From Demequina sp. NBRC 110057 (lineage in GTDB: Bacteria; Actinomycetota; Actinomycetes; Actinomycetales; Demequinaceae): 64,000 bases of DNA. The translations under genes were made by a program, and so were the position numbers. Positions within the stretch are counted from its first letter, which is position 1; each line of letters opens with the position of its first letter. Shown here one piece after another: positions 1-64,000 of this stretch. Below the pieces are notes generated by a model that saw only the letters and a list, made by a program, of their open reading frames with translations, had not been told where the DNA came from and did no database searches. Location of the stretch: positions 124,001 through 188,000 of the forward strand of contig NZ_BBRN01000005.1 of NCBI RefSeq assembly GCF_002090175.1, given 5' to 3'.

Positions 1-3
1 TCC

Positions 4-2415
4 TTACTTCGCGGCGGCCGCGGCGGCCGTCGCCTCGAGCTCGCGGCGCAGGCGCTTTGAGGTGGACAGGTTGCGGAAGAAGGCACCCACGAGGCCCCCG
101 AATCCGCGGAAGAAGTGGCCGTTGACGATGCGCACGATCTGCTCGACCATCGGCGTCGACACGGAGCCGTTGGTCATCTTGCCGATCGCGCGGAACGGCA
201 TGTTGTACAGGAAGTACAGGTTGAGGTCGGGCTTGCCCTTGCGCTCCGAGCGGTCGATCAGCGAGCGCAGGATCCTCGCGGCAAGGCGGGCCAGCGGGCT
301 CGTCGCGTCGTGCATGGCGCGCACCGGGTCGTTGAGGCCCAGGTCTCCGGACTGTGCGGTCGTGAGCGGGCGGCCCAGCAGCGCCTGGAACTCGGCGTCG
401 CTCACGTGCTTGATGGCGCCTGACGCGTACGACGGCAGGTCCGTCGCGGGGGCCGATGCCGGCGTCCCGTCGACAGTGTGGGTGGCGACGAGCGGGTGCT
501 CGACGCTCGAGCGCCCCACGAGAATCTCGTACTCACCGGACTCGGTGACCCAGGCATCGGCCGCGGCGTCGAAGTGGCGGAACGTGTGGCGGTCGAACGG
601 GATCGTCACGCGCGCCGTCTCGCCGGGCTCGAGGCGCACCTTGCAGAAGCCCTTGAGCTCGATCGCGGGGCGGATCGCGCCGTCGGACACGCGGCGCACG
701 TACAGCTGCGCCACGTCGGCGGCGGCGACGTCGCCGGTGTTGGTGACGGCGAAGGACGCGCCGGCCTCGGTCACGGACAGGTCCGCGTACGCGAAGGTCG
801 AGTAGCTGAGGCCGAAGCCGAACGGGAAGCGCACGTCCACGCCGGCCGTGGCGTAGTAGCGGTAGCCCACGTACAGGCCCTCGCGGTACTCGGCGGAGGG
901 GCCGGTCGCGGGGTACGAGAACGCGGTGGGCGTGTCCTCGAGCGCGTGGGGGTAGGTCTCGGCGAGGCGGCCAGAGGGGCTCGCCTGGCCGGTCAGTAGG
1001 TCGACGATGCCCTCGGCACCGGCCTGGCCGCCCAGGTAGCCGTGGAGGATCGCCGCGGCGTCCTCGACCCACGGCATCTCGATGACGGAGCCGGCGGACA
1101 GCACCACGACGATGCGGTCGGTGACGTCGCGCAGGCGCGCCAGCAGGTCGGTCTGGGCGGCGTGAAGCTTGAGGTGCTCGCGGTCCTTGCCCTCGGACTC
1201 GGCGACCTCGTCGAGGCCCAAGTAAAGGAGCACGACGTCGGCACCCATCGCGGCATCGGCCGCCTGCGCGGCGAGGGCGTCATTGGGGGTGCCGTCGCGC
1301 TCGAAGCCGGGCGAGTAGGAGACCACGTCGAGGCCGGAGGCCCGCAGCGCCTCCAGCGGCGTCGACAGCCGCGTCGCGTTGACGAGCGAGGAGCCGGCGC
1401 CCTGGTAGCGCGGGGTCTCGGCGAAGTCGCCGATGACAGCGACGCGCGTCGCGGGGGCCAGCGGCAGCGTGGAGTTCTCGTTGCGCAGCAGGACGGCCGT
1501 CTCGCGCGCCACGCGGCGGGCGAGCGCGTGGTGCGCGTCGGCGTCGACCTTCTTGGCACGCGACCCGTCGACCCAGGAGCCGAGGCTCGCGAGCTCGGCG
1601 ACCCTCGCGTCGAGGTCCTCCATGCTGAGCTCGTGGTGGTCGAGCGCGTCGAGGATGGCGGGCACGGAGTCGAGGCCCGGCGAGGGCATCTCCAGCCCGC
1701 CGCCCGCGCGGATCGCGGCCGGGGCGTCGTTGCCGCCGCCCCAGTCGGTGATGACGGCGCCGTCGAAGCCCCACTCGTCGCGCAGGATGTCGCTCAGCAG
1801 GTGGGCGTTCTCGTGGGCGTAGGTGCCGTTGACCTTGTTGTACGCGGACATCACCACGCGCGGCGATGCCTCGCGCACCACGATCTCGAAGCCGGTGAGG
1901 TAGATCTCGCGCAGGGTGCGCTCGTCCACCACGGAGTCGGACGCCATGCGGCGCAGCTCCTGACTGTTGGCCGCGAAGTGCTTGGGGCTCGCCGCGATCC
2001 CCTGCGACTGGATGCCCCGCACGTAGCCGGCGGCGAGGTGCCCCGCGAGGTACGGGTCCTCGGAGAAGTACTCGAAGTTGCGGCCGCACAGCGGCGAACG
2101 CTTGACGTTGAGCCCGGGGCCGAGCACCACGTCGACGCCCTGGTCGGCGGCCTCCGCGCCGAGCGCCTCGCCGATCTCCTCGGCGAGCGACGGGTCCCAT
2201 CCATTCGCGACGGTGGCGGCCGTGGGGAAGCAGGTCGCGGGCTGGGAGGCGGCGATGCCGAGGTGGTCGCCCGAGCCGGTCTGCTTACGCAGGCCGTGGG
2301 GGCCATCGGCGAAGAAGAGGGAGCGGATCCCGGCGTGAGGGAACGCACGCGACTGCCAGATGTTCTCGCCGCTCAGCAGCGCGGCCTTCTCGAGGGCTGT
2401 CAGCTCGTGGGACAT
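4..2415 (-). CDS. Glycoside hydrolase family 3 (beta-glucosidase-like), cytoplasmic
   Basis: Exo-acting family 3 glycosidase releasing terminal sugars from beta-linked oligosaccharides. Canonical domain order is visible: a TIM barrel with SPKHFAANSQE (K145/H146 from the chosen start) and the nucleophile loop ITDWGG (D224), an alpha/beta sandwich containing AESEGKDREHL, then a Fn3-like domain after FGFGLSYSTF and a basic C-terminal extension. No signal peptide is seen, unlike the other two GH3 genes of the operon, so it probably acts on imported oligosaccharides. ATG 2415 is chosen because GGAG lies 8 nt upstream; the in-frame extension to 2526 would read through a hairpin and is low-complexity Arg/Pro. 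Exact substrate is not readable from sequence. Confidence 0.9.
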   Translation of the reverse strand: MSHELTALEKAALLSGENIWQSRAFPHAGIRSLFFADGPHGLRKQTGSGDHLGIAASQPATCFPTAATVANGWDPSLAEEIGEALGAEAADQGVDVVLGPGLNVKRSPLCGRNFEYFSEDPYLAGHLAAGYVRGIQSQGIAASPKHFAANSQELRRMASDSVVDERTLREIYLTGFEIVVREASPRVVMSAYNKVNGTYAHENAHLLSDILRDEWGFDGAVITDWGGGNDAPAAIRAGGGLEMPSPGLDSVPAILDALDHHELSMEDLDARVAELASLGSWVDGSRAKKVDADAHHALARRVARETAVLLRNENSTLPLAPATRVAVIGDFAETPRYQGAGSSLVNATRLSTPLEALRASGLDVVSYSPGFERDGTPNDALAAQAADAAMGADVVLLYLGLDEVAESEGKDREHLKLHAAQTDLLARLRDVTDRIVVVLSAGSVIEMPWVEDAAAILHGYLGGQAGAEGIVDLLTGQASPSGRLAETYPHALEDTPTAFSYPATGPSAEYREGLYVGYRYYATAGVDVRFPFGFGLSYSTFAYADLSVTEAGASFAVTNTGDVAAADVAQLYVRRVSDGAIRPAIELKGFCKVRLEPGETARVTIPFDRHTFRHFDAAADAWVTESGEYEILVGRSSVEHPLVATHTVDGTPASAPATDLPSYASGAIKHVSDAEFQALLGRPLTTAQSGDLGLNDPVRAMHDATSPLARLAARILRSLIDRSERKGKPDLNLYFLYNMPFRAIGKMTNGSVSTPMVEQIVRIVNGHFFRGFGGLVGAFFRNLSTSKRLRRELEATAAAAAAK

Positions 2416-2481
2416 ATCGTTCGCTCCAGACGGGGACCGAGGGGGACGCGCGGGGCGTCGCGGGAAGAAGGAAGGGGTGGC

Positions 2482-2522
2482 GGTGCCGGGCCGGCGGGAG
2501 GGGGAGGTGCCGGCCCGGCACC
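2482..2522 (-). repeat. Intercistronic hairpin
   Basis: Perfect 13-bp inverted repeat (GGTGCCGGGCCGG, 2482-2494, pairing with 2510-2522) around a 15-nt loop, 11 bp downstream of the membrane-anchored GH3 gene. No T-tract follows on the minus strand, so it looks like an mRNA 3'-end stabiliser or partial terminator rather than a classic terminator. Confidence 0.6.
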
Positions 2523-2532
2523 GCACGGTGCG

Positions 2533-5532
2533 TTACGCGGTGGCGTCCGCCGTGGGCGCGGCCTGCTCGGCCTTGCCGCTGTGGCGACGGACCCGCACGA
2601 CCATCCAGGCGATGGTGCCGGCGAGGCCAAGGCCGATCACGACAGTCGACACGATCTGGATGACGACCCACGTCGGGGGCGTGTAGTCCACGGTCGCGCC
2701 GGGGGCGAGGCCGTTCATCGCGTTCGAGTTGGCGACCGTGTACAGGATGTTGTGGGTCGCGTTGCGGATGTCGGTGACCGCCTTGGCCGACGACGTGTCG
2801 CCGAAGGACTTGGACGGCTGGAACGTCAGCGTGAGGTCCGTGCCCGCGCTGATGCCCTCGTTCGGGTTCATGTACGGGTACAGGTTGAAGTCGGAGATCG
2901 CGAAGCCGTCGAAGCCCCACTCCTCGCGCAGGACGGTGTCCATCAGCGCCTCGGAGCCGCCGGCCCAGGTGGCGCCGATGCGGTTGAAGGAGCTCATCAT
3001 GCCGCCGAGGCCCACGGTCGTGGTCTCGGTGGTGCCCTCGTCGTCGGCGAGGTAGGTGACGTCCATCGTGACGTCGTCCACCAGCATCTCGAAGGGCTTG
3101 AGGTAGATCTCGCGGATCGTCTGCTCGGTGGCCCAGGTGGAGATGCCGTTGTTGACGCGGTTGGTCTCCTGCTCGTTCATCGCGTAGTGCTTGACGAGGA
3201 CGTACACGCCCTTGTCCGCGACGCCGTTGGCGACCGACGTCGCCATCGCGCCCGAGAGCAGCGGGTCCTCCGAGTAGTACTCGAAGTTACGGCCGCCGAA
3301 CGGCGAGCGGTGCAGGTTCACCGCGGGGGCGTACCAGCCGTTGATGCCCTTGAGGAGCGCCTCATTGCCGAGCATCTCGCCCATGGCGGCGCCGAGGTCG
3401 GTGTCCCAGGTCTGCGCGATGAGCACCTCGGAGGGGTAGGCCACGCCGTTGATCGACGAGTTGATGAAGGAGGAGAAGCCCGCGGGGCCGTCCGGCTCCA
3501 GGGTCTGGGGCTTGCCGATCGAGCCGATGGGCGCGGTCTGGTAGGCGCCGTTGAGGAGCATGTCCGTCATCTCGCCCACGGTCAGGGAGTCGAGAAGCTC
3601 GTCCCACGCGGGGTCGTCCTTGTCGAGACCGCGCATGTCGATCAGCGACAGGTCGCTGTCCGCACCGGTCGTGGGCATGTCACCCTCGAAGGCGTCGGCG
3701 GCATCGTCGTAGTCCCAGGCCTCGAAGCCCTCGACGATCGCCTCGGAGGCGACGTAGTCGTCACCCTCGGGGGCGGTCGGGAAGGTGCCTGCGAAGTCGG
3801 CACGCGACATGATCTGGACGGTGCCGTCGGCACCATTGGCCGTCAGCTGAGCGGAGACGTCGTCGAACTGGTTGGTCGCCGCGACCTCGTCGGTGCTGCG
3901 GGGGTTCGACTCGTCGTAGACGATCGTCTCGTCGACCGTGTAAGCGATCGGCTCGATGCCCTCGGGCATGGTGTGCGAGTCCGACTGGACGCGGATCTCG
4001 TAATCGCCCGCCTCGAGGACGTAGGCGCCGGCCTCCTGGTAGTCGTAGGACGCCATGTCCTCGACGTTGAACGTCAGGGTGACGGTCTCGGAGGCGCCGG
4101 GCTCGATGGTGCCGGTCTTCACGAAGTCGGTGAGGACCACCTCGGCCTTCTCGATGCCGCCGGCCGTGTAGGGAGCGTTGACGTAGACCTGGACCACGTC
4201 CTTGCCCGCGACGTCGCCGGTGTTGGTCACGGTGACGTCCACGGAGATCTCGCCGTCGACGTCGCCCAGCTGCGAGCCGGCGACCTCCCACGCGAAGTCC
4301 GTGTAGGACAGGCCGTAGCCGAACGGGTAAACCACTGCCTCGTCGTAGTCGATGAAGCCCTCGACCGCGGCGGTCTCGTAGTAGCGGTAGCCGAAGTAGA
4401 TGCCCTCGGCGTAGTTCACGAACGGCGCCTCGGAGGTGACCGTCGCGTTCGACGTCGCGGACTCGGTGGCGGACACGGGGTACGAGGCCTCGATGTTCTC
4501 GTAGATGTCCGAGCCGAAGTTGACCCAGGTGGGGTCGGCGGTGAAGTCGCGCGACCACACGTCAACGGTGTGACCCGAGGGGTTCACGTCGCCGGCGAGG
4601 ATGTTGCCCAGGCCGTTGAAGGCCGTGGCACCGGGCGAGCCGGCAAGGAGGATGGCGTCGACGCCCTCGTCGTCCTGCAGGTCGCCGAGCTCGAGGGTGG
4701 TCGAGGCGTTGATGACGACCACGACGGTCTCGAAGTTCTCCTCGGCGAGCGCGATGAGGGCCTTCTCGTCCTGGTTCAGCTCGAGCTGGTGCTCGCCCTC
4801 CTGGGCGCGGGGGTCGGTGTTGTCCGGGTTGGGGATGTCGAGCATGTCCTGCGCGAGGTCACCGCCCTCACCACCCGGACGGCCGATGAAGACCACGCCG
4901 GCGTCGCCGTACTCCGCGAACGAGGACTGGTGCGCCTCGTACTCCTCGACAGGCAGCTCGCCGATCGTGTAGGTGGAGTCCAGGGGCAGGTCCATCTCGA
5001 TGTGGCCGCGCTTGTTCTCCTGCGCGTACGCGTCGATGGTCTGGTAGACCTCGTCGTTGATGGAGAAGCCCGCGTTCTCGAGACCGGTGCGCGCGTCGAC
5101 GGCGGTCGTGGTGTCGACCGAGCCGGAGCCTGCGCCACCGAAGACGGGGTCGGCCGCCGCGCGGCCCAGCATGGTCAGGTTCGAGGACTTCTCGAGCGGG
5201 AGCGCGTCGCCCTCGTTCTTGGCGAGGACGATGCCCCCGTCGCCGATGTCCTCGACGAGGTCACGTGCGGCGACGTCGACCTCGTCCATGTCCGAGTAGT
5301 CGGACTCGTAGTACTCGGTGTCCCACCCCTCCGACTCCTCGGAGTTGGTGAAGGTGTAGGTGCCCGAGCCGAACTGCGAGGCGACCCAGCCGCCCGCGAT
5401 GACGAGCGCCATGTTGGCGACGATCAGGATCGCGGTCACGAAGGCGACGACGGGGATCCAGATCGAGAGGAATTTCTTGTTGGACATGGGCGCCTTGACG
5501 GCTGCCGTGTCCTTCGACGCTCGTGCGTTCAC
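2533..5532 (-). CDS. Membrane-anchored GH3 glycosidase with permuted domain order
   Basis: A 999-residue family 3 glycosidase whose domains are in reversed order. After an N-terminal membrane segment (about residues 24-50) comes the alpha/beta sandwich (roughly 90-350, VLAKNEGDALPLE), then YPFGYGLSYTDF and a Fn3-like domain (about 390-500), and only then the TIM barrel (about 640-950) with LEPDGPAGFSS, GRNFEYYSEDP, VLVKHYAMNEQE and the nucleophile-type loop FDGFAISDF. A second membrane helix (WVVIQIVSTVVIGLGLAG) and a basic tail close the protein. Reversed GH3 order is known from some Ruminococcus and Butyrivibrio beta-glucosidases. The two membrane anchors place the large catalytic part outside the cell. 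Third gene of the operon. Confidence 0.85.
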   Translation of the reverse strand: MNARASKDTAAVKAPMSNKKFLSIWIPVVAFVTAILIVANMALVIAGGWVASQFGSGTYTFTNSEESEGWDTEYYESDYSDMDEVDVAARDLVEDIGDGGIVLAKNEGDALPLEKSSNLTMLGRAAADPVFGGAGSGSVDTTTAVDARTGLENAGFSINDEVYQTIDAYAQENKRGHIEMDLPLDSTYTIGELPVEEYEAHQSSFAEYGDAGVVFIGRPGGEGGDLAQDMLDIPNPDNTDPRAQEGEHQLELNQDEKALIALAEENFETVVVVINASTTLELGDLQDDEGVDAILLAGSPGATAFNGLGNILAGDVNPSGHTVDVWSRDFTADPTWVNFGSDIYENIEASYPVSATESATSNATVTSEAPFVNYAEGIYFGYRYYETAAVEGFIDYDEAVVYPFGYGLSYTDFAWEVAGSQLGDVDGEISVDVTVTNTGDVAGKDVVQVYVNAPYTAGGIEKAEVVLTDFVKTGTIEPGASETVTLTFNVEDMASYDYQEAGAYVLEAGDYEIRVQSDSHTMPEGIEPIAYTVDETIVYDESNPRSTDEVAATNQFDDVSAQLTANGADGTVQIMSRADFAGTFPTAPEGDDYVASEAIVEGFEAWDYDDAADAFEGDMPTTGADSDLSLIDMRGLDKDDPAWDELLDSLTVGEMTDMLLNGAYQTAPIGSIGKPQTLEPDGPAGFSSFINSSINGVAYPSEVLIAQTWDTDLGAAMGEMLGNEALLKGINGWYAPAVNLHRSPFGGRNFEYYSEDPLLSGAMATSVANGVADKGVYVLVKHYAMNEQETNRVNNGISTWATEQTIREIYLKPFEMLVDDVTMDVTYLADDEGTTETTTVGLGGMMSSFNRIGATWAGGSEALMDTVLREEWGFDGFAISDFNLYPYMNPNEGISAGTDLTLTFQPSKSFGDTSSAKAVTDIRNATHNILYTVANSNAMNGLAPGATVDYTPPTWVVIQIVSTVVIGLGLAGTIAWMVVRVRRHSGKAEQAAPTADATA

Positions 5533-5630
5533 GTCGGGACTCCTTCAGAGGTGAGGGGTGACGGGCGGTTGGGAAAAGTCTGGGGGGAGGCGGCGGGGCC
5601 GGCCAGTGCGGTGGGCACCGGCTGCGCTGC

Positions 5631-5655
5631 CCGCCCGGCCGCGGGGGCCGGGCGG
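5631..5655 (-). repeat. Intercistronic hairpin
   Basis: Perfect 10-bp inverted repeat CCGCCCGGCC/GGCCGGGCGG with a 5-nt loop, 23 bp downstream of the small lipoprotein gene. Same arrangement as the hairpins behind the neighbouring exported-protein genes. Confidence 0.5.
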
Positions 5656-5677
5656 ACGCGCCGCGGGAGGGTCGGAG

Positions 5678-6094
5678 TTACTCCGTGACCTCGGAGATGG
5701 TGCCGTCCTGGTCGATCTGCCAGGTCTCGCCGGTCGCGGCCGACTCGGCCTCGATCACGTAGTTGCCGCCGTCGATGTTCACGGTGCCGGTGACGTGCTC
5801 CACCGCGTCGGTGGGGACGTAGGGCATGACGAGCAGGCCGTACTTCTGGGTGGGCGACTCGACGTCGGATGCGAGCATGACCTGGGTCCAGCTCGGGTCC
5901 TCGGCGAGCGCCTCGTCGACGGCGGCCTTCGCGGTCTCGAGGTCCGCGGCGACGTCGACGGTGGTCTCCTCGGAGACCTCGGTGTCGGTGCTGGCGCCCG
6001 CGTCAGAGTCGCTCGAGCAGGCCGTGAGGCCGAAGGCACCGGTGGCGGCGATCACGAACGCGAGGCCGCCAGCCCGCATCTTCTTGGTGTTCAT
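5678..6094 (-). CDS. Small lipoprotein of unknown function
   Basis: 138 residues with a lipoprotein signal peptide (MNTKKMRAGG start, hydrophobic core, lipobox LTAC) followed by an acidic Ser/Thr/Glu-rich linker and a small folded domain ending WQIDQDGTISEVTE. I do not recognise the domain; its short beta-strand-rich layout (YGLLVMPY, GNYVIEAE) is only loosely PepSY-like. It lies between the lipoprotein GH3 and the membrane-anchored GH3 of the same operon, 109 and 145 bp from them, so a surface role in sugar binding or enzyme assembly is an inference. A strong AAGGAG-type site precedes the ATG. Confidence 0.7.
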   Translation of the reverse strand: MNTKKMRAGGLAFVIAATGAFGLTACSSDSDAGASTDTEVSEETTVDVAADLETAKAAVDEALAEDPSWTQVMLASDVESPTQKYGLLVMPYVPTDAVEHVTGTVNIDGGNYVIEAESAATGETWQIDQDGTISEVTE

Positions 6095-6156
6095 TTCTTA
6101 CTCCTTCAGTGTCGGTCGGGACGGGTGTCCCGGCCCAGGGTGGTGAGGGCGGTGAG

Positions 6157-6181
6157 GGCCGGGGAGCATCGCTCCCCGGCC
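6157..6181 (-). repeat. Intercistronic hairpin
   Basis: Perfect 11-bp inverted repeat GGCCGGGGAGC/GCTCCCCGGCC with a 3-nt loop, 23 bp downstream of the lipoprotein GH3 gene; no T-tract. Confidence 0.55.
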
Positions 6182-6203
6182 GCCACCGCACCGGGGTGAG
6201 GCG

Positions 6204-8606
6204 TTACTCGGAGATGACGCCCGAGTAGTTGAGGCCGAAGCCGAACTTCCAGTCGTTGCCGTCGGCGTCGACCCAGGTCTCGTAGTCCTCGCCGACGTCC
6301 TCGTTCTGGGCCTCGACGGTGTCCATGTCGACCGGGAAGCCGATGGGGAGACGGCCCTGGGGCTCGTGCTCACCGGCGGCCACCGTGAGGGTCGCGAGGT
6401 CGCTCACGCCGAAGCCGACGAGAACCGCGTTGGAGGCCTCCTCGAACTCGGCGGGAACCACCGGGTTGTTGGCCTTGACCACGGTCACGACGGGGATGTC
6501 GCCGCCGGCGGCCTCGACGGCCTCCGTCGCGCGGTTGAACGCGTCAATGTCGGCCTCGTTCGAGATGCGCGAGGTGTTGCCGAAGTACGAGCGGTTCTCC
6601 TTGGAGCCGTCCTCGAGGGTGTCTCCACCGATGGACTCGGTGCGGACGTTGTCACCGTCGGCGGTGTACTCCGCCCACTGCAGCGAGAACGGGTACCACT
6701 CGCCGGTCTCGGCATCCTGACCAGCAGCGGTGAAGGGCTCGCCGTTGTTGGGGGAACGCAGGCCTACGAGGACCAGGTCGACGTCGGTGAGGTCGGGCGC
6801 CGTCATCGAGGTGACCTTGCCATCCTTGTCGTACTCGACGGTGTCGGTGACGACCGTGCCGAACAGCTCCTGGGCGGACTCGACCGAGAGGGTCGCGCCC
6901 TCCGTGTAGGTGGCGTCGCCGAAGAGGCCGGCGTGGCCGGTGTCGTAGGTGTGAGGGATGTAGACCGTCTTGTCGGACCAGTCGGCGTCGGCCGAGATGG
7001 TGCCGTCGTTCTTCACCATGACCACGGAGTCCAGCTGGGCGTCGAAGCCGGCCTGGACGGCCTCCTCCGAGCCGACGGTCTCCAGCGCCTCGTCGAGGTC
7101 GACGAACGGGCTGTCGAAGAGCCCGGGTGCGAAGTACGCGGTGAGGATGCGGGTGCCGGAGTCGCGCCAGCGGGTGTCGGCGTCGACGTCGATCTCGCCG
7201 GCCTCGTAGCGCTCGGTCCACAGGTCGTAGGCCTCGAGGATGAGGGTGGCGTCGTTGACGCCGCCGAACATGTCGACGCCGTTGGCGAGGACGCGGTAGT
7301 AGCGCTCGACGGGCTCGATGTCCTCGGCGCCCCAACCGGTGGCGATGAAGGCACCCTCGTCGCCCTGAGCGCTCATGACGCCCCAGTCGGTGACGATGGC
7401 GCCGGTGAAGCCGATGTCCTCGCGGATGTAGTTGAGGGTCTCCTCGTTGTAGGCGGTGCCCACTGCCTCGTCACCGAACAGCGGGTTGCCCTCGCCGTCG
7501 AGCTGAATCGAGTAGTTGGTCATCATGCCGAGCGAGTCCGACGCCGCCTCGAAGACGGACGCGTGCTCGTCGACGTTGTCGCCGGGGAAGACGCCGTACT
7601 TACCCACCGAGGTGTGCGACTCGCGGCCGCCCTCGCCCGCGCCGTCGCCGGGCGCGTGCTTGATGGTGGTGGGCACCGAATCGAGACCGAAGCCGAGGTT
7701 GTTGCCCTCGTCGTCGTAGGTCGACTGGAAGCCGGTCACGTAGGCCGCGGCGAGCTCCGACGCCAGGTCGGCATTCTCACCGAGCGTGCCCGACACGCGC
7801 AGCCAGCGCGGCTCCGTCGCGAGGTCGATCTGGGGGCTGAGCGCGTTCGAGATACCGAGCGAGCGGTACTCCTCGGAGACGACGCGACCGAAGTCCTCCA
7901 TGGTTTCCGCGTCGAACGTCGCGGCGAGGCCCAGGACCGACGGCCACAGGGACACGCCGGCGCCGGTCTCGACGTAGCTCGAGCCGGACTGCGCCTCGGA
8001 ACGGGGGTCGGAGGAGAAGTTGGCGGGGATGTACGGGTTGTCCTCGGTCGCGAGGGTCTCGACATACGCCTGCATCTCGTTGACCCAGGTGACGTTTTCC
8101 TCGGTGTCGGAGCCGCCCGCGTTCAGCACGTTGCGCAGGTGGGACTCGGACAGGTAGGTCTCCTGGGGCTCGGTCAGGCCGTCGCCGGGCGACGACTCGT
8201 GCGAGCTGAAGAGCATGAGGCCCGAGATCTGCTCGGCGGAGAGGTCGGCCGACAGGTCGGCGGCGCGCTCGGTCGCCTCGAGGCGCCAGTCCTCAAACGC
8301 GTCGAGTTCGCCGTTGGCGTTCATGTCCTTGAAGGCGAGGGTCTGGCCATCGACTTCCTCCTCAAGCAGCGTCATGCCGCCGTCCTTGGAGTACGACAGC
8401 TGGGCGCCACCGTCGGGGTTCGTGACGATGGTGAACTCGGTGGTGCCGTCGGTGACGTCACGCGTGGTGTAGTCGCCGGTCGCCTCGGCGGTCTCGCTGG
8501 CGCTGGTCTCGGGTGCCGGGTCCTCAGAATCGCCCGAGCAGCCCGCGACCGCGAGCGCGAAGATGCCAAAGAACGCAGTGGAGCGTGCGATACGTGATGC
8601 CCTCAT
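6204..8606 (-). CDS. Surface lipoprotein GH3 glycosidase
   Basis: 800-residue family 3 glycosidase, first gene of the operon. The N-terminus has a lipoprotein signal (lipobox AVAGC) and an acidic Ser/Glu-rich spacer. The TIM barrel carries TTIKHAPGDGAGEGGRESH and the nucleophile loop FTGAIVTDWGVMS; the C-terminal alpha/beta sandwich contains VLVGLRSPNNGEPF and VVTVVKANNPVVP. The spacing and KHAPGDG motif differ from the two other GH3 proteins here, so it belongs to a distinct GH3 subgroup, probably with another linkage preference. The start is supported by AGGAGGTGA 7 nt upstream. It would be tethered to the outer face of the membrane and release sugars from extracellular glycans. Confidence 0.88.
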   Translation of the reverse strand: MRASRIARSTAFFGIFALAVAGCSGDSEDPAPETSASETAEATGDYTTRDVTDGTTEFTIVTNPDGGAQLSYSKDGGMTLLEEEVDGQTLAFKDMNANGELDAFEDWRLEATERAADLSADLSAEQISGLMLFSSHESSPGDGLTEPQETYLSESHLRNVLNAGGSDTEENVTWVNEMQAYVETLATEDNPYIPANFSSDPRSEAQSGSSYVETGAGVSLWPSVLGLAATFDAETMEDFGRVVSEEYRSLGISNALSPQIDLATEPRWLRVSGTLGENADLASELAAAYVTGFQSTYDDEGNNLGFGLDSVPTTIKHAPGDGAGEGGRESHTSVGKYGVFPGDNVDEHASVFEAASDSLGMMTNYSIQLDGEGNPLFGDEAVGTAYNEETLNYIREDIGFTGAIVTDWGVMSAQGDEGAFIATGWGAEDIEPVERYYRVLANGVDMFGGVNDATLILEAYDLWTERYEAGEIDVDADTRWRDSGTRILTAYFAPGLFDSPFVDLDEALETVGSEEAVQAGFDAQLDSVVMVKNDGTISADADWSDKTVYIPHTYDTGHAGLFGDATYTEGATLSVESAQELFGTVVTDTVEYDKDGKVTSMTAPDLTDVDLVLVGLRSPNNGEPFTAAGQDAETGEWYPFSLQWAEYTADGDNVRTESIGGDTLEDGSKENRSYFGNTSRISNEADIDAFNRATEAVEAAGGDIPVVTVVKANNPVVPAEFEEASNAVLVGFGVSDLATLTVAAGEHEPQGRLPIGFPVDMDTVEAQNEDVGEDYETWVDADGNDWKFGFGLNYSGVISE

Positions 8607-8761
8607 CAGAGCGTCACCTCCTGGGTGTGGATCATGCTGCTTCTCCTCCTTGAGTCGCTGGCGCTGCCCTCAGCCGGGCACCGCAGATCGGACGTCGTCA
8701 GGCCCGCACCGCGCGAGCCCCGCATCCCTGGCCGCCGCGTCCCGGGGGCGTCAGTGCCGAG

Positions 8762-8778
8762 GTGACCTCGATGTGACC
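8762..8778 (-). promoter_or_regulatory. GGTCAC direct repeat pair
   Basis: Two GGTCAC units on the minus strand (8762-8767 and 8773-8778) exactly 11 bp apart, about 160 bp upstream of the GH3 start codon. The left unit also sits in the small palindrome GAGGTGACCTC. Confidence 0.45.
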
Positions 8779-8881
8779 TGACGCAGCAGAAAAGGATGTG
8801 TCACGAGTGAAACAAGGCGGATGTGTGCCCGTGATCTCGCGGACACAACCTGTCGGTGAGGGCGCACGATCTGTCGTCGGC

Positions 8882-8919
8882 GTGACCCGAGCGTGACCCG
8901 TCGTGACCGTTCCGTGACC
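8882..8919 (-). promoter_or_regulatory. Four phased GGTCACG direct repeats (OmpR/PhoP-type box)
   Basis: Minus-strand GGTCACG units begin at 8919, 8908, 8898 and 8887, giving spacings of 11, 10 and 11 bp, one helical turn each. Head-to-tail 11-bp units of this form resemble Streptomyces PHO boxes (GKTCAYYYRSG), bound by the OmpR-family regulator PhoP. Which regulator binds here is inference. Confidence 0.5.
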
Positions 8920-8932
8920 TACCAGCGGTCAG

Positions 8933-8946
8933 CAAAACGTTTCGAT
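8933..8946. promoter_or_regulatory. LacI-type operator candidate
   Basis: CAAAACGTTTCGAT with the AAACGTTT palindrome typical of LacI-family operators. A near copy (AAAACGTTTCAAT) lies upstream of the sugar-binding protein gene at 26171-26183, suggesting a shared sugar-responsive repressor. Confidence 0.45.
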
Positions 8947-8961
8947 AGCAGGGGCGATGCG

Positions 8962-9834
8962 TCAGGCGCGACGCACGCGCAGATCGCCGGCAAGCACCTC
9001 GCGCTCGCCGTCGCGGGTCACCACGAGCAGCGCGCCGGAGGCCGACAGGCCCGTGACGCGGCCGGCCACGGACTCGCCTCCCGGCTGCTCCACGGTGATG
9101 TCCCAGCCGATCGACGCGCACACTCCCTCGACGGCGTCGTGGACCCGCGGCAGGTCGGCGTCGAGTTCCCACATGGCCACCGCATCGGTCAGGTGGGCAG
9201 TGAGCGAGCGCATGAGCGCCACGCGGTCGAGCGAGGCGGCGCCGAGCGTCGACAGCGACGCGGCGTGCGGCACGGGAAGCTCGCCCGCGGACTGCGACAC
9301 GTTGATGCCGATGCCGGCCACCACGGCCGGCCCCGCCTCGGACTGCACCGAGCCCGGCACCACCTCGCACAGGATCCCCACCACCTTGCGCCAGCGTCCC
9401 CAACCGGGAATCTCCTTGGCTCCGGCCTCGACCACCACGTCGTTGGGCCACTTGAGGTACGCGCCCACCCCGGCGTCGCGCAGCGCCCGCACCGTCGCGA
9501 GGCCCACGACGAGCGGGGCCCAGCCGAGAGCATCGGCCGCGACCGAGGGACGCAGCAGAAAGGACACGGTGAGGGCGGCCCCCTGGGGCGTCGCCCACGA
9601 GCGCCCGGCGCGGCCGCGGCCGGCGGTCTGGTGGTCGGCCAGCAGCGCCGACATCCCCGGCCACTCGTCGGGGGCGGCGGAGGTCGCGGCGAGCAGCGCC
9701 GTGTTGGTCGAGGGCGAGGCCGCCACGACGTCGAGCCGACCCAGTTGGCGGGACGGCCCCACCACGCCGGCCAGGGCATCGGCCGTGAGGGGCGCGCGCG
9801 AGGCGGCAACGGCTGAGGGCGACTCGGGGTTCAC
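8962..9834 (-). CDS. birA: Biotin--[acetyl-CoA-carboxylase] ligase
   Basis: Class I biotin protein ligase (290 residues, no N-terminal DNA-binding domain) that attaches biotin to the BCCP domain of the acyl-CoA carboxylase alpha chain encoded at 35041-36819. The ATP/biotin loop reads TAGRGRAGRSWATPQGAALT, the catalytic-domain strand YLKWPNDVVV carries the key lysine, and GIGINVSQS follows. It is divergent from pccB with only 38 bp between start codons, as in mycobacteria. Confidence 0.93.
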   Translation of the reverse strand: MNPESPSAVAASRAPLTADALAGVVGPSRQLGRLDVVAASPSTNTALLAATSAAPDEWPGMSALLADHQTAGRGRAGRSWATPQGAALTVSFLLRPSVAADALGWAPLVVGLATVRALRDAGVGAYLKWPNDVVVEAGAKEIPGWGRWRKVVGILCEVVPGSVQSEAGPAVVAGIGINVSQSAGELPVPHAASLSTLGAASLDRVALMRSLTAHLTDAVAMWELDADLPRVHDAVEGVCASIGWDITVEQPGGESVAGRVTGLSASGALLVVTRDGEREVLAGDLRVRRA

Positions 9835-9872
9835 GCGGCTAGGCTATCCGTCAGCCAAGTCAAGGGAGAACC

Positions 9873-11462
9873 GTGTCCGAACCCCGTCCGACCGCGACCA
9901 CCGCGGGCGCCCTCGAGGCCCTGCGCGGCAAGATCAATGAGGCCGTCGCGAGCCACGAGGCCGTCGCCGCCGAGAAGCAGCACGCGCGCGGCAAGAAGAC
10001 GGCCCGCGAGCGCATCGACCAGTTGCTCGATGAGGGAAGCTTCGTCGAGATGGACGCCCTCGCGCGCCACCGCAGCCGCAACTTCGGCCTCGACAAGAAC
10101 CGCCCCTACGGCGACGGCGTCGTCACGGGCTACGGCACCATCGACGGCCGCCAGGTGGCGGTCTTCAGCCAGGACTTCACCGTGTTCGGCGGTTCGCTGG
10201 GCGAGGTGCACGGGCAGAAGATCACCAAGGTGCAGGACTTTGCGCTGCGCACCGGCGTACCCCTCATTGGCATCTCCGACGGCGGCGGTGCGCGCATCCA
10301 GGAGGGCGTCGCGGCGCTCACCCAGTTCGCGGAGATGTTCCGCCGCAACGTGGCGGCCTCGGGAGTGATCCCGCAGATCTCGCTCATCCTCGGCCCGAGC
10401 GCGGGCGGCGCCGTCTACTCCCCCGCCCTGACCGACTTCATCGTGATGGCCGACGGCACCAGCCAGATGTTCATCACCGGCCCCGACGTCATCAAGTCGG
10501 TCACCGGCGAGGAGGTCACGTTCGAGGACCTGGGTGGCGGCCACGCGCACAACGCCAAGTCCGGCGTGGCGCACTACCTGGCCGAGGACGAGGACGACGC
10601 GATCGAGTACGTCCAGCACCTCATCCAGTACCTGCCGCAGAACAACCTCACCGACGCCCCCACGTGGGAGGCCGAGGCCGACCTCGAGCTGACGGACGAG
10701 GACCTGGCGCTCGACGGCATCGTCCCCGACTCCCCGAACCAGCCCTACGACATGAAGACGGTCGTGGAGACGGTGCTCGACGACGGCGAGCTGTTCGAGA
10801 TTCAGCCGCTGTTCGCCCCCAACGTCCTCACGGGCTTCGGCCACCTCGAGGGCCAGTCGGTGGGCATCGTCGCCAACCAGCCGCAGTCGATGGCGGGAAC
10901 GCTCGACATCAACGCGTCCGAGAAGGCCGCGCGGTTCGTGCGCACCTGCGACGCGTTCAACATCCCCGTCCTCACCTTCGTCGACGTCCCCGGCTTCCTG
11001 CCCGGCGTCGACCAGGAGCACCAGGGCATCATCCGCCGCGGCGCGAAGCTGATCTACGCGTACGCCGAGGCGACGGTGCCGCTCATCACCGTCATCACCC
11101 GCAAGGCCTACGGCGGCGCGTACATCGTGATGGCCTCGAAACAGCTGGGCGCCGACGTCAACCTCGCCTGGCCCACCGCGCAGATCGCCGTCATGGGCTC
11201 CGGCGGCGCCGTCAACATCTTGCAGCGCCGCGCGCTCGCGAAGGTGGCCGAGGAGGGCGGCGACGTCGAGGCCGAGCGCGCCCGCCTCACCGCGGAATAC
11301 GAGGACGAGATCGTCAACCCCTACGACGCCGCGGACCGCGGCTACGTGGACGCCGTCATCGAGCCCCACGAGACCCGCGAGCAGATCACGCGCGCGCTGC
11401 GCGCGCTGCGCACCAAGCGCGCCTCGATGCCCCCCAAGAAGCACGGAAACATCCCGCTGTGA
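9873..11462 (+). CDS. pccB: Acyl-CoA carboxylase beta subunit (carboxyltransferase)
   Basis: 529-residue carboxyltransferase of a propionyl-/acetyl-CoA carboxylase, transferring CO2 from carboxybiotin to acyl-CoA to give methylmalonyl- or malonyl-CoA. The paired crotonase-fold halves are clear: [18 protein letters not shown] in the N half and [18 protein letters not shown] plus [14 protein letters not shown] in the C half. GTG start with GGGAGA upstream. The last codons overlap accE (GTGA), so the two are translationally coupled; partners are AccE and the AccA3-type chain 23 kb away. Confidence 0.94.
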
Positions 11463-11704
11463 GCGGCGCCGACGAGGTGGCGGAGGCGGCAGCGGGCCTG
11501 CGCGTGGTCCGCGGGACGCCCGATGCCGAGGAGCTAGCCGCGCTCGTGGCCGGCATGGTCGCCGTCGCGGCGGCCGGCGAGCCGGACGAGGCGCCCGGCT
11601 CTCCCACGTCCGCGTGGATGGACCGCACCCGCACCCTTCGCGGCTCGCACCGCGACCTGCCCCTGGGCCGTGGCGACACGGCGTGGAGGCACTCGCTGCG
11701 GTGA
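11459..11704 (+). CDS. accE: Acyl-CoA carboxylase epsilon subunit
   Basis: 81-residue protein starting at GTG 11459 inside the stop of pccB. It has the typical actinobacterial epsilon layout: a short alpha/beta head ([20 protein letters not shown]), an Ala/Gly/Pro linker and a C-terminal [11 protein letters not shown] tail. In Mycobacterium and Streptomyces this subunit holds the alpha-beta carboxylase complex together. It overlaps the following SanA-like gene by 4 bp. Confidence 0.82.
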
Positions 11705-12321
11705 GGGCGGCTCGCGGAGTTCTCGGCGTGGGTGCGGCCCTGGGGGCGGCGCTCGCGGCGCCGCAGGTTTTTGCGCGCGTGAGTGCCGTGGGGGCGCTGC
11801 ACCCCGCGGCCTCGGGTGACTTTCGGGCGGCCGATGCCGCACTCGTGCTGGGTGCGCGGGTGTGGGAGGACGGGCGGCCCAGCCTGTTCCTGCGCCAGCG
11901 CGTCGAGGCGGGGGTCGCCCTCTACGAGCGGGGCCTGGTGCCGCGGCTCGTGATGACGGGGGCCGGCCACAACCGCGAGGGCCTCGACGAGACGGAGGCG
12001 ATGGAGCGCACTGCCCGCGAGCTGGGCGTTCCTTCCGCGGACATCGTCAGGGACCCGGGCGGCCACGACACCCGCGCATCGGCCCTCAACGCCCGCGACA
12101 ACCTGGGGCTGGCCAGCGTGGTGGTGTGCTCGCAGGAGTTCCACCTGCCGCGCGCCATGTGGCTGTGCAGGTCGGTGGGGCTCGAGGTCCAGGGCGCGTT
12201 TCCGCCCATCCTCGCGAAGCCCCATACGGTCCTGGGCTACGGCCGCGAGCTGCCGGCCACGTGGAAGGCCGCGCTCGAGATCGGGCGCGACGCGCTGCCC
12301 GGCAGCGACGCCGCGCCCTGA
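11701..12321 (+). CDS. SanA/YdcF-like DUF218 protein
   Basis: 206 residues from GTG 11701, overlapping accE by GTGA. A hydrophobic Ala/Gly-rich N-terminus (probable membrane anchor or signal) precedes the DUF218 domain: ALVLGARVWEDGRPS, RLVMTGAG, DTRASALNARD and VVVCSQEFHLPRAMWLCRSVG. The family includes E. coli SanA, linked to envelope barrier function; its biochemical activity is not established. It is the first gene of the block that separates accE from maf. Confidence 0.8.
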   Translation: MRAARGVLGVGAALGAALAAPQVFARVSAVGALHPAASGDFRAADAALVLGARVWEDGRPSLFLRQRVEAGVALYERGLVPRLVMTGAGHNREGLDETEAMERTARELGVPSADIVRDPGGHDTRASALNARDNLGLASVVVCSQEFHLPRAMWLCRSVGLEVQGAFPPILAKPHTVLGYGRELPATWKAALEIGRDALPGSDAAP

Positions 12322-12328
12322 TCCGCGT

Positions 12329-12688
12329 TTACGCCCAGGCGAGGAAGCCGAGCACGGCGACCGCGATGGACACGACCATCAGCACGAGCGCGGGCGGGAA
12401 GGGCTCGCTGTGGCGCACGTGGTCGATCACCGCGATGAGCATCGTGACGGCCAGGCCGACGGCTGCGATCGGCGCGAGGATGACGGCAATGCCGGTCAGC
12501 GGAGGCAGGATGAGACCCAGCGCGCCGACGACCTCGACGGCGCCGATGAAGCGCTCCGTGCCGAGCGAGCGGCGCTCGGGGAGCACGGACGCCCGCAGCT
12601 TCTCCTCGGACTGGACGAGCTTGCTCGAGCCGGCGGCGAGCATGACGAGGGCGAGGATCGCGGCGACGATCCAGTAGGCGACGGTCAC
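12329..12688 (-). CDS. DoxX family membrane protein
   Basis: About 119 residues with four predicted membrane segments (AYWIVAAILALVMLAAGSSK, VEVVGALGLILP, IAVILAPIAAVGLAVTMLIAV, LVLMVVSIAVAVLGFLAW). DoxX proteins are small quinone- or redox-linked membrane proteins of uncertain activity. The GTG at 12688 is preferred because AAGGAG sits 6 nt upstream; an in-frame TTG at 12715 lies inside the operator. Divergent from and probably controlled by the MarR gene at 12778. Confidence 0.8.
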   Translation of the reverse strand: MTVAYWIVAAILALVMLAAGSSKLVQSEEKLRASVLPERRSLGTERFIGAVEVVGALGLILPPLTGIAVILAPIAAVGLAVTMLIAVIDHVRHSEPFPPALVLMVVSIAVAVLGFLAWA

Positions 12689-12703
12689 GAAGAACTCCTT
12701 AAG

Positions 12704-12767
12704 TTGACGGTTCAATCATTGTCGATTCAACTTGGGAGACAGTAGTGACCTTTCGTTGAAGCGTCAA
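12704..12767. promoter_or_regulatory. MarR operators between doxX and marR
   Basis: Two 12-bp sites differ at a single base: TTGAACCGTCAA (minus strand, 12704-12715) and TTGAAGCGTCAA (12756-12767). A third half-site TTCAAC lies between them at 12726-12731. Paired palindromes in a divergent MarR intergenic region indicate autoregulation. Confidence 0.6.
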
Positions 12768-12777
12768 GCGGAGTATC

Positions 12778-13287
12778 GTGGCGCCCATGACTGTCGAGGC
12801 CACCCGCACGCTGAGCACCCAGGACGAGCTCCTGTGGCGCCGCTTTTCGGCGATGCTGACGACGGTCCCCGCCGCGCTGGACGAGCGCCTGCGCTCCCTC
12901 ACCGGGCTCAACCACTTCCAGTTCACCATCCTGTCGACGCTCGACGCGCACCCCGACGGCACCCTGCAGTTGGCCGAGGTCGCCAAGGCTGCCGACTCGT
13001 CGCTGTCGCGCCTGTCGCACACGATCTCGAAGCTCGAGGCCGACGGCCTCGTGGCCCGCAAGGCGTGCGATCACGACCGCCGTGCCAACTGGGCGGTGCT
13101 GACGGACGAGGGCGTGCGCGTCGTCGGCCAGGCCCGCGAGGCCTACGACATGCTCAAGCGCGAGGCCCTCATCGACCGCGTCCCCGCCCACCTGCGCGCG
13201 GAGCTCACGGAGCTCTTCACCCAGCTGCTGCCCGGCGCCGTCGCCCAGCAGTGCTCGGCCATCGACGCGGACCTCACGGGGCGCTAA
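12778..13287 (+). CDS. MarR family transcriptional regulator
   Basis: 169-residue winged-helix repressor. Core: LNHFQFTILSTLDAHPDG, LQLAEVAKAADSSLSRLSHTISKLEADGLVARK (recognition helix) and a D-R wing (DHDRRANWAVLTDEG). Likely represses the divergent doxX gene through the operators at 12704-12767. GTG 12778 has GGAG 4 nt upstream; ATG 12787 is an alternative. It converges with the next MarR gene, with the 62-bp palindromic element between them. Confidence 0.85.
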   Translation: MAPMTVEATRTLSTQDELLWRRFSAMLTTVPAALDERLRSLTGLNHFQFTILSTLDAHPDGTLQLAEVAKAADSSLSRLSHTISKLEADGLVARKACDHDRRANWAVLTDEGVRVVGQAREAYDMLKREALIDRVPAHLRAELTELFTQLLPGAVAQQCSAIDADLTGR

Positions 13288-13303
13288 GGGTTAATCGCCA
13301 CAA

Positions 13304-13365
13304 CGTCAAATGGATCCATTTGGCTCTTTTACGGCCTTAGACGAACCAAAGGGATCCATTTGACG
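13304..13365. repeat. 60-bp palindromic element, copy A
   Basis: Inverted repeat with 23-nt arms (21 of 23 match) starting CGTCAAATGGATCC, around the asymmetric core TTTTACGGCCTTAGAC. It lies between two convergent MarR genes. The core is nearly identical, in reverse orientation, to copy C at 34091-34150. Confidence 0.85.
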
Positions 13366-13368
13366 GGT

Positions 13369-13806
13369 TTAGTCGTCGTTAGCTCCCGCGTCGACGATGG
13401 TCTGCATGATCGACGCCAGCTGGGCGATCTGCTCGTCGCTCAGCACGTCGAGGTGCGTCACGAAGCCGCGCTCGGCCTCCTGGACGGCCTCGTTGACGAG
13501 CTCCACCCCCGCGACGGTGAGCGACAGCAGCCGCACGCGCCCGTCCTCGGGCGAGGCGTGCCTGCACACCCAGCCGCGGTCCACGACGCGCTGCACCACT
13601 CCCGAGGCGATGTTGGGCTTCACTCCCAGCGCCTCGGCGGCCTCCGCGGTCGGCACACCCTCGCTGCCGTGGAGGAACACGAGCAGGTGGAACTGCGCGG
13701 GCGTCAGCCCCTCGTCCACCATCGTGCGCGAGTGGTGACGCATCGAGTCGCGCATGATGCGGTGCTGCAAGCGCAGGATCTCCGCGATCGCGTCGTCGCG
13801 AGCCAT
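13369..13806 (-). CDS. MarR family transcriptional regulator
   Basis: 145 residues from ATG 13806, chosen because AAGGAG lies 4 nt upstream; the longer frame has no site. Winged helix: LTPAQFHLLVFLHGSEGVPT, AEAAEALGVKPNIASGVVQR and the wing SPEDGRVRLLSLT. Probably represses the divergent MFS exporter through the paired palindromes at 13856-13903 and releases on binding an exported drug or phenolic ligand. Confidence 0.87.
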   Translation of the reverse strand: MARDDAIAEILRLQHRIMRDSMRHHSRTMVDEGLTPAQFHLLVFLHGSEGVPTAEAAEALGVKPNIASGVVQRVVDRGWVCRHASPEDGRVRLLSLTVAGVELVNEAVQEAERGFVTHLDVLSDEQIAQLASIMQTIVDAGANDD

Positions 13807-13855
13807 GGTGCTCCTTGGGTGTTGCCGGGTCGCCGACCCGGCCACGGCATCGGCC

Positions 13856-13903
13856 AATAATTCGCGTCACGCGAACTTGATTGTTCGCCTGACGTGAATT
13901 ATT
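13856..13903. promoter_or_regulatory. Tandem MarR palindromes upstream of the MFS exporter
   Basis: Two 15-bp palindromic sites, TTCGCGTCACGCGAA (13861-13875) and TTCGCCTGACGTGAA (13885-13899), with centres 24 bp apart. Together they form a 48-bp inverted repeat with 21-nt arms matching at 19 positions. Typical arrangement for autoregulation of a marR-exporter pair. Confidence 0.7.
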
Positions 13904-13959
13904 GTAGCCGATATCCCGCCGACGGGATCATCCCCTTCACCCGTTCTCAGGAGACGACT

Positions 13960-15612
13960 GTGTCTACGTCAACCGACGCGACGCACGCGAACCTCGAGGA
14001 GGCCCTCGCCGAGGGCATCTCGGAGTCCACGTACCGACGCCGCTGGGCGATTCTCGCCACCCTCTGCCTCGGCCTCATGACCGCGATGATCGCGAACATG
14101 AGCCTCAACCTGGCGCTGCCGGAGCTCGCTGTCGAGTTCTCGATGACGCAGCTCCAGCTCACCTGGGTGGTCGAGGCGTTCACCCTGGTCTTCGCCGCAC
14201 TGCTGTTCATCGCCGCCGCCATCGCGGACCGCTATGGACGCAAGCGCGTGATGATGGTCGGCCTCGTGATCTTCGTGCTCGCCTCCGCGTACGCCCCCTT
14301 CTTCGCGACCACCGCAGGCGAGCTCATCGCCTCGCGCGCCATCATGGGAATCGGCGGCGCGCTCGTCATGCCCACCACCCTGTCGCTCGTCAACGTGGTG
14401 TTCCCCTCGAAGGAGCGCCCCAAGGCGATCGCCATTTGGGCCGCCGTCGCCGGTGTCGGCATGATGATCGGCTCGGTGCTCACCGGCCTGCTGCTTCACT
14501 TCTTCGACTGGCACTCCGCGTTCCTGCTGGGCGCCGCGTTCGGCCTCATCGCCATCCCGCTTACCGCCCGCATCGTCCCCGAATCTGTCGACGAGAAGGC
14601 GACCCCCGTGGACTGGATCGGCGGCCTGTTCGTCACGCTCGCCCTCGCCGGCATCGTCTACACGATCATGGAGGCCCCCTCGCACGGCTGGGAGACCCTG
14701 ACCGTCGTCGCCGCCGCGATCGGCGCCGCGTCGCTTGCCGCGTTCATCTGGTGGGAGAACCGCGTCGAGCACCCCATGCTCGACCTGTCGCTGTTCAAGC
14801 GCCGCCGCTTCACCCTGTCCGTCATCTCCGTGACGCTGACCTTCTTCGCGATGATCGGCGCCTTCTACTCGATGACGCAGATCTTCCAGCTCGTCATGGG
14901 GTACGACGAGCTCACGTCGGCCGTCGCGATGATTCCGCCGATGCTGCCCATGATGATCCTCGGCCCCCTGGTCCCGCGCCTCGTCGAGAAGGTCGGCACG
15001 CGCTGGACAGTGGTGCCCGGCCTCGTCGTCATCGCGGGCGGCTTCCTGCTCATGACGACGTGGCCCACCGTGCCCAGTTACTGGGACTTCCTCATCGCGA
15101 TGTCGCTCGTCACGGCAGGCATGGCCCTGGTCATGACCCCGGCCACCAACATGCTGATGTCCTCCGTGCCGCGCAACCGCTCCGGCATGGGCTCGGCCAT
15201 GAACGACACCACGCGTGAGCTGGGAGCCTCGCTGGGCATCGCGCTGCTGGGCTCGCTGATCGCCAACCAGTACACCGACGGGGTGGCCGATGCCGCCGCC
15301 GCCCTTCCCGCCGAGGCCGGCAACGCGGTGTCCGACTCCTTGGCAGGCGCCATGGCGGTGTCCGAGCAGATGACCGCCGCCGGCGGCGACGCCGCGAGCA
15401 TGGCCGCGCAGATCGTGGACGTCGCTCAGGCCGCCTTCATGGATGCCAGCCAGCACGCGATGCTGATCTCGGCGATCATCGCCGGCGCCACCGCGGTGCT
15501 TATGCTCCTCACGCTCCCCAAGGGCGACAAGGCCCTGTCGGCGGAGCCCGGCATGAGCCTCGAGGAGACCGAGGCCGCACACCACGCCGCGGAGGCCGAC
15601 GTCGCCCGCTGA
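13960..15612 (+). CDS. MFS drug exporter, DHA2 (14-TM, EmrB/QacA) family
   Basis: 550-residue proton-driven efflux protein. Motif A (ADRYGRKRVMMVG) follows helix 2, and the helix-5 region IASRAIMGIGGALVMPTTLSLV matches the antiporter motif. About 14 hydrophobic segments are visible. The GTG at 13960 has CAGGAG 7 nt upstream; the earlier in-frame ATG at 13894 lies in the operator. A long periplasmic loop rich in Ala/Met precedes the last helix. Divergent from its likely MarR repressor; substrates unknown. Confidence 0.88.
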   Translation: MSTSTDATHANLEEALAEGISESTYRRRWAILATLCLGLMTAMIANMSLNLALPELAVEFSMTQLQLTWVVEAFTLVFAALLFIAAAIADRYGRKRVMMVGLVIFVLASAYAPFFATTAGELIASRAIMGIGGALVMPTTLSLVNVVFPSKERPKAIAIWAAVAGVGMMIGSVLTGLLLHFFDWHSAFLLGAAFGLIAIPLTARIVPESVDEKATPVDWIGGLFVTLALAGIVYTIMEAPSHGWETLTVVAAAIGAASLAAFIWWENRVEHPMLDLSLFKRRRFTLSVISVTLTFFAMIGAFYSMTQIFQLVMGYDELTSAVAMIPPMLPMMILGPLVPRLVEKVGTRWTVVPGLVVIAGGFLLMTTWPTVPSYWDFLIAMSLVTAGMALVMTPATNMLMSSVPRNRSGMGSAMNDTTRELGASLGIALLGSLIANQYTDGVADAAAALPAEAGNAVSDSLAGAMAVSEQMTAAGGDAASMAAQIVDVAQAAFMDASQHAMLISAIIAGATAVLMLLTLPKGDKALSAEPGMSLEETEAAHHAAEADVAR

Positions 15613-15626
15613 CCCCTCCCCCCTCC

Positions 15627-15689
15627 GTCAAATGGCCTCATTTGCGGCACTTCGCGCACCGCGGAGCCGCATATGGGGCCATTTGCGAC
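15627..15689. repeat. Palindromic element, group 2, copy D
   Basis: Imperfect inverted repeat: GTCAAATGGCCTCATTTGCGGC pairs with 15666-15689 apart from a 2-nt bulge and two mismatches. It begins with the same GTCAAATGG as the 60-bp elements but continues with the TTTGCGGC arm seen behind sdhB (57981-58018). Lies 14 bp after the MFS stop codon. Confidence 0.7.
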
Positions 15690-15779
15690 AGGGGGCGAAG
15701 GGTGCACAGAAACCGACACCCCTGCAGGTATTGGTGGTAGCGTTCCCTCACTGACTCGCGTGATCGAAGGAGCCGCTCA

Positions 15780-16778
15780 ATGGAGAGCACCACCAAGAAC
15801 CGTCAGCCGCTCGACGTGCTGCGCACCCTCATCGGCCGTGCCTACGGCGACGCCGCCGTCCCCTCGGGAGACGACTTCGCCGAGGAGGTCACGGAGGGCT
15901 GGTTCAACGTCATCTACCGCCTCACCCTCGCCGACGGCCGACGCGTCATCCTCAAGATCGCCCCGCCAGCCGACGTCCCCGTCCTCACCCGCGAGGTCGG
16001 AATGATGCGCGCCGAGCTCGAGGCGATGCGCCTCGTCGCCGAGCACACCGCGGTGCCGATCCCCCGCATCGACCACGTGGACCTCACCCACGAGGTCGTC
16101 GACGCCGACCTGTTCTTCATGGAGTTCGTCGAGGGCGACAACCTCGGGTTCGCCGCCGCCGGCCTGCTCACAGCCGACGAGACCTACGAGGGGAACCGCC
16201 AGCTCGGCGCCCTCAATCGAGACATCACCTCGGTCATCGGGGATCGCTTTGGGCCGATGGTGGGGCCCGGCTTCGCCACCTGGCGCGAGGCCTTCATGGC
16301 GATGGTCGACGAGACGCTCGCCGACGGCGTGGCCGTCAGCATCGACCTTGGACACTCCCCCGAGGCGCTGCGCGCCGCCTTCACCGCCCACGCCCACACG
16401 CTCGACGAGGTGACGCAGCCACGCCTCATCGAGGTGGACCTGTGGGACAAGAACTCGATCATCAGGGACGGACGCATCGTCGCCGTGCTCGACCACGAGC
16501 GCGCCATCTGGGGAGACCCGATCATGGAGGCCGGCTTCACCGGCCTCGACATCCCCATCTTCGGCGACCCGACCGCCTTTATGGAGGGCTTCGGCGTCAC
16601 GGATCTCACACCGGGCGAGCGCACGCGGCGACGCCTGTACTCGCTGTACCTGGCCCTCATCATGACCGTCGAGACTAAGTACCGCGGGCACACCACGACC
16701 GAGGTGTACGACCTGGGACGCGAGCAGATGGACCTCCTCATGGTGGCGCTCGCGGGCGAAGCACAGCCAGTGTCGTAA
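15780..16778 (+). CDS. Phosphotransferase family protein (aminoglycoside kinase-like)
   Basis: 332-residue kinase of the APH/choline-kinase fold. The N-lobe strand RRVILKIAPP holds the ATP lysine (K59), and the C-lobe has the catalytic segment PRLIEVDLWDKN and the metal-binding LDHERAIWGDP (D238). In the usual H-x-D-x-x-x-x-N motif the histidine is replaced by Glu (E218-V-D220-...-N225). Substrate unknown; family members phosphorylate antibiotics, amino-sugars or nucleoside analogues. Only 4 bp separate it from the MATE exporter, so the two are probably co-transcribed. Confidence 0.78.
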   Translation: MESTTKNRQPLDVLRTLIGRAYGDAAVPSGDDFAEEVTEGWFNVIYRLTLADGRRVILKIAPPADVPVLTREVGMMRAELEAMRLVAEHTAVPIPRIDHVDLTHEVVDADLFFMEFVEGDNLGFAAAGLLTADETYEGNRQLGALNRDITSVIGDRFGPMVGPGFATWREAFMAMVDETLADGVAVSIDLGHSPEALRAAFTAHAHTLDEVTQPRLIEVDLWDKNSIIRDGRIVAVLDHERAIWGDPIMEAGFTGLDIPIFGDPTAFMEGFGVTDLTPGERTRRRLYSLYLALIMTVETKYRGHTTTEVYDLGREQMDLLMVALAGEAQPVS

Positions 16779-16782
16779 CCCG

Positions 16783-18153
16783 GTGAGCACCCCCGTCCGC
16801 CCCGACCGCACTGGTGGCCCCGACCGCGCCGAAGACCTGGCGACGCGTCCGCTGGGCAGCCTGCTGTGGTGGTCCTGCTCCCAGACCACCCTGGGCGTCG
16901 GCGTCTACGGGATCTACGCGCTCACCAACGCGTGGTTCGTCTCGCGGGGCGTCGGGGAGACGGCGCTCGCGGCGGTCAACCTCGTCGCCCCACTGCTCCT
17001 CCTCCTCGGCGCCGTCTCGACGACGGTGGGCGTCGGCGCCGCTTCGCTCGTGGCGCGGCGACTCGGCGGGGGCGACCCGGCGAGCGCCGGACGGGCCGCC
17101 GGCAACGCCTTCTCGCTGTTCTGGGCCACCGCCCTCGCGACCACCGGCATCGGCCTGGCCTTCCTCGACCCCCTCCTGCGGCTCGTGGGTGCGACCGATG
17201 CCACCCTCCCCTACGCGCGCCCCTACGCCGCGGTGCTGCTCGCTGGCGCCGTGTTCTCCACCGGGTTCTCGGCCATCGTGCGCGCCGAGGGGCAGGTGGG
17301 GTACTCCACGGCCATCTGGGTCGCGGCCGTCGCGGTCCAGATCACGCTCGACCCGCTCCTGATCTACGGCCTGGACATGGGGGTCACGGGCGCCGCGCTC
17401 GGCACCGTCGGCGGCCAGGCGGTATCCGCGGCGATGGCGCTGTGGTTCTTCTTCGGCAGGCGCCGCCGCCCGTACCGCGTGGGCGCGCGCGACCTCATTC
17501 CCCAGGCGGCGACGGTCAGGGACACCGTGGCGATCGGGTCGCCGTCGCTGCTCGCGGGCATCGGCTCCACCCTGCTGGTGGCGCTCGCGAACGCCGCGCT
17601 CGCCACCGCGGGCGTCGCCGCGCTCGCCGCGTACGCGCTGGCCGAGCGGGTCCGCACGTTCGTGACCATGCCCCAGATCGGCATCACCCAGGGCGTCCAG
17701 CCCATCGTCGCCTACAACCACGGCAGGGGCCACCACGCGCGGGTGGCCCGCACGCTCACGCTGAGCCTGCGGGCCACGGTGCTGTACGGCATCGGCGCCG
17801 CGGGGCTCATCGCTGTCGCGGCGAGCCCCGTGGCCTCCCTCTTCGTGTCCGATGCCGCGGCGCATGGCGAGGCCGTCACCGCGCTGCGCATCGTCATGAT
17901 CGGCGTCGCTGTTGCGGGCCTTCCGCCGCTCATCGCCGCCTCGTTCCAGTCCCGCGGCATGCCCGGGCCGTCGTATGTGATCTCGCTGGGCACGCTGCTC
18001 GTCATCAAGGTGCCGCTGGTGCTCGTGCTGGGCGGGCTCGGGCCCACGGGTGTGTGGGTGGCGCTCGCGGCGGGCGAGGTGCTCGCGGCGGCAGCCGCAC
18101 TGGCGGTGCTCGCGCGGGCGCGCCGGCGCATCGGGCAGGATCGTCTCCGATGA
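16783..18153 (+). CDS. MATE family efflux transporter
   Basis: 456 residues, twelve membrane helices in two six-helix halves. Recognisable MATE segments are GSLLWWSCSQTTLGVGVYGI, ALAAVNLVAPLLLLLGA, GFSAIVRAEGQVGYS and the second-half QPIVAYNHGRGHHARV. An Na+ or H+ antiporter exporting organic cations; substrate unknown. GTG start; its stop overlaps the ATG of the following TetR gene (ATGA), giving a kinase-exporter-repressor operon. Confidence 0.87.
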   Translation: MSTPVRPDRTGGPDRAEDLATRPLGSLLWWSCSQTTLGVGVYGIYALTNAWFVSRGVGETALAAVNLVAPLLLLLGAVSTTVGVGAASLVARRLGGGDPASAGRAAGNAFSLFWATALATTGIGLAFLDPLLRLVGATDATLPYARPYAAVLLAGAVFSTGFSAIVRAEGQVGYSTAIWVAAVAVQITLDPLLIYGLDMGVTGAALGTVGGQAVSAAMALWFFFGRRRRPYRVGARDLIPQAATVRDTVAIGSPSLLAGIGSTLLVALANAALATAGVAALAAYALAERVRTFVTMPQIGITQGVQPIVAYNHGRGHHARVARTLTLSLRATVLYGIGAAGLIAVAASPVASLFVSDAAAHGEAVTALRIVMIGVAVAGLPPLIAASFQSRGMPGPSYVISLGTLLVIKVPLVLVLGGLGPTGVWVALAAGEVLAAAAALAVLARARRRIGQDRLR

Positions 18154-18773
18154 CCTCCACGACTCCAGCTTCCCGCGGCACCTACCCCAAGGGCGAGCGG
18201 CGCAGAGCCCAGATCGTGTCGGCTGCCTTCGAGGCCTTCGCCGCCGCGGGCTTCGAGGGCGCCAGCATGGCGAGCATCGCCGAGGCGTGCGGGGTGTCCC
18301 GCGCTGGCCTGGCCCACCACTTCCCGTCCAAGGACGCGCTGCTCATTGCCGTGTTGGAGGAGCGCGACCGCCTGAACGGAGAGAGGTTCTTCGCGGGCGT
18401 GCGCCGCGGCGAGGACGGCGCCGACTACCTGCGCCGGCTCCTCGCGGTGCTCGAGCACAACACCACGCAACGCGAGGTGATCGCCCTGTTCGCCAAGCTC
18501 TCGACGGAGGCCATCACCCCCGGTCACGCCGCCCACGGGTACTTCGTGGAGCGGTACTCGTGGCTGCGCGAGCACCTGGCGGCGGCGCTGGGCGACCTGG
18601 CCCGCCGAGGGTTGCTGCGCGAGGGCGCCGATGTCAGGCACCTCCCCTCCGAGCTCATCGCGCTCATGGAGGGCCTGCAGATCCAGTGGCTCGTCGAGCC
18701 GGCCGCCGTCGATATCCCCGCGCGGGTGCGGGCGCGACTGGACGAGGTCCTCGCGACCTCGATCTGGCACTGA
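18150..18773 (+). CDS. TetR family transcriptional regulator
   Basis: 207 residues. N-terminal helix-turn-helix: IVSAAFEAFAAAGFEGASMASIAEACGVSRAGLAHHFPSK is the standard TetR DNA-binding block (quoted in part: GVSRAGLAHHFPSK). The C-terminal half is a ligand-binding helical bundle. Overlaps the MATE gene by 4 bp, so it likely represses its own exporter operon. Ends 2 bp before the perfect 60-bp palindromic element. Confidence 0.85.
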   Translation: MTSTTPASRGTYPKGERRRAQIVSAAFEAFAAAGFEGASMASIAEACGVSRAGLAHHFPSKDALLIAVLEERDRLNGERFFAGVRRGEDGADYLRRLLAVLEHNTTQREVIALFAKLSTEAITPGHAAHGYFVERYSWLREHLAAALGDLARRGLLREGADVRHLPSELIALMEGLQIQWLVEPAAVDIPARVRARLDEVLATSIWH

Positions 18774-18775
18774 GA

Positions 18776-18835
18776 GTCAAATGGATCCCTTTGGTGCGTC
18801 TAGGCCCTTAGACGCACCAAAGGGATCCATTTGAC
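18776..18835. repeat. 60-bp palindromic element, copy B (perfect)
   Basis: Perfect 27-bp inverted repeat (18776-18802 and 18809-18835) with a 6-nt loop GGCCCT. It starts GTCAAATGGATCC and shares the right half-core CCTTAGACG with copy A. Located between convergent tetR and glycerate kinase genes, filling almost the whole intergenic space. Confidence 0.9.
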
Positions 18836-18844
18836 CGAGACGGT

Positions 18845-19954
18845 TTAGTCGGTGAACGCGACCGCGAGCGCCGCTCCCGCCTCGCGCGCCCAGCGCAGGG
18901 TCTGAGCCATCGCGGCGTCGCCGCTTCCCGCCAGGTCCGTCAGCGAGACGGCCGATGCGAAGGCATCGGTCGCGGCGTCGACCCGCCCTGCGACGAGCGC
19001 CACCGGGGGCCCGGTCGCCGCGGCGCGGCGGCGCACCTCCGACACCACCTTGCCGGCGTCCGACTGCCCGTCGTAAGCACCCTCGCCCGTGATGACGAGG
19101 TCGGCTCCGTGCAGCGCGTCGGAGAGCCCGACGGCATCGGCCACCGCCGCCGCGCCCGAGCCGAGCGCGGCGCCCCACAGCGCCAGCCCGAACCCCGTGC
19201 CGCCGGCGGCGCCGGCCCCCGGCGCCGCGCGGTCGGCGCGCGCGGCATCGCCCGCATCCGCCGCATCGGCCCACCGCGATAGCCCCGCGTCGAGGAGCGC
19301 CACCTGGTCCGGCGTCGCCCCCTTCTGAGGGCCAAAGACCGCGGCGGCACCCTCGGGTCCCGTGAGCGGGCTCGTGACGTCCGAGAGCACCCTGGCGCCG
19401 CCGAGCGGCAGCGCGCGGAGCCCGGAAAGGTCCACCGTCGCCACCTCGGCCAGCCCCCGGCCCCCGAGCACCACGGGCGCACCCGCCGCGTCGAGCAGCC
19501 GCGCGCCCAGCGCCGTGAGCGCGCCCGCTCCCCCGTCGGTGGAGCACGACGACCCGATGGCGAGCAGCAGCGAGTGCACGCCGGCGTCGAGCGCGGCGGC
19601 GATCGCCTGGCCAAAACCCAGGGTGTGCGCGTCGAGCGGCACCAGCTCGCCGATGAGCGTGATTCCCGACGTCGACGCGAGTTCCACGACGCCCACGGAA
19701 CCCTCGGTGCCGGGAAGTTCGAGCCAGGAGGCGTCCACGTCGCGGCCGTCGGGGCCCGTGACTGTCACGGGGTGGCGCACCGCGCCGGGCGTGGCCGCGA
19801 GCGCGTCGAGGGTGCCTTCCCCTCCGTCGGCCATGGGAAGCGTCACGATGTCACCGCCGGGACGCACGTCGTGCCAGCCGTCGGCGATGGCGCGCGCCAC
19901 GTCGGCGGCGTCGGCCGTGCCCTTGAACGAGTCCGGGGCGACGACGACCCTCAT
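18845..19954 (-). CDS. glxK: Glycerate 2-kinase, GlxK family
   Basis: 369-residue glycerate kinase phosphorylating D-glycerate with ATP. Family landmarks: VVVAPDSFKGT at the N-terminus, PMADGGEGTLDAL, LAIGSSCSTDGGAG and LVITGEGAYDGQSDAGK. Its ATG overlaps the stop of the GH42 gene (ATGA), so it is the last gene of the sugar-uptake operon beginning at 26037. Confidence 0.88.
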   Translation of the reverse strand: MRVVVAPDSFKGTADAADVARAIADGWHDVRPGGDIVTLPMADGGEGTLDALAATPGAVRHPVTVTGPDGRDVDASWLELPGTEGSVGVVELASTSGITLIGELVPLDAHTLGFGQAIAAALDAGVHSLLLAIGSSCSTDGGAGALTALGARLLDAAGAPVVLGGRGLAEVATVDLSGLRALPLGGARVLSDVTSPLTGPEGAAAVFGPQKGATPDQVALLDAGLSRWADAADAGDAARADRAAPGAGAAGGTGFGLALWGAALGSGAAAVADAVGLSDALHGADLVITGEGAYDGQSDAGKVVSEVRRRAAATGPPVALVAGRVDAATDAFASAVSLTDLAGSGDAAMAQTLRWAREAGAALAVAFTD

Positions 19955-21927
19955 GCTTCCGTGTCCACCAGCGCGTAGCCGAACGTGTCGAGGGCCACCT
20001 CGGTGACGCGCTCCCCCGTCAGCAGGTGGCGGCCGGCAACCGGCACCACCGCGGGCTCGTCGCCGTGGTTGATGACGGTCACCACCGAGCCGCGACGGGC
20101 GGCCTCGACGGTCGCGGGAAGCCCCTCCAGCACCGGCGCGACCCCGGCGCGCTCGAGCGCCCAGCCCGCCAGGGCATCGGCCCCCGCCGCGTCGGGAACC
20201 GTCGCGAGGTACCAGCCCACGCCCGTGCCGTGGGAGTGCTCCGTCAGCGCGGGGTCGCCGTCGCGGCGCCCGCCGCCAAACTCCGCGACCGGGGTGGCGC
20301 CGCGCAGCACCACCTCCTCCGCGAGCAGCGTGCCGGTCACCGTTCCGAAGGGGCCGGTGAGCGCTGCCTCCGACTGGCCCGCCCCGCCGGGCCTGGCGAG
20401 CGCGCCGAAGTCCTCGATGGTGACCCCGAGAGCCGACCCGAGGCGCGTGAGGAAGCCGCCGTCGAGGAAGGCGTCACGCTCGTCGACCACGTCAGTGAAG
20501 GGCCCGGCGAGCAGGTGCCCGCCGTCCGCGACAAACGCCGTCAGCGCCGCGGCGCCCTCGGGCCGCAGCAGGTACAGCGCCGGGGCGAGCACCAGGTCGT
20601 AGGCCGATGCCGTCACCCGCTCGGGCGGCACGATGTCCACCATCACGTGGCGGCGGTGCAGCGCGCGATACCAGCGCTGCAGCACAGCCACGTAGTCGAG
20701 CACGTTCGACGGGTGGTCGGGGCTCTCCACCGCCCACCAACTCTCCCAGTCCATGACCAGGGCGACCCTGGCATCGGCCGTCCCCGCGGGGAGCTCGGGA
20801 AGCGACGCCAACTGCGCCCCCAGCTCCTTCACTTCGCGCCAGATCCGGGTGTCGGTGCCCGCGTGGGGAAGCATCGCGGCGTGGAACTTCTCGGCCCCCG
20901 CGCGCGACTGCCGCCACTGGAAGAACAGGATGCCGTCGGCGCCGCGGCCGATGCACTGGACGGACAGCGCGGCCATCTGGCCCGGCGCCTTGGGCGCGTT
21001 GGTGGGCCGCCAGTTGAGGGCGCCCGTCACCTGCTCCATCAGCATCCACGGCACCTCGGGCTTCATGGACCGGATGAGGTCGCGCTGGAAGGCGGCGTCG
21101 CGGAACGACTCCGGCTCGTCGGGGTCGGGGTAGGCGTCGTCGGTGACGACGTCCATGTGCTGAGCCCACTGCGGATAGTTGGCGGGCTTGAACGGGCCCA
21201 TGAAGTTGGTGGTGATGGGCTGCGTCGCCCCCGCGGCGAGGATGATCTCCCTCTCCATGAGGTAGCACTCGAGCAACATGTCGGAGGTGAAGCGGCGGAA
21301 GTCCAGCAGCTGGCCGGGGTTGTGGCTGTACGGGGCCGCGGCCGGGGTCCGCACCTGTTCAAAGCTGCTGTAGCGCTGCGACCAGAAGGCTGTTCCCCAC
21401 GCCTCGTTGAGCGCGTCGATGCTGCCGTAGCGGTCCTCGAGCCAGGCCCGGAAGGCCTCCTGCGCGGCCTGCGAGTGGTCCTCGTGGAGGTGGCAGCCGT
21501 ACTCGTTGTTGACGTGCCACATGACGACGCCGGGGTGGTCCACATAGCGCTCGGCGAGGGCCCTCACCAGGTCCGCGGCGAGGCGCCGGTAGACGGGCGA
21601 GCTGGGAGCGTAGTGCTGGCGGCTGCCGGGGCCGAGCGTGACGCCGTCGGCCGTCACCGGAAGGATCTCGGGATACGTCTCGTGCATCCACGGCGGCGGC
21701 GAGGCGGTAGCGGTCGCGAGGTCCACGGCGATGCCACCCTCGTGCAGCAGGTCAATCACCCTGTCCAGCCACGCGAAGTCGAACTCGCCCTCCGCGGGCT
21801 GGAGTCGGCTCCACGAGAAGATGCCGAGGCTGACCATCGTCACGCCTGCCTCGCGCATGCGCGCGATGTCATCGACCCACACCTCCTCGGGCCACTGCTC
21901 GGGGTTGTAGTCGCCTCCGTAGTGCAT
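19951..21927 (-). CDS. Beta-galactosidase, glycoside hydrolase family 42
   Basis: 658-residue retaining beta-galactosidase. The TIM barrel begins with HYGGDYNPEQWPEEVWVDDI; the acid/base is E142 in WHVNNEYG and the nucleophile E298 in WMLMEQVTGALNWR. A trimerisation domain (glutamine-amidotransferase-like, LVLAPALYLLRPEGAAALTAFV) and a small beta domain follow. No signal peptide: cytoplasmic hydrolysis of beta-galactosides or arabinogalacto-oligosaccharides imported by the upstream ABC transporter. AAGGA sits 6 nt before the ATG. A 146-bp spacer with one GGCCGATGC copy precedes it. Confidence 0.92.
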   Translation of the reverse strand: MHYGGDYNPEQWPEEVWVDDIARMREAGVTMVSLGIFSWSRLQPAEGEFDFAWLDRVIDLLHEGGIAVDLATATASPPPWMHETYPEILPVTADGVTLGPGSRQHYAPSSPVYRRLAADLVRALAERYVDHPGVVMWHVNNEYGCHLHEDHSQAAQEAFRAWLEDRYGSIDALNEAWGTAFWSQRYSSFEQVRTPAAAPYSHNPGQLLDFRRFTSDMLLECYLMEREIILAAGATQPITTNFMGPFKPANYPQWAQHMDVVTDDAYPDPDEPESFRDAAFQRDLIRSMKPEVPWMLMEQVTGALNWRPTNAPKAPGQMAALSVQCIGRGADGILFFQWRQSRAGAEKFHAAMLPHAGTDTRIWREVKELGAQLASLPELPAGTADARVALVMDWESWWAVESPDHPSNVLDYVAVLQRWYRALHRRHVMVDIVPPERVTASAYDLVLAPALYLLRPEGAAALTAFVADGGHLLAGPFTDVVDERDAFLDGGFLTRLGSALGVTIEDFGALARPGGAGQSEAALTGPFGTVTGTLLAEEVVLRGATPVAEFGGGRRDGDPALTEHSHGTGVGWYLATVPDAAGADALAGWALERAGVAPVLEGLPATVEAARRGSVVTVINHGDEPAVVPVAGRHLLTGERVTEVALDTFGYALVDTEA

Positions 21928-22073
21928 GCGCTGTCCTTGTCTCTGGGGTGGGGGTTCCAGCCTGGCCTAGCGCCACCGCGACACGCCAGTGCGGGCGGCC
22001 GATGCGGTGGCCGGCCGGGCGCGGTCGGTCTTGTCGGGCTTCGGCCGCGCTCGGCGTCGCCGCCGGGCGGCGG

Positions 22074-22742
22074 CTACCCGAGCCGCTCGGGCTCGCCCTT
22101 GCGGGGTCGGGCGGGGATCGCGACGATCGCGAGCGCCGCGCAACCGAGGGCGGGGACGATGAGGGGCGTGAGCATCCAGGTCACGACTCCGACGAAGCCG
22201 GCGGTGCACGCCAGGTAGGCGGCGCCGCCGAGGTCGCCGCGCAGCTGCGAGACGCCGCGCGCGACGGCGTTGCGCCAGCCGGCATCGGCGTCCCACTGTC
22301 CCGCGGCCGCCATGAACAGCACGGCGAGCGCGGCGAGGCCCACCCACCCGACGACGGCGATGGCTCCGCCGCCGGGCAGGAGGCCCGTTCCCGCGAGCTG
22401 GATGTCGACGACCAGGATGGTCGCGATCACCGCCGTCACGAGCCCGATGCCCGCGCCGCCGATCGCACCCTGCCTCACGTCAATCCAATACCGCGACCAC
22501 GGAGACGCCTCACCGCGCAGGTAGCGCGTGAGGTGGCGGGTGCCGGCCGCCAACGCCGCGGGTGCGGTGAGGATCGGCAGCGCTGCGAGCGCCACCATGA
22601 CGCCGGTGAGCAGCACCTCACCCCACAGGGCGAAGCCCGTATGTGCACCTGGCCAGGCGTGCGGGACCCACCCGGGGCGGGTGGGTCCCGTGCCGTCGAG
22701 CTCGGCGCGGGCGGCCGCGCGGCGCTGCCTCCTGGTGGTCAT
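22074..22742 (-). CDS. DUF624 (YesL-like) membrane protein
   Basis: 222 residues with about five hydrophobic helices (LWGEVLLTGVMVALAALPIL, GLVTAVIATILVVDIQL, VGWVGLAALAVLFMAAAG, FVGVVTWMLTPLIVPALG). This layout and its place directly after two sugar ABC permeases (1 bp from the second) fit the DUF624/YesL family, common in such operons but without proven function. The N-terminal 20 residues are coded by a GC-rich inverted repeat. Confidence 0.7.
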   Translation of the reverse strand: MTTRRQRRAAARAELDGTGPTRPGWVPHAWPGAHTGFALWGEVLLTGVMVALAALPILTAPAALAAGTRHLTRYLRGEASPWSRYWIDVRQGAIGGAGIGLVTAVIATILVVDIQLAGTGLLPGGGAIAVVGWVGLAALAVLFMAAAGQWDADAGWRNAVARGVSQLRGDLGGAAYLACTAGFVGVVTWMLTPLIVPALGCAALAIVAIPARPRKGEPERLG

Positions 22743-22743
22743 G

Positions 22744-23655
22744 TCAGCCCTTGAGGCCCTGCGTGGCCACGCCTGCGACGAGGAATCGCTGGAAGACCAG
22801 GAAGAACAGCAGGATCGGCACCAGCGCGAGGAAGCTCGCCGCCACGGTAGCGCCGTAATCCGAGGTGCTGGTCTGGTCGTTGTAGAGACGCAGCGCGATG
22901 GGCAGCGGGTACTTCTCCGGACTGGTGATGTACATCAGCGGCGCCAGGAAGTCGTTCCAGGTCCAGATGAAGGAGAAGATGGCGCTCGTCACCAGGGCTG
23001 GCTGGATCAGGGGAAGCATGATGGACCCGAAGGTCCTCACGTGGCCAGCGCCGTCGACGCGCGCCGCCTCGTCCATCTCGCGCGGGATGCCCCTCATGAA
23101 CTGCACCATGAGGAAGACGAAGAACGCCTCCGTAGCGAGGAACTTGGGGAGCAGCAGCGGCCAGTAGGTGTCGATCATGTCGAGCTTGTTGAACATGATG
23201 TACTGCGGAATGATCACGACGTGGAACGGCAGCAGCAGCGTGCCGATCATCGCCGTGAAGAAGATCCCGACGCCCTTGAACCGGATCCGAGCGAAGGCGT
23301 AGGCGGCCATCGCGGAACTCAGCACGGTGCCCACCGTCGCGGCGATCGCAATGATGGCCGAGTTGGCGAAGAACCTCCACATGGGCACGCCCGCGATGCC
23401 GTCCATGACCTTGATGTAGTTGTCGATGGTGGGCTGGTCAGGGATGAGGCCCTGGTTCTGACCGAACTCGCTCGAGGGCTTGAACGTCGCAAACAGCAGC
23501 CAGATGAGCGGGTAGATGACGATCGCCGTGAGGATGGCGAGCGCCACGAACCAGATCAGCGTGGTGACGCGCTTGCGGTTCCAATACGGGCGTGGCTGGA
23601 CCACGCGCTCCTGGTCCGAGTCGTGCTTGACCCAGACGTCTCCCCGGCCGGTCAT
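22744..23655 (-). CDS. Sugar ABC transporter permease (MalG/AraQ type)
   Basis: 303-residue inner-membrane permease. Six helices, and the cytoplasmic EAA loop reads EMDEAARVDGAGHVRTFGSI, which docks the ATPase. The long N-terminal tail before YWNRKRVTTLIWFVALAIL is usual. Its ATG overlaps the stop of the partner permease (ATGA). No ATPase gene is in this operon; as in other actinobacteria a shared MsiK-type ATPase elsewhere probably energises it. Confidence 0.92.
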   Translation of the reverse strand: MTGRGDVWVKHDSDQERVVQPRPYWNRKRVTTLIWFVALAILTAIVIYPLIWLLFATFKPSSEFGQNQGLIPDQPTIDNYIKVMDGIAGVPMWRFFANSAIIAIAATVGTVLSSAMAAYAFARIRFKGVGIFFTAMIGTLLLPFHVVIIPQYIMFNKLDMIDTYWPLLLPKFLATEAFFVFLMVQFMRGIPREMDEAARVDGAGHVRTFGSIMLPLIQPALVTSAIFSFIWTWNDFLAPLMYITSPEKYPLPIALRLYNDQTSTSDYGATVAASFLALVPILLFFLVFQRFLVAGVATQGLKG

Positions 23656-24632
23656 CGGTTCTCTCCCTGGTAGTGCACCCACGACTTCGAGGTGCGGAAC
23701 AGCACGAAGGCGATGATCGCCACCACGATGAGGAGGACCCACGCCATCGCGGAGGCATAGCCCATCTGGCCGTCGCTGAAGGCGCGCTTGTACAGGTACA
23801 GCGTGTAGAAGTTCGTCATGCCGGCGGGGCCGCCGGTGCCGTTGCTGATGATGTACGCCGACGAGAACACCTGGAAGGCGCCGATGAGTTCGAGCAGCAG
23901 GTTGAAGAACACGACGGACGACAGCATCGGCAGCGTGATGGAGCGGAACTTCTTCACCGGACCCGCACCGTCCATGTCGGCAGCCTCGTACAGCTCGCGC
24001 GGGACCTGCTTGAGGCCCGCGAGGAAGATGACCATGGGAGCGCCGAACTGCCACACCGCGAGCAGGATCATCATCGGCACCACGAGGGCGACGTTGCCGA
24101 CCCAGCCGCCGATGGTGATGCCGAAGATGCTCAGCGTGTTGTCGACGGGGCCGTCGGCGGAGAACATCGCGCGCCACACGATCGCCACGGACACCGAGGC
24201 GCCGATGAGGGATGGGGCGTAGAACGAGGAGCGGAAGAATCCGGCGCCGCGGTCGCGGTAGTTGAGGAGCATCGCGACGCCGAGCGCGGCCGCAAGCTTG
24301 ATGGGAGTTCCCACCAACACGTAGATCAGCGTGATCTTGACCGACTGCGTGAAGTTGGGGTCGTCCGTGAAGAGGCGAATGTAGTTGTCGAAGCCGATCC
24401 ACTGGGGCGGCTGGAACAGGTTGTACCGCGTAAACGACAGGTACAGGGAGTAGAGCATCGGCCCGAGGGTAAGGCCGAAGAAGCCGACGAGCCAGGGGGC
24501 GAGGAAGCCGTAGCCGGCTAGCGACTCGCGCCAGTGGCGCTGCTTCTGAGAGACGGCCACCTCCGCGTGATGCGGGGCCGGGGCCTTCTGGCGCGTGTCC
24601 TCGTCGACACGATGCGCGGTGCTGGTCACCAT
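23652..24632 (-). CDS. Sugar ABC transporter permease (MalF/UgpA type)
   Basis: 326-residue permease with six helices and the EAA loop ELYEAADMDGAGPVKKFRSI. Pairs with the permease at 22744-23655. The start lies 73 bp after the binding-protein gene, separated by a strong hairpin, suggesting that the permeases are made at lower levels than the binding protein. Confidence 0.92.
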   Translation of the reverse strand: MVTSTAHRVDEDTRQKAPAPHHAEVAVSQKQRHWRESLAGYGFLAPWLVGFFGLTLGPMLYSLYLSFTRYNLFQPPQWIGFDNYIRLFTDDPNFTQSVKITLIYVLVGTPIKLAAALGVAMLLNYRDRGAGFFRSSFYAPSLIGASVSVAIVWRAMFSADGPVDNTLSIFGITIGGWVGNVALVVPMMILLAVWQFGAPMVIFLAGLKQVPRELYEAADMDGAGPVKKFRSITLPMLSSVVFFNLLLELIGAFQVFSSAYIISNGTGGPAGMTNFYTLYLYKRAFSDGQMGYASAMAWVLLIVVAIIAFVLFRTSKSWVHYQGENR

Positions 24633-24660
24633 TGATCCTTCCGTCGCGTGAGTGAGGGTA

Positions 24661-24698
24661 CCCCGTGGGGCCCAAGCGACGGCTCGGGCCCCACGGGG
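24661..24698 (-). repeat. Intercistronic hairpin after the binding-protein gene
   Basis: Perfect 13-bp inverted repeat CCCCGTGGGGCCC/GGGCCCCACGGGG with a 12-nt loop, 8 bp downstream of the sugar-binding protein stop. Placement resembles the malE-malF hairpins that stabilise the upstream mRNA. Confidence 0.65.
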
Positions 24699-24705
24699 CG
24701 GACGG

Positions 24706-26037
24706 TCAGGAGTTCAGGACGACGTCCATCTCGGAGAAGAACTGCGACACGGCGTCCTCCACGGTGACGGTGCCGAAGCCCAGCTCGGTGCCGAGGACGC
24801 GGAACTTCTCCTCGAGCGTGCCGTAGCCGACGAGCGGCACGGGCGGGGCGTCGCCGAGGCGGTCGGCGACCGACTCCTCGTAGTCGCGGATCTGGGCGTC
24901 GAGGCCCTCGAACGTCATGCCCTCCTGCATGGTGGTGGAGGCGGGAAGGCCGCGGTTGGTGCCGAAGATGGCACCGACCTCGGGCGAGTTGACCAGGAAG
25001 TCGACGAGCATCGCGGCCTCGGCCGGGTGCTCCGTCGAGGCGGAGACGCTGTGCAGCATCGACGGCTTGAGGTACAGGTCCTTGGCGCCCTCGACGGTCA
25101 CGGGCGGGGCCACCAGGCCGAGCTCGGTGTACGACTCGCCAAGCTCACCGAGGTAGCCGGCACCGAAGTTGTCCCAGGTGAGCTCGGAGGCCGTGAGAGC
25201 AGAGCCGAAGCCGGACACGGGGTAGATCTCCTCGAGCTTCTGCTGCGAGATGCCGGAGCCGTCCTCGCCGCGCATGTCGGCGCCGGACTCCCAGAACTCG
25301 GCGAGGCGAGCCTCGTCGAAGCCGGGGGTGCCGTCCTCGTTGAAGAGGTTCTTGCCCTCGGCGCGCAGCTGCACCTCAAAGTTCTGGATGCGTCCGGTGT
25401 AGTCGGTGCCGCCGAAGACCTCGCCGCCCGAGGCCTCGGTCACCTCGGCCACCCACGACTTGTAGTCGTCCCACGAGCCGCCGCCGAACTCCTCGACGCC
25501 GGCCGACTCGAGCAGCTGGGGGTTCGTGTACATGCCCCAGGCGTTGGTCGACGTCGCGATGCCCGTGGTCTGGTCGCCCACGACGCCGATGCCCAGGATC
25601 TGCTCGGACAGGCCGTCGGTAGCGATCTCGTTGCCCAGGTAGGGGGCGAGGTCGAGCAGCAGGCCGTTCTCGGAGTACTGGCGCAGGTACGAGTAGTCGA
25701 ACTGCATCACGTCGGGCAGGCCACCGCCGGCGGCCTCGGTCTGACGCTTCTCCCAGAAAGCGGGGTAGTCCAGGAACGTGGAATTCACCGTGATGTTCGG
25801 GTACTCCTCCATGAACAGGTCGATGGACTGCGTGTACATGTCGGCACGGACGTCGTTGCCCCAGAAGGCAAAGTCGAGCGTGACGTCCTCGCCGCTGGCG
25901 GCCTCCCCACCGCCGGACGATCCGGAGGCGCTCGGGTCCGCGTCGGAGCCGGACGAGCAGGCGCTCAGGGCAATGCCGCTGGCCGCCGTAAGAGCGACGA
26001 CCGCCATGAAGCGGCGGCGCTTGTGAACGTTCACCAT
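24706..26037 (-). CDS. Sugar ABC transporter substrate-binding lipoprotein
   Basis: 443-residue extracellular binding protein (bacterial family 1). Lipoprotein signal with lipobox ALSAC after a basic start (HKRRRF), a Ser/Gly spacer, then DVTLDFAFWGNDVRADMY and ITVNSTFLDYPAFWEKRQTE typical of oligosaccharide binders. Delivers sugar to the permeases encoded just downstream; GH42 in the operon points to beta-galactosides or galacto-oligosaccharides (inference). ATG 26037 has GGGAGGAAG upstream. A LacI-type operator lies 75-91 bp upstream. Confidence 0.9.
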   Translation of the reverse strand: MVNVHKRRRFMAVVALTAASGIALSACSSGSDADPSASGSSGGGEAASGEDVTLDFAFWGNDVRADMYTQSIDLFMEEYPNITVNSTFLDYPAFWEKRQTEAAGGGLPDVMQFDYSYLRQYSENGLLLDLAPYLGNEIATDGLSEQILGIGVVGDQTTGIATSTNAWGMYTNPQLLESAGVEEFGGGSWDDYKSWVAEVTEASGGEVFGGTDYTGRIQNFEVQLRAEGKNLFNEDGTPGFDEARLAEFWESGADMRGEDGSGISQQKLEEIYPVSGFGSALTASELTWDNFGAGYLGELGESYTELGLVAPPVTVEGAKDLYLKPSMLHSVSASTEHPAEAAMLVDFLVNSPEVGAIFGTNRGLPASTTMQEGMTFEGLDAQIRDYEESVADRLGDAPPVPLVGYGTLEEKFRVLGTELGFGTVTVEDAVSQFFSEMDVVLNS

Positions 26038-26111
26038 GGTCTTCCTCCCAGAAAACTTCGTTGTTCTCTCGTGGTGCACCGCCCGCCGGGGCGGGCCGCT
26101 GCGCCCCCTCC

Positions 26112-26128
26112 TTTGGAAAGCGCTATCC
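26112..26128. promoter_or_regulatory. LacI-type operator, site 1
   Basis: TTTGGAAAGCGCTATCC, sharing TTGGAAAGCG with sites at 29201 and (reverse) 30776. A CebR/CelR-like AGCGCT centre. Likely bound by the LacI protein encoded at 29376-30425. Confidence 0.6.
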
Positions 26129-26168
26129 GTAACGTAACCCATGACCTGTGCGCGGTCAACGCCCAGAT

Positions 26169-26183
26169 CAAAAACGTTTCAAT
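26169..26183. promoter_or_regulatory. LacI-type operator candidate, second type
   Basis: AAAACGTTTCAAT (26171-26183) matches the site upstream of the GH3 operon (8934-8946) at 12 of 13 positions. Possibly a carbon-catabolite or shared-sugar repressor site. Confidence 0.4.
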
Positions 26184-26330
26184 CGTGACCGATTCGAGAC
26201 ATTTTTGTTCGTTGCCGGCGACCTTACCGGGGCACGGCGACGGGTCCCGACGTGCGGCGGCGTGGCGGGGGGAAATGTCGGGAATCCGTCACGCCACGCC
26301 GCAGTCCGCCCCCGCCCCGCCCGGCGCCCA

Positions 26331-26379
26331 GCGGGACATGAGTGTCGAATCGTGCCGGATTCCGACACGCATGTCCCGC
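26331..26379. terminator. Hairpin downstream of Gfo/Idh operon
   Basis: Inverted repeat of about 20 bp: GCGGGACATG and GTGTCG and AATC pair with GATT, CGACAC and CATGTCCCGC, with one mismatch and one bulge, around a 6-nt loop. It lies 39 bp after the stop of the minus-strand Gfo/Idh gene and before the promoter region of the next minus-strand operon. No T-tract, as is common in high-GC actinobacteria. Confidence 0.6.
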
Positions 26380-26417
26380 CAGGAAGCAAGCGGCGACGGA
26401 GGGGCGGCACTGTCGGG

Positions 26418-27509
26418 CTACCGGCCCGGGCGGCGCTCCGTTACGGGCGCCTCGAGGCTCGCCATGCGCGCTGCGTCCTGGCGCAGTGAGGCCGGGGTCA
26501 CCCGAGCGCCGTCGTGCGCGGCAGACGAGTAGACGGCCGTCACGATTTCGAAGGACCGCGCGGGGTCGGCGGCCTCGATGGGCAGGTCCTCCCCTGCCGC
26601 GAGCGCGCCGTAGACGCCACGCAGGAGCGGGACGTGCCCGCTGGGTTCCTCGGCGGCCGGCATGGCCCACCGCGCCACCTCGGCATCGGGCACGCCCGGC
26701 GCCGGCGTGATGCGCCAGTGATCGTGACCGTGGCCGTACAGGTGCTCGAGCGTGATCGTGGCCTTCTCGGTGTCGATGCGCATCGCCGACACCTCCCGCG
26801 GAGACACCGCCGAAGTCACCACCGTCGCCACCGCGCCGCTCGCGAACGCGACGGTGGCCGTCGACGAGTCCTCGGTGCCGGTCTCGCGGCCCACGCGCCA
26901 CAGGTCCGCACGCACCGATTCCCAGTCGCCGAGCAGGTACGCGAGGAGGTCGATCTGGTGGATGGCGTGGCCGAGCGTGGGCCCGCCCCCCTCGGTCGCC
27001 CACGAGCCCCGCCAGGGCACGTCGAAGTAGGCCTGATCGCGGAACCACAGGGTCTGACAGACCGCGACCAGCGGGCGTCCGAACGCGCCTTCCTCCAGGA
27101 GCGCCTTGACGTGCGCGGCCGCCGTCCCGGTCCGCTGCTGGAACACCACGGCCAGGCGCTTGCCGGTCCGCTCGGAGGCGGCCACCATCGCGTCAAGTTC
27201 GGCAAGGGACAGCGCGGCGGGCTTCTCGCACACCACATGGGCTCCAGCCTCCATCGCGGCGATGGCCTGCGGCGCGTGGACGCCTGGAGGGGTGCAGATG
27301 TGCACCACGTCGGGCCGGGACTCGGCAAGCAGCGCGTCGAGGTCGGCGTAGACCTGCCCGCCGCGCTCCTGCGCGAAGCGCTCCGCCGCCGCGGGGTCCC
27401 GGTCCGTCACCGCGACGAGCTGGGCGCCGTCGAGTGCCGCGAGCGCCTCGGCGTGGGCATGGGCGATGGCCCCGGTGCCAACGATGGCGGCCCTGAGCGT
27501 GGCGGTCAT
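26418..27509 (-). CDS. Gfo/Idh/MocA family oxidoreductase
   Basis: 363-residue NAD(P)-dependent sugar dehydrogenase. Rossmann start AAIVGTGAIAHAHAEAL, the family signature VVCEKPAALSLAEL and the substrate-domain helix GGGPTLGHAIHQIDLLAYLLG (the His is the usual catalytic-site residue). Start ATG 27509 follows GAAGGAGAATT and overlaps the cupin stop (ATGA). Third gene of the LacI-controlled operon with DUF6807 and cupin; a role in oxidising a glycoside or sugar, perhaps to a 3-keto form, is inference. Confidence 0.88.
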   Translation of the reverse strand: MTATLRAAIVGTGAIAHAHAEALAALDGAQLVAVTDRDPAAAERFAQERGGQVYADLDALLAESRPDVVHICTPPGVHAPQAIAAMEAGAHVVCEKPAALSLAELDAMVAASERTGKRLAVVFQQRTGTAAAHVKALLEEGAFGRPLVAVCQTLWFRDQAYFDVPWRGSWATEGGGPTLGHAIHQIDLLAYLLGDWESVRADLWRVGRETGTEDSSTATVAFASGAVATVVTSAVSPREVSAMRIDTEKATITLEHLYGHGHDHWRITPAPGVPDAEVARWAMPAAEEPSGHVPLLRGVYGALAAGEDLPIEAADPARSFEIVTAVYSSAAHDGARVTPASLRQDAARMASLEAPVTERRPGR

Positions 27510-28228
27510 AATTCTCCTTCGTACGCGATGGTCGTGAGTAGCCCGCACATGCCGTACGCGGGCGAGGTCTGGGGGTGGCCGATGCGCCCGGCAGCGAGCG
27601 AGCCAGGCTCGCCCTGGGCGAGAGCCGCGAGTTGAGTCTCGGTGGCGCGGGTCGCGCCCTCGTGGGCGCGGCGCCAGGTGTCGGTCCACCCGCCGATGCG
27701 CGGGCGGACAAGCGCGACCGCCCGTCGGTAGAGCCGGGCGAGCGCGTCGGGGTCGACGACGCCGCCGGGTGCGAGGGCCGCGTACCCCTCCACCGCGAGG
27801 TCGCGCCGGCGAGCTGCCGCGGCGAGGCGTGCGTCATGCGAGGACTCGGGGCCGGGCAGTGCGGCAGCGGCCGCATACGCCTCGGGGTCGGCGAGGACGT
27901 CGTCGGGGAACGTCATGACGGCGTCGCCGGCCTCGGGTAGGCCAGCGTGCGACATCACGACGCGCACGCGCAGTCCGCCGAGGTTGACCGCGCGATGCAC
28001 CACCCCGGGCGTGAACCACACGGTGTCGCCAGCGGTCAGCGGCGTCACCGAGGCGCCGGACGCGTCGACGGCGTGCAGCTCCCCCGCCCCCGCGATCACG
28101 AGGTACGCCTCGGACGCGACCGTATGCAGGTGCGGCGTGCCGCCGGCGAGGCCGTCGGGCGCGGTCGACGAATACACCTCGAGCTCGCTCACCGACGCCC
28201 CCGAGGGAAAGGCGGGGGCGTGCGTCAC
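27506..28228 (-). CDS. Cupin domain protein
   Basis: 240 residues. The N-terminal cupin barrel shows HLHTVASEAYLVIAGAGELHA and GDTVWFTPGVVHRAVN, with histidines placed to bind a metal. The C-terminal 120 residues are helical (RRRDLAVEGYAAL, YRRAVALVRPRI) and not recognised. It overlaps both neighbours by 4 bp. A sugar isomerase/epimerase or carbohydrate-binding role fits the context but is unproven. Confidence 0.75.
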   Translation of the reverse strand: MTHAPAFPSGASVSELEVYSSTAPDGLAGGTPHLHTVASEAYLVIAGAGELHAVDASGASVTPLTAGDTVWFTPGVVHRAVNLGGLRVRVVMSHAGLPEAGDAVMTFPDDVLADPEAYAAAAALPGPESSHDARLAAAARRRDLAVEGYAALAPGGVVDPDALARLYRRAVALVRPRIGGWTDTWRRAHEGATRATETQLAALAQGEPGSLAAGRIGHPQTSPAYGMCGLLTTIAYEGEL

Positions 28229-29148
28229 GCGGCACCCTCCCCGCCGTCACCCAGGATCGTGGCGACCCTCGCCGCCAGGGCGCCTGCGGCGTCGGCCGTC
28301 AGACCGCCATCGGCCAGGACCACGGCGTAGCGCTCGCGCAGCGTCTCCCCCGGCGCGATCTCCCGCTCCGTCGAGAAGAACGGCGCGGGGCACAGGCAGG
28401 CGAACTGCTCGGTGCGCGCGAACCATTCGGGCGGATGAGCGACGTTGGTGGGCGCGTCGACCATCAGCACGGTGGAGGCGCGGTCGGTGCCGTCGTGGCG
28501 ACCACGGAACCCCATCCACGGGGCGCGGCTGCCTCGCATCTCCTCGCCACCCTCGCCCTCGGGCGACAGGATGGTCCCTCCCGTGAAGGATCGCGGGCCA
28601 CGCCAGAACAGGCCGCCGTAGCCGGCGTTCTCACGGCCACGGGTCGTGGGCGAGCCGATCGGGATCACGCGATCGGTCGCGTTACGCATGCGGGTCTCAA
28701 AGGTCAGCATCCAGGCGGAGTCGTCGAGGACCCTGGCGCCGATCGCGCGCGCCTCGGTGAACACGAGCTCGCCCGCCTCCGTGACCCAGTCCAGGGTCTC
28801 GACGATGCGCGCCTCGTCGCCGCCGTCCAGGCTCGCGAAGCCCACGTGTACCTGCTCGCCGTTGTTGGCGAGCTGCACGTAGCCCTCGTCGCGCACGAAC
28901 GTGGGGCCACCCCAGAAGTTCTCGTCGCCCACCACCGGGAGAGACCACGCGATGCCCTTGTGCCACACGTGGTCATGGGGCCTGAACAGCGACACGAGCG
29001 ATCCACCCAGGGTGTGCACTGGGCTCAGGTAGGGGCGCGGCGACTCGAGCCGCACGTCGGTGGGGCGGTAGACGTACTGAGCGAGCTCGCGGCCGGCATG
29101 GCTCAGCACCACGCGATCGCCGCGGTCGTCCACGGTCAGGGAGGTCAT
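28225..29148 (-). CDS. DUF6807 (PmoA-like) protein
   Basis: 307 residues rich in beta strands: LSPVHTLGGSLVSLFRPHDH, HKGIAWSLPVVGDENFWGG, YGGLFWRGPRSFTGG and APWMGFRGRHDGTDRAST. These match the family once labelled PmoA and now DUF6807, found in sugar-catabolic clusters beside Gfo/Idh dehydrogenases. First gene of the operon; start ATG 29148 chosen by GAGG upstream. Activity unknown. Confidence 0.75.
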   Translation of the reverse strand: MTSLTVDDRGDRVVLSHAGRELAQYVYRPTDVRLESPRPYLSPVHTLGGSLVSLFRPHDHVWHKGIAWSLPVVGDENFWGGPTFVRDEGYVQLANNGEQVHVGFASLDGGDEARIVETLDWVTEAGELVFTEARAIGARVLDDSAWMLTFETRMRNATDRVIPIGSPTTRGRENAGYGGLFWRGPRSFTGGTILSPEGEGGEEMRGSRAPWMGFRGRHDGTDRASTVLMVDAPTNVAHPPEWFARTEQFACLCPAPFFSTEREIAPGETLRERYAVVLADGGLTADAAGALAARVATILGDGGEGAA

Positions 29149-29198
29149 CGATGACCCTCTTCCCGCGCCGCGACGGAGGACCGCGGCGCACTCGGCAT

Positions 29199-29220
29199 CG
29201 TTGGAAAGCGCTCTCCAACG
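29199..29220. promoter_or_regulatory. LacI-type operator, site 2
   Basis: 22-bp near-perfect palindrome containing TTGGAAAGCGCTCTCCAA, one mismatch per arm, midway between the DUF6807 operon and lacI. Strongest of the three sites; indicates autoregulation. Confidence 0.75.
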
Positions 29221-29375
29221 TAGCGGCACTTCCGCGCGGCGTCCATGACATCCGCGCCGGACCGTGCCAGGCTAACGGCACGGAGGTGTCGCATCGGCAC
29301 TCAATGGCGACGTGCAGGCTCGCGCGACCTCCCGATGCGCGCCTCGAGGGAGCCGCACCACAACGAGAGGTAGCC

Positions 29376-30425
29376 GTGAGCGAGACACCCCGCACGTCCC
29401 CCGTGACCCTTCACGACGTCGCGCGCGAGGCGGGAGTGTCGCTCGCCACCGCCTCCCGCTCCCTCAACGGGTCGACCCGCAACGTCAAGGCGGCCAACCG
29501 CGAGCGCGTCCTCGAGGCAGCGCAGCGCCTCGGCTACTCGGCGAACGCTTCAGCGCAGGCCGTGGCACGCGGCACGTCGAACACGGTGGCGCTCCTGGTC
29601 GGCGACATCGCCGACCCGTACTTCTCCTCGATCGCCGCTGGCGTGGTGGGCGCCGCCGAGGACCACCACCTCATCGTCACCATGGCCGAAACCAGGCGCG
29701 ATCCCGAGCGCGAGGTCGAGCTCGTGCGCGCCCTGCGCGGCCAGCGTCCCCGCGCGATCATCCTCGCGGCCTCGAGGCGCGCGGGCGACGCCCACGCCGA
29801 GGCGCTCACGAGGGAGCTCACCACCTTCGAGGCCGACGGCGGCCGGGTGGTCTTCATCTCGACGGCCGATGCCCCCTTCCGCACCCTCGAGGTCGACAAC
29901 CGCGGCGCGGCACGCGCGCTTGGCGACAGGCTGGGAGCGCTCGGGTACAGGAGCGTCGCCGTGCTCGCCGGCCCCGCGAACGAGGACGGCGCGCCCGCGC
30001 TGCTGACCTCCCGCGACCGCCTGGCGGGCTTCCGCGAGGGACTCGCGGGGCACGACGTCGAGGTGGCCGATGCCCGGGTCGGCTGGACCGCCTTCACCCG
30101 TGACGGCGGCTACGAGGGAATGCAGGCGCTGCTGAGCGCGGGCCTCGACGGCGTCGAACTCGTGTTCGCCGTCAACGACGTCATGGCCGTGGGCGCGATG
30201 AGCGCGCTGCGCGACGCCGGGCTCGAGCCGGGGATTGATGTGGCCGTCGCGGGCTTCGACGACATCCCGACGCTGCGCGACGTGACCCCGCGCCTGACCA
30301 CGGCGAGCCTGCCCTTGGAGCGCGTGGGCGAGGAGGCGCTCGCCCTTGCGCTGGCCGACGGCGCCGAGGCGCCCGCACCCATCACCGCGGAGGTCGCGAT
30401 CCGGGAGTCCACCCCGGCGCGCTAA
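29376..30425 (+). CDS. LacI family transcriptional regulator
   Basis: 349 residues. DNA-binding head VTLHDVAREAGVSLATASRS with hinge helix ANASAQAVARGTS, then a periplasmic-binding-protein-like sugar domain (VALLVGDIADPYFSSIAAGV, VFAVNDVMAVGAMSAL, VAGFDDIPTLRDVTPRLTT). GTG 29376 follows GAGAGG. Predicted to control the divergent DUF6807 operon, the Gfo/Idh-DUF993 operon and the ABC operon through the shared TTGGAAAGCG operators; inducer unknown. Confidence 0.92.
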   Translation: MSETPRTSPVTLHDVAREAGVSLATASRSLNGSTRNVKAANRERVLEAAQRLGYSANASAQAVARGTSNTVALLVGDIADPYFSSIAAGVVGAAEDHHLIVTMAETRRDPEREVELVRALRGQRPRAIILAASRRAGDAHAEALTRELTTFEADGGRVVFISTADAPFRTLEVDNRGAARALGDRLGALGYRSVAVLAGPANEDGAPALLTSRDRLAGFREGLAGHDVEVADARVGWTAFTRDGGYEGMQALLSAGLDGVELVFAVNDVMAVGAMSALRDAGLEPGIDVAVAGFDDIPTLRDVTPRLTTASLPLERVGEEALALALADGAEAPAPITAEVAIRESTPAR

Positions 30426-30600
30426 CCCCCTGCGAAGGTGGGTAGATCTCGCCCATTTTCGGCACGCCGATGACCCCCTTGGGAGGGTCCTGGTCCTCGG
30501 CACCCCGCACGCGCCGTCGCCCGGGTTCCCCAACTCGCCCGGCCCCGTCGCCCTGCGTCGTCCTGGGTCGCCCTGCGTCGCCCCATAGCCGCGCACCAAA

Positions 30601-30673
30601 GTGACGGTAGGTACGGGCGCCACGCCGTCGCATCGTCCATCCGTACCTGCGTGTCGCGAGCGACAACCGTCAC
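30601..30673. other. Three-way-junction inverted-repeat structure
   Basis: Closing helix GTGACGGT (30601-30608) with ACCGTCAC (30666-30673); second helix AGGTACGG (30609-30616) with CCGTACCT (30641-30648); third helix TGTCG (30652-30656) with CGACA (30661-30665) over loop CGAG. All pairs are perfect. It could be a structured RNA, a terminator for lacI, or a DNA cruciform site. Confidence 0.45.
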
Positions 30674-30760
30674 GTTGACACGCAAGGACGCGCAGGCCGG
30701 GGCAACCGAGCTCTCGGCACGCACCCCTTGCGCGATCGCCACCCGCCCACGTACAGTTCG

Positions 30761-30776
30761 GTAAACGCTTTCCAAA
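30761..30776. promoter_or_regulatory. LacI-type operator, site 3
   Basis: GTAAACGCTTTCCAAA; its reverse TTTGGAAAGCGTTTAC shares TTTGGAAAGCG with site 1. It lies 58-73 bp upstream of the Gfo/Idh start. Confidence 0.6.
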
Positions 30777-30833
30777 TGCAGTCATCCGCCCGGGCAACGA
30801 GGCCCGCCGGCGACGAACCGTGAGGGGACCCAC

Positions 30834-32045
30834 GTGGCAACTCAGACCATCGGCATCATCATGAACGGCGTCTCGGGACGCATGGGATACCGCCAGCACC
30901 TGGTGCGATCCATCCTCGCCATCCGCGACGCCGGCGGCGTGGAACTCCCCGACGGCACCAAGGTCCAGGTAGAGCCACTGCTCGTCGGCCGCTCCGAGGC
31001 CAAGCTGGCAGAGCTTGCCGCAAAGCACGGCATCGAGCACTACACGACCGACCTCGACGCGGCACTCGCCGACGACCGCTGGCACATCTACGCCGACTTC
31101 CTCGTCACCAAGGCACGCGCCGCCGCCATCAAGAAGGCGATCGCCGCCGGCAAGGCCATCTACACGGAGAAGCCCACCGCGGAGTCCTTCGACGAGGCGC
31201 TCGAACTCGCGCGCCTCGCCACCGCCGCCGGCATCAAGAACGGCGTGGTCCACGACAAGCTCTACCTGCCTGGCCTCATCAAGCTGCGCCGCCTCATCGA
31301 CTCGGGATTCTTCGGCCGCATCCTGTCGGTGCGCGGCGAGTTCGGCTACTGGGTGTTCGAGGGCGACTGGCACCCCTCCCAGCGGCCCAGCTGGAATTAC
31401 CGCGCCGAGGACGGCGGCGGCATCGTCGTCGACATGTTCCCGCACTGGAACTACGTGCTGGAGAACCTCTTCGGCCGCGTCGAGTCCGTCTACGCGCGCG
31501 CCGTCACCGAGATCCCCGAGCGCGTGGACGAGGCCGGCGAGGCCTACGCCGCCACGGCCGACGACGCCGCGTACGGCATCTTCGAGCTCGCCGGCGGCAT
31601 CACCGCGCAGATCAACTCGAGCTGGACCACCCGCGTGAACCGCGACGAGCTTGTCGAGTTCCAGGTCGACGGCACGCATGGCTCCGCCGTGGTGGGCCTC
31701 TTCGGCTGCAAGATCCAGCCGCGCAACGCCACCCCCAAGCCCGTGTGGAACCCGGACCTGCGCAACGAGATCGACTTCGACTCCACGTGGGTGGAGGTCC
31801 CCGACACGGAGGAGTCCGTCAACGGCTTCCGCGCCCAGTGGGAGGAGTTCATCCGCCACGTGATCGCGAACACCGAGCACCGCTACGACTTCCTGGCCGG
31901 CGCGCGCGGCATGCTGCTCGCCGAGAAGGGCCTCGAGTCGCACCGCACCGGCGCGCGCATCGACCTGCCCGAGATCTCCGCGGACCGCGTCCCCGACACC
32001 GCCGAGGGCGCCGAGGCCGGCGAGCCTGCCCGCACGGAGCGTTGA
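30834..32045 (+). CDS. Gfo/Idh/MocA-like oxidoreductase
   Basis: 403-residue NAD(P)-dependent dehydrogenase with an unusual Rossmann start IGIIMNGVSGRMGYRQHL that resembles dihydrodipicolinate reductase in its first strand-loop. The signature AIYTEKPTAESFDEAL and VVHDKLYLPGLIKLRRLIDSG identify a Gfo/Idh subgroup usually encoded with DUF993 and a sugar isomerase. GTG start 30834. First gene of a three-gene operon behind a LacI operator. Confidence 0.87.
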   Translation: MATQTIGIIMNGVSGRMGYRQHLVRSILAIRDAGGVELPDGTKVQVEPLLVGRSEAKLAELAAKHGIEHYTTDLDAALADDRWHIYADFLVTKARAAAIKKAIAAGKAIYTEKPTAESFDEALELARLATAAGIKNGVVHDKLYLPGLIKLRRLIDSGFFGRILSVRGEFGYWVFEGDWHPSQRPSWNYRAEDGGGIVVDMFPHWNYVLENLFGRVESVYARAVTEIPERVDEAGEAYAATADDAAYGIFELAGGITAQINSSWTTRVNRDELVEFQVDGTHGSAVVGLFGCKIQPRNATPKPVWNPDLRNEIDFDSTWVEVPDTEESVNGFRAQWEEFIRHVIANTEHRYDFLAGARGMLLAEKGLESHRTGARIDLPEISADRVPDTAEGAEAGEPARTER

Positions 32046-32053
32046 CGCGCACC

Positions 32054-33220
32054 ATGACGGACACCCTCACTCTGCTCGACCCCGACGGCTCTACCCGGGC
32101 CGTCGACCTCGCCCCCGCGGCGCAACTGACCCGACCCCACGGCCCCCTCACGGGCCGCGTGGCGTACGCGGCTGCGCACGTGGTGCCGCGCGCATCGGCC
32201 GACAACACCCCTGGTCAGCCCGCGGATATCGACTGGGATGCCACCCTCGCGTTCCGCCACCACCTGTTCTCGTGGGGCCTGGGCGTGGCGGATGCCATGG
32301 ACACCGCCCAGCGCAACATGGGCCTCGATCCGGCGGCGGTCAGGGAGCTCATCTCCCGCTCGGCGGCGGAGGCGAGCGCGGCCGGCGCCCGCATCGTCGT
32401 GGGAGTCAACACCGATCACGTCGAGGACGAGGTCATCTCGCTCGGCAAGGTCATCGACGCCTACAAGGAGCAGCTCTTCCACGCCGAGGACGCCGGCGCG
32501 GGCGCGGTGCTCATGGCGAGCCGCCACCTCGCGCGCGCCGCCCAGTCCGCCGACGACTACCGCCGCGTCTACGACGAGGTGCTGTCCGTCGCGAGCGCCC
32601 CCGTGGTGCTCCACTGGCTGGGCACCGCCTTCGACCCGCAGCTTGCCGGCTACTTCGGCTCGGACGACTGGAGGGTGGCGGCCGATGCCGTGGTCGCCAT
32701 CATCGAGGCCAACCGCGACACCGTGGCCGGTATCAAGATGAGCCTGCTTGACGCCGAGTCGGAGATCGCCGTACGTCGCCGCCTGCCCGAGGGCGCCCGC
32801 ATGTTTACCGGCGACGACTTCCACTACTGCTCCCTCATCGAGGGCGACGAGCACGGCGGTTCCGACGCCCTGCTGGGGGCGTTCGCCGCCCTCGCGCCCC
32901 ACGCGTCGGGAGCGATCCAGGCGCTCGGCGACGGCGACACGGCGCGGTACCGCGAGATCCTCGCGCCCACCGAGGACCTGAGCCGCCAGATCTTCGCCGC
33001 CCCCACCTTCTATTACAAGACCGGCGTGGCGTTCATGGCCTGGCTCAACAACCACCAGGCGGCGTTCCAGATGGTCGGCGGGCTGCACTCGGCACGATCG
33101 CTCCCCCACCTGTCACGCATCGTCGAGCTTGCCAACGCGTGCGGCGCCCTCGAGCACCCCGACGTGGCCGCGACGCGCTGGCGCTCGCTCCTGGAGCTCA
33201 ACGGAATCGAGGCGGCATGA
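32054..33220 (+). CDS. DUF993 family protein (TIM-barrel, dihydrodipicolinate synthase-like)
   Basis: 388-residue DUF993 protein. Segments such as RVAYAAAHVVPRASADN, HHLFSWGLGVADAMDTAQRN, IVVGVNTDHVEDE and TVAGIKMSLLD suggest a TIM barrel of the aldolase/DHDPS type, with K in VAGIKMSLLD as a candidate Schiff-base lysine (inference). ATG 32054 is used; 8 bp separate it from the upstream dehydrogenase, and it overlaps the isomerase by ATGA. Could cleave or dehydrate the product of the dehydrogenase. Confidence 0.78.
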   Translation: MTDTLTLLDPDGSTRAVDLAPAAQLTRPHGPLTGRVAYAAAHVVPRASADNTPGQPADIDWDATLAFRHHLFSWGLGVADAMDTAQRNMGLDPAAVRELISRSAAEASAAGARIVVGVNTDHVEDEVISLGKVIDAYKEQLFHAEDAGAGAVLMASRHLARAAQSADDYRRVYDEVLSVASAPVVLHWLGTAFDPQLAGYFGSDDWRVAADAVVAIIEANRDTVAGIKMSLLDAESEIAVRRRLPEGARMFTGDDFHYCSLIEGDEHGGSDALLGAFAALAPHASGAIQALGDGDTARYREILAPTEDLSRQIFAAPTFYYKTGVAFMAWLNNHQAAFQMVGGLHSARSLPHLSRIVELANACGALEHPDVAATRWRSLLELNGIEAA

Positions 33221-34086
33221 CCGCGCACCCGCGCCTGTCGATGAACCAGGCGACCCTCAAGAAGGCGACCCTCGCGGAGGCCATCGCCGCCGTACAGGGA
33301 GCCGGCTACGAGGCGATCGGCACGTGGCGCGAGCCCGTGCAGGAGGTGGGCCTCGACGAGGCGACCCGCATGATCGCCGACTCGGGCCTGCGCGTCTCGA
33401 CGCACTGCCGCGCCGGCTTCTTCACCATGCCCGACGGCCCCGCGCGGTCCGCGTCGCTCGACGACAACCGGCGCGCGATTGAGGAGACGGCGGCGCTCGC
33501 CGCTGCCGGCGCCCCCGGTTCTCGCGCCGTGCTGGTGCTTGTCGCGGGAGGGCTCCCCGAGGGCTCGCGCGACCTCGTCGGCGCCCGCGCGCGGGTAGCC
33601 GATGCCCTCGCCGCCCTGGCACCCGAGGCCGCTGCCGCGGGGGTCACCCTCGCCATCGAGCCGCTTCACCCCATGTACTGCTCGGACCGAGCGGTGGTGT
33701 CCACGCTGGGGCAGGCGCTCGACCTGGCGGCGCCCTTCGACCCGTCCGTGGTGGGGGCCGCTGTCGACACGTTCCACATTTGGTGGGATCCGGCCGTGCT
33801 CGAGCAGATCGCTCGCGCTGGCCGGGAGGGCCGCATCGCCACCTACCAGGTGTGCGACTGGGCCACGCCGCTTCCGGCCGACGTATTGCTGGGCCGCCAC
33901 TACACGGGCGACGGCGTCATCGACTTCGCATCGCTCACCGCGGCGGTCGAGGCGACGGGCTACGACGGCGATGTCGAGGTGGAGATCTTCAACGAGGACA
34001 TCTGGGCAGCCCCCTATGACGAGGTGGCCCGCCGCACCGCGGAGTCGTTCGGCGCGGCGGTAGCCCCGCACCTCGCCACGCCCTAG
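33217..34086 (+). CDS. Sugar phosphate isomerase/epimerase (xylose isomerase-like TIM barrel)
   Basis: 289 residues of the AP-endonuclease-2-like fold. Metal-site segments: TLAIEPLHPMYCSDR (Glu), AAVDTFHIWWDP (Asp/His), RIATYQVCDW and DVEVEIFNEDIW (Glu). Members include IolE/IolH-like enzymes and C-glycoside deglycosidases acting on 3-keto sugars. Last gene of the operon, followed at once by palindromic element C. Start ATG 33217 overlaps DUF993. Confidence 0.83.
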   Translation: MTAHPRLSMNQATLKKATLAEAIAAVQGAGYEAIGTWREPVQEVGLDEATRMIADSGLRVSTHCRAGFFTMPDGPARSASLDDNRRAIEETAALAAAGAPGSRAVLVLVAGGLPEGSRDLVGARARVADALAALAPEAAAAGVTLAIEPLHPMYCSDRAVVSTLGQALDLAAPFDPSVVGAAVDTFHIWWDPAVLEQIARAGREGRIATYQVCDWATPLPADVLLGRHYTGDGVIDFASLTAAVEATGYDGDVEVEIFNEDIWAAPYDEVARRTAESFGAAVAPHLATP

Positions 34087-34090
34087 AAGC

Positions 34091-34150
34091 GTCAAATGGA
34101 TCCACTTGGCTCGCCTAAGGCCGTAAAAGAACCAAGTGGATCCCATTGAC
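34091..34150. repeat. 60-bp palindromic element, copy C
   Basis: Inverted repeat with 22-nt arms starting GTCAAATGGATCC. The core, read on the minus strand, is TTTTACGGCCTTAGGC, one base different from copy A, so A and C are the same element in opposite orientation. Sits between the isomerase stop and maf, at the edge of the accessory block. Confidence 0.85.
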
Positions 34151-34173
34151 GGGAGGGGCTTAGGGTCGGCGGC

Positions 34174-34815
34174 ATGACAGTGCCGCTCCTGCTCGCCTCC
34201 CAGTCCCCCGCCCGCCTCGCGACCCTGCGCTCCGCGGGAATCGTGCCCGAGGTCCTCGTCAGCGGCGTCGACGAGGACGCGGTGCTCGCGGGCCTGCGCG
34301 CCCTCCACACGGAGCAGGGGTGGGGCGAGCCGGATCCGGCCGATGCCGTGCTCGCCTTGGCGCGCGCCAAGGCCGAGCACATCGCGGCCGAGTACGACAC
34401 CGACGCGATCATCCTGGGCTGCGACTCGATGCTCGAGATCGACGGCGCCATCCACGGCAAGCCAAGGGACGCCGAGACCGCCCGCGAGCGCTGGCGCGCC
34501 ATGCGCGGCCGCACCGGCGTGCTCCACACCGGACACTGGCTGGTCGACGACCGCGAGGACGGCAGCCGCGGCTCGCTCGGCGCCTCGAGCGCGACGACCG
34601 TCCGCTTCGCGGACCTCACCGACGACGAGATCGACGCCTACGTCGCCACCGGCGAGCCGCTGAACGTCGCCGGCGGCTTCACGGTAGACGGCCTTGGCGG
34701 CCCCTACGTCGAGGGCATCGACGGCGACTTCCACGGAGTGGTGGGCGTCAGCCTCCCCCTCCTGCGCCACCTCCTGGCCGAGATCGGCGTCCCCATCCAC
34801 GCCCTGCGCGCCTAA
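34174..34815 (+). CDS. maf: Maf-like nucleoside triphosphate pyrophosphatase
   Basis: 213-residue Maf/Ham1-fold house-cleaning pyrophosphatase hydrolysing non-canonical dNTP/NTP. Signature LLLASQSPARLATLRSAGI at the N-terminus, then IILGCDSMLEIDG and GKPRDAETARERWRAMRG, and PLNVAGGFTVDGLGGPYVEG near the C-terminus. In mycobacteria maf lies next to accE upstream of accA3; here 22 kb of other genes intervene on the accE side. Confidence 0.92.
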   Translation: MTVPLLLASQSPARLATLRSAGIVPEVLVSGVDEDAVLAGLRALHTEQGWGEPDPADAVLALARAKAEHIAAEYDTDAIILGCDSMLEIDGAIHGKPRDAETARERWRAMRGRTGVLHTGHWLVDDREDGSRGSLGASSATTVRFADLTDDEIDAYVATGEPLNVAGGFTVDGLGGPYVEGIDGDFHGVVGVSLPLLRHLLAEIGVPIHALRA

Positions 34816-35040
34816 CCGCGGCTCCCCCGGCGGCGGCCCGTCGGGCCCTCGCAGGGCTGGCCATGGCATCGGCCGATTGTGGGAAGACCACAACCTACGC
34901 CCACGTAACCCAAGCAATCGCCAAGTTCGTTGTCGGATCCCTACAAAGGCCGCCCGGCGGCGTGTCCCCGCGGTCCAAACTTGACCGGCGCCCCCGCCGG
35001 GGACCGAGGCGCCGCCCTGACCGCGCGCTACCGTGGCGGC

Positions 35041-36819
35041 GTGTCCCGTTTCTCCTCCGTCCTGATCGCCAACCGTGGCGAGATCGCCGTCCGAGTCATC
35101 CGCGCGTGCGCCGATGCCGGCCTGACGTCGATCGCCGTCTACGCCGAGCCCGACCGCGACGCCCCGCACGTGCGGCTCGCCGACGAGGCCTACGCGCTGG
35201 GCGGCTCAACCGCGGCGGAGACCTACCTCGACATCGCGAAGATCATCGACGTCGCCCAGCGCTCGGGCGCCGAGGCGATCCACCCCGGCTACGGCTTCCT
35301 GTCGGAGAACGCGACGTTCGCGCAGGCGGTCATCGACGCCGGGCTGACCTGGATTGGCCCGCCGCCGGCGGCCATCGAGGGCCTGGGCGACAAGGTCAGC
35401 GCGCGCCACATCGCGCAGCGCGCCGGCGCCCCCCTCGTCCCGGGCACCAAGGACCCTGTCGCCAACGCCGACGAGGTCCTCGCGTTCGCCGACGAGCACG
35501 GCCTTCCGGTCGCAATCAAGGCGGCGTTCGGCGGCGGCGGCCGCGGCCTCAAGGTCGCCCGCACCCGCGAGGAGATCCCCGAGCTGTTCGACTCGGCGAC
35601 CCGCGAGGCAGTCGCCGCGTTTGGCCGCGGCGAGTGTTTCGTGGAGCGCTTCCTCGACAAGCCCCGCCACGTCGAGACCCAGTGCCTCGCCGACAGCCAC
35701 GGCAACGTCGTCGTCGTCTCGACCCGCGACTGCTCCCTGCAGCGCCGCCACCAGAAGCTCGTCGAGGAGGCCCCCGCGCCGTTCCTCACGGATGAGCAGA
35801 ACGCGCGTCTCGTCGAGTCGTCCAAGGCGATCCTCACGGAGGCCGGTTACGAGGGCGCTGGCACCTGTGAATTCCTCGTGGGCGTCGACGGCACCATCTC
35901 CTTCCTCGAGGTCAACACGCGCCTGCAGGTGGAGCACCCCGTGACCGAGGAGGTCACCGGCGTCGACCTGGTGCGCGAGCAGTTCCGCATCGCCGCAGGC
36001 GAGCCCATCTCCGTCCTGGAGCCCGTCACGCGCGGCCACTCCATCGAGTTCCGCATCAACGGCGAGGACCCGGGCCGCAACTTCATGCCGGCCCCGGGCA
36101 CCCTGTCCACGCTGGTGTTCCCCTCGGGCCCTGGCGTCCGCATCGACGCCGGCGTGCGCCAGGGCGACACCGTCTCGGGCAACTTCGACTCGATGATCGC
36201 GAAGGTCATCATCACCGGCGCCACGCGCGACGAGGCCCTTCAGCGTGCCCGTCGCGCCCTCGCGGAGATGGTCGTCGAGGGGATGCCCACGGTCGTGCCC
36301 TTCCACCGCGCCGTCCTCGACGCCCCCCAGTTCACGGCCGCCGACGGCGCCTTCGGCGTCTACACGACCTGGATCGAGTCCGAGTTCGCCGACACCGTCG
36401 CGACGCTCGGCTCGAGCGGTGGCTCCGGCGAGGACATGGCCGATGCCGCCGCCACCGAGCGCGTCGTCGTCGAGGTGGGTGGCAAGCGCCTCGAGGTGGT
36501 CCTGCCCGCCTCCCTAGCCCGCGCCGGGCGCGCAAACGCCCGCAGCGCGGGTGCGGCTCGCCGCACTCCTCGCCGCGCGAACGGCGGCTCAACCCGCGTC
36601 GCGACCGGAGACGCCCTCACCTCGCCCATGCAGGGCACCATCGTGAAGGTGGCCGTCGAGGACGGTGCGGCCGTCGAGGCGGGCGACCTCATCGTGGTCA
36701 TGGAGGCCATGAAGATGGAGCAGCCGCTCGTGGCACACAAGGCTGGCACCGTGTCCGGCCTGTCCCACGCGGTGGGCGCCTCGGTGTCCTCGGGCACCGT
36801 GATCTGCGAGATCGCCTAA
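35041..36819 (+). CDS. accA3: Acyl-CoA carboxylase alpha chain (biotin carboxylase + BCCP)
   Basis: 592-residue fusion. The biotin carboxylase part has [20 protein letters not shown], the ATP-grasp loop [29 protein letters not shown] and [17 protein letters not shown]. The C-terminal biotinyl domain carries [10 protein letters not shown] with biotin on K558. Between them is an unusual basic Ala/Arg linker (about residues 495-520). GTG 35041 chosen; the in-frame upstream region is low-complexity. Works with PccB and AccE; biotinylated by BirA. Confidence 0.94.
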
Positions 36820-36870
36820 CCCGTTCGTCCCTTTCGCCCCCCGCGTGGCCCGCGGGGTAGCGTGAACGCC

Positions 36871-38826
36871 ATGGATTCCGCACAGCGTCGCGCCCTCGGA
36901 CTCGTCGCCATGGCCGCATGGCTCCTCATCGACTCCCTGCGCACGGCTGGCCCGCTGTTGCTCGACCTGTCCGAGACGGGCACCGCGACGGCGGTGTTCG
37001 CCGCGGTCGCCACCGCGCTCGGTGCGGGCCTCATCGCGTGGATCGCGTCGGAGACCGCGCGCCACTTCAGCCACGGAGGAACCGTCGCGTTCCTCCTCGC
37101 GGTGGTGGCGCTGTTCCGCCTGGCTCTTCCCGTGTTGTCCGGGATGTGGCTGATCGGCGTGGGCCTGTACCTGCTGGCGCTCGCCCTCGCCACCGTGGTG
37201 ATGACGGCCCGGGTGGCGCTCGGCAACGGCGGCGGCCCCGCCCTGCTCGCGGGCACCTCGCTGGGCGCCGGAGCCGCGCTTGCCGAGCAGGCGCTGCTGC
37301 GCACGTACGACGCCCCCTGGCGCCAGGACGAGTGGGGCTGGAACGCGCTCGCCGTGGTCGCCATCCTCGCCGTCGTCAACGGCATCCGCTGCCGCGACCT
37401 CGAGCCGGCCCCGTCCTCTCGCGGCTGGTGGGCCTACGGCCTGTACTGGGCGGCGCTGCTGTTCGGCTTCGCCAACCTCGCCTGGATCGACGTGCAGGCC
37501 GATGTGCGTATGTCGGGAGGCCTGATCCTCGGCATGCTCGGCGCCGTATTGGGAGCCCACCTCGCCTCGCAGGCGCACGCGCTGACCCTTCCGCTGCGTA
37601 TGGGCATCCTCGGCCTCGGCGCAGTCGCCGCCGCGCTCGCCTTCCTCGGCTCGGGCACCACGGCCGCCGTCGCGCTGCCCGTCGCTGCCGCCGCTGCGGC
37701 GCTGGGGGCGGCGCTGGCCATCCGCCCGGGGGAGGTCTCCCCCGCCGCACGCCTGGGCGCCACCTTCACGTTCATCGCCGCCGTGCTCGTCCCCCTCGCG
37801 CTGGCCTCCATCGATAGGTTTGCTCAGGTGCCGCTGGCGGCCGAGGCGGTCATGGCCGTCGCCGTGATCGCGGTCATCGTGGGCGGCGGGGTGCGCGGGT
37901 GGGCGATCCCCACGGGAGCCGCGCTCGGCGGCGTTTGGCTGCGCGTCGGAGTGTTCACGCTGCTCGGCGCCGGGCTCGCCGGCTGGACGTGGCAGACGTA
38001 CGAGCAGCCGCGCGCCACCACCACCGACTTTCTTGCCACGCCGGTCGCGATGACGTGGAACGTGCACCAGGGCATCACGCCGAGCGATCAGGGCGGGCCC
38101 GCGCTGCGGCTCGACCGCGTCACCGCGGCGCTCGACGGCGTCGACGTCGCCATGCTGCAGGAGGTGGACCGCGGCGGCCTGCTGGGCGGCGGCACCGACA
38201 TGGTGGAGTACCTCGCCGGCGAGACCGGCATGGAGATCTCCTACGCCCCCGCCGCGGGACGCCAGGTGGGCAACGCCATCCTCACCTCGCGCCCCCACAC
38301 GGCCGTCCACACCATCGATCTTCCCGAGGCTCCCGACGGGCCGGCCCGCTCCGCCCTGGCCGTCACGTTCATGGGGGCCGAGTTCGCCTCCGCCCAGCTC
38401 TCCGGGGATCAGGAGGAGGCCGCCACGGCCCAGGCGCAGGCGCTCGCCGATGCCGTCGAGGGCTCGGAGAAGGTCGTCGTGGGAGCCGACCTGGGCGAGG
38501 TGTTCGGCACGGGAGAGCCCGATGCCCCCGCCCTCGCCGCGCTCACCTCGCTCGGCTACGACTCCCTCGCCCACGGCTCCGCCACTGTCGACGGGGAGCA
38601 GGCCGCGGGGGTCGGCGTGATGATCGGGCGCGCGGTCACCCTCGACGAGGTGTCGGTGGTCGCGACCGTCGGCTCGGACCACGCGCCGCTCGTGGCGCGT
38701 GTCACCACGGGCGCCACGGCACCCGGCGACGCCGGCGAGGACGAGGGGGACCCGCAGCCGTCCGCCTCGGCGAGCCCAAGCGCATCGGCCTCACCCTCGC
38801 CCAGCGTGAGCGTCAGCGGCGACTGA
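36871..38826 (+). CDS. Membrane protein with endonuclease/exonuclease/phosphatase domain
   Basis: About 651 residues. The first ~400 form a chain of hydrophobic helices (LVAMAAWLLIDSLRTAGPLL onward), and the C-terminal ~230 are an EEP-fold domain: VAMTWNVHQGI, DVAMLQEVDRG, GNAILTSRP and SVVATVGSDHAPLVARV. This is the PGAP2IP/EEP arrangement of many actinobacteria; catalytic Asn, Glu and His-like positions are retained. The tail is a Ser/Pro/Ala repeat (PSASASPSASASPSPS). GTG 36862 is an alternative start. Substrate unknown. Confidence 0.75.
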   Translation: MDSAQRRALGLVAMAAWLLIDSLRTAGPLLLDLSETGTATAVFAAVATALGAGLIAWIASETARHFSHGGTVAFLLAVVALFRLALPVLSGMWLIGVGLYLLALALATVVMTARVALGNGGGPALLAGTSLGAGAALAEQALLRTYDAPWRQDEWGWNALAVVAILAVVNGIRCRDLEPAPSSRGWWAYGLYWAALLFGFANLAWIDVQADVRMSGGLILGMLGAVLGAHLASQAHALTLPLRMGILGLGAVAAALAFLGSGTTAAVALPVAAAAAALGAALAIRPGEVSPAARLGATFTFIAAVLVPLALASIDRFAQVPLAAEAVMAVAVIAVIVGGGVRGWAIPTGAALGGVWLRVGVFTLLGAGLAGWTWQTYEQPRATTTDFLATPVAMTWNVHQGITPSDQGGPALRLDRVTAALDGVDVAMLQEVDRGGLLGGGTDMVEYLAGETGMEISYAPAAGRQVGNAILTSRPHTAVHTIDLPEAPDGPARSALAVTFMGAEFASAQLSGDQEEAATAQAQALADAVEGSEKVVVGADLGEVFGTGEPDAPALAALTSLGYDSLAHGSATVDGEQAAGVGVMIGRAVTLDEVSVVATVGSDHAPLVARVTTGATAPGDAGEDEGDPQPSASASPSASASPSPSVSVSGD

Positions 38827-38828
38827 CC

Positions 38829-40229
38829 TCAGATCTTCTTGGCGACGTCTCCCATGTGGTGGAGGCGGCGCGCCACCTCCGACACGGTGCCCGACAGCGA
38901 CGGGTAGACAGTGAACGCCGAGGCGATCTGGTCCACCGTGAGGTGGTGGGCGAGCGCCAGCGTCAGGGGGAAGATGTGCTCGCCGGCGCGCGAGCCGACG
39001 ATGACGGCGCCGAGCACCTGGCCGGTCACCGTGTGGCCGAAGATCTTCACGAAGCCCTGGTCGATGCCGAGCATCTTGGCGCGCGGGTTGCGCGCGAGGT
39101 CGAGCTTCGAGACCTCGTAGAAGATGCCGCGCTCCTTCAACTCCGCCTCGCTCGCGCCCACGGAGGCGATCTCGGGGGCCGTGAACACGTTGGACGCCAC
39201 CTGGCGCAGGTCGATGGGGGTGACGGCATCGCCGAGCGCGTGCGCCATCGCGATGCGGCCCTGGGTCGCCGCGACGGATGCGAGCGGGAACACTCCCGTG
39301 CAGTCGCCGGCCGCGTACACACCGCGCGCCGACGTGCGCGAGACCTTGTCGACCATCACGTAGCCGCGCTCGTCGAGCGTGACGCCGGCCTCCTCGAGGC
39401 CCACGCCTGCGGTGTTGGGGACCGAGCCGACCGCCATGAGGCAGTGGCTTCCCTCGATGACGCGACCGTCGGACAGCGTGACACGCACGCCGTCGCCGGT
39501 GTTGACGGCCGCCTGGGCGCGCCCGCCGACCACGTCCATGCCGCGCTCGTGGAAGATCTCGGTGATGAGGTCGGAGGCCTCGGGGTCCTGGGTCGACAGC
39601 ACCCGCTCGCCCGAGGCGATGAGGGTCACGTGGGAGCCCAGCAGGTTGTAGGCGCCGGCGAACTCCGCGCCGGTCACTCCCGAGCCGACAACGATGAGGT
39701 GCTCCGGGAGCTCCTTCAGGTCGTACAGCTGCGTCCAGGTGAGGATGCGCTCGCCGTCGGGCTGCGCGTCGGGGAGGATGCGCGGGCGGGCACCGAGCGC
39801 GAGCAGGATCGCATCGGCCTCGAACGCGTCGTCGTCGGTCTCGACGCGGGTGGGGCTGACCAGGCGGCCCTCTCCCTGAACCACGCGGATGTCGTTCTTG
39901 GCCATGCGCGTCGCGATGTCGTAGGACTGCTTGAGGACCAGCTTGCGCACGCGGTCGTTAACGGCCTTGAGGTCGACGCTGTGCTCGGAGCGCTCCGAGG
40001 TGTCGGAGCCGTCGCGGTCGCGGATGCCCAGCTGGGGTGCGCGGTCGGCGATGGTGCGCCACTCGGCGGTGGCGATCACGGTCTTGGAGGGGACCACGTC
40101 GGTCAGGACGGCGTTGCCACCCAGGCCTTGACGCTCGATGAGGGTGACCTCCGCACCCTGCTTCACGGCGACGAGGGCGGCCTCATACCCGCCCGGGCCG
40201 CCACCGACGATGACGATGCGTGGGGACAT
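38829..40229 (-). CDS. lpdA: NAD(P)H-quinone dehydrogenase, LpdA-like flavoprotein
   Basis: 466-residue flavoprotein disulfide reductase homolog. FAD site IVIVGGGPGGYEAALVAVKQ; NAD site LIVVGSGVTGAEFAGAY; second FAD motif GVYAAGDCTG. The active-site disulfide of lipoamide dehydrogenase is absent: GLGGNAVLTDVVPSKT replaces the CxxxxC segment. M. tuberculosis Rv3303c (LpdA) has the same loss and reduces quinones. The neighbouring pnp and pmmB genes match mycobacterial gene order. Divergent from pnp. Confidence 0.87.
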   Translation of the reverse strand: MSPRIVIVGGGPGGYEAALVAVKQGAEVTLIERQGLGGNAVLTDVVPSKTVIATAEWRTIADRAPQLGIRDRDGSDTSERSEHSVDLKAVNDRVRKLVLKQSYDIATRMAKNDIRVVQGEGRLVSPTRVETDDDAFEADAILLALGARPRILPDAQPDGERILTWTQLYDLKELPEHLIVVGSGVTGAEFAGAYNLLGSHVTLIASGERVLSTQDPEASDLITEIFHERGMDVVGGRAQAAVNTGDGVRVTLSDGRVIEGSHCLMAVGSVPNTAGVGLEEAGVTLDERGYVMVDKVSRTSARGVYAAGDCTGVFPLASVAATQGRIAMAHALGDAVTPIDLRQVASNVFTAPEIASVGASEAELKERGIFYEVSKLDLARNPRAKMLGIDQGFVKIFGHTVTGQVLGAVIVGSRAGEHIFPLTLALAHHLTVDQIASAFTVYPSLSGTVSEVARRLHHMGDVAKKI

Positions 40230-40264
40230 AGGACCATTGTCCCGCATGCTGAGACCCCCGCGGC

Positions 40265-40299
40265 GCATCGGCCCTGGGAGGGTGGCCGATGCATCGGCC
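40265..40299. promoter_or_regulatory. Three overlapping GCATCGGCC/GGCCGATGC copies in the lpdA-pnp divergent region
   Basis: Copies at 40265-40273, 40284-40292 (reverse) and 40291-40299 create a 9-bp hairpin with 10-nt loop and the perfect 16-bp palindrome GGCCGATGCATCGGCC (40284-40299), 25 bp before the pnp start. Confidence 0.5.
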
Positions 40300-40323
40300 G
40301 GGTTGCCGCATTAGGCTCGGCCT

Positions 40324-41124
40324 ATGAGTGAAGCCGCGACGTTTGCCTCCGAGGCAGCCCAGTCCCTCGCCGCCGCCACCGGCGTCGACCACCACGACAT
40401 CGCCCTGATCCTGGGCTCCGGATGGGGCGGCGCCGCCGACCTCATCGGCGAGGAGATCGCGTCGGTGCCCGCCGAGGAGATCCCCGGCTTCGGCGGCCAC
40501 GTGGTCGCCGGCCACCACGCCACGCTCCGTTCGCTGCGCACCGCCGACGGCCGCAACGTGCTCGTGCTCGGCGCCCGCCAGCACTTCTACCAGACCCGCG
40601 ACGCGGGCAAGGTGGCGCACGCGGTGCGCACCGCGGCGGCGGCCGGGTGCCACACCCTGGTGGTGACCAATGGCTGTGGATCCACCCGCCCCGAGGTGGG
40701 CCCCGGCTCGGTGGTCCTGCTCGAGGATCACCTCAACCTCACGGGCGCGACGCCGCTCGAGGGCGCGACCTTCGTCGACATGACCCAGGCGTACTCGCCG
40801 CGGCTGCAGGAGATCGCGCGGTCCATCGATCCGTCGCTTCCCGTCGGCGTCTACGCCCAGTTCCAGGGCCCGCAGTACGAGACCCCCGCCGAGGTGAAGA
40901 TGGCCACCGTCCTGGGCGCCAACCTCGTGGGAATGTCGACCACTCTTGAGGTGATCGCCGCTCGCGAGGCCGGCCTTGAGGTGCTCGGCCTGTCGCTCGT
41001 GACCAACCTTGGCGCGGGCATCGGCGGCGAGACTCTCAACCACCAGGAGGTGCTCGACGCGGGCGCCGCTGCCGCACCGCGCATTTCGCGCCTGCTGGCC
41101 GACATCGTGGAGGCCATGCGATGA
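40324..41124 (+). CDS. punA: Purine-nucleoside phosphorylase
   Basis: 266-residue trimeric class I PNP converting purine nucleosides and phosphate to base and (deoxy)ribose 1-phosphate. LILGSGWGGAADLI binds phosphate with GGHVVAGHH; GARQHFYQ, VTNGCGSTRPE and YAQFQGPQYETPAEV form the purine site. Its stop overlaps the pmmB start (ATGA), coupling base release to pentose-phosphate isomerisation. Confidence 0.93.
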   Translation: MSEAATFASEAAQSLAAATGVDHHDIALILGSGWGGAADLIGEEIASVPAEEIPGFGGHVVAGHHATLRSLRTADGRNVLVLGARQHFYQTRDAGKVAHAVRTAAAAGCHTLVVTNGCGSTRPEVGPGSVVLLEDHLNLTGATPLEGATFVDMTQAYSPRLQEIARSIDPSLPVGVYAQFQGPQYETPAEVKMATVLGANLVGMSTTLEVIAAREAGLEVLGLSLVTNLGAGIGGETLNHQEVLDAGAAAAPRISRLLADIVEAMR

Positions 41125-42833
41125 GCGCCCTCGAGGGAACGCTGGCCGCAGCGCGCGCGTGGGCGGAGGACGACCCCGACCAGCGCACGCGCGAGGAGCT
41201 CGAGGCGCTCATCGTCGCCGCCGAGGCGGGCTACGAGGACGCGGTCGGCGAGCTCGAGGACGCCTTCCGCGGCATGCTGCAGTTCGGCACCGCCGGGCTG
41301 CGTGGCCGCCTGGGCGCCGGCCCCCACCGCATGAACCGCGCCGTCGTGATCCGCGCGGCGGCCGGGCTCGCCCGCTACCTCACCGACTCGCTCAAGGCGG
41401 CGGGAATCGAGGGCCCGGCCCGCGTGGCCATCGGCTACGACGCCCGCCACGGGTCGCACGCGTTCGCGCTCGACACCGCCGCGGTCATGACGGCCGCCGG
41501 CCACCACGCGATGGTGCTCCCGTCGGCACTCCCGACCCCCGTGCTGGCCTACGCCACGCGCGCGCTGGAGGCCGACGCAGGCGTCATGGTGACGGCGTCA
41601 CACAACCCCCCGCAGGACAACGGCTACAAGGTCTACCTGGGCGGACGCGTCGTGAGCGATGAGGGGCAGGGCGCGCAGATCGTGCCCCCGCACGACGCCG
41701 AGATCGCGGCACGCATCGCCGCCGTGGAAAACGTCGCCTCGGTGCCGCGCGCGGATGACGGCTGGGAGGACCTCGACATGACGGTCCTCGCTCGCTACGT
41801 CTCCGAGGTCGCCGGGCTCGTGGGCATGCCCCCGGCCGACGGCTCGCGCGGCGACGTGCGCATCGTCCTCACCCCGCTCCACGGCGTGGGCGGCAGCACC
41901 GTCGAGGCGACCCTCGCCACCGCGGGCTTCACCGACACCCACACCGTCGCGCAGCAGGCCGCGCCCGACCCCGAGTTCCCCACCGTGGACTTCCCCAACC
42001 CGGAGGAGCCCGGAGCGATCGACCTGTCGCTCGCCCTGGCCGAGGAGGTGGGCGCGGACGTGGTCATCGCGAACGACCCCGACGCCGACCGCTGCGCCGT
42101 GGCCACCGAGATCGACGGTCGCTGGCAGATGCTTCACGGCGACGTCGTGGGAGCGCTGCTGGGCGAGCGCGTCGCGTCGCGCGGCGGCCACCCGGACGGC
42201 GCCGTCCTCGCCAACTCGATCGTGTCCTCCCAGATGCTGGGGCGCATCGCCGAGGCCCACGGCCTCACCCACGCGTACACGCTCACGGGCTTCAAGTGGA
42301 TCGGCCGCGAGCCGGGCCTGGTGTTCGGCTACGAGGAGGCGCTCGGCTACTGCGTCGCGCCCGACCTGGTGCGGGACAAGGACGGAGTCTCGGCCGCGGC
42401 GCTCGTGGCCGAGTACGTTGCGGAGCTGAAGGCCGCGGGCCGCACCCTCGCCGACGCGATCGACGACCTCGCCAGGGACTACGGCGTGCACCTCACTCGC
42501 CAGGTGTCGGCCCGCTTCACCGACATCGCCGAGATCCCGGCGCTCATGGAGCGGCTCCTCGCCTCTCCCCCGGACGCCCTCGCGGGGTCGCCGGTGACGT
42601 CGACGGACGACATGAACGCCGGCTTCCGCGGCCTGCCGCCCACCAACGGGCTGCACCTCGCGACGGAGTCGGGAGCGCGCGTCATCATCCGCCCCTCCGG
42701 CACCGAGCCGAAGATCAAGGCCTACCTCGAGGTGGTCGAGCCAGCCTCCGCGTCGGTCCAGGACTCGCGCGAGCGGGCCGAGGACGCGATGGACGCCCTC
42801 GAGGCGGACGTGAGGTCACTGCTGGGCGTCTAG
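41121..42833 (+). CDS. pmmB: Phosphopentomutase/phosphomannomutase (PmmB-like)
   Basis: 570-residue alpha-D-phosphohexomutase. Phosphoserine loop GVMVTASHNPPQDNGYKVY, metal loop ANDPDADRCAVA, sugar-binding GFKWIGREPG and phosphate loop RPSGTEPKIKAYLE are all intact. The long form with an N-terminal extension (AAARAWAEDDPDQRTREEL) is the PmmB/PGM2 type, which in nucleoside operons acts on ribose and deoxyribose 1-phosphates. Translationally coupled to punA. Confidence 0.91.
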   Translation: MSALEGTLAAARAWAEDDPDQRTREELEALIVAAEAGYEDAVGELEDAFRGMLQFGTAGLRGRLGAGPHRMNRAVVIRAAAGLARYLTDSLKAAGIEGPARVAIGYDARHGSHAFALDTAAVMTAAGHHAMVLPSALPTPVLAYATRALEADAGVMVTASHNPPQDNGYKVYLGGRVVSDEGQGAQIVPPHDAEIAARIAAVENVASVPRADDGWEDLDMTVLARYVSEVAGLVGMPPADGSRGDVRIVLTPLHGVGGSTVEATLATAGFTDTHTVAQQAAPDPEFPTVDFPNPEEPGAIDLSLALAEEVGADVVIANDPDADRCAVATEIDGRWQMLHGDVVGALLGERVASRGGHPDGAVLANSIVSSQMLGRIAEAHGLTHAYTLTGFKWIGREPGLVFGYEEALGYCVAPDLVRDKDGVSAAALVAEYVAELKAAGRTLADAIDDLARDYGVHLTRQVSARFTDIAEIPALMERLLASPPDALAGSPVTSTDDMNAGFRGLPPTNGLHLATESGARVIIRPSGTEPKIKAYLEVVEPASASVQDSRERAEDAMDALEADVRSLLGV

Positions 42834-42837
42834 ACAT

Positions 42838-42897
42838 ACGCGAGAGCCCCCACCCCGTCGCGGTAGATACACGGCGGGAGTGGGGGCTTCTTCGCGT
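42838..42897. terminator. Bidirectional terminator between pmmB and deoC
   Basis: Outer helix ACGCGA/TCGCGT and inner AGCCCCCAC/GTGGGGGCT (plus CGTCG/CGGCG-like pairing) form a long hairpin between the convergent genes; the right arm is followed by TTCTTCG on the plus strand. Confidence 0.7.
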
Positions 42898-42918
42898 TCT
42901 GGCGGTAGATCTTCGGTG

Positions 42919-43611
42919 TCAGTACCCGCCGTCGCCGGCGTCCTCGGCCACGACGCCGTCGAGCCCGTCCAGGACCGCGCGGGTGCCGGACAGCCCCAGG
43001 CGGGAGGCGCCGGCCTCGATCATGGCGAGGGCCGCATCGGCCGTGCGAATGCCGCCGGATGCCTTGACGCCCAGGGCGTCGCCCACCGTCTTGCGCATGA
43101 GCGCGACCGCCTCGACCGAGGCGCCCCCGGCGGGGTGGAAGCCGGTGGAGGTCTTGACGAAGTCGGCCTTGGCACGCACCGCGGCCTCGCAGGCCCCGAC
43201 GATCGCCTCGTCGCTCAGCGCGGCGGACTCGATGATGACCTTGAGGACCTTGCCCTCCGGCACGGCGGCGCGCACGGCGGCGATGTCCGCCTCGACCTCC
43301 TTGAAACGGCCCTCGATGGCGGCGGCGACGTCGATCACCATGTCGACCTCGTCGGCGCCCTGGGCGATCGACAGGGCGGCCTCGGCGGCCTTCACCGACG
43401 AGTGGTGCTTGCCCGAGGGGAAGCCGCACACGGTGGCGACGGCGACGCCCTCCGGCACATCCACCGGAAGCATCGACGGCGACACGCAGATCGAGAAGAC
43501 GCCGAGGTCGGCGGCCTCCGCGGCGAGTGCCTCGACGTCGGCCGGGGTGGACTCCGGCTTGAGGAGGGTGTGGTCGACGTACTGGGCCAGCTCGGCGCGA
43601 GTGAGAGTCAT
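42919..43611 (-). CDS. deoC: Deoxyribose-phosphate aldolase
   Basis: 230-residue class I aldolase splitting 2-deoxyribose 5-phosphate into glyceraldehyde 3-phosphate and acetaldehyde. [16 protein letters not shown] at the N-terminus, [12 protein letters not shown] with the second-site lysine, Schiff-base lysine in [13 protein letters not shown] and [13 protein letters not shown] near the end. Completes the DeoA/PmmB deoxynucleoside route. Divergent from the gdx gene. Confidence 0.94.
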
Positions 43612-43685
43612 GTCACCAGACTACGTGCGGAAGTTGCCACCGCGCGCGGGGTTTGAGACCCTAGTGGCAGAGCCTCAGCCGGCTC

Positions 43686-43724
43686 CCGGACGAAGTGACG
43701 TACCCGGCATTGCGACAAGACGTC
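43686..43724 (+). promoter_or_regulatory. Guanidine-III (ykkC-III) riboswitch
   Basis: CCGGACGAAGTGACGTACCC followed by GG and, after a 9-nt spacer, GACAAGACGTC. Helix 1 pairs CCGG 43686-43689 with CCGG 43704-43707; the pseudoknot pairs GACGT 43697-43701 with ACGTC 43720-43724. Conserved ACGA, GUACCCGG and ACAAGACG segments match the Thermobifida fusca guanidine-III aptamer as I recall it. The pseudoknot strand ends 5 nt before GGAG, so guanidinium binding would control translation of gdx. Confidence 0.85.
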
Positions 43725-43740
43725 TCACTGGAGAGACATC

Positions 43741-44055
43741 ATGGCTTGGGTCGTTCTCGTGATCTCGGGAGTCCTGGAGGCAGTCTGGGCGACGGCGTTG
43801 GGGAAGTCCGAGGGCTTTTCCCGCCTCGCCCCCACCATCACCTTCCTCGTGGCGCTCGTCGCGTCGATGGGCGGGCTCGCGTACGCGATGCGCACCCTCC
43901 CCGTGGGCACGTCGTACGCCATCTGGGTGGGCATCGGCGCGGCGCTGACCGTCGGCTACGCGATGGCGTCGGGCGCGGAGGCCGCCTCCATCACCAAGAT
44001 CCTGCTGATCCTGGGCATCGTGGGCTGCGTCGTGGGGCTCAAGGTCCTGCATTAG
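43741..44055 (+). CDS. gdx: SMR family guanidinium exporter (Gdx/SugE)
   Basis: 104-residue four-helix small multidrug resistance protein. Its N-terminus MAWVVLVISGVLEAVWATAL with the central Glu in helix 1, and GTSYAIWVGIGAALT in helix 3, fit the Gdx (SugE) subgroup that exports guanidinium in exchange for protons, not the EmrE subgroup. A guanidine-III riboswitch directly upstream supports this. Inserted between deoC and add of the nucleoside block. Confidence 0.9.
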   Translation: MAWVVLVISGVLEAVWATALGKSEGFSRLAPTITFLVALVASMGGLAYAMRTLPVGTSYAIWVGIGAALTVGYAMASGAEAASITKILLILGIVGCVVGLKVLH

Positions 44056-44099
44056 CGGCGCGCCCCGAGCGGGCCCCGCGAGCGCCCCGCACCGGCACC

Positions 44100-44161
44100 G
44101 CCCTCGGCGCCCACTGGCGAACACCCAGAGACACGAGCGCGCCCTCGGCGTCCACTGGCGA
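44100..44161 (+). repeat. Direct repeat pair, 41-bp period
   Basis: GCCCTCGGCGCCCACTGGCG (44100-44119) recurs with one change at 44141-44160 in the 156-bp gap between gdx and add. No other function is seen in this gap. Confidence 0.55.
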
Positions 44162-44211
44162 GCGAGAAGCTCGCCCGGGGGCGCCGGGGCGCGCCGGGCA
44201 CTGCAGACGAG

Positions 44212-45279
44212 TTACTCGCCGAAGCCGTAGGCCTCGAGGATGGTCTCGGCCAGGTCGCCGCGCTCCTCGTACGGGAGGAAGGCGCCCCAGGCGGCGGTCA
44301 GCGTCGCCTCGAGCAGGTCCTCCTTGGTCCAGCCGGCCTCGACGAGCACGCCGAATTCGCCCGACATGGACACGCCGGAGACCAGGCGGTTGTCGGTATT
44401 GATCGTCACGGCGAAGCCGAGGTCGCGCAGCGTGTGCATGGGGTGGTCCTCGATCGAGGAGGCCGCGCCGGTCTGCACGTTGGACGTGGGGCAGCACTCG
44501 AGCGGGATCTGCTGGTCCACCGCGTGGCGGGCGACGAGGCCGAGCGAGGGCTCCTCGCCGTCGAAGTCCTCGATGTCCTCGTGGATGCGCACGCCGTGGC
44601 CGATGCGCCTGGCGCCCTGGAACAGCGCGTCACCCACGGAGTCCGCTCCGTCGGCCTCGCCAGCGTGGATCGTCACGGGGAAGTGGGCGGCGCGCAGCGC
44701 GGCGAACGCTGGCGCGTGGTTGTCGGCCGGGAAGCCGTTCTCGGGGCCGGCGATGTCGAAGCCGACGCAGCACTTGTCGCGGTTGACGATGGCGAGCGCG
44801 GCAATCTCGGGCGAGCGGTCAAGGTGACGCATCGCGTCGAGGATCGCGCCCACGCGAATGGTGTTGCCCGCCTCGGCGGCCTCGGCGATGCCCTCCTCGA
44901 TGCCGGCCTGCACCGCCTCGACGACCTCCTGGAGGTCGAGGCCGCCGGACACGTGCTGCTCGGGGGCGTAGCGCAGCTCGGCGTAGATGACGCCGTCGGC
45001 GGCGAGGTCCACTACCGCCTCGCGGGCCACGCGGCGCAGGTTGGTAGCCGTCTGCATCACGACGGTGGTGTGCGCGAAGGCCTCGAGGTAGCGCACCAGG
45101 TCACCCGAGTTGGCGTTGCTGGCGAAGATCTGGGCAAGCTCGGCCGGGTCGGTCGAGGGAAGCTCGTGGCCGATCTCGGCGGCGAGCTCGATGAGGGTCG
45201 ACGGGCGCAGGCCGCCGTCGAGGTGGTCGTGCAGCAGGACCTTGGGAAGGGCGACGATCTCGTCGTGGGTGAGGGTCAT
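44212..45279 (-). CDS. add: Adenosine deaminase
   Basis: 355-residue zinc amidohydrolase converting (deoxy)adenosine to (deoxy)inosine, the substrate for PunA. Zinc ligands H17/H19 in LLHDHLDGG, HAGEADG with the next zinc His and general-acid region, HGVRIHED, PTSNVQTGA and the metal Asp in TINTDNR. Last gene of the minus-strand nucleoside operon, 40 bp after the C39-like gene. Confidence 0.93.
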   Translation of the reverse strand: MTLTHDEIVALPKVLLHDHLDGGLRPSTLIELAAEIGHELPSTDPAELAQIFASNANSGDLVRYLEAFAHTTVVMQTATNLRRVAREAVVDLAADGVIYAELRYAPEQHVSGGLDLQEVVEAVQAGIEEGIAEAAEAGNTIRVGAILDAMRHLDRSPEIAALAIVNRDKCCVGFDIAGPENGFPADNHAPAFAALRAAHFPVTIHAGEADGADSVGDALFQGARRIGHGVRIHEDIEDFDGEEPSLGLVARHAVDQQIPLECCPTSNVQTGAASSIEDHPMHTLRDLGFAVTINTDNRLVSGVSMSGEFGVLVEAGWTKEDLLEATLTAAWGAFLPYEERGDLAETILEAYGFGE

Positions 45280-45319
45280 GGCACCAGGCTAACGGCGCGC
45301 ACCCACATTCGACGCGACG

Positions 45320-46327
45320 TCAGCGCTTGCGGGCGCGCGGCAGGACCATCCAGCACACGCGCGTCCAGTGCCCGAGGGCCGGCTCCTTGGCCCCACCCCC
45401 GTACACGCGGTCGACCGCCAGCGGCAGCACGCGCCCGGACGACGGCTCGTACACCTCGAAACCCGCCTCGCTGCGCGCGGTCAGCAGCACCACGTGACGC
45501 GGCACCACCTGGTCGAGCCCGCTGGCGGAGTCACCTCCCGTGTACACGGGCACCGGGATGCCGTCCCTCAGTGCGGCCGATGCGTGGGCGACTGCGGCGG
45601 CGACGCGCTCCCCGTCGGTGTCGTCCACGATGGCCCCGCGGAACCGCAGCCCGGCGAAGCGGGTCGCGTTGTCGACGCGCCACGGCGGCGTGCCGTACGC
45701 GCGCGGCCACGGCAGCGGGCCGAGCGCCCCGTGGGTCGCCTCGCGGTGAAGGACGCGCTGCAGCGACTGCCAGCGCTCCTCGATGGTGCGGGCGCCGATC
45801 TCGAGCGCGGCAGCACACTCGGGCGGAAGGTGGTCACCAAGCGACCGCCCGGTCGCGACCCAGGCCGCGACGAAGGGGTCGCCCGTCATCAGCATCATCG
45901 CCATCACGGCGGCTCCGCAGGTGGTCTGGTCCACCTGCACGGCGCGGATGGCGCCAAATCTCACGGAGCCGATGCCGCTGCCGGCGGGGTGACGAATGGT
46001 CTCCTTCGCGGTGTCGGGAAGCCGGTGCCACGCCGCGGCGAGCGCCGCCACGGCGGTGAGCGGCGCGCCGCTCGCGGTGGCGCGCTCGATCACCGCTGCA
46101 TCGGCCCCCAACTCGCTGACGGCGGCCTCGAGCGCCTTGCGGTCCGCGGGTGAGGCGGCCGTGAGCCGGCGCGCGTGGACGCGCGCGAAGACGGTGTCAC
46201 CCTCGCCGCGGACGCCGCGCTGGGCGACCGCCGCGGCGTGCGCGACCCCGTCGGGGCGCGCCCATGCGGGGGTCGCGCCGAGCGCCTTCGATGCCTTCGC
46301 TGCGAGTGAGGTGAGGGTCCAGCCCAC
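45320..46327 (-). CDS. Putative papain-like (C39-like) cysteine peptidase
   Basis: 335 residues from GTG 46327, overlapping the deoA stop region by a few bases. The segment QVDQTTCGAAVMAMMLMTGD (Q131/Q134, C137) matches the Q...CGxA active-site pattern of papain-like C39-type peptidases, and VPRHVVLLTARSEAGFEVYEPSSG supplies the His (H278) with Glu294 where Asp is usual. The N-terminal 110 residues are helical, Ala-rich and unrecognised. No signal peptide: it should be cytoplasmic. Its place between deoA and add is unexpected; function unknown. Confidence 0.6.
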   Translation of the reverse strand: MGWTLTSLAAKASKALGATPAWARPDGVAHAAAVAQRGVRGEGDTVFARVHARRLTAASPADRKALEAAVSELGADAAVIERATASGAPLTAVAALAAAWHRLPDTAKETIRHPAGSGIGSVRFGAIRAVQVDQTTCGAAVMAMMLMTGDPFVAAWVATGRSLGDHLPPECAAALEIGARTIEERWQSLQRVLHREATHGALGPLPWPRAYGTPPWRVDNATRFAGLRFRGAIVDDTDGERVAAAVAHASAALRDGIPVPVYTGGDSASGLDQVVPRHVVLLTARSEAGFEVYEPSSGRVLPLAVDRVYGGGAKEPALGHWTRVCWMVLPRARKR

Positions 46328-46329
46328 CG

Positions 46330-47637
46330 TCAGATCGCCGACTCGACGCGGTCGAGGACGATGCGACGCTCGACAGGGCCGTCGCCAATGGCGATGGCGC
46401 CGTCTCCCCCGCACGCCTCGTCGAGGGCCGCAAGGCCGCGCGGCATGCGCGACTCGGTCTCGGTGTGAAGGGTGGCGATGACGTCGCCGGCCTTGACCGT
46501 CTCCCCCAGGGTCTTGTGGAGCATGACGCCCGCCGAGACCTGCACGGGGTCCTCCTTGCGCGCACGCCCGGCGCCCAGGCGCCACGCCGCGACTCCGAAG
46601 CCGAGCGCGTCGACGCGGGTGAGCACACCGTCGCGGTCCGCGCGGACCTCCTCGACGTGGGGGGCCTCGGGCATCTCGGCGTCCACGTCGCCGCCCTGGG
46701 CGGCGATCATGCGGCGCCACATGTCCATGGCGCGGCCATCACGCAGGGCCTCGGCAGGGTCAGCATCGGTGATGCCGGCGCCGGCCAACATCTCCTTAGC
46801 GAGGGCGACGGTCAGCTCGACAACGTCGGCGGGGCCGCCGCCGGCGAGCACGTCGAGCGACTCCTTGACCTCGTTGCCGTTGCCGATGGCGTAGCCGAGC
46901 GGGGTCGACATGTCGGTCAACAGCGCGGACGTGCGCACGCCGGCATCGGCGCCAAGGTTCACCATGGTCTCGGCAAGCTCGCGAGCCTGGTCGATGTCCT
47001 TCATGAACGCGCCGGAGCCGACCTTGACGTCGAGCACGAGCACGCCGGTGCCCTCCGCGATCTTCTTCGACATGATCGAGGACGCGATGAGCGGGATCGC
47101 CTCCACGGTGCCAGTGACGTCGCGCAGCGCGTACAGCTTCTTGTCGGCGGGAGCCAGTCCCGACCCGGCCGCGCAGATCACAGGACCCACCTCGCGCAGC
47201 TGCGCGTGCATCTCCTCATTGCTGAGCGCCGCGCGCCAGCCGGGGATCGACTCGAGCTTGTCGAGCGTGCCGCCGGTGTGGCCGAGGCCACGGCCCGACA
47301 ACTGGGGAACGGCCACTCCGTACACGGCGACCAGCGGTGCCAGCGGAAGCGTGATCTTGTCTCCCACGCCGCCGGTGGAGTGCTTGTCCGCGGTGGGCCT
47401 GCCCAGGCCGGAGAAGTCCAGGCGCTCGCCGGTGGCGATCATGGCGGCCGTCCAGCGCGCGATCTCGGCGCGCGACATTCCGCGCTGCAGGATCGCCATG
47501 GCGAGCGAGCTCATCTGCTCGTCGGCCACGACGCCGCGGGTGTAGGCGTCGACCACCCAGTCGATCTGGTCGTCGCTCAGGGTGCCGCCGTCGCGCTTGA
47601 CGCGGATGACGTCCACGGCATCGTGTCGCTCGGTCAC
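46330..47637 (-). CDS. deoA: Thymidine phosphorylase
   Basis: 435-residue pyrimidine-nucleoside phosphorylase. Phosphate and nucleoside site: ADKHSTGGVGDKITLPLAPL, QLSGRGLGHTGGTLDKLESI, DVTGTVEAIPLIASSIMSKK and the Lys-rich VLDVKVGSGAFM. GTG 47637 overlaps the cdd stop (GTGA). Splits thymidine and deoxyuridine (the latter from Cdd) into base and deoxyribose 1-phosphate. Confidence 0.93.
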   Translation of the reverse strand: MTERHDAVDVIRVKRDGGTLSDDQIDWVVDAYTRGVVADEQMSSLAMAILQRGMSRAEIARWTAAMIATGERLDFSGLGRPTADKHSTGGVGDKITLPLAPLVAVYGVAVPQLSGRGLGHTGGTLDKLESIPGWRAALSNEEMHAQLREVGPVICAAGSGLAPADKKLYALRDVTGTVEAIPLIASSIMSKKIAEGTGVLVLDVKVGSGAFMKDIDQARELAETMVNLGADAGVRTSALLTDMSTPLGYAIGNGNEVKESLDVLAGGGPADVVELTVALAKEMLAGAGITDADPAEALRDGRAMDMWRRMIAAQGGDVDAEMPEAPHVEEVRADRDGVLTRVDALGFGVAAWRLGAGRARKEDPVQVSAGVMLHKTLGETVKAGDVIATLHTETESRMPRGLAALDEACGGDGAIAIGDGPVERRIVLDRVESAI

Positions 47638-48035
47638 TTGGCCTTCTCCAGATCCTCCGGCCCGAACGCGCCGGGCAGGAACTCGTCCATCGTCATGATT
47701 CCCGCCGCGGTCTCGACCAGCAGCGAGCGGCCGCCGTGCTCGAAGAGCAGCTGACGGCATCGGCCGCACGGGGCGAGCACCTCGCCGTCGCCGCCCACAC
47801 ACGTGAAGGCGACAAGGCGGGAACCCGCGCCGTCGGTGTGGAGCTTGGACACCAGCGCGCACTCGGCGCACAGGGTCAGCCCGTACGACGCATTCTCGAC
47901 GTTGGCGCCGATGACGACCTGGCCGGTGTCGGTCAGCGCCGCCACGCCCACGGGGAAGTGCGAGTACGGGACGTACGCGCGGGTCGAGGCCTCGCGGGCC
48001 GCGGCGCGCAGGCCATCCCAGTCAATCTCGGGCAC
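47634..48035 (-). CDS. cdd: Cytidine deaminase
   Basis: 133-residue tetrameric-type CDA. Zinc site with three cysteines: CAECAL (C and catalytic Glu) and PCGRCRQLLFE; substrate loop VENASYGLTL. GTG 48035 chosen with AGAAGG upstream. Feeds uridine and deoxyuridine to DeoA or related phosphorylases. 11 bp from nupC. Confidence 0.93.
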   Translation of the reverse strand: MPEIDWDGLRAAAREASTRAYVPYSHFPVGVAALTDTGQVVIGANVENASYGLTLCAECALVSKLHTDGAGSRLVAFTCVGGDGEVLAPCGRCRQLLFEHGGRSLLVETAAGIMTMDEFLPGAFGPEDLEKAK

Positions 48036-48046
48036 AGCAGACCTTC

Positions 48047-49342
48047 TTACTTCTTGTACGGGGTGCCCTCGGCGGCCGGCGGGCGCGAGTGTCCCACCAG
48101 TCCGGCGACGGCAAAAATGGTCGCGAGGTACGGGAACATCGCGAGGAACTGCGAGGGGATGTCGGAGCCGATGATGCCCAGCTGCACGCGCAGCGCGTCG
48201 GCGAAGCCGAACAGCAGCGCCGCGGCGAGGGCGCCGCGCGGGCTCCAGCGGCCAAGGATCATCGCGGCCAGCGCGATGTAGCCCTTGCCTGCCGTCATCT
48301 CCTTGCCGAAGGCCAGGCCGGACGCGACGGTGAAGAACGCGCCGCCAAGGCCGGCGATTGCGCCGCCCAGGATGGTGTTGCGCACGCGGGTGCGGTTGAC
48401 CTTGATGCCGACCGTGTCGGCGGCCTTGGGGTGCTCGCCGACGGCGCGCACGCGCAGGCCCCAACGCGACTTGAACAGCATGATCTGGAACACGATGACG
48501 ACGACATACATCGTGTAGACCAGCAGGTTCTGGTCGAACAGCACCGGGCCGATGACCGGGATGGTCGACAGCACTGGGATGGGCAGCGCCTCCAGCCCGA
48601 GCGACTGGTTGAGCTCGGGGTTGTCCGACATCACTGTCGAGAAGAAGAAGCTGGTGAGGCCCACGACGAGCATGTTCAGCACCACGCCGACCACGATCTG
48701 GTTGACCCAGTACTTGGTGGCGAAGATGGCGAGGATCGCTCCCACGAGGGCGCCGGCGAGGGGCGCGGCGATGAGGCCCACGTAGGCGTTGCCCACCATC
48801 GACGCGACGAGGGCGGCGAAGAAAGCTCCGGCCAGGAGCTGACCCTCGATAGCGATGTTGATGATGCCCGAGCGCTCGCACAGCGTGCCGGCGAGGGCAC
48901 CGAAGATGAGCGGGACGGCGAGGAACAGCGCCGAGGTCAGCAGTCCGGTGATCTGGATGTTGGTGCTGTCGCGACCGGCACCCGCCCAGGTGAGCAGGGC
49001 GCCCATGACGGCCATGCCATAGACGATGGGGAGCCAGATGCCGGGCTTGCGGTAGCGGTTCGCGAGGTAGGCCGCGTAGCCAGCGAGGGCGAGAGCGACC
49101 ACCGACAGCAGGATTGCCGCGAGCTTGGAGGGCACCGTGGCAGTCGGCAGGTGGACGAAGTCGGAGCTGGTGGCCACCGAGAACGTGGTTTGCGTGCCGG
49201 ACGGGGTGCCGATGCCGAACACCAGCAGCGAGATGACGGCGACCACGGCGAGGCCGATGGGCCCCTTCCACGACTTGGTGCGCAGCACCTCCTCGGGGAG
49301 GGCGTCGCTGGGGGCGCCGGGGGTGACGGTCGTGGTGGTCAT
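48047..49342 (-). CDS. nupC: Nucleoside ABC transporter permease
   Basis: 431-residue permease of the BPD_transp_2 type. About ten helices; characteristic LCERSGIINIAIEGQLLAGAF and RAVGEHPKAADTVGIKVNRTR loops. Overlaps nupB (ATGA). Imports nucleosides with NupB, NupA and BmpA. Confidence 0.88.
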   Translation of the reverse strand: MTTTTVTPGAPSDALPEEVLRTKSWKGPIGLAVVAVISLLVFGIGTPSGTQTTFSVATSSDFVHLPTATVPSKLAAILLSVVALALAGYAAYLANRYRKPGIWLPIVYGMAVMGALLTWAGAGRDSTNIQITGLLTSALFLAVPLIFGALAGTLCERSGIINIAIEGQLLAGAFFAALVASMVGNAYVGLIAAPLAGALVGAILAIFATKYWVNQIVVGVVLNMLVVGLTSFFFSTVMSDNPELNQSLGLEALPIPVLSTIPVIGPVLFDQNLLVYTMYVVVIVFQIMLFKSRWGLRVRAVGEHPKAADTVGIKVNRTRVRNTILGGAIAGLGGAFFTVASGLAFGKEMTAGKGYIALAAMILGRWSPRGALAAALLFGFADALRVQLGIIGSDIPSQFLAMFPYLATIFAVAGLVGHSRPPAAEGTPYKK

Positions 49343-50552
49343 GCCGCCACCTCCTTCTCGTGGGCGGGGGCCGGCAGGCGGAAGATCGACCTGACGAGCG
49401 GGGGCGCCGCGATGAACAGCACGATGGTCGCCTGGATGACAAACACGATGTCGACGGGGAGGCCGGCCTGGACTTGCAGGGTGGGCCCGGACGCCTTGAG
49501 CCCGCCGAACAGAATCGCTGCCATGACGGTGCCGAGGGGCCGCGAACGGCCCAGGAGCGCGACGGTGATGGCATCGAAGCCGATCGATCCGGCGACGTCG
49601 AGCGTCAGGTTCTTCTCGGTGCCGAGCACCTGGGCGGAGCCCGCGAGTCCGGCGAGCGCGCCGGCGACCACCATGACGAGCACGGTGCCCTTCGCAACGT
49701 TCATTCCAGCGGTACGCGCCGCGCGCGGGTTGGCTCCCACGGCACGGAACTCGAAGCCGAGCGTCGAGCGCTCCATCAGCCACCACACTCCGCCGGCGCA
49801 CGCGAGCGCGAGTACGAAGCCCCAGTGCAGCGGGAACTGGTCGCCCAGCAGCAGCGGATACTGCGCGTTGGTGTCGACTGTGGGCGAGATCGGGTTGTCC
49901 TGGCCCTCGCGCTGGAAGGCCTCGAGCGACAGCAGGTAGCTCAGCAGGTTGAGCGCCACGTAGTTGAGCATGATCGTGACGATCACCTCGTGGGCGCCGG
50001 TCTTGGCCTTGAGGATGCCGGGGATGAAGCCCCAGATCGCGCCGCCGAGCGCGCAGCCGATGATCGCGACCAGGAGGTGCAGGCCCACGGGCAGGTGCCA
50101 GGCGAAGCCGACCCAGCCGCCGAGCGTGGCACCGATGATGATCTGGCCCTGGGCGCCGATGTTGAACATGCCGGCACGGAAGCCGATGCCGAGGCCGAGG
50201 CCCGCGAAGATCAGCGGCGTGGCCTGCGTCAGGGTCTGAGTGAACGGCTTGATCTGGCCCGCGAACGAGTCCACGTTCGAGTTGTAGATCGCGCCCTGGA
50301 ACATCGCGGTGTAGGCGCCGGACACTGCCTCCCAGATCGCGGACAGCGTGTCACCCGGGCGGGAGAAGAAGTAGGCCGATGCTGCACGCACCTCCTCGTC
50401 GGCGAAGGCGATGAGGATCGCGCCGATGAGCATCGATGCCACGATCGCCATGATGACGACGAGGGTCGAGCTCTCGAGGATCTCGCGAAGCACCTGCTGG
50501 GCGCGGCTGGGGGTCTGCGGCTTCTGCGGCGCCGCGGCCTCGGTCGTGGCGC

Positions 50553-50556
<4 letters not shown>
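49339..50556 (-). CDS. nupB: Nucleoside ABC transporter permease
   Basis: 405-residue permease, second of the pair, with GFRAGMFNIGAQGQIIIGAT and EFRAVGANPRAARTAGMN loops equivalent to those of nupC. A long N-terminal cytoplasmic tail (EAAAPQKPQTPSRAQQVL). GTG start overlaps the nupA stop (GTGA). Confidence 0.88.
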
Positions 50557-52070
<1,514 letters not shown>

Positions 52071-52125
52071 GCCTGTCGTCCCTTCCGTGGCCGCGCCACC
52101 GCGGCCGTCCTTTGCAAGTCAAGCA

Positions 52126-52161
52126 CGAGGGGCGTGCCGCGTCCACGCGGCACGCCCCTCG
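52126..52161 (-). repeat. Intercistronic hairpin after bmpA
   Basis: Perfect 16-bp inverted repeat CGAGGGGCGTGCCGCG with its complement over a 4-nt loop TCCA, 36 bp downstream of bmpA and 56 bp upstream of nupA. Strong enough to act as a partial terminator that lowers nupA-C relative to bmpA. Confidence 0.7.
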
Positions 52162-52196
52162 CGAGATGGGGGGTCAGTCCCCCTGGTACTGCTGGA

Positions 52197-53285
52197 TTAC
52201 TCGGCGGCGCCGGAGGCCTCGATGTCGCCGGCGATGATGCCAGCCGAGATCTCGTCGAGCTCCGCGAGCACGTCGTCGGAGACGGTGCCCTCGGCGAAGT
52301 CCGCCACGCCCACGCCCTCGTTCTCGAGCGTGCCCACGTAGGGCTCGGCCGAGAAGCCGTCGGTGATGGTGGCGTCGATGGTGTCGTACACCGAGTTCGC
52401 GATGTTCTTCAGCACCGAGGTGAAGACGATGTCCGAGTACTCGGGGGCGGTGGCGGTCCAGTCGGAGTCCACACCGATCAGCCAGGAGTCACCGGCGGCC
52501 TGGATGGCCGACGCGGCGCCGAGGCCCACGGGACCGGCGACGGGCATGATGATGTCCGCACCCTGGTCGAGCTGGCCCTGAGCGAGGTTCTTACCCGCGG
52601 GCTGGTCGTCGAAGTTGCCCGAGAACGAGTCCATGCCGAGCACCGAGACGTCGCCGTCGTTCTGCTCGTTGAAGTACTCCACACCGGCGTTGTAGCCGTC
52701 CATGAAGATGGTCACGGACGGGATATCCATGCCACCGAAGGTGCCGACGGTGCCGGTGCCGGTGGCCGAGGCGGCCGCGTAGCCGGCGAGGAACGCCGCC
52801 TCGTCCGTCTCGAACGTGATGGGCTTGATGTTCGGCGCATCGGTGGTGCCGTCGAAGTCGTTGTCGGCGAGGTCATCGATGATCGCGTAGGACACGTCGG
52901 GGTTGGCCAGTGCCGACTCGACGGTGGCCTGGCTCAGCAGGAAGCCGACGGTGATGATGAGGTCACAACCCGCGGCGACCTGCGCCTCGAGGTTGGGGCC
53001 GTAGTCGGAGTCCGAGGTGGACTCGGCCTGCGCCTTGGTGATGCCGAGCTCGTCGACGGCGCGCTCGAGGCCCTCGTAGGCCGACTGGTTGAAGGACTTG
53101 TCGTCGAAGCCGCCGGCGTCGGAGACCATGCAGGCCATGTAGTCGACGGACTCGGCGGGAGCGGCGGACTCGGACGTGCCCGAGGTGGCGGACTCGCTGG
53201 TCTCGTCCTCGGGGGCCGAGGCGCACGCGGCGAGCGCGAGCGCGGACACGGCGGCGAGGGCGCCGACACGGATCGTGGTCTTCAT
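52197..53285 (-). CDS. bmpA: BMP family nucleoside-binding lipoprotein
   Basis: 362-residue basic-membrane-protein-type binding protein. Lipobox ALAAC after a short basic start, acidic Ser/Glu spacer, then ACMVSDAGGFDDKSFNQSAYEG, the family signature, and SWLIGVDSDWTATAPE and FTSVLKNIANSVYDTI. Binds nucleosides for NupABC. Start ATG 53285 rather than the longer frame, because the signal peptide begins there. Confidence 0.92.
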   Translation of the reverse strand: MKTTIRVGALAAVSALALAACASAPEDETSESATSGTSESAAPAESVDYMACMVSDAGGFDDKSFNQSAYEGLERAVDELGITKAQAESTSDSDYGPNLEAQVAAGCDLIITVGFLLSQATVESALANPDVSYAIIDDLADNDFDGTTDAPNIKPITFETDEAAFLAGYAAASATGTGTVGTFGGMDIPSVTIFMDGYNAGVEYFNEQNDGDVSVLGMDSFSGNFDDQPAGKNLAQGQLDQGADIIMPVAGPVGLGAASAIQAAGDSWLIGVDSDWTATAPEYSDIVFTSVLKNIANSVYDTIDATITDGFSAEPYVGTLENEGVGVADFAEGTVSDDVLAELDEISAGIIAGDIEASGAAE

Positions 53286-53449
53286 GAGAAATTCCTCACT
53301 TGTCGTGCCTGTAGGGGTACGCCAGGCTGGTGCGTTGTCGCCCATGCTACGGCCGGTTATGTTTCGGCGCGGCGCGCCTGTGTTGCGTTCAGGCTACGGT
53401 TCGGTATCAATCCGTCCTGGTAACGGGGACACGCCACGGCATCACCGCA

Positions 53450-54538
53450 TCACCCGGGAAGCGCGACGTCCTTCACGCGCTGCGCGGCGGGGCGCCGCGT
53501 CACCAGGATCGCCTCGTCGGTCTCGACCACCACGGCATCGGCGATCCCCACGACGGCGAGCGGCTTGGTGCCGCCCACGACCACCGCACCGTCGGCGTCC
53601 ACGAGCGACACCGGCGACGTGCGGCCGATGCGGATGGCACCGTCGTCCCCCGCCGTCAACAGAGAGGCGAGCGAGTCGAAGTCGCCCACGTCGTGCCAGG
53701 GGAAGTCACCGGGCACCATCGCCACGCCGCCCTCGGCCGCGACGGGCTCGGCGATCGCGTGGTCGATAGCGATCTTGGTCAGGGTGGGCCACACACGCGC
53801 CAGCACGTCGTCGCGCTCGGGGCTGTCCCACGCTGCGGCGATCTCCCGCACGCCGGTGGCGAGAGTCGGCTGGAGACGCGACAGGTGCGCCAGCAGCACC
53901 GAGGTGGACACCACGAACATTCCCGCGTTCCACGAGTAGCCCCCCTCCGCGAGCATCGCGGCGGCGGCCCCCTCGTCGGGCTTCTCCGTGAAGGCCTCCA
54001 CCGCAAAGGCGCCCGGCGCCTCGGCGAGACCCTGTCCCGCCTTGATGTAGCCGAACGCGCTCGAGGGGGCATCGGGCGTGATGCCGATGGTCACCACCTT
54101 TCCGGTGCGGGCGGCCACGACGGCGGTGCGCACCGCGGCGCGGAACGGCTCGGCCTCGGGGATGACGTGATCGGCGGCGAAGGACGCGAGGATCCGCTCG
54201 CCGTGACGAGCCTCGATGACCGCGGCCGCGAGCGCGATGGCGGCCATCGAGTCCCGCGGGCTCGGCTCGGCGATGATCGCATCGCGACCCAGGTCGGGAA
54301 GCTGCTCCGCCACGGCATCGGCGTGTCGAGCGCCCGTGACCACCACCACATCGGCCGTGAGCGGCGCGAGGCGCGCGACGGTGTCCTGGATCAGCGTGGC
54401 GCCGGAATCGAGGAGGTCGATGAGGAACTTGGGTCGCGTGGGCTGCGACAGGGGCCACAGGCGCGACCCCACACCCCCCGCGGGCACGACGGCGACAAGA
54501 TCGTGTACGAAATCATTGGGGGTGGCCTCAGCGGTCAT
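53450..54538 (-). CDS. manC: Mannose-1-phosphate guanylyltransferase
   Basis: 362-residue nucleotidyltransferase making GDP-mannose from mannose 1-phosphate and GTP. AVVPAGGVGSRLWPLSQPTRPKFL is the GTP-binding signature, with IAEPSPRDSMAAIALAA, FTEKPDEG, YSWNAGMFV and PWHDVGDFDSLASLL. It lacks the C-terminal isomerase domain of bifunctional ManC. Divergent from sdhC; supplies mannosyl donors for envelope glycans. Confidence 0.9.
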   Translation of the reverse strand: MTAEATPNDFVHDLVAVVPAGGVGSRLWPLSQPTRPKFLIDLLDSGATLIQDTVARLAPLTADVVVVTGARHADAVAEQLPDLGRDAIIAEPSPRDSMAAIALAAAVIEARHGERILASFAADHVIPEAEPFRAAVRTAVVAARTGKVVTIGITPDAPSSAFGYIKAGQGLAEAPGAFAVEAFTEKPDEGAAAAMLAEGGYSWNAGMFVVSTSVLLAHLSRLQPTLATGVREIAAAWDSPERDDVLARVWPTLTKIAIDHAIAEPVAAEGGVAMVPGDFPWHDVGDFDSLASLLTAGDDGAIRIGRTSPVSLVDADGAVVVGGTKPLAVVGIADAVVVETDEAILVTRRPAAQRVKDVALPG

Positions 54539-54590
54539 GCGACCACATTAGGATGGGTCGCGGAATCCCGGAACCATCGAAGGAGTCTCC

Positions 54591-54965
54591 GTGTCGCCAG
54601 CGACGACGCTGTACAGGGGCCACGAGGGGATGTGGATGTGGGTGGTGCATCGCACCACCGGCGTCGCGATCTTCTTTTTCTTGCTCGTCCATGTCCTCGA
54701 CACCGCGCTCGTGCGCGTGTCGCCCGAGGCCTACAACGAGGTGATCGGCTCATATAAGACGCCGCTCTACGCCATCGTCGAGGCGGGCCTGGTCGCCGCG
54801 ATCTCGCTGCACGCCCTGAACGGCCTGCGCGTCATCGCCGTGGATCGCTCGACCTGGGCACTACGCCACCAGAAGCAGCTCGTGTGGTGGGTATGGATCG
54901 GCTTCGCGATCCTCATGCTCGGCTTCCTGCCGCGCCACCTCATGCACGCGTTCGGGGGTGCATGA
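54591..54965 (+). CDS. sdhC: Succinate dehydrogenase cytochrome b556 subunit
   Basis: 124 residues with three membrane helices. GMWMWVVHRTTGVAIFFFLLVHVLDT has the H-R-x-x-G quinone/heme segment of SdhC, and ISLHALNGLRVIAVD supplies another heme-site His. GTG start with AAGGAG 6 nt upstream. Stop overlaps sdhD (ATGA). Confidence 0.88.
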   Translation: MSPATTLYRGHEGMWMWVVHRTTGVAIFFFLLVHVLDTALVRVSPEAYNEVIGSYKTPLYAIVEAGLVAAISLHALNGLRVIAVDRSTWALRHQKQLVWWVWIGFAILMLGFLPRHLMHAFGGA

Positions 54966-55414
54966 TGAGCACCGCTCCCGAGCTCAAGTCCCCCAGGCGC
55001 CCGGTCAGCCACTCGACCCTTGGCCGCGCCCAGCGCTGGTCCTGGATCTTCCAGCGCGTCTCCGGCGTCATCCTCATCGTCCTGATCTTCACGCACCTGT
55101 TCGTGAACCTGTGGTCGGGCGACGGCATCAACCAGATCGACTTCGCCTTCGTGGCAGGCAAGCTCGCCAACCCGTTCTGGCAGTGGTTCGACTTCCTCAT
55201 GCTGACCCTGGCGATGATCCACGGCGCCAACGGCATGCGGATGATCATCGAGGACTACGCGCACACCCCGTGGCTGAAGGCCACGCTGCACTGGGCGCTG
55301 CGCATCTCGACCGTCGTGATCATCGTGCTCGGCACCCTCGTGCTGTTCACCTTCGACCCCTGCCCCGCGGACGCCCCCGCGTCCCTTCTCCCGAGCCTTT
55401 GCGAGGACATCTAA
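54962..55414 (+). CDS. sdhD: Succinate dehydrogenase membrane anchor subunit
   Basis: 150 residues, three helices: WSWIFQRVSGVILIVLIFTH, FDFLMLTLAMIHGANGMRM with a heme-ligand His, and ISTVVIIVLGTLVLFTF. Starts at the double ATG 54962/54965 within the sdhC stop. Ends immediately before sdhA (TAA then ATG). Confidence 0.86.
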   Translation: MMSTAPELKSPRRPVSHSTLGRAQRWSWIFQRVSGVILIVLIFTHLFVNLWSGDGINQIDFAFVAGKLANPFWQWFDFLMLTLAMIHGANGMRMIIEDYAHTPWLKATLHWALRISTVVIIVLGTLVLFTFDPCPADAPASLLPSLCEDI

Positions 55415-57190
55415 ATGGCTATCGAGCACGAGTACGACGTCGTCATCGTGGGAGCGGGCGGTGCCGGCATGCGCGCCGCCCTGGAGAGCTCCCAGCGGGC
55501 CCGCACGGCGGTCATCACGAAGCTGTACCCCACGCGTTCGCACACGGGCGCGGCGCAGGGCGGCATGGCCGCCGCGCTCGCCAATGTCGAGGACGACAAC
55601 GCCGAGTGGCACACCTTCGACACCGTCAAGGGCGGCGACTACCTGGTGGATCAGGACGCGGCGGAGATCCTGTGCAAGGAGGCCATCGACGCGGTCCTCG
55701 ACCTCGAGAAGATGGGCCTTCCCTTCAACCGCACGCCCGAGGGCAAGGTGGACCAGCGCCGCTTCGGCGGCCACACCCGCGAGCACGGCGAGGCTCCCGT
55801 GCGTCGCGCCTGCTACGCCGCGGACCGCACCGGCCACATGATCCTGCAGACGCTCTACCAGCAGTGCATCAAGCAGGAGGTCGAGTTCTTCAACGAGTTC
55901 TACGCGCTCGACCTCATCCTCGACGGTGACCCGCAGGCCGCGGGCGAGGACGGCGAGGTGTCCGCCTCCGGCGTCGTCGCGTACTCGCTCGCCTCGGGCG
56001 AGGTGCACACGTTCCGTGCGAAGTCGATCATCTTCGCCACGGGCGGCGCCGGCAAGGTCTTCAAGACCACATCGAACGCCCACACCCTGACCGGCGACGG
56101 CATGGGCATCGCGCTGCGCGCCGGCATCCCGCTCGAGGACATGGAGTTCTTCCAGTTCCATCCCACAGGCCTCGCGGGCCTCGGCATCCTGCTGTCCGAG
56201 GCCGCTCGCGGCGAGGGCGGCATCCTGCGCAACTCCGAGGGCGAGCGCTTCATGGAGCGCTACGCCCCCACCATCAAGGACCTCGCGCCGCGCGACATGG
56301 TGGCGCGCGCGATGGCCAACGAGGTGCGCGAGGGTCGCGGCTGCGGGCCGCACAAGGACTACGTGCTCCTCGACCTCACGCACCTGGAGCCGGCGCACAT
56401 CGACGAGAAGCTGCCGGATATCACGGAGTTCGCCCGCACCTACCTGGGCGTCGAGCCCTACACGGAGCCCGTGCCGGTGTTCCCCACCGCGCACTACGCG
56501 ATGGGCGGCATCCCCACGAACGTCCAGGGCGAGGTGCTGCGCGACAACACCCACGTGATCAAGGGCCTGTACGCGGCCGGCGAGTGCGCGTGCGTGTCGG
56601 TGCACGGCGCCAACCGCCTGGGCACCAACTCGCTGCTCGACATCAACGTGTTCGGCCGCCGGGCAGGCATCGCCGCCGCGGAGTACGCCAACGGCGTGAC
56701 TGAGATCCCCTCCCTGCCGGCCGATGCCTCGGCCAGGCTCGAGGAGACCGTCGCCTCGCTGCGGGCCACCGTGGGCGGCGACGGCACCGAGCGGGTGGCG
56801 CAGCTGCGTAAGGAGCTGCAGGAGACCATGGACCGCAACGTCCAGGTGTTCCGCACCGCCGAGTCGCTCGCCGAGGCCCACGCCGTCGTCAAGGACCTGC
56901 AGGAGCGCTACAAGTCCATCGCGATCCACGACCGTGGCACGCGCTTCAACACCGACCTGCTCGAGGCCATCGAGCTGGGCTTCCTGCTGGAGCTGTCCGA
57001 GGTGGTTGTGGCTGGCGCGGAGGCCCGCAAGGAGTCCCGCGGCGGCCACTACCGCGAGGACTTCCCCACGCGTGACGACGAGAACTTCATGCAGCACACC
57101 ATGGCCTACAAGCGCGCCGACGGCACCGTCGACCTGGACTGGAAGCCCGTCGTGGTGACCAAGTACCAGCCGATGGAGCGCAAGTACTAA
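55415..57190 (+). CDS. sdhA: Succinate dehydrogenase flavoprotein subunit
   Basis: 591-residue catalytic subunit oxidising succinate to fumarate. FAD site [15 protein letters not shown]; covalent-FAD histidine H43 in [24 protein letters not shown] and [11 protein letters not shown]; active-site Arg/His region [13 protein letters not shown] and [21 protein letters not shown]. Full length, complex II of the respiratory chain and TCA cycle. Confidence 0.95.
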
Positions 57191-57204
57191 GGGAGGGCAC
57201 GGAC

Positions 57205-57972
57205 ATGACCGCAACCGCAGACGCACCCGCCGAGGTGGGCGCCATCCCGTCGATGACGGTGACGCTCAAGATCCTGCGCTTCGACCCCGACGGCCTCGAC
57301 GGCCGCGAGCCGGGCAGCGAGTACTGGGAGGAGTTCCAGGTCGAGGCCCACGCCACCGACCGTGTGCTCGACGCCCTCCACAAGATCAAGTGGGACCAGG
57401 ATGGTTCGCTCGCATTCCGGCGCTCATGCGCGCACGGCGTGTGCGGCTCTGACGCGATGCGCATCAACGCGCGCAACCGCCTTGCGTGCAAGACGCTGCT
57501 GAAGGACCTCAACCCCGCGCGTCCCATCACCGTCGAGCCCCTCAAGGGCCTGCCGGTCGAGAAGGACCTCATCGTCGACATGGAGCCGTTCTTCGCGTCC
57601 TACCGCGAGATCATGCCGTTCCTCATGACGAGCGGCCCCACTCCCGAGCGGGAGCGTCTCCAGTCCCCCGAGGACCGCGCCAAGTTCGACGACACCACCA
57701 AGTGCATCCTGTGTGCCGCGTGCACCACGAGCTGCCCGGTGTTCTGGACCGACGGCCAGTACTTTGGCCCGCAGGCCATCGTGGGCGCGCACCGGTTCAT
57801 CTTCGACTCGCGCGACGAGGGCGAGTGGGACCGGCTCGAGATCCTCAACGACAAGGCCGGTGTGTGGAAGTGCCGCACGGCCTTCAACTGCACCGAGGCC
57901 TGCCCACGCGGCATCGAGGTCACCAAGGCGATCTCCGAGGTCAAGAAGGCCCTCACCACCGGCGAGGTCTAG
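57205..57972 (+). CDS. sdhB: Succinate dehydrogenase iron-sulfur subunit
   Basis: 255 residues with three Fe-S clusters: [2Fe-2S] at SCAHGVCGSDAM plus ACKTLL, [4Fe-4S] at CILCAACTTSCP, and [3Fe-4S]/[4Fe-4S] ligands in FNCTEACPRGIEV. GGGAGG 8 nt before ATG. Followed by a perfect 17-bp hairpin. Confidence 0.95.
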   Translation: MTATADAPAEVGAIPSMTVTLKILRFDPDGLDGREPGSEYWEEFQVEAHATDRVLDALHKIKWDQDGSLAFRRSCAHGVCGSDAMRINARNRLACKTLLKDLNPARPITVEPLKGLPVEKDLIVDMEPFFASYREIMPFLMTSGPTPERERLQSPEDRAKFDDTTKCILCAACTTSCPVFWTDGQYFGPQAIVGAHRFIFDSRDEGEWDRLEILNDKAGVWKCRTAFNCTEACPRGIEVTKAISEVKKALTTGEV

Positions 57973-57980
57973 GCACTGCT

Positions 57981-58018
57981 GTTTCGTGCCGCAAATGGCC
58001 ACATTTGCGGCACGAAAC
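57981..58018. terminator. Terminator-like palindromic element, group 2, copy E
   Basis: Perfect 17-bp stem GTTTCGTGCCGCAAATG with a 4-nt loop, between convergent sdhB and the DUF4190 gene. A further partial arm (GTGCCGCAGAACGGGCCAT, 58027-58045) repeats the same sequence. Related to copy D (15627-15689) through the AAATGGCC and TTTGCGGC arms. Confidence 0.75.
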
Positions 58019-58067
58019 GGCCTGAAGTGCCGCAGAACGGGCCATCAGGAGACGTGCGGCGCTCCGG

Positions 58068-58844
58068 TCACCACTGGCTTTCGGGGTCGCAGTACCACTG
58101 GCCCGTGGGCATGCCGCGTCCGCCGCAGTCCAGGGCGAACTCCTCGTACTCGGTGCCGGTGGTGGTCGACCAGTAGAGCTCGTCGCACGCGGCATCGTCG
58201 CCCGCGCCGCACTGGTCGTACAGGGCGTCGAGCGTCGGGTCGTCGCCGTAGGCCTGGGCGTCCGAGTTGTAATAGTCGGAACCCCAGTCACCGTCCTCGA
58301 TGGTCTCCTGGACGCGGTCCGCCACGTCGAGGCTGGCCACGATGGCGCCGGTGATGACGGCGGTCCAGGCGATCGTTCCGAGGATGCCGAGGACGAGTCC
58401 CGTCACGGCCATCCAGGTGCCCTTGCGCGCCCCCTGTGCGGTGCGGCGCAGTCCCATCGCGCCCAGCACGATCGCGACGAAGGCGAGGCTCAGCAGGCCG
58501 GTCACGAGCGCGGCGATGGACACCCCGTCGGTGCCGCGCTGCTGTGACGGCGTCCCGTATGGCGCCGAGCCGTACTGAGTGGTGCCGTACTGCGACGCGT
58601 CGCCCATGGGGGGCGCCACGTAGGGGCCCGGCTGCCCGGCCGGAGCCGCGTACGGGGAGGCGGAGGCATCGGCCTGTCCGTAGGAGTGCTGGGTGTACCC
58701 CGGCGAGCCGGCGTCGGCCTGAGGGGCCCACGACGGCGCCGGCTCCTGCCCGTACGGGGCGGGGGTCACGGGCATCGGCTCGGTGACCGGCACGTCGGAC
58801 CGGGACCCCGACGAGGGGTTCTTAAAGGGGTCGGTATCGGTCAC
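58068..58844 (-). CDS. DUF4190 domain membrane protein
   Basis: 258 residues. A disordered Pro/Ala/Tyr/Gln-rich N-terminus (~105 residues), then two hydrophobic helices typical of DUF4190 (VSIAALVTGLLSLAFVAIVL, GLRRTAQGARKG loop, WMAVTGLVLGILGTIAWTAV), and an acidic extracytoplasmic tail with four cysteines (CGAGDDAACDEL, LDCGGRG, YCDPES) likely to form disulfides. Function unknown; possibly a septum- or envelope-associated protein. Confidence 0.7.
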   Translation of the reverse strand: MTDTDPFKNPSSGSRSDVPVTEPMPVTPAPYGQEPAPSWAPQADAGSPGYTQHSYGQADASASPYAAPAGQPGPYVAPPMGDASQYGTTQYGSAPYGTPSQQRGTDGVSIAALVTGLLSLAFVAIVLGAMGLRRTAQGARKGTWMAVTGLVLGILGTIAWTAVITGAIVASLDVADRVQETIEDGDWGSDYYNSDAQAYGDDPTLDALYDQCGAGDDAACDELYWSTTTGTEYEEFALDCGGRGMPTGQWYCDPESQW

Positions 58845-58904
58845 GGGTCTCTCCTCGCAGGTCAGGGCAACGGGAGGAAATGTACTGGCAGAGCGCGGGT
58901 CGCG

Positions 58905-59918
58905 CTAGGGCCTCCTGGTCTTGCCCGTGGCCCTGGCAGTCGTGACGGTGCCGTGGTGGCGGCGCGCGGGGGTCTCCATCTCGCCCACCTCCGGCTCCTC
59001 CTCGTCGCCCGTGACGACATCGGGGTGGGTGCCGAGCCAGGCGGCGGCGAACATCATGATGCGCGCCGTGAAGTCGACGAAGATCATGATCGTGAACACC
59101 GCCGTCACGGACCCCAGGACGGGGTTCTCCGACACGCTCGTGACCATGAAGGTGACGCCCTGGCGAAGGATGCCGATGGCGATCGCTGCGGCGAGCAGCG
59201 TCCACAGCAGCGGCTTGACGGGCCCCTGGTAGCGTCCGAGCACCACGATGGCGAGCGCCACGAAGGCGCCGTCGAGCAGCACTCCGACCGCGATGGCGGG
59301 GCCGCGGATGATCCACTCGGAGGCGAAGCCGTCGGACAGGAAGGAGGCGAGCACCGAGGAGAACTGCGACGCGAGCACCTGCAGCACAATGCCGGCTAGC
59401 ACCAGCAGGAAGATCGCGAACAGCGCGATGAAGTCACGGATCTTGCCCTGGGAGGGCTTCGCCTCCGTGAGGCCAAGCATCGCGCGCACGCCCAGCCGCA
59501 CGCCGCGCAGGTAGCGCGTCGCGGTGTTGAACAGGATGAGGAAGGACACGAGTCCGACCACTCCCGTGATCGTCTCGGGGGCGATCGAATCGGGCGAGAT
59601 GAGCCCCTCGCCGCCGTCCTCGGTGGTGATGACACCCGGGATGGCGTCGTTGAGGAAGGAGTAGAACCTGTCCTGCCACTCCTCGTTGCCGGCAAGGAGA
59701 TAGCTCGACAGCGTGATGGCGATGACGACGCCGGCGGCCAGCGACGTGAGCGAGTAGTACGCGATGCCGCCCGACAGGATCATCCCGTTCCGCAGCTTCA
59801 TCGTCTCGAGGGTGCGCCCCGGGCGGGTCGTCTCGAACCAGGCCTTCTTCTCCTTAGCCTGATCGATGGCGTCCTTGGCCTGGTCGATCGCGGTCGAGTC
59901 CGTCTCGCGACCACTCAT
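58905..59918 (-). CDS. YihY/BrkB family inner membrane protein
   Basis: 337 residues with about six helices. LRNGMILSGGIAYYSLTSLAAGVVIA, GLVSFLILFNTATRYLRGVRLGVRAMLG and FAIFLLVLAGIVLQVLA follow the family pattern. Charged helical N-terminus (AIDQAKDAIDQAKEKKAW) contains a short duplicated AIDQAK segment. Transport or envelope role not established. 4 bp from trpS. Confidence 0.83.
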   Translation of the reverse strand: MSGRETDSTAIDQAKDAIDQAKEKKAWFETTRPGRTLETMKLRNGMILSGGIAYYSLTSLAAGVVIAITLSSYLLAGNEEWQDRFYSFLNDAIPGVITTEDGGEGLISPDSIAPETITGVVGLVSFLILFNTATRYLRGVRLGVRAMLGLTEAKPSQGKIRDFIALFAIFLLVLAGIVLQVLASQFSSVLASFLSDGFASEWIIRGPAIAVGVLLDGAFVALAIVVLGRYQGPVKPLLWTLLAAAIAIGILRQGVTFMVTSVSENPVLGSVTAVFTIMIFVDFTARIMMFAAAWLGTHPDVVTGDEEEPEVGEMETPARRHHGTVTTARATGKTRRP

Positions 59919-59922
59919 CGCG

Positions 59923-60936
59923 TCACCTCCAGCGCTGTGGCTTCAGCAGTCCCACCCGGTCATACAGCCGCTCCAGCGTGCCCCGCGCGATAGCGGAGGC
60001 CTTCTGAGCGCCCTCGTCCAGCACCGTGTCCAACCTCTCGGGGGACTCGATCCATTCCATCGCGTTGTCACGGATGGGCGTGAGGTAGTTGACGACCACC
60101 TCGGCAAGATCCACCTTGAGGTGGCCGTACATCTTGCCCTGGTAGTCGTCGACGAGCTGCTCGATCGAGCGGCCATCGATCGCCGAGTAGATCGACAGCA
60201 GGCTCGACACGCCGGGCTTCTCCTCGCGGTCGAAGCGGATCTCACTGCCGGCATCGGTGACCGCCGACTTGATGGCCTTCGCCACCTTCTTGGGGTCCTC
60301 GAGGATCTCGATGAGGCCCTTGCCGTTGGATGCCGACTTCGACATCTTCTTGGTGGGCTCCTGGAGGTCGTAGATCTTCGCGGTCTCCTTGACGATGTAC
60401 GGCTCGGGGATCACCGCGGAGCCCTCGCCCAGGCGTGTGTTGAGGCGCTCGGCGAGGTCGCGCGACAACTCGAGGTGCTGGCGCTGATCCTCACCCACCG
60501 GCACTAGGTCGGTGTCGTACAGCAGGATGTCGGCCGCCATCAGGACGGGGTAGGTGAAGAGACCCACGTTGGTGCCGGACTCCCCCACCTTGGCGGACTT
60601 GTCCTTGAACTGCGTCATGCGCGACGCCTCGCCGAAGCCGGTGAAGGTCGACAGCAGCCACGCGAGCTCGGCGTGCTCGGGCACATGCGACTGGACGAAG
60701 ACGAGCGAGCGCTCGGGGTCCACGCCCGCGGCGAGGAACTGCGCGGCGGTGCGGCGGGTGCGCTCGCGCAGCAGCGCGGGCTCGGGGGCCACGGTGAGCG
60801 CGTGGAGGTCCACCACTCCGTAGATCGCGTCGTAGTCGTCCTGCAGCGCCACCCAGTTGACCAGCGCGCCCAGGTAGTTACCGAGGTGCAGGGAGTCGGA
60901 GGTCGGCTGCATGGCCGAAAAGACGCGAGGCTTCAT
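59923..60936 (-). CDS. trpS: Tryptophan--tRNA ligase
   Basis: 337-residue class I aminoacyl-tRNA synthetase. HLGN at residues 17-20 (HIGH motif), KMSKS at 197-201, [19 protein letters not shown] between them. Full length for bacterial TrpRS. Charges tRNA-Trp. Confidence 0.95.
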
Positions 60937-60986
60937 GGCCCCATCATTCCAAACTCGCCGGGGGCGCGAGTACCCGCCCCCTCGCG

Positions 60987-61355
60987 TCAGGTCGCGTCGG
61001 CGTCGTAAGGGATGCCGGTCGCGGTGACGCTCACGCCCGATGCCGCGTCCGATGCCGCAGCCGGGGTGGCCGCCGCAGTCGCCCCCGCCGGGGGCGCGGG
61101 ACGCGTCGCGGTAGGTTCCGCGAGCGCGTCGCGCACGATCCGGCGGGGGTCGTACTGGCGGGGGTCGTACTGCTTCCAGTCGACGTCGACGCCGACGTCC
61201 GACTTCAGCTGGTCCTTGTTGGTGTTGACGTAGTCACGGCCGCGCACCACCCACTCGCGCAGGTTCTTGGCGTACTCCGGCATCCTCTCCGGCCCGACCA
61301 CCAGGATCGCGACCAGGATGATGACGAGGAGCTCGCCGCCGTTGATGTCAAACAC
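60987..61355 (-). CDS. tatB: Sec-independent protein translocase TatB
   Basis: 122 residues from GTG 61355. A single N-terminal helix [20 protein letters not shown], then the hinge and amphipathic helix [15 protein letters not shown], and a disordered Ala/Thr/Pro tail. The Glu after FDINGG is the TatB-type polar residue. Position behind htrA, as in M. tuberculosis sigE-rseA-htrA-tatB, supports TatB over TatA. Confidence 0.86.
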
Positions 61356-61372
61356 CGGACTATTGTGCCTCG

Positions 61373-62737
61373 CTACGGCTGCTCGTAGGTCACCTCGTCG
61401 CTCGAGCCGAGCGTGACGGTGATGTCCTCGGACGAGTCGCCGTGCTGGACGGTGAGGGTGACCTCGTCGCCCGCCGCCTTCGCGCGGATCGCGACGATGA
61501 GCTCGTCGGTCTGAGTGATGGGGCGGCCGTCGATCGCGGTGATGACGTCGCCGGGCTCGATGCCGGCGGCATCGGCCGGGCCACCCTCGACCACGCCGGT
61601 GGAGTCGTCGACCACCTGGACGCCCTCGCCGGTGTAGCGGCCGTCGAGTTGCACGCCGATGACGGGGTACGTGGCCTCGCCGTTCTCGATGAGCTGCTCG
61701 GCGGTGCGCTGCGCCTGGTTCGACGGAATCGCGAAGCCCAGGCCGATCGACCCGGTCTCGGACGATGTACCGGACAGCGTGGCGATCGCGGAGTTGACAC
61801 CGATCACCTCGCCCTTCGCGTTCAGCAACGGGCCACCGGAGTTGCCCGGGTTGATCGCGGCGTCGGTCTGCAGGGCGTCGATGTATGCCTGCGTCTGGGT
61901 GTCGCCCGCGGTGACGGGGCGGTGCATCGACGACACGATGCCGGTCGTGACCGTCCCCTCGAGGCCCAGCGGCGAGCCGACCGCGATGGTCGCGTCCCCC
62001 ACCACCACCTCGTCGGAGTCGGCGAAGGTCAGCGGGGTGAGGCCGTCGAGATCGACGTGGATCACGGCGAGGTCGTAGTCGGCGGTGGTGCCCACGATCT
62101 CCGCGTCGTGCTCGGACCCGTCGGAGAACACGACGGTGATCGCGGTGGCGCCGTCGACCACGTGGTTGTTGGTGAGGATGTAGCCGTCCTCCTGGATGAC
62201 GAAGCCCGAACCGGTGGCGGAACCGCCCTCCATGGTGGACTCGATGGACACCACCGACGGCATGACCGCCGCGGCCACCGAGGCGACGGAGCCGGCGTCG
62301 CGGTCGACGGACTCGCCCTCCGACACCGACAGCGAGGCGCTGGGCGAGCCCCACTCGTCGTACGCCCACGCTCCCGCGAACCCTCCGCCGAGCCCGAGCA
62401 GCAGCGCGCCGACGGCGATTCCCGCCACCGCTCCGGCACCCGCGCCGCGCTTCTTCTCCTTCACGGGCGCGGCGGGAGCCGCATACCCGGAGCCGTCGTA
62501 GGCGGGCTGCGCCGTGGACATGGTGCCGTCACTCGCGGGTGTCAGGGGCGCCGCGGCCGGCTGCTCCGACGCGGGGTGGCTGGCCACCGGGTGGGCCGCC
62601 GTGGGCGCCACCTCGGGCTCGGACGGCGCCGCGTGCGTGGGGATGACCTCGGTGTCCTCGTGGCGAGCGGCGGCGTCGCCGTTGCCGTTGCTGGGGCGGT
62701 TGTCGCCGTTCGGGGACGCGAAGGGGTTGTCAGTCAT
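61373..62737 (-). CDS. htrA: HtrA/DegP-like serine protease with PDZ domain
   Basis: 454 residues. Disordered cytoplasmic N-terminus (~95), one membrane helix (about 98-126), trypsin-like domain with H192 (NNHVV), D222 (DYDLAV) and S300 (INPGNSGGP), then a PDZ domain (GIEPGDVITAIDGRPIT). Extracytoplasmic quality-control protease. Lies downstream of the sigma/anti-sigma pair, so probably induced by envelope stress. Confidence 0.93.
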   Translation of the reverse strand: MTDNPFASPNGDNRPSNGNGDAAARHEDTEVIPTHAAPSEPEVAPTAAHPVASHPASEQPAAAPLTPASDGTMSTAQPAYDGSGYAAPAAPVKEKKRGAGAGAVAGIAVGALLLGLGGGFAGAWAYDEWGSPSASLSVSEGESVDRDAGSVASVAAAVMPSVVSIESTMEGGSATGSGFVIQEDGYILTNNHVVDGATAITVVFSDGSEHDAEIVGTTADYDLAVIHVDLDGLTPLTFADSDEVVVGDATIAVGSPLGLEGTVTTGIVSSMHRPVTAGDTQTQAYIDALQTDAAINPGNSGGPLLNAKGEVIGVNSAIATLSGTSSETGSIGLGFAIPSNQAQRTAEQLIENGEATYPVIGVQLDGRYTGEGVQVVDDSTGVVEGGPADAAGIEPGDVITAIDGRPITQTDELIVAIRAKAAGDEVTLTVQHGDSSEDITVTLGSSDEVTYEQP

Positions 62738-62756
62738 GGGGGCTCCTTTGGATTGC

Positions 62757-63605
62757 CTAGTCTCCGGCGACGACGCTCGCGACCCGCTCCACGCCCTCGA
62801 AGACGCGGCTCACGATCCCGGAGGAGTCGTCATGGGGGAAGCTCTCGGCGACGGCCTCGAGCGTCGCGGCGGCGCACTCGCACGTCGCAGAGATGACGAT
62901 GTCCCCCGCCTGCCACACCACCTGTCGCGGATCCTCGCTCACGAGGTACGCGACGGTGTGACCCAGGTCGACCGTCGAGAAGTGATCGCCGAGCCCGTCG
63001 GCCAGGCGGCCGCGCTGCTCCGTGATCACCACGGTGTCCATATTGGAAAGCATCGACACGACCAGCACGGAGTCACCCGAGCTGTCCGTCACGACGCGCC
63101 CCTCGACGGGCACCAGGTCGGACTCGTCCCAGTCGGGACTCGCCCAGCCATGCAGCTCCTCCCCGCTGCGGACCGACGCGGCCTCGAGGTAGACGACCGG
63201 GTCCGTGGCTGCCGATGCGGCGGAGCCCTCCGCGGACGCGAGCGTCACCTGAGTCGGTGCGCCGATCGAGTACAGGACGCCCACCGAGGCGCCGAGTACG
63301 GCCATCACGACGGCGAACAGCAGGACGGGACGGTGTCCCCGGCCCGATGCCGCACGCGCGACGTGCTTGGACTCGCCCTTCGCGATCTCGGCCATGCGCT
63401 CACGGTCGAGAAGCTGACGGGCGAAGGTCATGTCGATTCCCGCGGACGAGGTGCGCAGCGCCTCACGGGCCGCGCGCAGGTCGTCCCAGCGCAGGCGGCA
63501 GTCCGCACAATCGTCGAGGTGCTTCATCGCCTCCGCGGTCTGCTCGACGTTCAGGCGGTTGTCGAGCAGGTCGTGGAGGCGGTCTCCGAGGTGTGCGTCG
63601 CTCAC
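62757..63605 (-). CDS. rseA: Anti-sigma factor with zinc-finger (ZAS) domain, RseA-like
   Basis: 282 residues. H-x3-C-x2-C zinc site in [14 protein letters not shown], then a linker, one membrane helix ([21 protein letters not shown]) and an extracytoplasmic domain with [18 protein letters not shown] membrane-bound anti-sigma factor that holds the adjacent ECF sigma factor; its ATG overlaps the sigma stop (63602-63605). The extracytoplasmic domain is longer than in mycobacterial RseA. Confidence 0.85.
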
Positions 63606-64000
63606 CCGTCACCTCGCGTCGGCGCGCGGTGAGCCAGGGACTCACGGAGCTTCGCACGAGCGCGAGACAGTCGGGAGCGGACCGTACCCATCTTGATGCC
63701 GAGCGTGGCGGCGATCTCCTCGTAGGAGAGCCCCTCGATGTCGGACAGCACCACGGCGGCGCGGTACTCCGGCTGGAGGTCGGCGAGGGCGGCGATGATG
63801 TCGTCACCCAGATGGGACATGTCGAAGGCGTCCTCTGGCTGTCCCGACCGCTCGTGGCGGTCGAAACTGTCAGACGTGGCGACGGACGCGTCATCATCGG
63901 CCATGAAGTCGAACCGGATGCGCTTCTTGCGACGCATGCGGTCGAGGAACAGGTTGGTGGTGATGCGGTGAAGCCAGCCCTCGAACGTGCCGGGCTTGTA
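63602..64000 (-). CDS. sigE: ECF sigma factor, SigE-like (5' end outside window)
   Basis: The last 132 codons of a sigma-70 family ECF factor. The end of region 2 is visible as [20 protein letters not shown], then an acidic linker and region 4: [20 protein letters not shown] with the helix-turn-helix [20 protein letters not shown]. The frame continues without stop to position 64000, so the start lies beyond the window. Order sigE-rseA-htrA-tatB matches mycobacteria. Confidence 0.92.

What the first reader, a model, noticed from the sequence alone, without database searches (positions are those of the whole stretch)
451..61577. Over-represented 9-mer GGCCGATGC / GCATCGGCC scattered through the window
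Reading both strands I found 38 copies, starting at 451, 1253, 9530, 9776, 11829, 13847, 15285, 18950, 19134, 19263, 20174, 20602, 20771, 20946, 21997, 27577, 29864, 30065, 32192, 32680, 34338, 34866, 36438, 38782, 39811, 40265, 40284, 40291, 43034, 44598, 45575, 46098, 47757, 50374, 53623, 56719, 58666 and 61569. A base-composition model with an assumed 70% GC predicts about two on both strands. In genes it is read mainly as GCC GAT GCC (Ala-Asp-Ala) or GCA TCG GCC (Ala-Ser-Ala), sometimes as ATC GGC, using GAT and GCA although GAC and GCC/GCG dominate elsewhere. Six copies are intergenic, so codon choice alone does not explain it. It is absent from 1262-9529 and 22006-27576. It behaves like cyanobacterial HIP1: a genome-wide tag, a methylation or repair site, or a segregation motif.
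Basis: partly seen in the sequence, partly recalled or inferred. Interest (0 to 1): 0.85.

Follow-up and report, generated by a model that had tools for sequence, protein, structure and literature searches.

The report
A Gram-positive DNA uptake sequence (predicted)
The genome of this environmental bacterium (genus Demequina) carries about 2,000 copies of one short DNA word that looks like a self-recognition tag for taking up DNA from relatives, a trick best known from two families of Gram-negative bacteria.

Summary
On one contig, codon-preserving shuffles give 72 coding copies against 568 observed; one-base variants together reach only 1.24x expectation.

The anatomy fits a DNA uptake sequence (like Neisseria DUS or Haemophilus USS), not HIP1. 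The word is non-palindromic, shows no strand skew and occurs about once per 1.35 kb. It is densest between convergent genes, partly as inverted pairs forming strong hairpins. It is intact at 52 of 92 aligned sites in a relative (median of frequent 9-mers 23.5%). In intergenic DNA it extends to about GGCCGATGCsGyGGC.

The genus is Demequina. Congeners carry related dialects: GGCCGATGC in 19 of 44 genomes, GGACGATGC in 16 (one has both), GCCCGACGCTGTGG in one. Some show none. The A/C split needs one change on a housekeeping-protein tree. PilB is found in 44 of 44 genomes and ComEC in 43. An orphan pilin is a weak receptor candidate.

Uptake itself is untested. My searches of open-licence papers showed no such motif reported in Actinomycetota.

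The parts
451..459 (+). copy of GGCCGATGC
   Evidence: inside predicted gene 4-2415 (-)
1253..1261 (-). copy
9530..9538 (-). copy
9776..9784 (-). copy, intergenic
11829..11837 (+). copy, intergenic
13847..13855 (-). copy, intergenic
15285..15293 (+). copy
18950..18958 (+). copy
19134..19142 (-). copy
19263..19271 (-). copy
20174..20182 (-). copy
20602..20610 (+). copy
20771..20779 (-). copy
20946..20954 (+). copy
21997..22005 (+). copy, intergenic
27577..27585 (+). copy
29864..29872 (+). copy
30065..30073 (+). copy
32192..32200 (-). copy
32680..32688 (+). copy
34338..34346 (+). copy
34866..34874 (-). copy, intergenic
36438..36446 (+). copy
38782..38790 (-). copy
39811..39819 (-). copy
40265..40273 (-). 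copy, intergenic, first of a cluster of three
40284..40299 (.). two copies (40284 + and 40291 -) overlapping as an inverted pair, between divergently transcribed genes
43034..43042 (-). copy
44598..44606 (+). copy
45575..45583 (+). copy
46098..46106 (-). copy
47757..47765 (-). copy
50374..50382 (+). copy
53623..53631 (+). copy
56719..56727 (+). copy
58666..58674 (-). copy
61569..61577 (-). copy
1262..9529 (.). longest stretch of the window without an exact copy (8.3 kb; mean gap on contig C3 is 1.38 kb)

Best explanation
GGCCGATGC is the core of a DNA uptake sequence of a Demequina species. Inferred mechanism: naturally competent cells bind extracellular DNA through a type IV pilus whose tip or minor pilin recognises about 15 bp (GGCCGATGCsGyGGC), pull it in and pass it to ComEA and ComEC, so DNA from their own kind is taken up preferentially. 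Because fragments with a good copy are imported and recombined more often, alleles carrying a copy replace alleles without one. The motif thereby accumulates, on both strands, where protein sequence and intergenic space tolerate it, and is kept there. Inverted pairs at gene ends double as hairpins. Related species use dialects of the same core. Shown here: the motif, its density, its lack of strand bias, conservation, hairpins, dialects and the machinery genes. Inferred: competence, uptake specificity, the receptor, the drive.
For: Density: 2,018 in 2.73 Mb, 18x the reversed word; top 9-mer of 1.18 Mb by z, 842 against 74 under a third-order Markov model. Strand counts are even in all eleven segments of C3. 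Not codon choice: 568 against 72 (sd 8). Intergenic density is 1.41/kb against 0.62/kb coding: 3.3/kb between convergent genes, 1.84 tandem, 1.23 divergent. There are 16 intergenic head-to-head pairs within 60 bp (15 on C3, 1 in the window). The 15 on C3 fold at -20.9 to -55.7 kcal/mol. Maintenance: in 153 kb aligned to G026 (83.1% identity), 52 of 92 aligned copies are intact although their flanks are only 75.6% identical; the median of 836 frequent 9-mers is 23.5%, and the motif ranks 11th. Dialects: GGCCGATGC at 550 or more copies in 19 of 44 genomes, GGACGATGC at 900 or more in 16 of 44 (G018 is in both), GCCCGACGCT 31 against 0.6 expected in 80 kb of G037. G000 and G037 share a G-Y/T-G-G-C extension 3' of the core. 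On a housekeeping-protein tree the A/C split (15 A, 18 C rows) needs one change. Machinery: PilB, PilT-like, PilC, three pilin-like proteins and prepilin peptidase, ComEA and ComEC; ComEC in 43 of 44, PilB in 44 of 44. The same traits mark neisserial DUS: dialects congruent with phylogeny, common core, inverted pairs (PMC3630211, passages).
Against: No uptake or transformation data exist here, and the listing (2 papers) shows no report of competence in Demequina. Complete machinery does not imply a motif: G004 and G043 (80 and 73 kb sampled) show no clear word, nor do G013, G033 and G039 in smaller samples, and Cellulomonas and other related T4P loci show none. T4P gene trees need 5 (PilB, PilT-like, PilC, PilD) to 10 (PilA) A/C changes against 1 on the species tree, so those genes do not carry the specificity in any simple way. 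Ten of 44 genomes have no pilin outside the T4P cluster at E <= 1e-17 (four have weaker hits), and nine of these ten carry a dialect at my thresholds. Ten other 9-mers are better conserved between G000 and G026, one of them overlapping the motif, most with few sites. Site turnover towards the A dialect is large: of 22 aligned G000 sites 2 are unchanged and 2 are GGACGATGC in G010. I saw no bias along the gene, unlike Pasteurellaceae (PMC2346458, passages).
Confidence: 0.82

Rival explanations
1. A HIP1-like tag: target of a methylase or of a repair or recombination enzyme, spread by biased repair, with no role in uptake.
For: Same kind of genome-wide over-representation inside genes.
Against: Not palindromic, with an asymmetric ~15-bp extension; dialects change at several core positions between congeners; enriched between convergent genes, partly as hairpin pairs. 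Methylation calls were not available.
Confidence: 0.07
2. The bias acts inside the cell: a motif favoured in recombination of incoming or chromosomal DNA (ComEA/RecA loading, Chi-like) rather than at the receptor.
For: Conservation and local spread would look alike.
Against: Chi-type motifs are (recalled) strand-skewed with replication; here every segment of C3 is even. The dialect-with-common-core pattern is that of neisserial DUS.
Confidence: 0.06
3. A chromosome-organisation or segregation motif (KOPS, parS, matS type or a nucleoid protein site).
For: Spread over the whole genome.
Against: No strand skew; no regional pattern on C3 (10-kb bins, variance/mean 1.17); too many copies for parS or matS (recalled).
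Confidence: 0.03
4. A by-product of composition, codon usage or of transcription terminators.
For: Some intergenic copies are arms of hairpins.
Against: Synonymous shuffle 72 against 568; third-order Markov 74 against 842; only 30 of the 745 C3 copies sit in the 15 intergenic head-to-head pairs.
Confidence: 0.01

Closest known systems
Neisseriaceae DNA uptake sequence (DUS) and its dialects, receptor ComP
   Same: Copy number in the thousands; both strands; intergenic inverted pairs; dialects that share a short core and follow the species tree; type IV pilus, ComEA/ComEC genes; a minor pilin as receptor there, and a pilin gene outside the T4P cluster in most genomes here (passages of PMC3630211 and PMC6370729; here).
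   Different: Unrelated sequence (core CGAyGC against the neisserial CTG core), Gram-positive phylum, no shown uptake, receptor unknown.
Pasteurellaceae uptake signal sequence (USS)
   Same: 9-bp core with a longer weak extension (recalled for USS), very many copies, intergenic inverted repeats (passages).
   Different: Unrelated sequence; no AT-rich tract within 25 bp of intergenic copies here, unlike USS (recalled); no bias along the gene.
Micrococcus luteus Flp/Tad-dependent transformation
   Same: Actinomycetota with ComEA/ComEC and pilus-dependent uptake (PMC4322843, passages).
   Different: M. luteus has only Tad clusters and no other T4P genes; Demequina has a T4P cluster. 'Uptake sequence' occurs 0 times in that paper.
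Cyanobacterial HIP1
   Same: Genome-wide, mostly intragenic over-represented word (recalled).
   Different: HIP1 is palindromic (recalled); this is not.

Membership tests
DNA uptake sequence (DUS/USS) | short non-palindromic word at hundreds to thousands of copies per genome | tested here: met
   2,018 copies, 18x the reversed control
DNA uptake sequence (DUS/USS) | no orientation bias along the chromosome | tested here: met
   even in eleven segments of contig C3, 1.04 of 2.73 Mb; 1004 against 1014 genome-wide
DNA uptake sequence (DUS/USS) | intergenic inverted pairs at gene ends | tested here: met
   16 head-to-head intergenic pairs; density highest between convergent genes
DNA uptake sequence (DUS/USS) | dialects with a common core, congruent with phylogeny | tested here: met
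   five sampled genomes show no clear word, one low-count genome (G036) was not sampled
DNA uptake sequence (DUS/USS) | competence machinery in the same genome | tested here: met
   T4P cluster, ComEA/ComEC, as genes only; DprA not searched
DNA uptake sequence (DUS/USS) | sequence-specific receptor (ComP-like minor pilin) | tested here: inconclusive
   pilin gene outside the T4P cluster in 32 of 44 genomes, 2 more uncertain; nine of the ten without carry a dialect; specificity unknown
DNA uptake sequence (DUS/USS) | motif raises DNA binding, uptake or transformation | not testable with these tools
   needs cells
DNA uptake sequence (DUS/USS) | enrichment in genome-maintenance genes | not tested
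   -
HIP1 | palindromic octamer (recalled) | tested here: not met
   GGCCGATGC and its extension are asymmetric
Chi / KOPS | strand skew with replication direction (recalled) | tested here: not met

The most novel reading that the evidence does not exclude
A third, independent origin of DNA uptake sequences, the first in a Gram-positive phylum, with at least three dialects inside one genus that act as mating-type-like barriers, and a sequence-specific orphan minor pilin (G000 contig C6:227569-227997) as the receptor, evolved convergently with ComP.
Probability: 0.33. Interest if true: 0.95.

Novelty: new variant of a known kind. Interest (0 to 1): 0.86.

Why it matters
A 2016 review describes uptake sequences as a trait of several species in two families, Pasteurellaceae and Neisseriaceae (PMC5031613, passages), both Gram-negative. 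A Gram-positive genus with its own unrelated, dialect-forming uptake sequence would show that sequence-tagged bacterial sex evolves repeatedly. It would also let the open question of why such tags arise be tested in an independent replicate, without an outer membrane. Dozens of species with dialects differing by as little as one base are a natural experiment for finding the receptor and its specificity residues.

Tried and rejected
Codon choice, composition, Chi/KOPS and parS/matS explanations were rejected as above. T4P-cluster proteins as dialect carriers: quick trees of PilB, PilT-like, PilC and PilD need 5 A/C changes each and PilA 10, against 1 on the housekeeping tree, so none is a simple carrier. 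Pooling Cellulomonas T4P loci mainly showed words shared by homology and was not used. Per-locus counts for 59 named loci L159-L217, 3-22 kb each (58 outside Demequina plus L176, a Demequina), found at most 3 copies of GGCCGATGC in a locus. One pattern search used a badly chosen pattern and taught nothing. G351, a non-Demequina genome with 1,681 copies, gave only 13 copies (4.2 expected) in a 60-kb sample with no clear 3' extension, so it stays a lead. Orthologous-site comparison between dialects (G010 against G000) had too few aligned sites. PDB search of the orphan pilin matched mostly the common pilin N-terminus.
Full report
OBSERVATION. A dinucleotide shuffle gives 2.26 (largest 6 of 100). 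It is the window's most frequent 9-mer. The window lies in a 2.73-Mb, 7-contig genome (G000, 99.99% complete) that holds 1004 + 1014 copies against 60 + 50 of the reversed word. In 1.18 Mb of that genome it is the most over-represented 9-mer by z: 842 against 74 under a third-order Markov model. On contig C3 (1.04 Mb, 745 copies against 66 expected) the 27 one-base variants total 1395 against 1126 expected. Variants at positions 4-8 are close to expectation or below; several at positions 1, 2, 3 and 9 are raised 2-3x.

NOT CODON CHOICE. Gene prediction was my own simple script. Shuffling synonymous codons within each gene gives 72.3 (sd 7.8, max 89 of 100) coding copies against 568 on C3, and 4.4 (max 10 of 100) against 34 in the window. 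On C3 it is read mostly as Ala-Asp-Ala (304 of 568) or Ala-Ser-Ala (147 of 568). The tripeptides themselves are in excess (ADA 1.72x, ASA 1.41x; controls ADV 1.00x, AGA 0.99x, AEA 1.15x), so the motif probably shapes proteins too. There is no trend along the gene.

WHERE IT SITS. Strands are even in each of eleven segments of C3 (ten of 100 kb, one of 39 kb), against Chi or KOPS. Intergenic density is 1.41 per kb, coding 0.62. Between convergent genes it is 3.3 per kb (35 copies), tandem 1.84 (93), divergent 1.23 (42). Neighbouring copies within 60 bp on C3 and the window number 51: head-to-head 16 intergenic and 7 not, tail-to-tail 8 intergenic and 12 not, same orientation 8. The 15 intergenic head-to-head pairs on C3 fold at -20.9 to -55.7 kcal/mol; six of them lie 7-25 bases after the predicted end of an upstream gene on the + strand. 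The pair in the window (40284/40291) overlaps and lies between divergent genes, so it is not a terminator. Ten-kb bins are nearly Poisson (variance/mean 1.17); the longest gap, 18 kb at C3:343625-361783, is G+C-poor (0.645) with sparse predicted genes, and one 8-kb gap holds a run of short genes that looks like a ribosomal-protein cluster (reading of these gaps is inference).

EXTENDED MOTIF. Around 181 intergenic copies (C3 plus window) the 3' side is conserved as S-G-Y-G-G-C (offset 13 G 0.78, offset 12 G 0.69, counted from 0 at the first G) and offset -2 is R in 83%. In 194 kb of G026 the 11-mer CCGATGCCGTG occurs 44 times against 0.7 expected. So the element is about 15 bp and asymmetric, unlike HIP1 (recalled).

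MAINTENANCE. In 153 kb aligned between G000 and G026 (83.1% identity) 134 copies lie in the 200 kb of G000, 92 are aligned without gaps and 52 are unchanged, although their flanks are only 75.6% identical. The median of 836 frequent 9-mers is 23.5%; GGCCGACGC is kept at 1 of 8. The word is held while its surroundings drift. This is strong but not unique: ten of the 836 score higher (for example CTCGAGCTC 16 of 22), one of which, CATCGGCCG, overlaps the motif.

ORGANISM AND DIALECTS. GGCCGATGC reaches 550 copies or more in 19 of 44 genomes of the genus. GGACGATGC reaches 900 or more in 16 of 44 (1,864 in G021), mostly where the first is low; G018 has both. Of the ten others, G037 uses GCCCGACGCTGTGG (GCCCGACGCT 31 against 0.6, GACGCTGTGG 10 against 0.3 expected in 80 kb); G012, G027 and G034 show weaker related words; G004, G043, G013, G033 and G039 show none in 20-80 kb samples; G036 was not sampled. 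All words found keep CGAyGC. On a tree of four housekeeping proteins (40 genomes) the A/C split needs a single change; 15 rows were labelled A and 18 C, with G018 counted as A and the low-count G012 and G013 as C. With all five labels, the 'none' label included, 7 changes are needed (shuffled mean 18.1). The family search (47 genomes) finds 127, 75 and 14 copies in the three genomes outside the genus. Of 396 genomes of the order (34 Demequina, 1 other of the family, 361 outside it) only G351 outside the genus is comparable at 1,681 copies (about 400 per Mb); by my reading of the table no other exceeds about 175 per Mb, against 739 per Mb here. GGACGATGC, searched in 119 genomes of the order (9 Demequina), exceeds 400 copies only in the Demequina G042 and G018; the highest outside is 399 in G098. 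Only these two words were searched across the order, so other words elsewhere are not excluded.

MACHINERY. One cluster encodes PilB (MshEN + T2SSE), a PilT-like ATPase, PilC, three proteins with a pilin methylation motif (the third just under Pfam's cut-off) and a prepilin peptidase. Elsewhere lie ComEA (SLBB + HhH), ComEC (Competence + Lactamase_B) and HolA in a row. ComEC is found in 43 of 44 and PilB in 44 of 44 genomes of the genus, in pieces in a few. The pilin genes of the cluster are hypervariable, and trees of the cluster's genes do not follow dialect. A fourth pilin gene lies alone at C6:227569-227997. By my sorting, hits outside the T4P cluster at E <= 1e-17 exist in 32 of 44 genomes, with two more (G036, G041) uncertain because their contigs are short. 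Ten have none at that level (G002, G006, G007, G013, G014, G017, G023, G032, G040, G042; four of these have weaker hits), and all but G013 carry a dialect at my thresholds. Six copies could be aligned (six of those 34); they share two cysteines in the C-terminal region and an invariant HPxG, and the closest relatives share 68-70%. ComP, the neisserial receptor, is a minor pilin whose two disulphides are needed for DUS-specific binding (passages of PMC6370729 and PMC12616744). The orphan pilin is a candidate, not a finding.

LITERATURE. Frye et al. 2013 (PMC3630211, passages) describe eight neisserial dialects with a common three-base core, congruence with the core-genome tree, and inverted pairs tied to terminators; each has its counterpart here. 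A 2016 review names several species in two families, Pasteurellaceae and Neisseriaceae, as bearers of uptake sequences (PMC5031613, passages). Listings seen: uptake sequence with Actinobacteria (7 of 7 papers), Demequina with related terms (15 of 180, 2 of 2), Gram-positives (12 of 12), Actinomycetota (15 of 73), letters of the motif (1 of 1, a Ralstonia typing paper). None of the listed titles or abstract openings reports this motif or an actinobacterial uptake sequence. Only open-licence PMC papers were searchable.

VERDICT. A predicted DNA uptake sequence in a Gram-positive genus, with dialects. The bioinformatic signature is nearly complete; the receptor is open and the uptake experiment is missing.

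Noticed in passing
window 13309 and 34095; ten places on G000 contig C3: A second interspersed element, a near-palindrome around GTCAAATGGATCCATTTGGC, between genes or at gene edges; 18 pattern hits in the G000 stretches outside the window (full palindromes count twice) and 1 in all other Demequina samples (G034). Perhaps an operator or a small repeat of this species.
   Followed up: partly
G351 (family f11, another genus): One genome outside Demequina with 1,681 GGCCGATGC copies, about four to eight times the other members of its genus in the table; its 60-kb sample shows no clear 3' extension.
   Followed up: partly
L038 and L098-L137, T4P clusters: The pilin module between pilC and pilD is hypervariable among Demequina species, apparently of at least two types that do not match the dialects.
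   Followed up: partly
T4P loci of some A-dialect genomes, e.g. L121 (G014) and L136 (G042): Only 3 copies of GGACGATGC in 20 kb although the genomes hold about 1,300; the T4P region may be poor in the motif or recently exchanged.
   Followed up: no
G000:C3:343625-361783: 18-kb stretch without the motif, G+C 64.5%, few predicted genes: possibly a recent acquisition.
   Followed up: no
G037, G023 and G011 comEC; G023 and G011 pilB: Competence genes found in two or more pieces; could be decay or assembly errors (G011 is listed as 50% complete).
   Followed up: no
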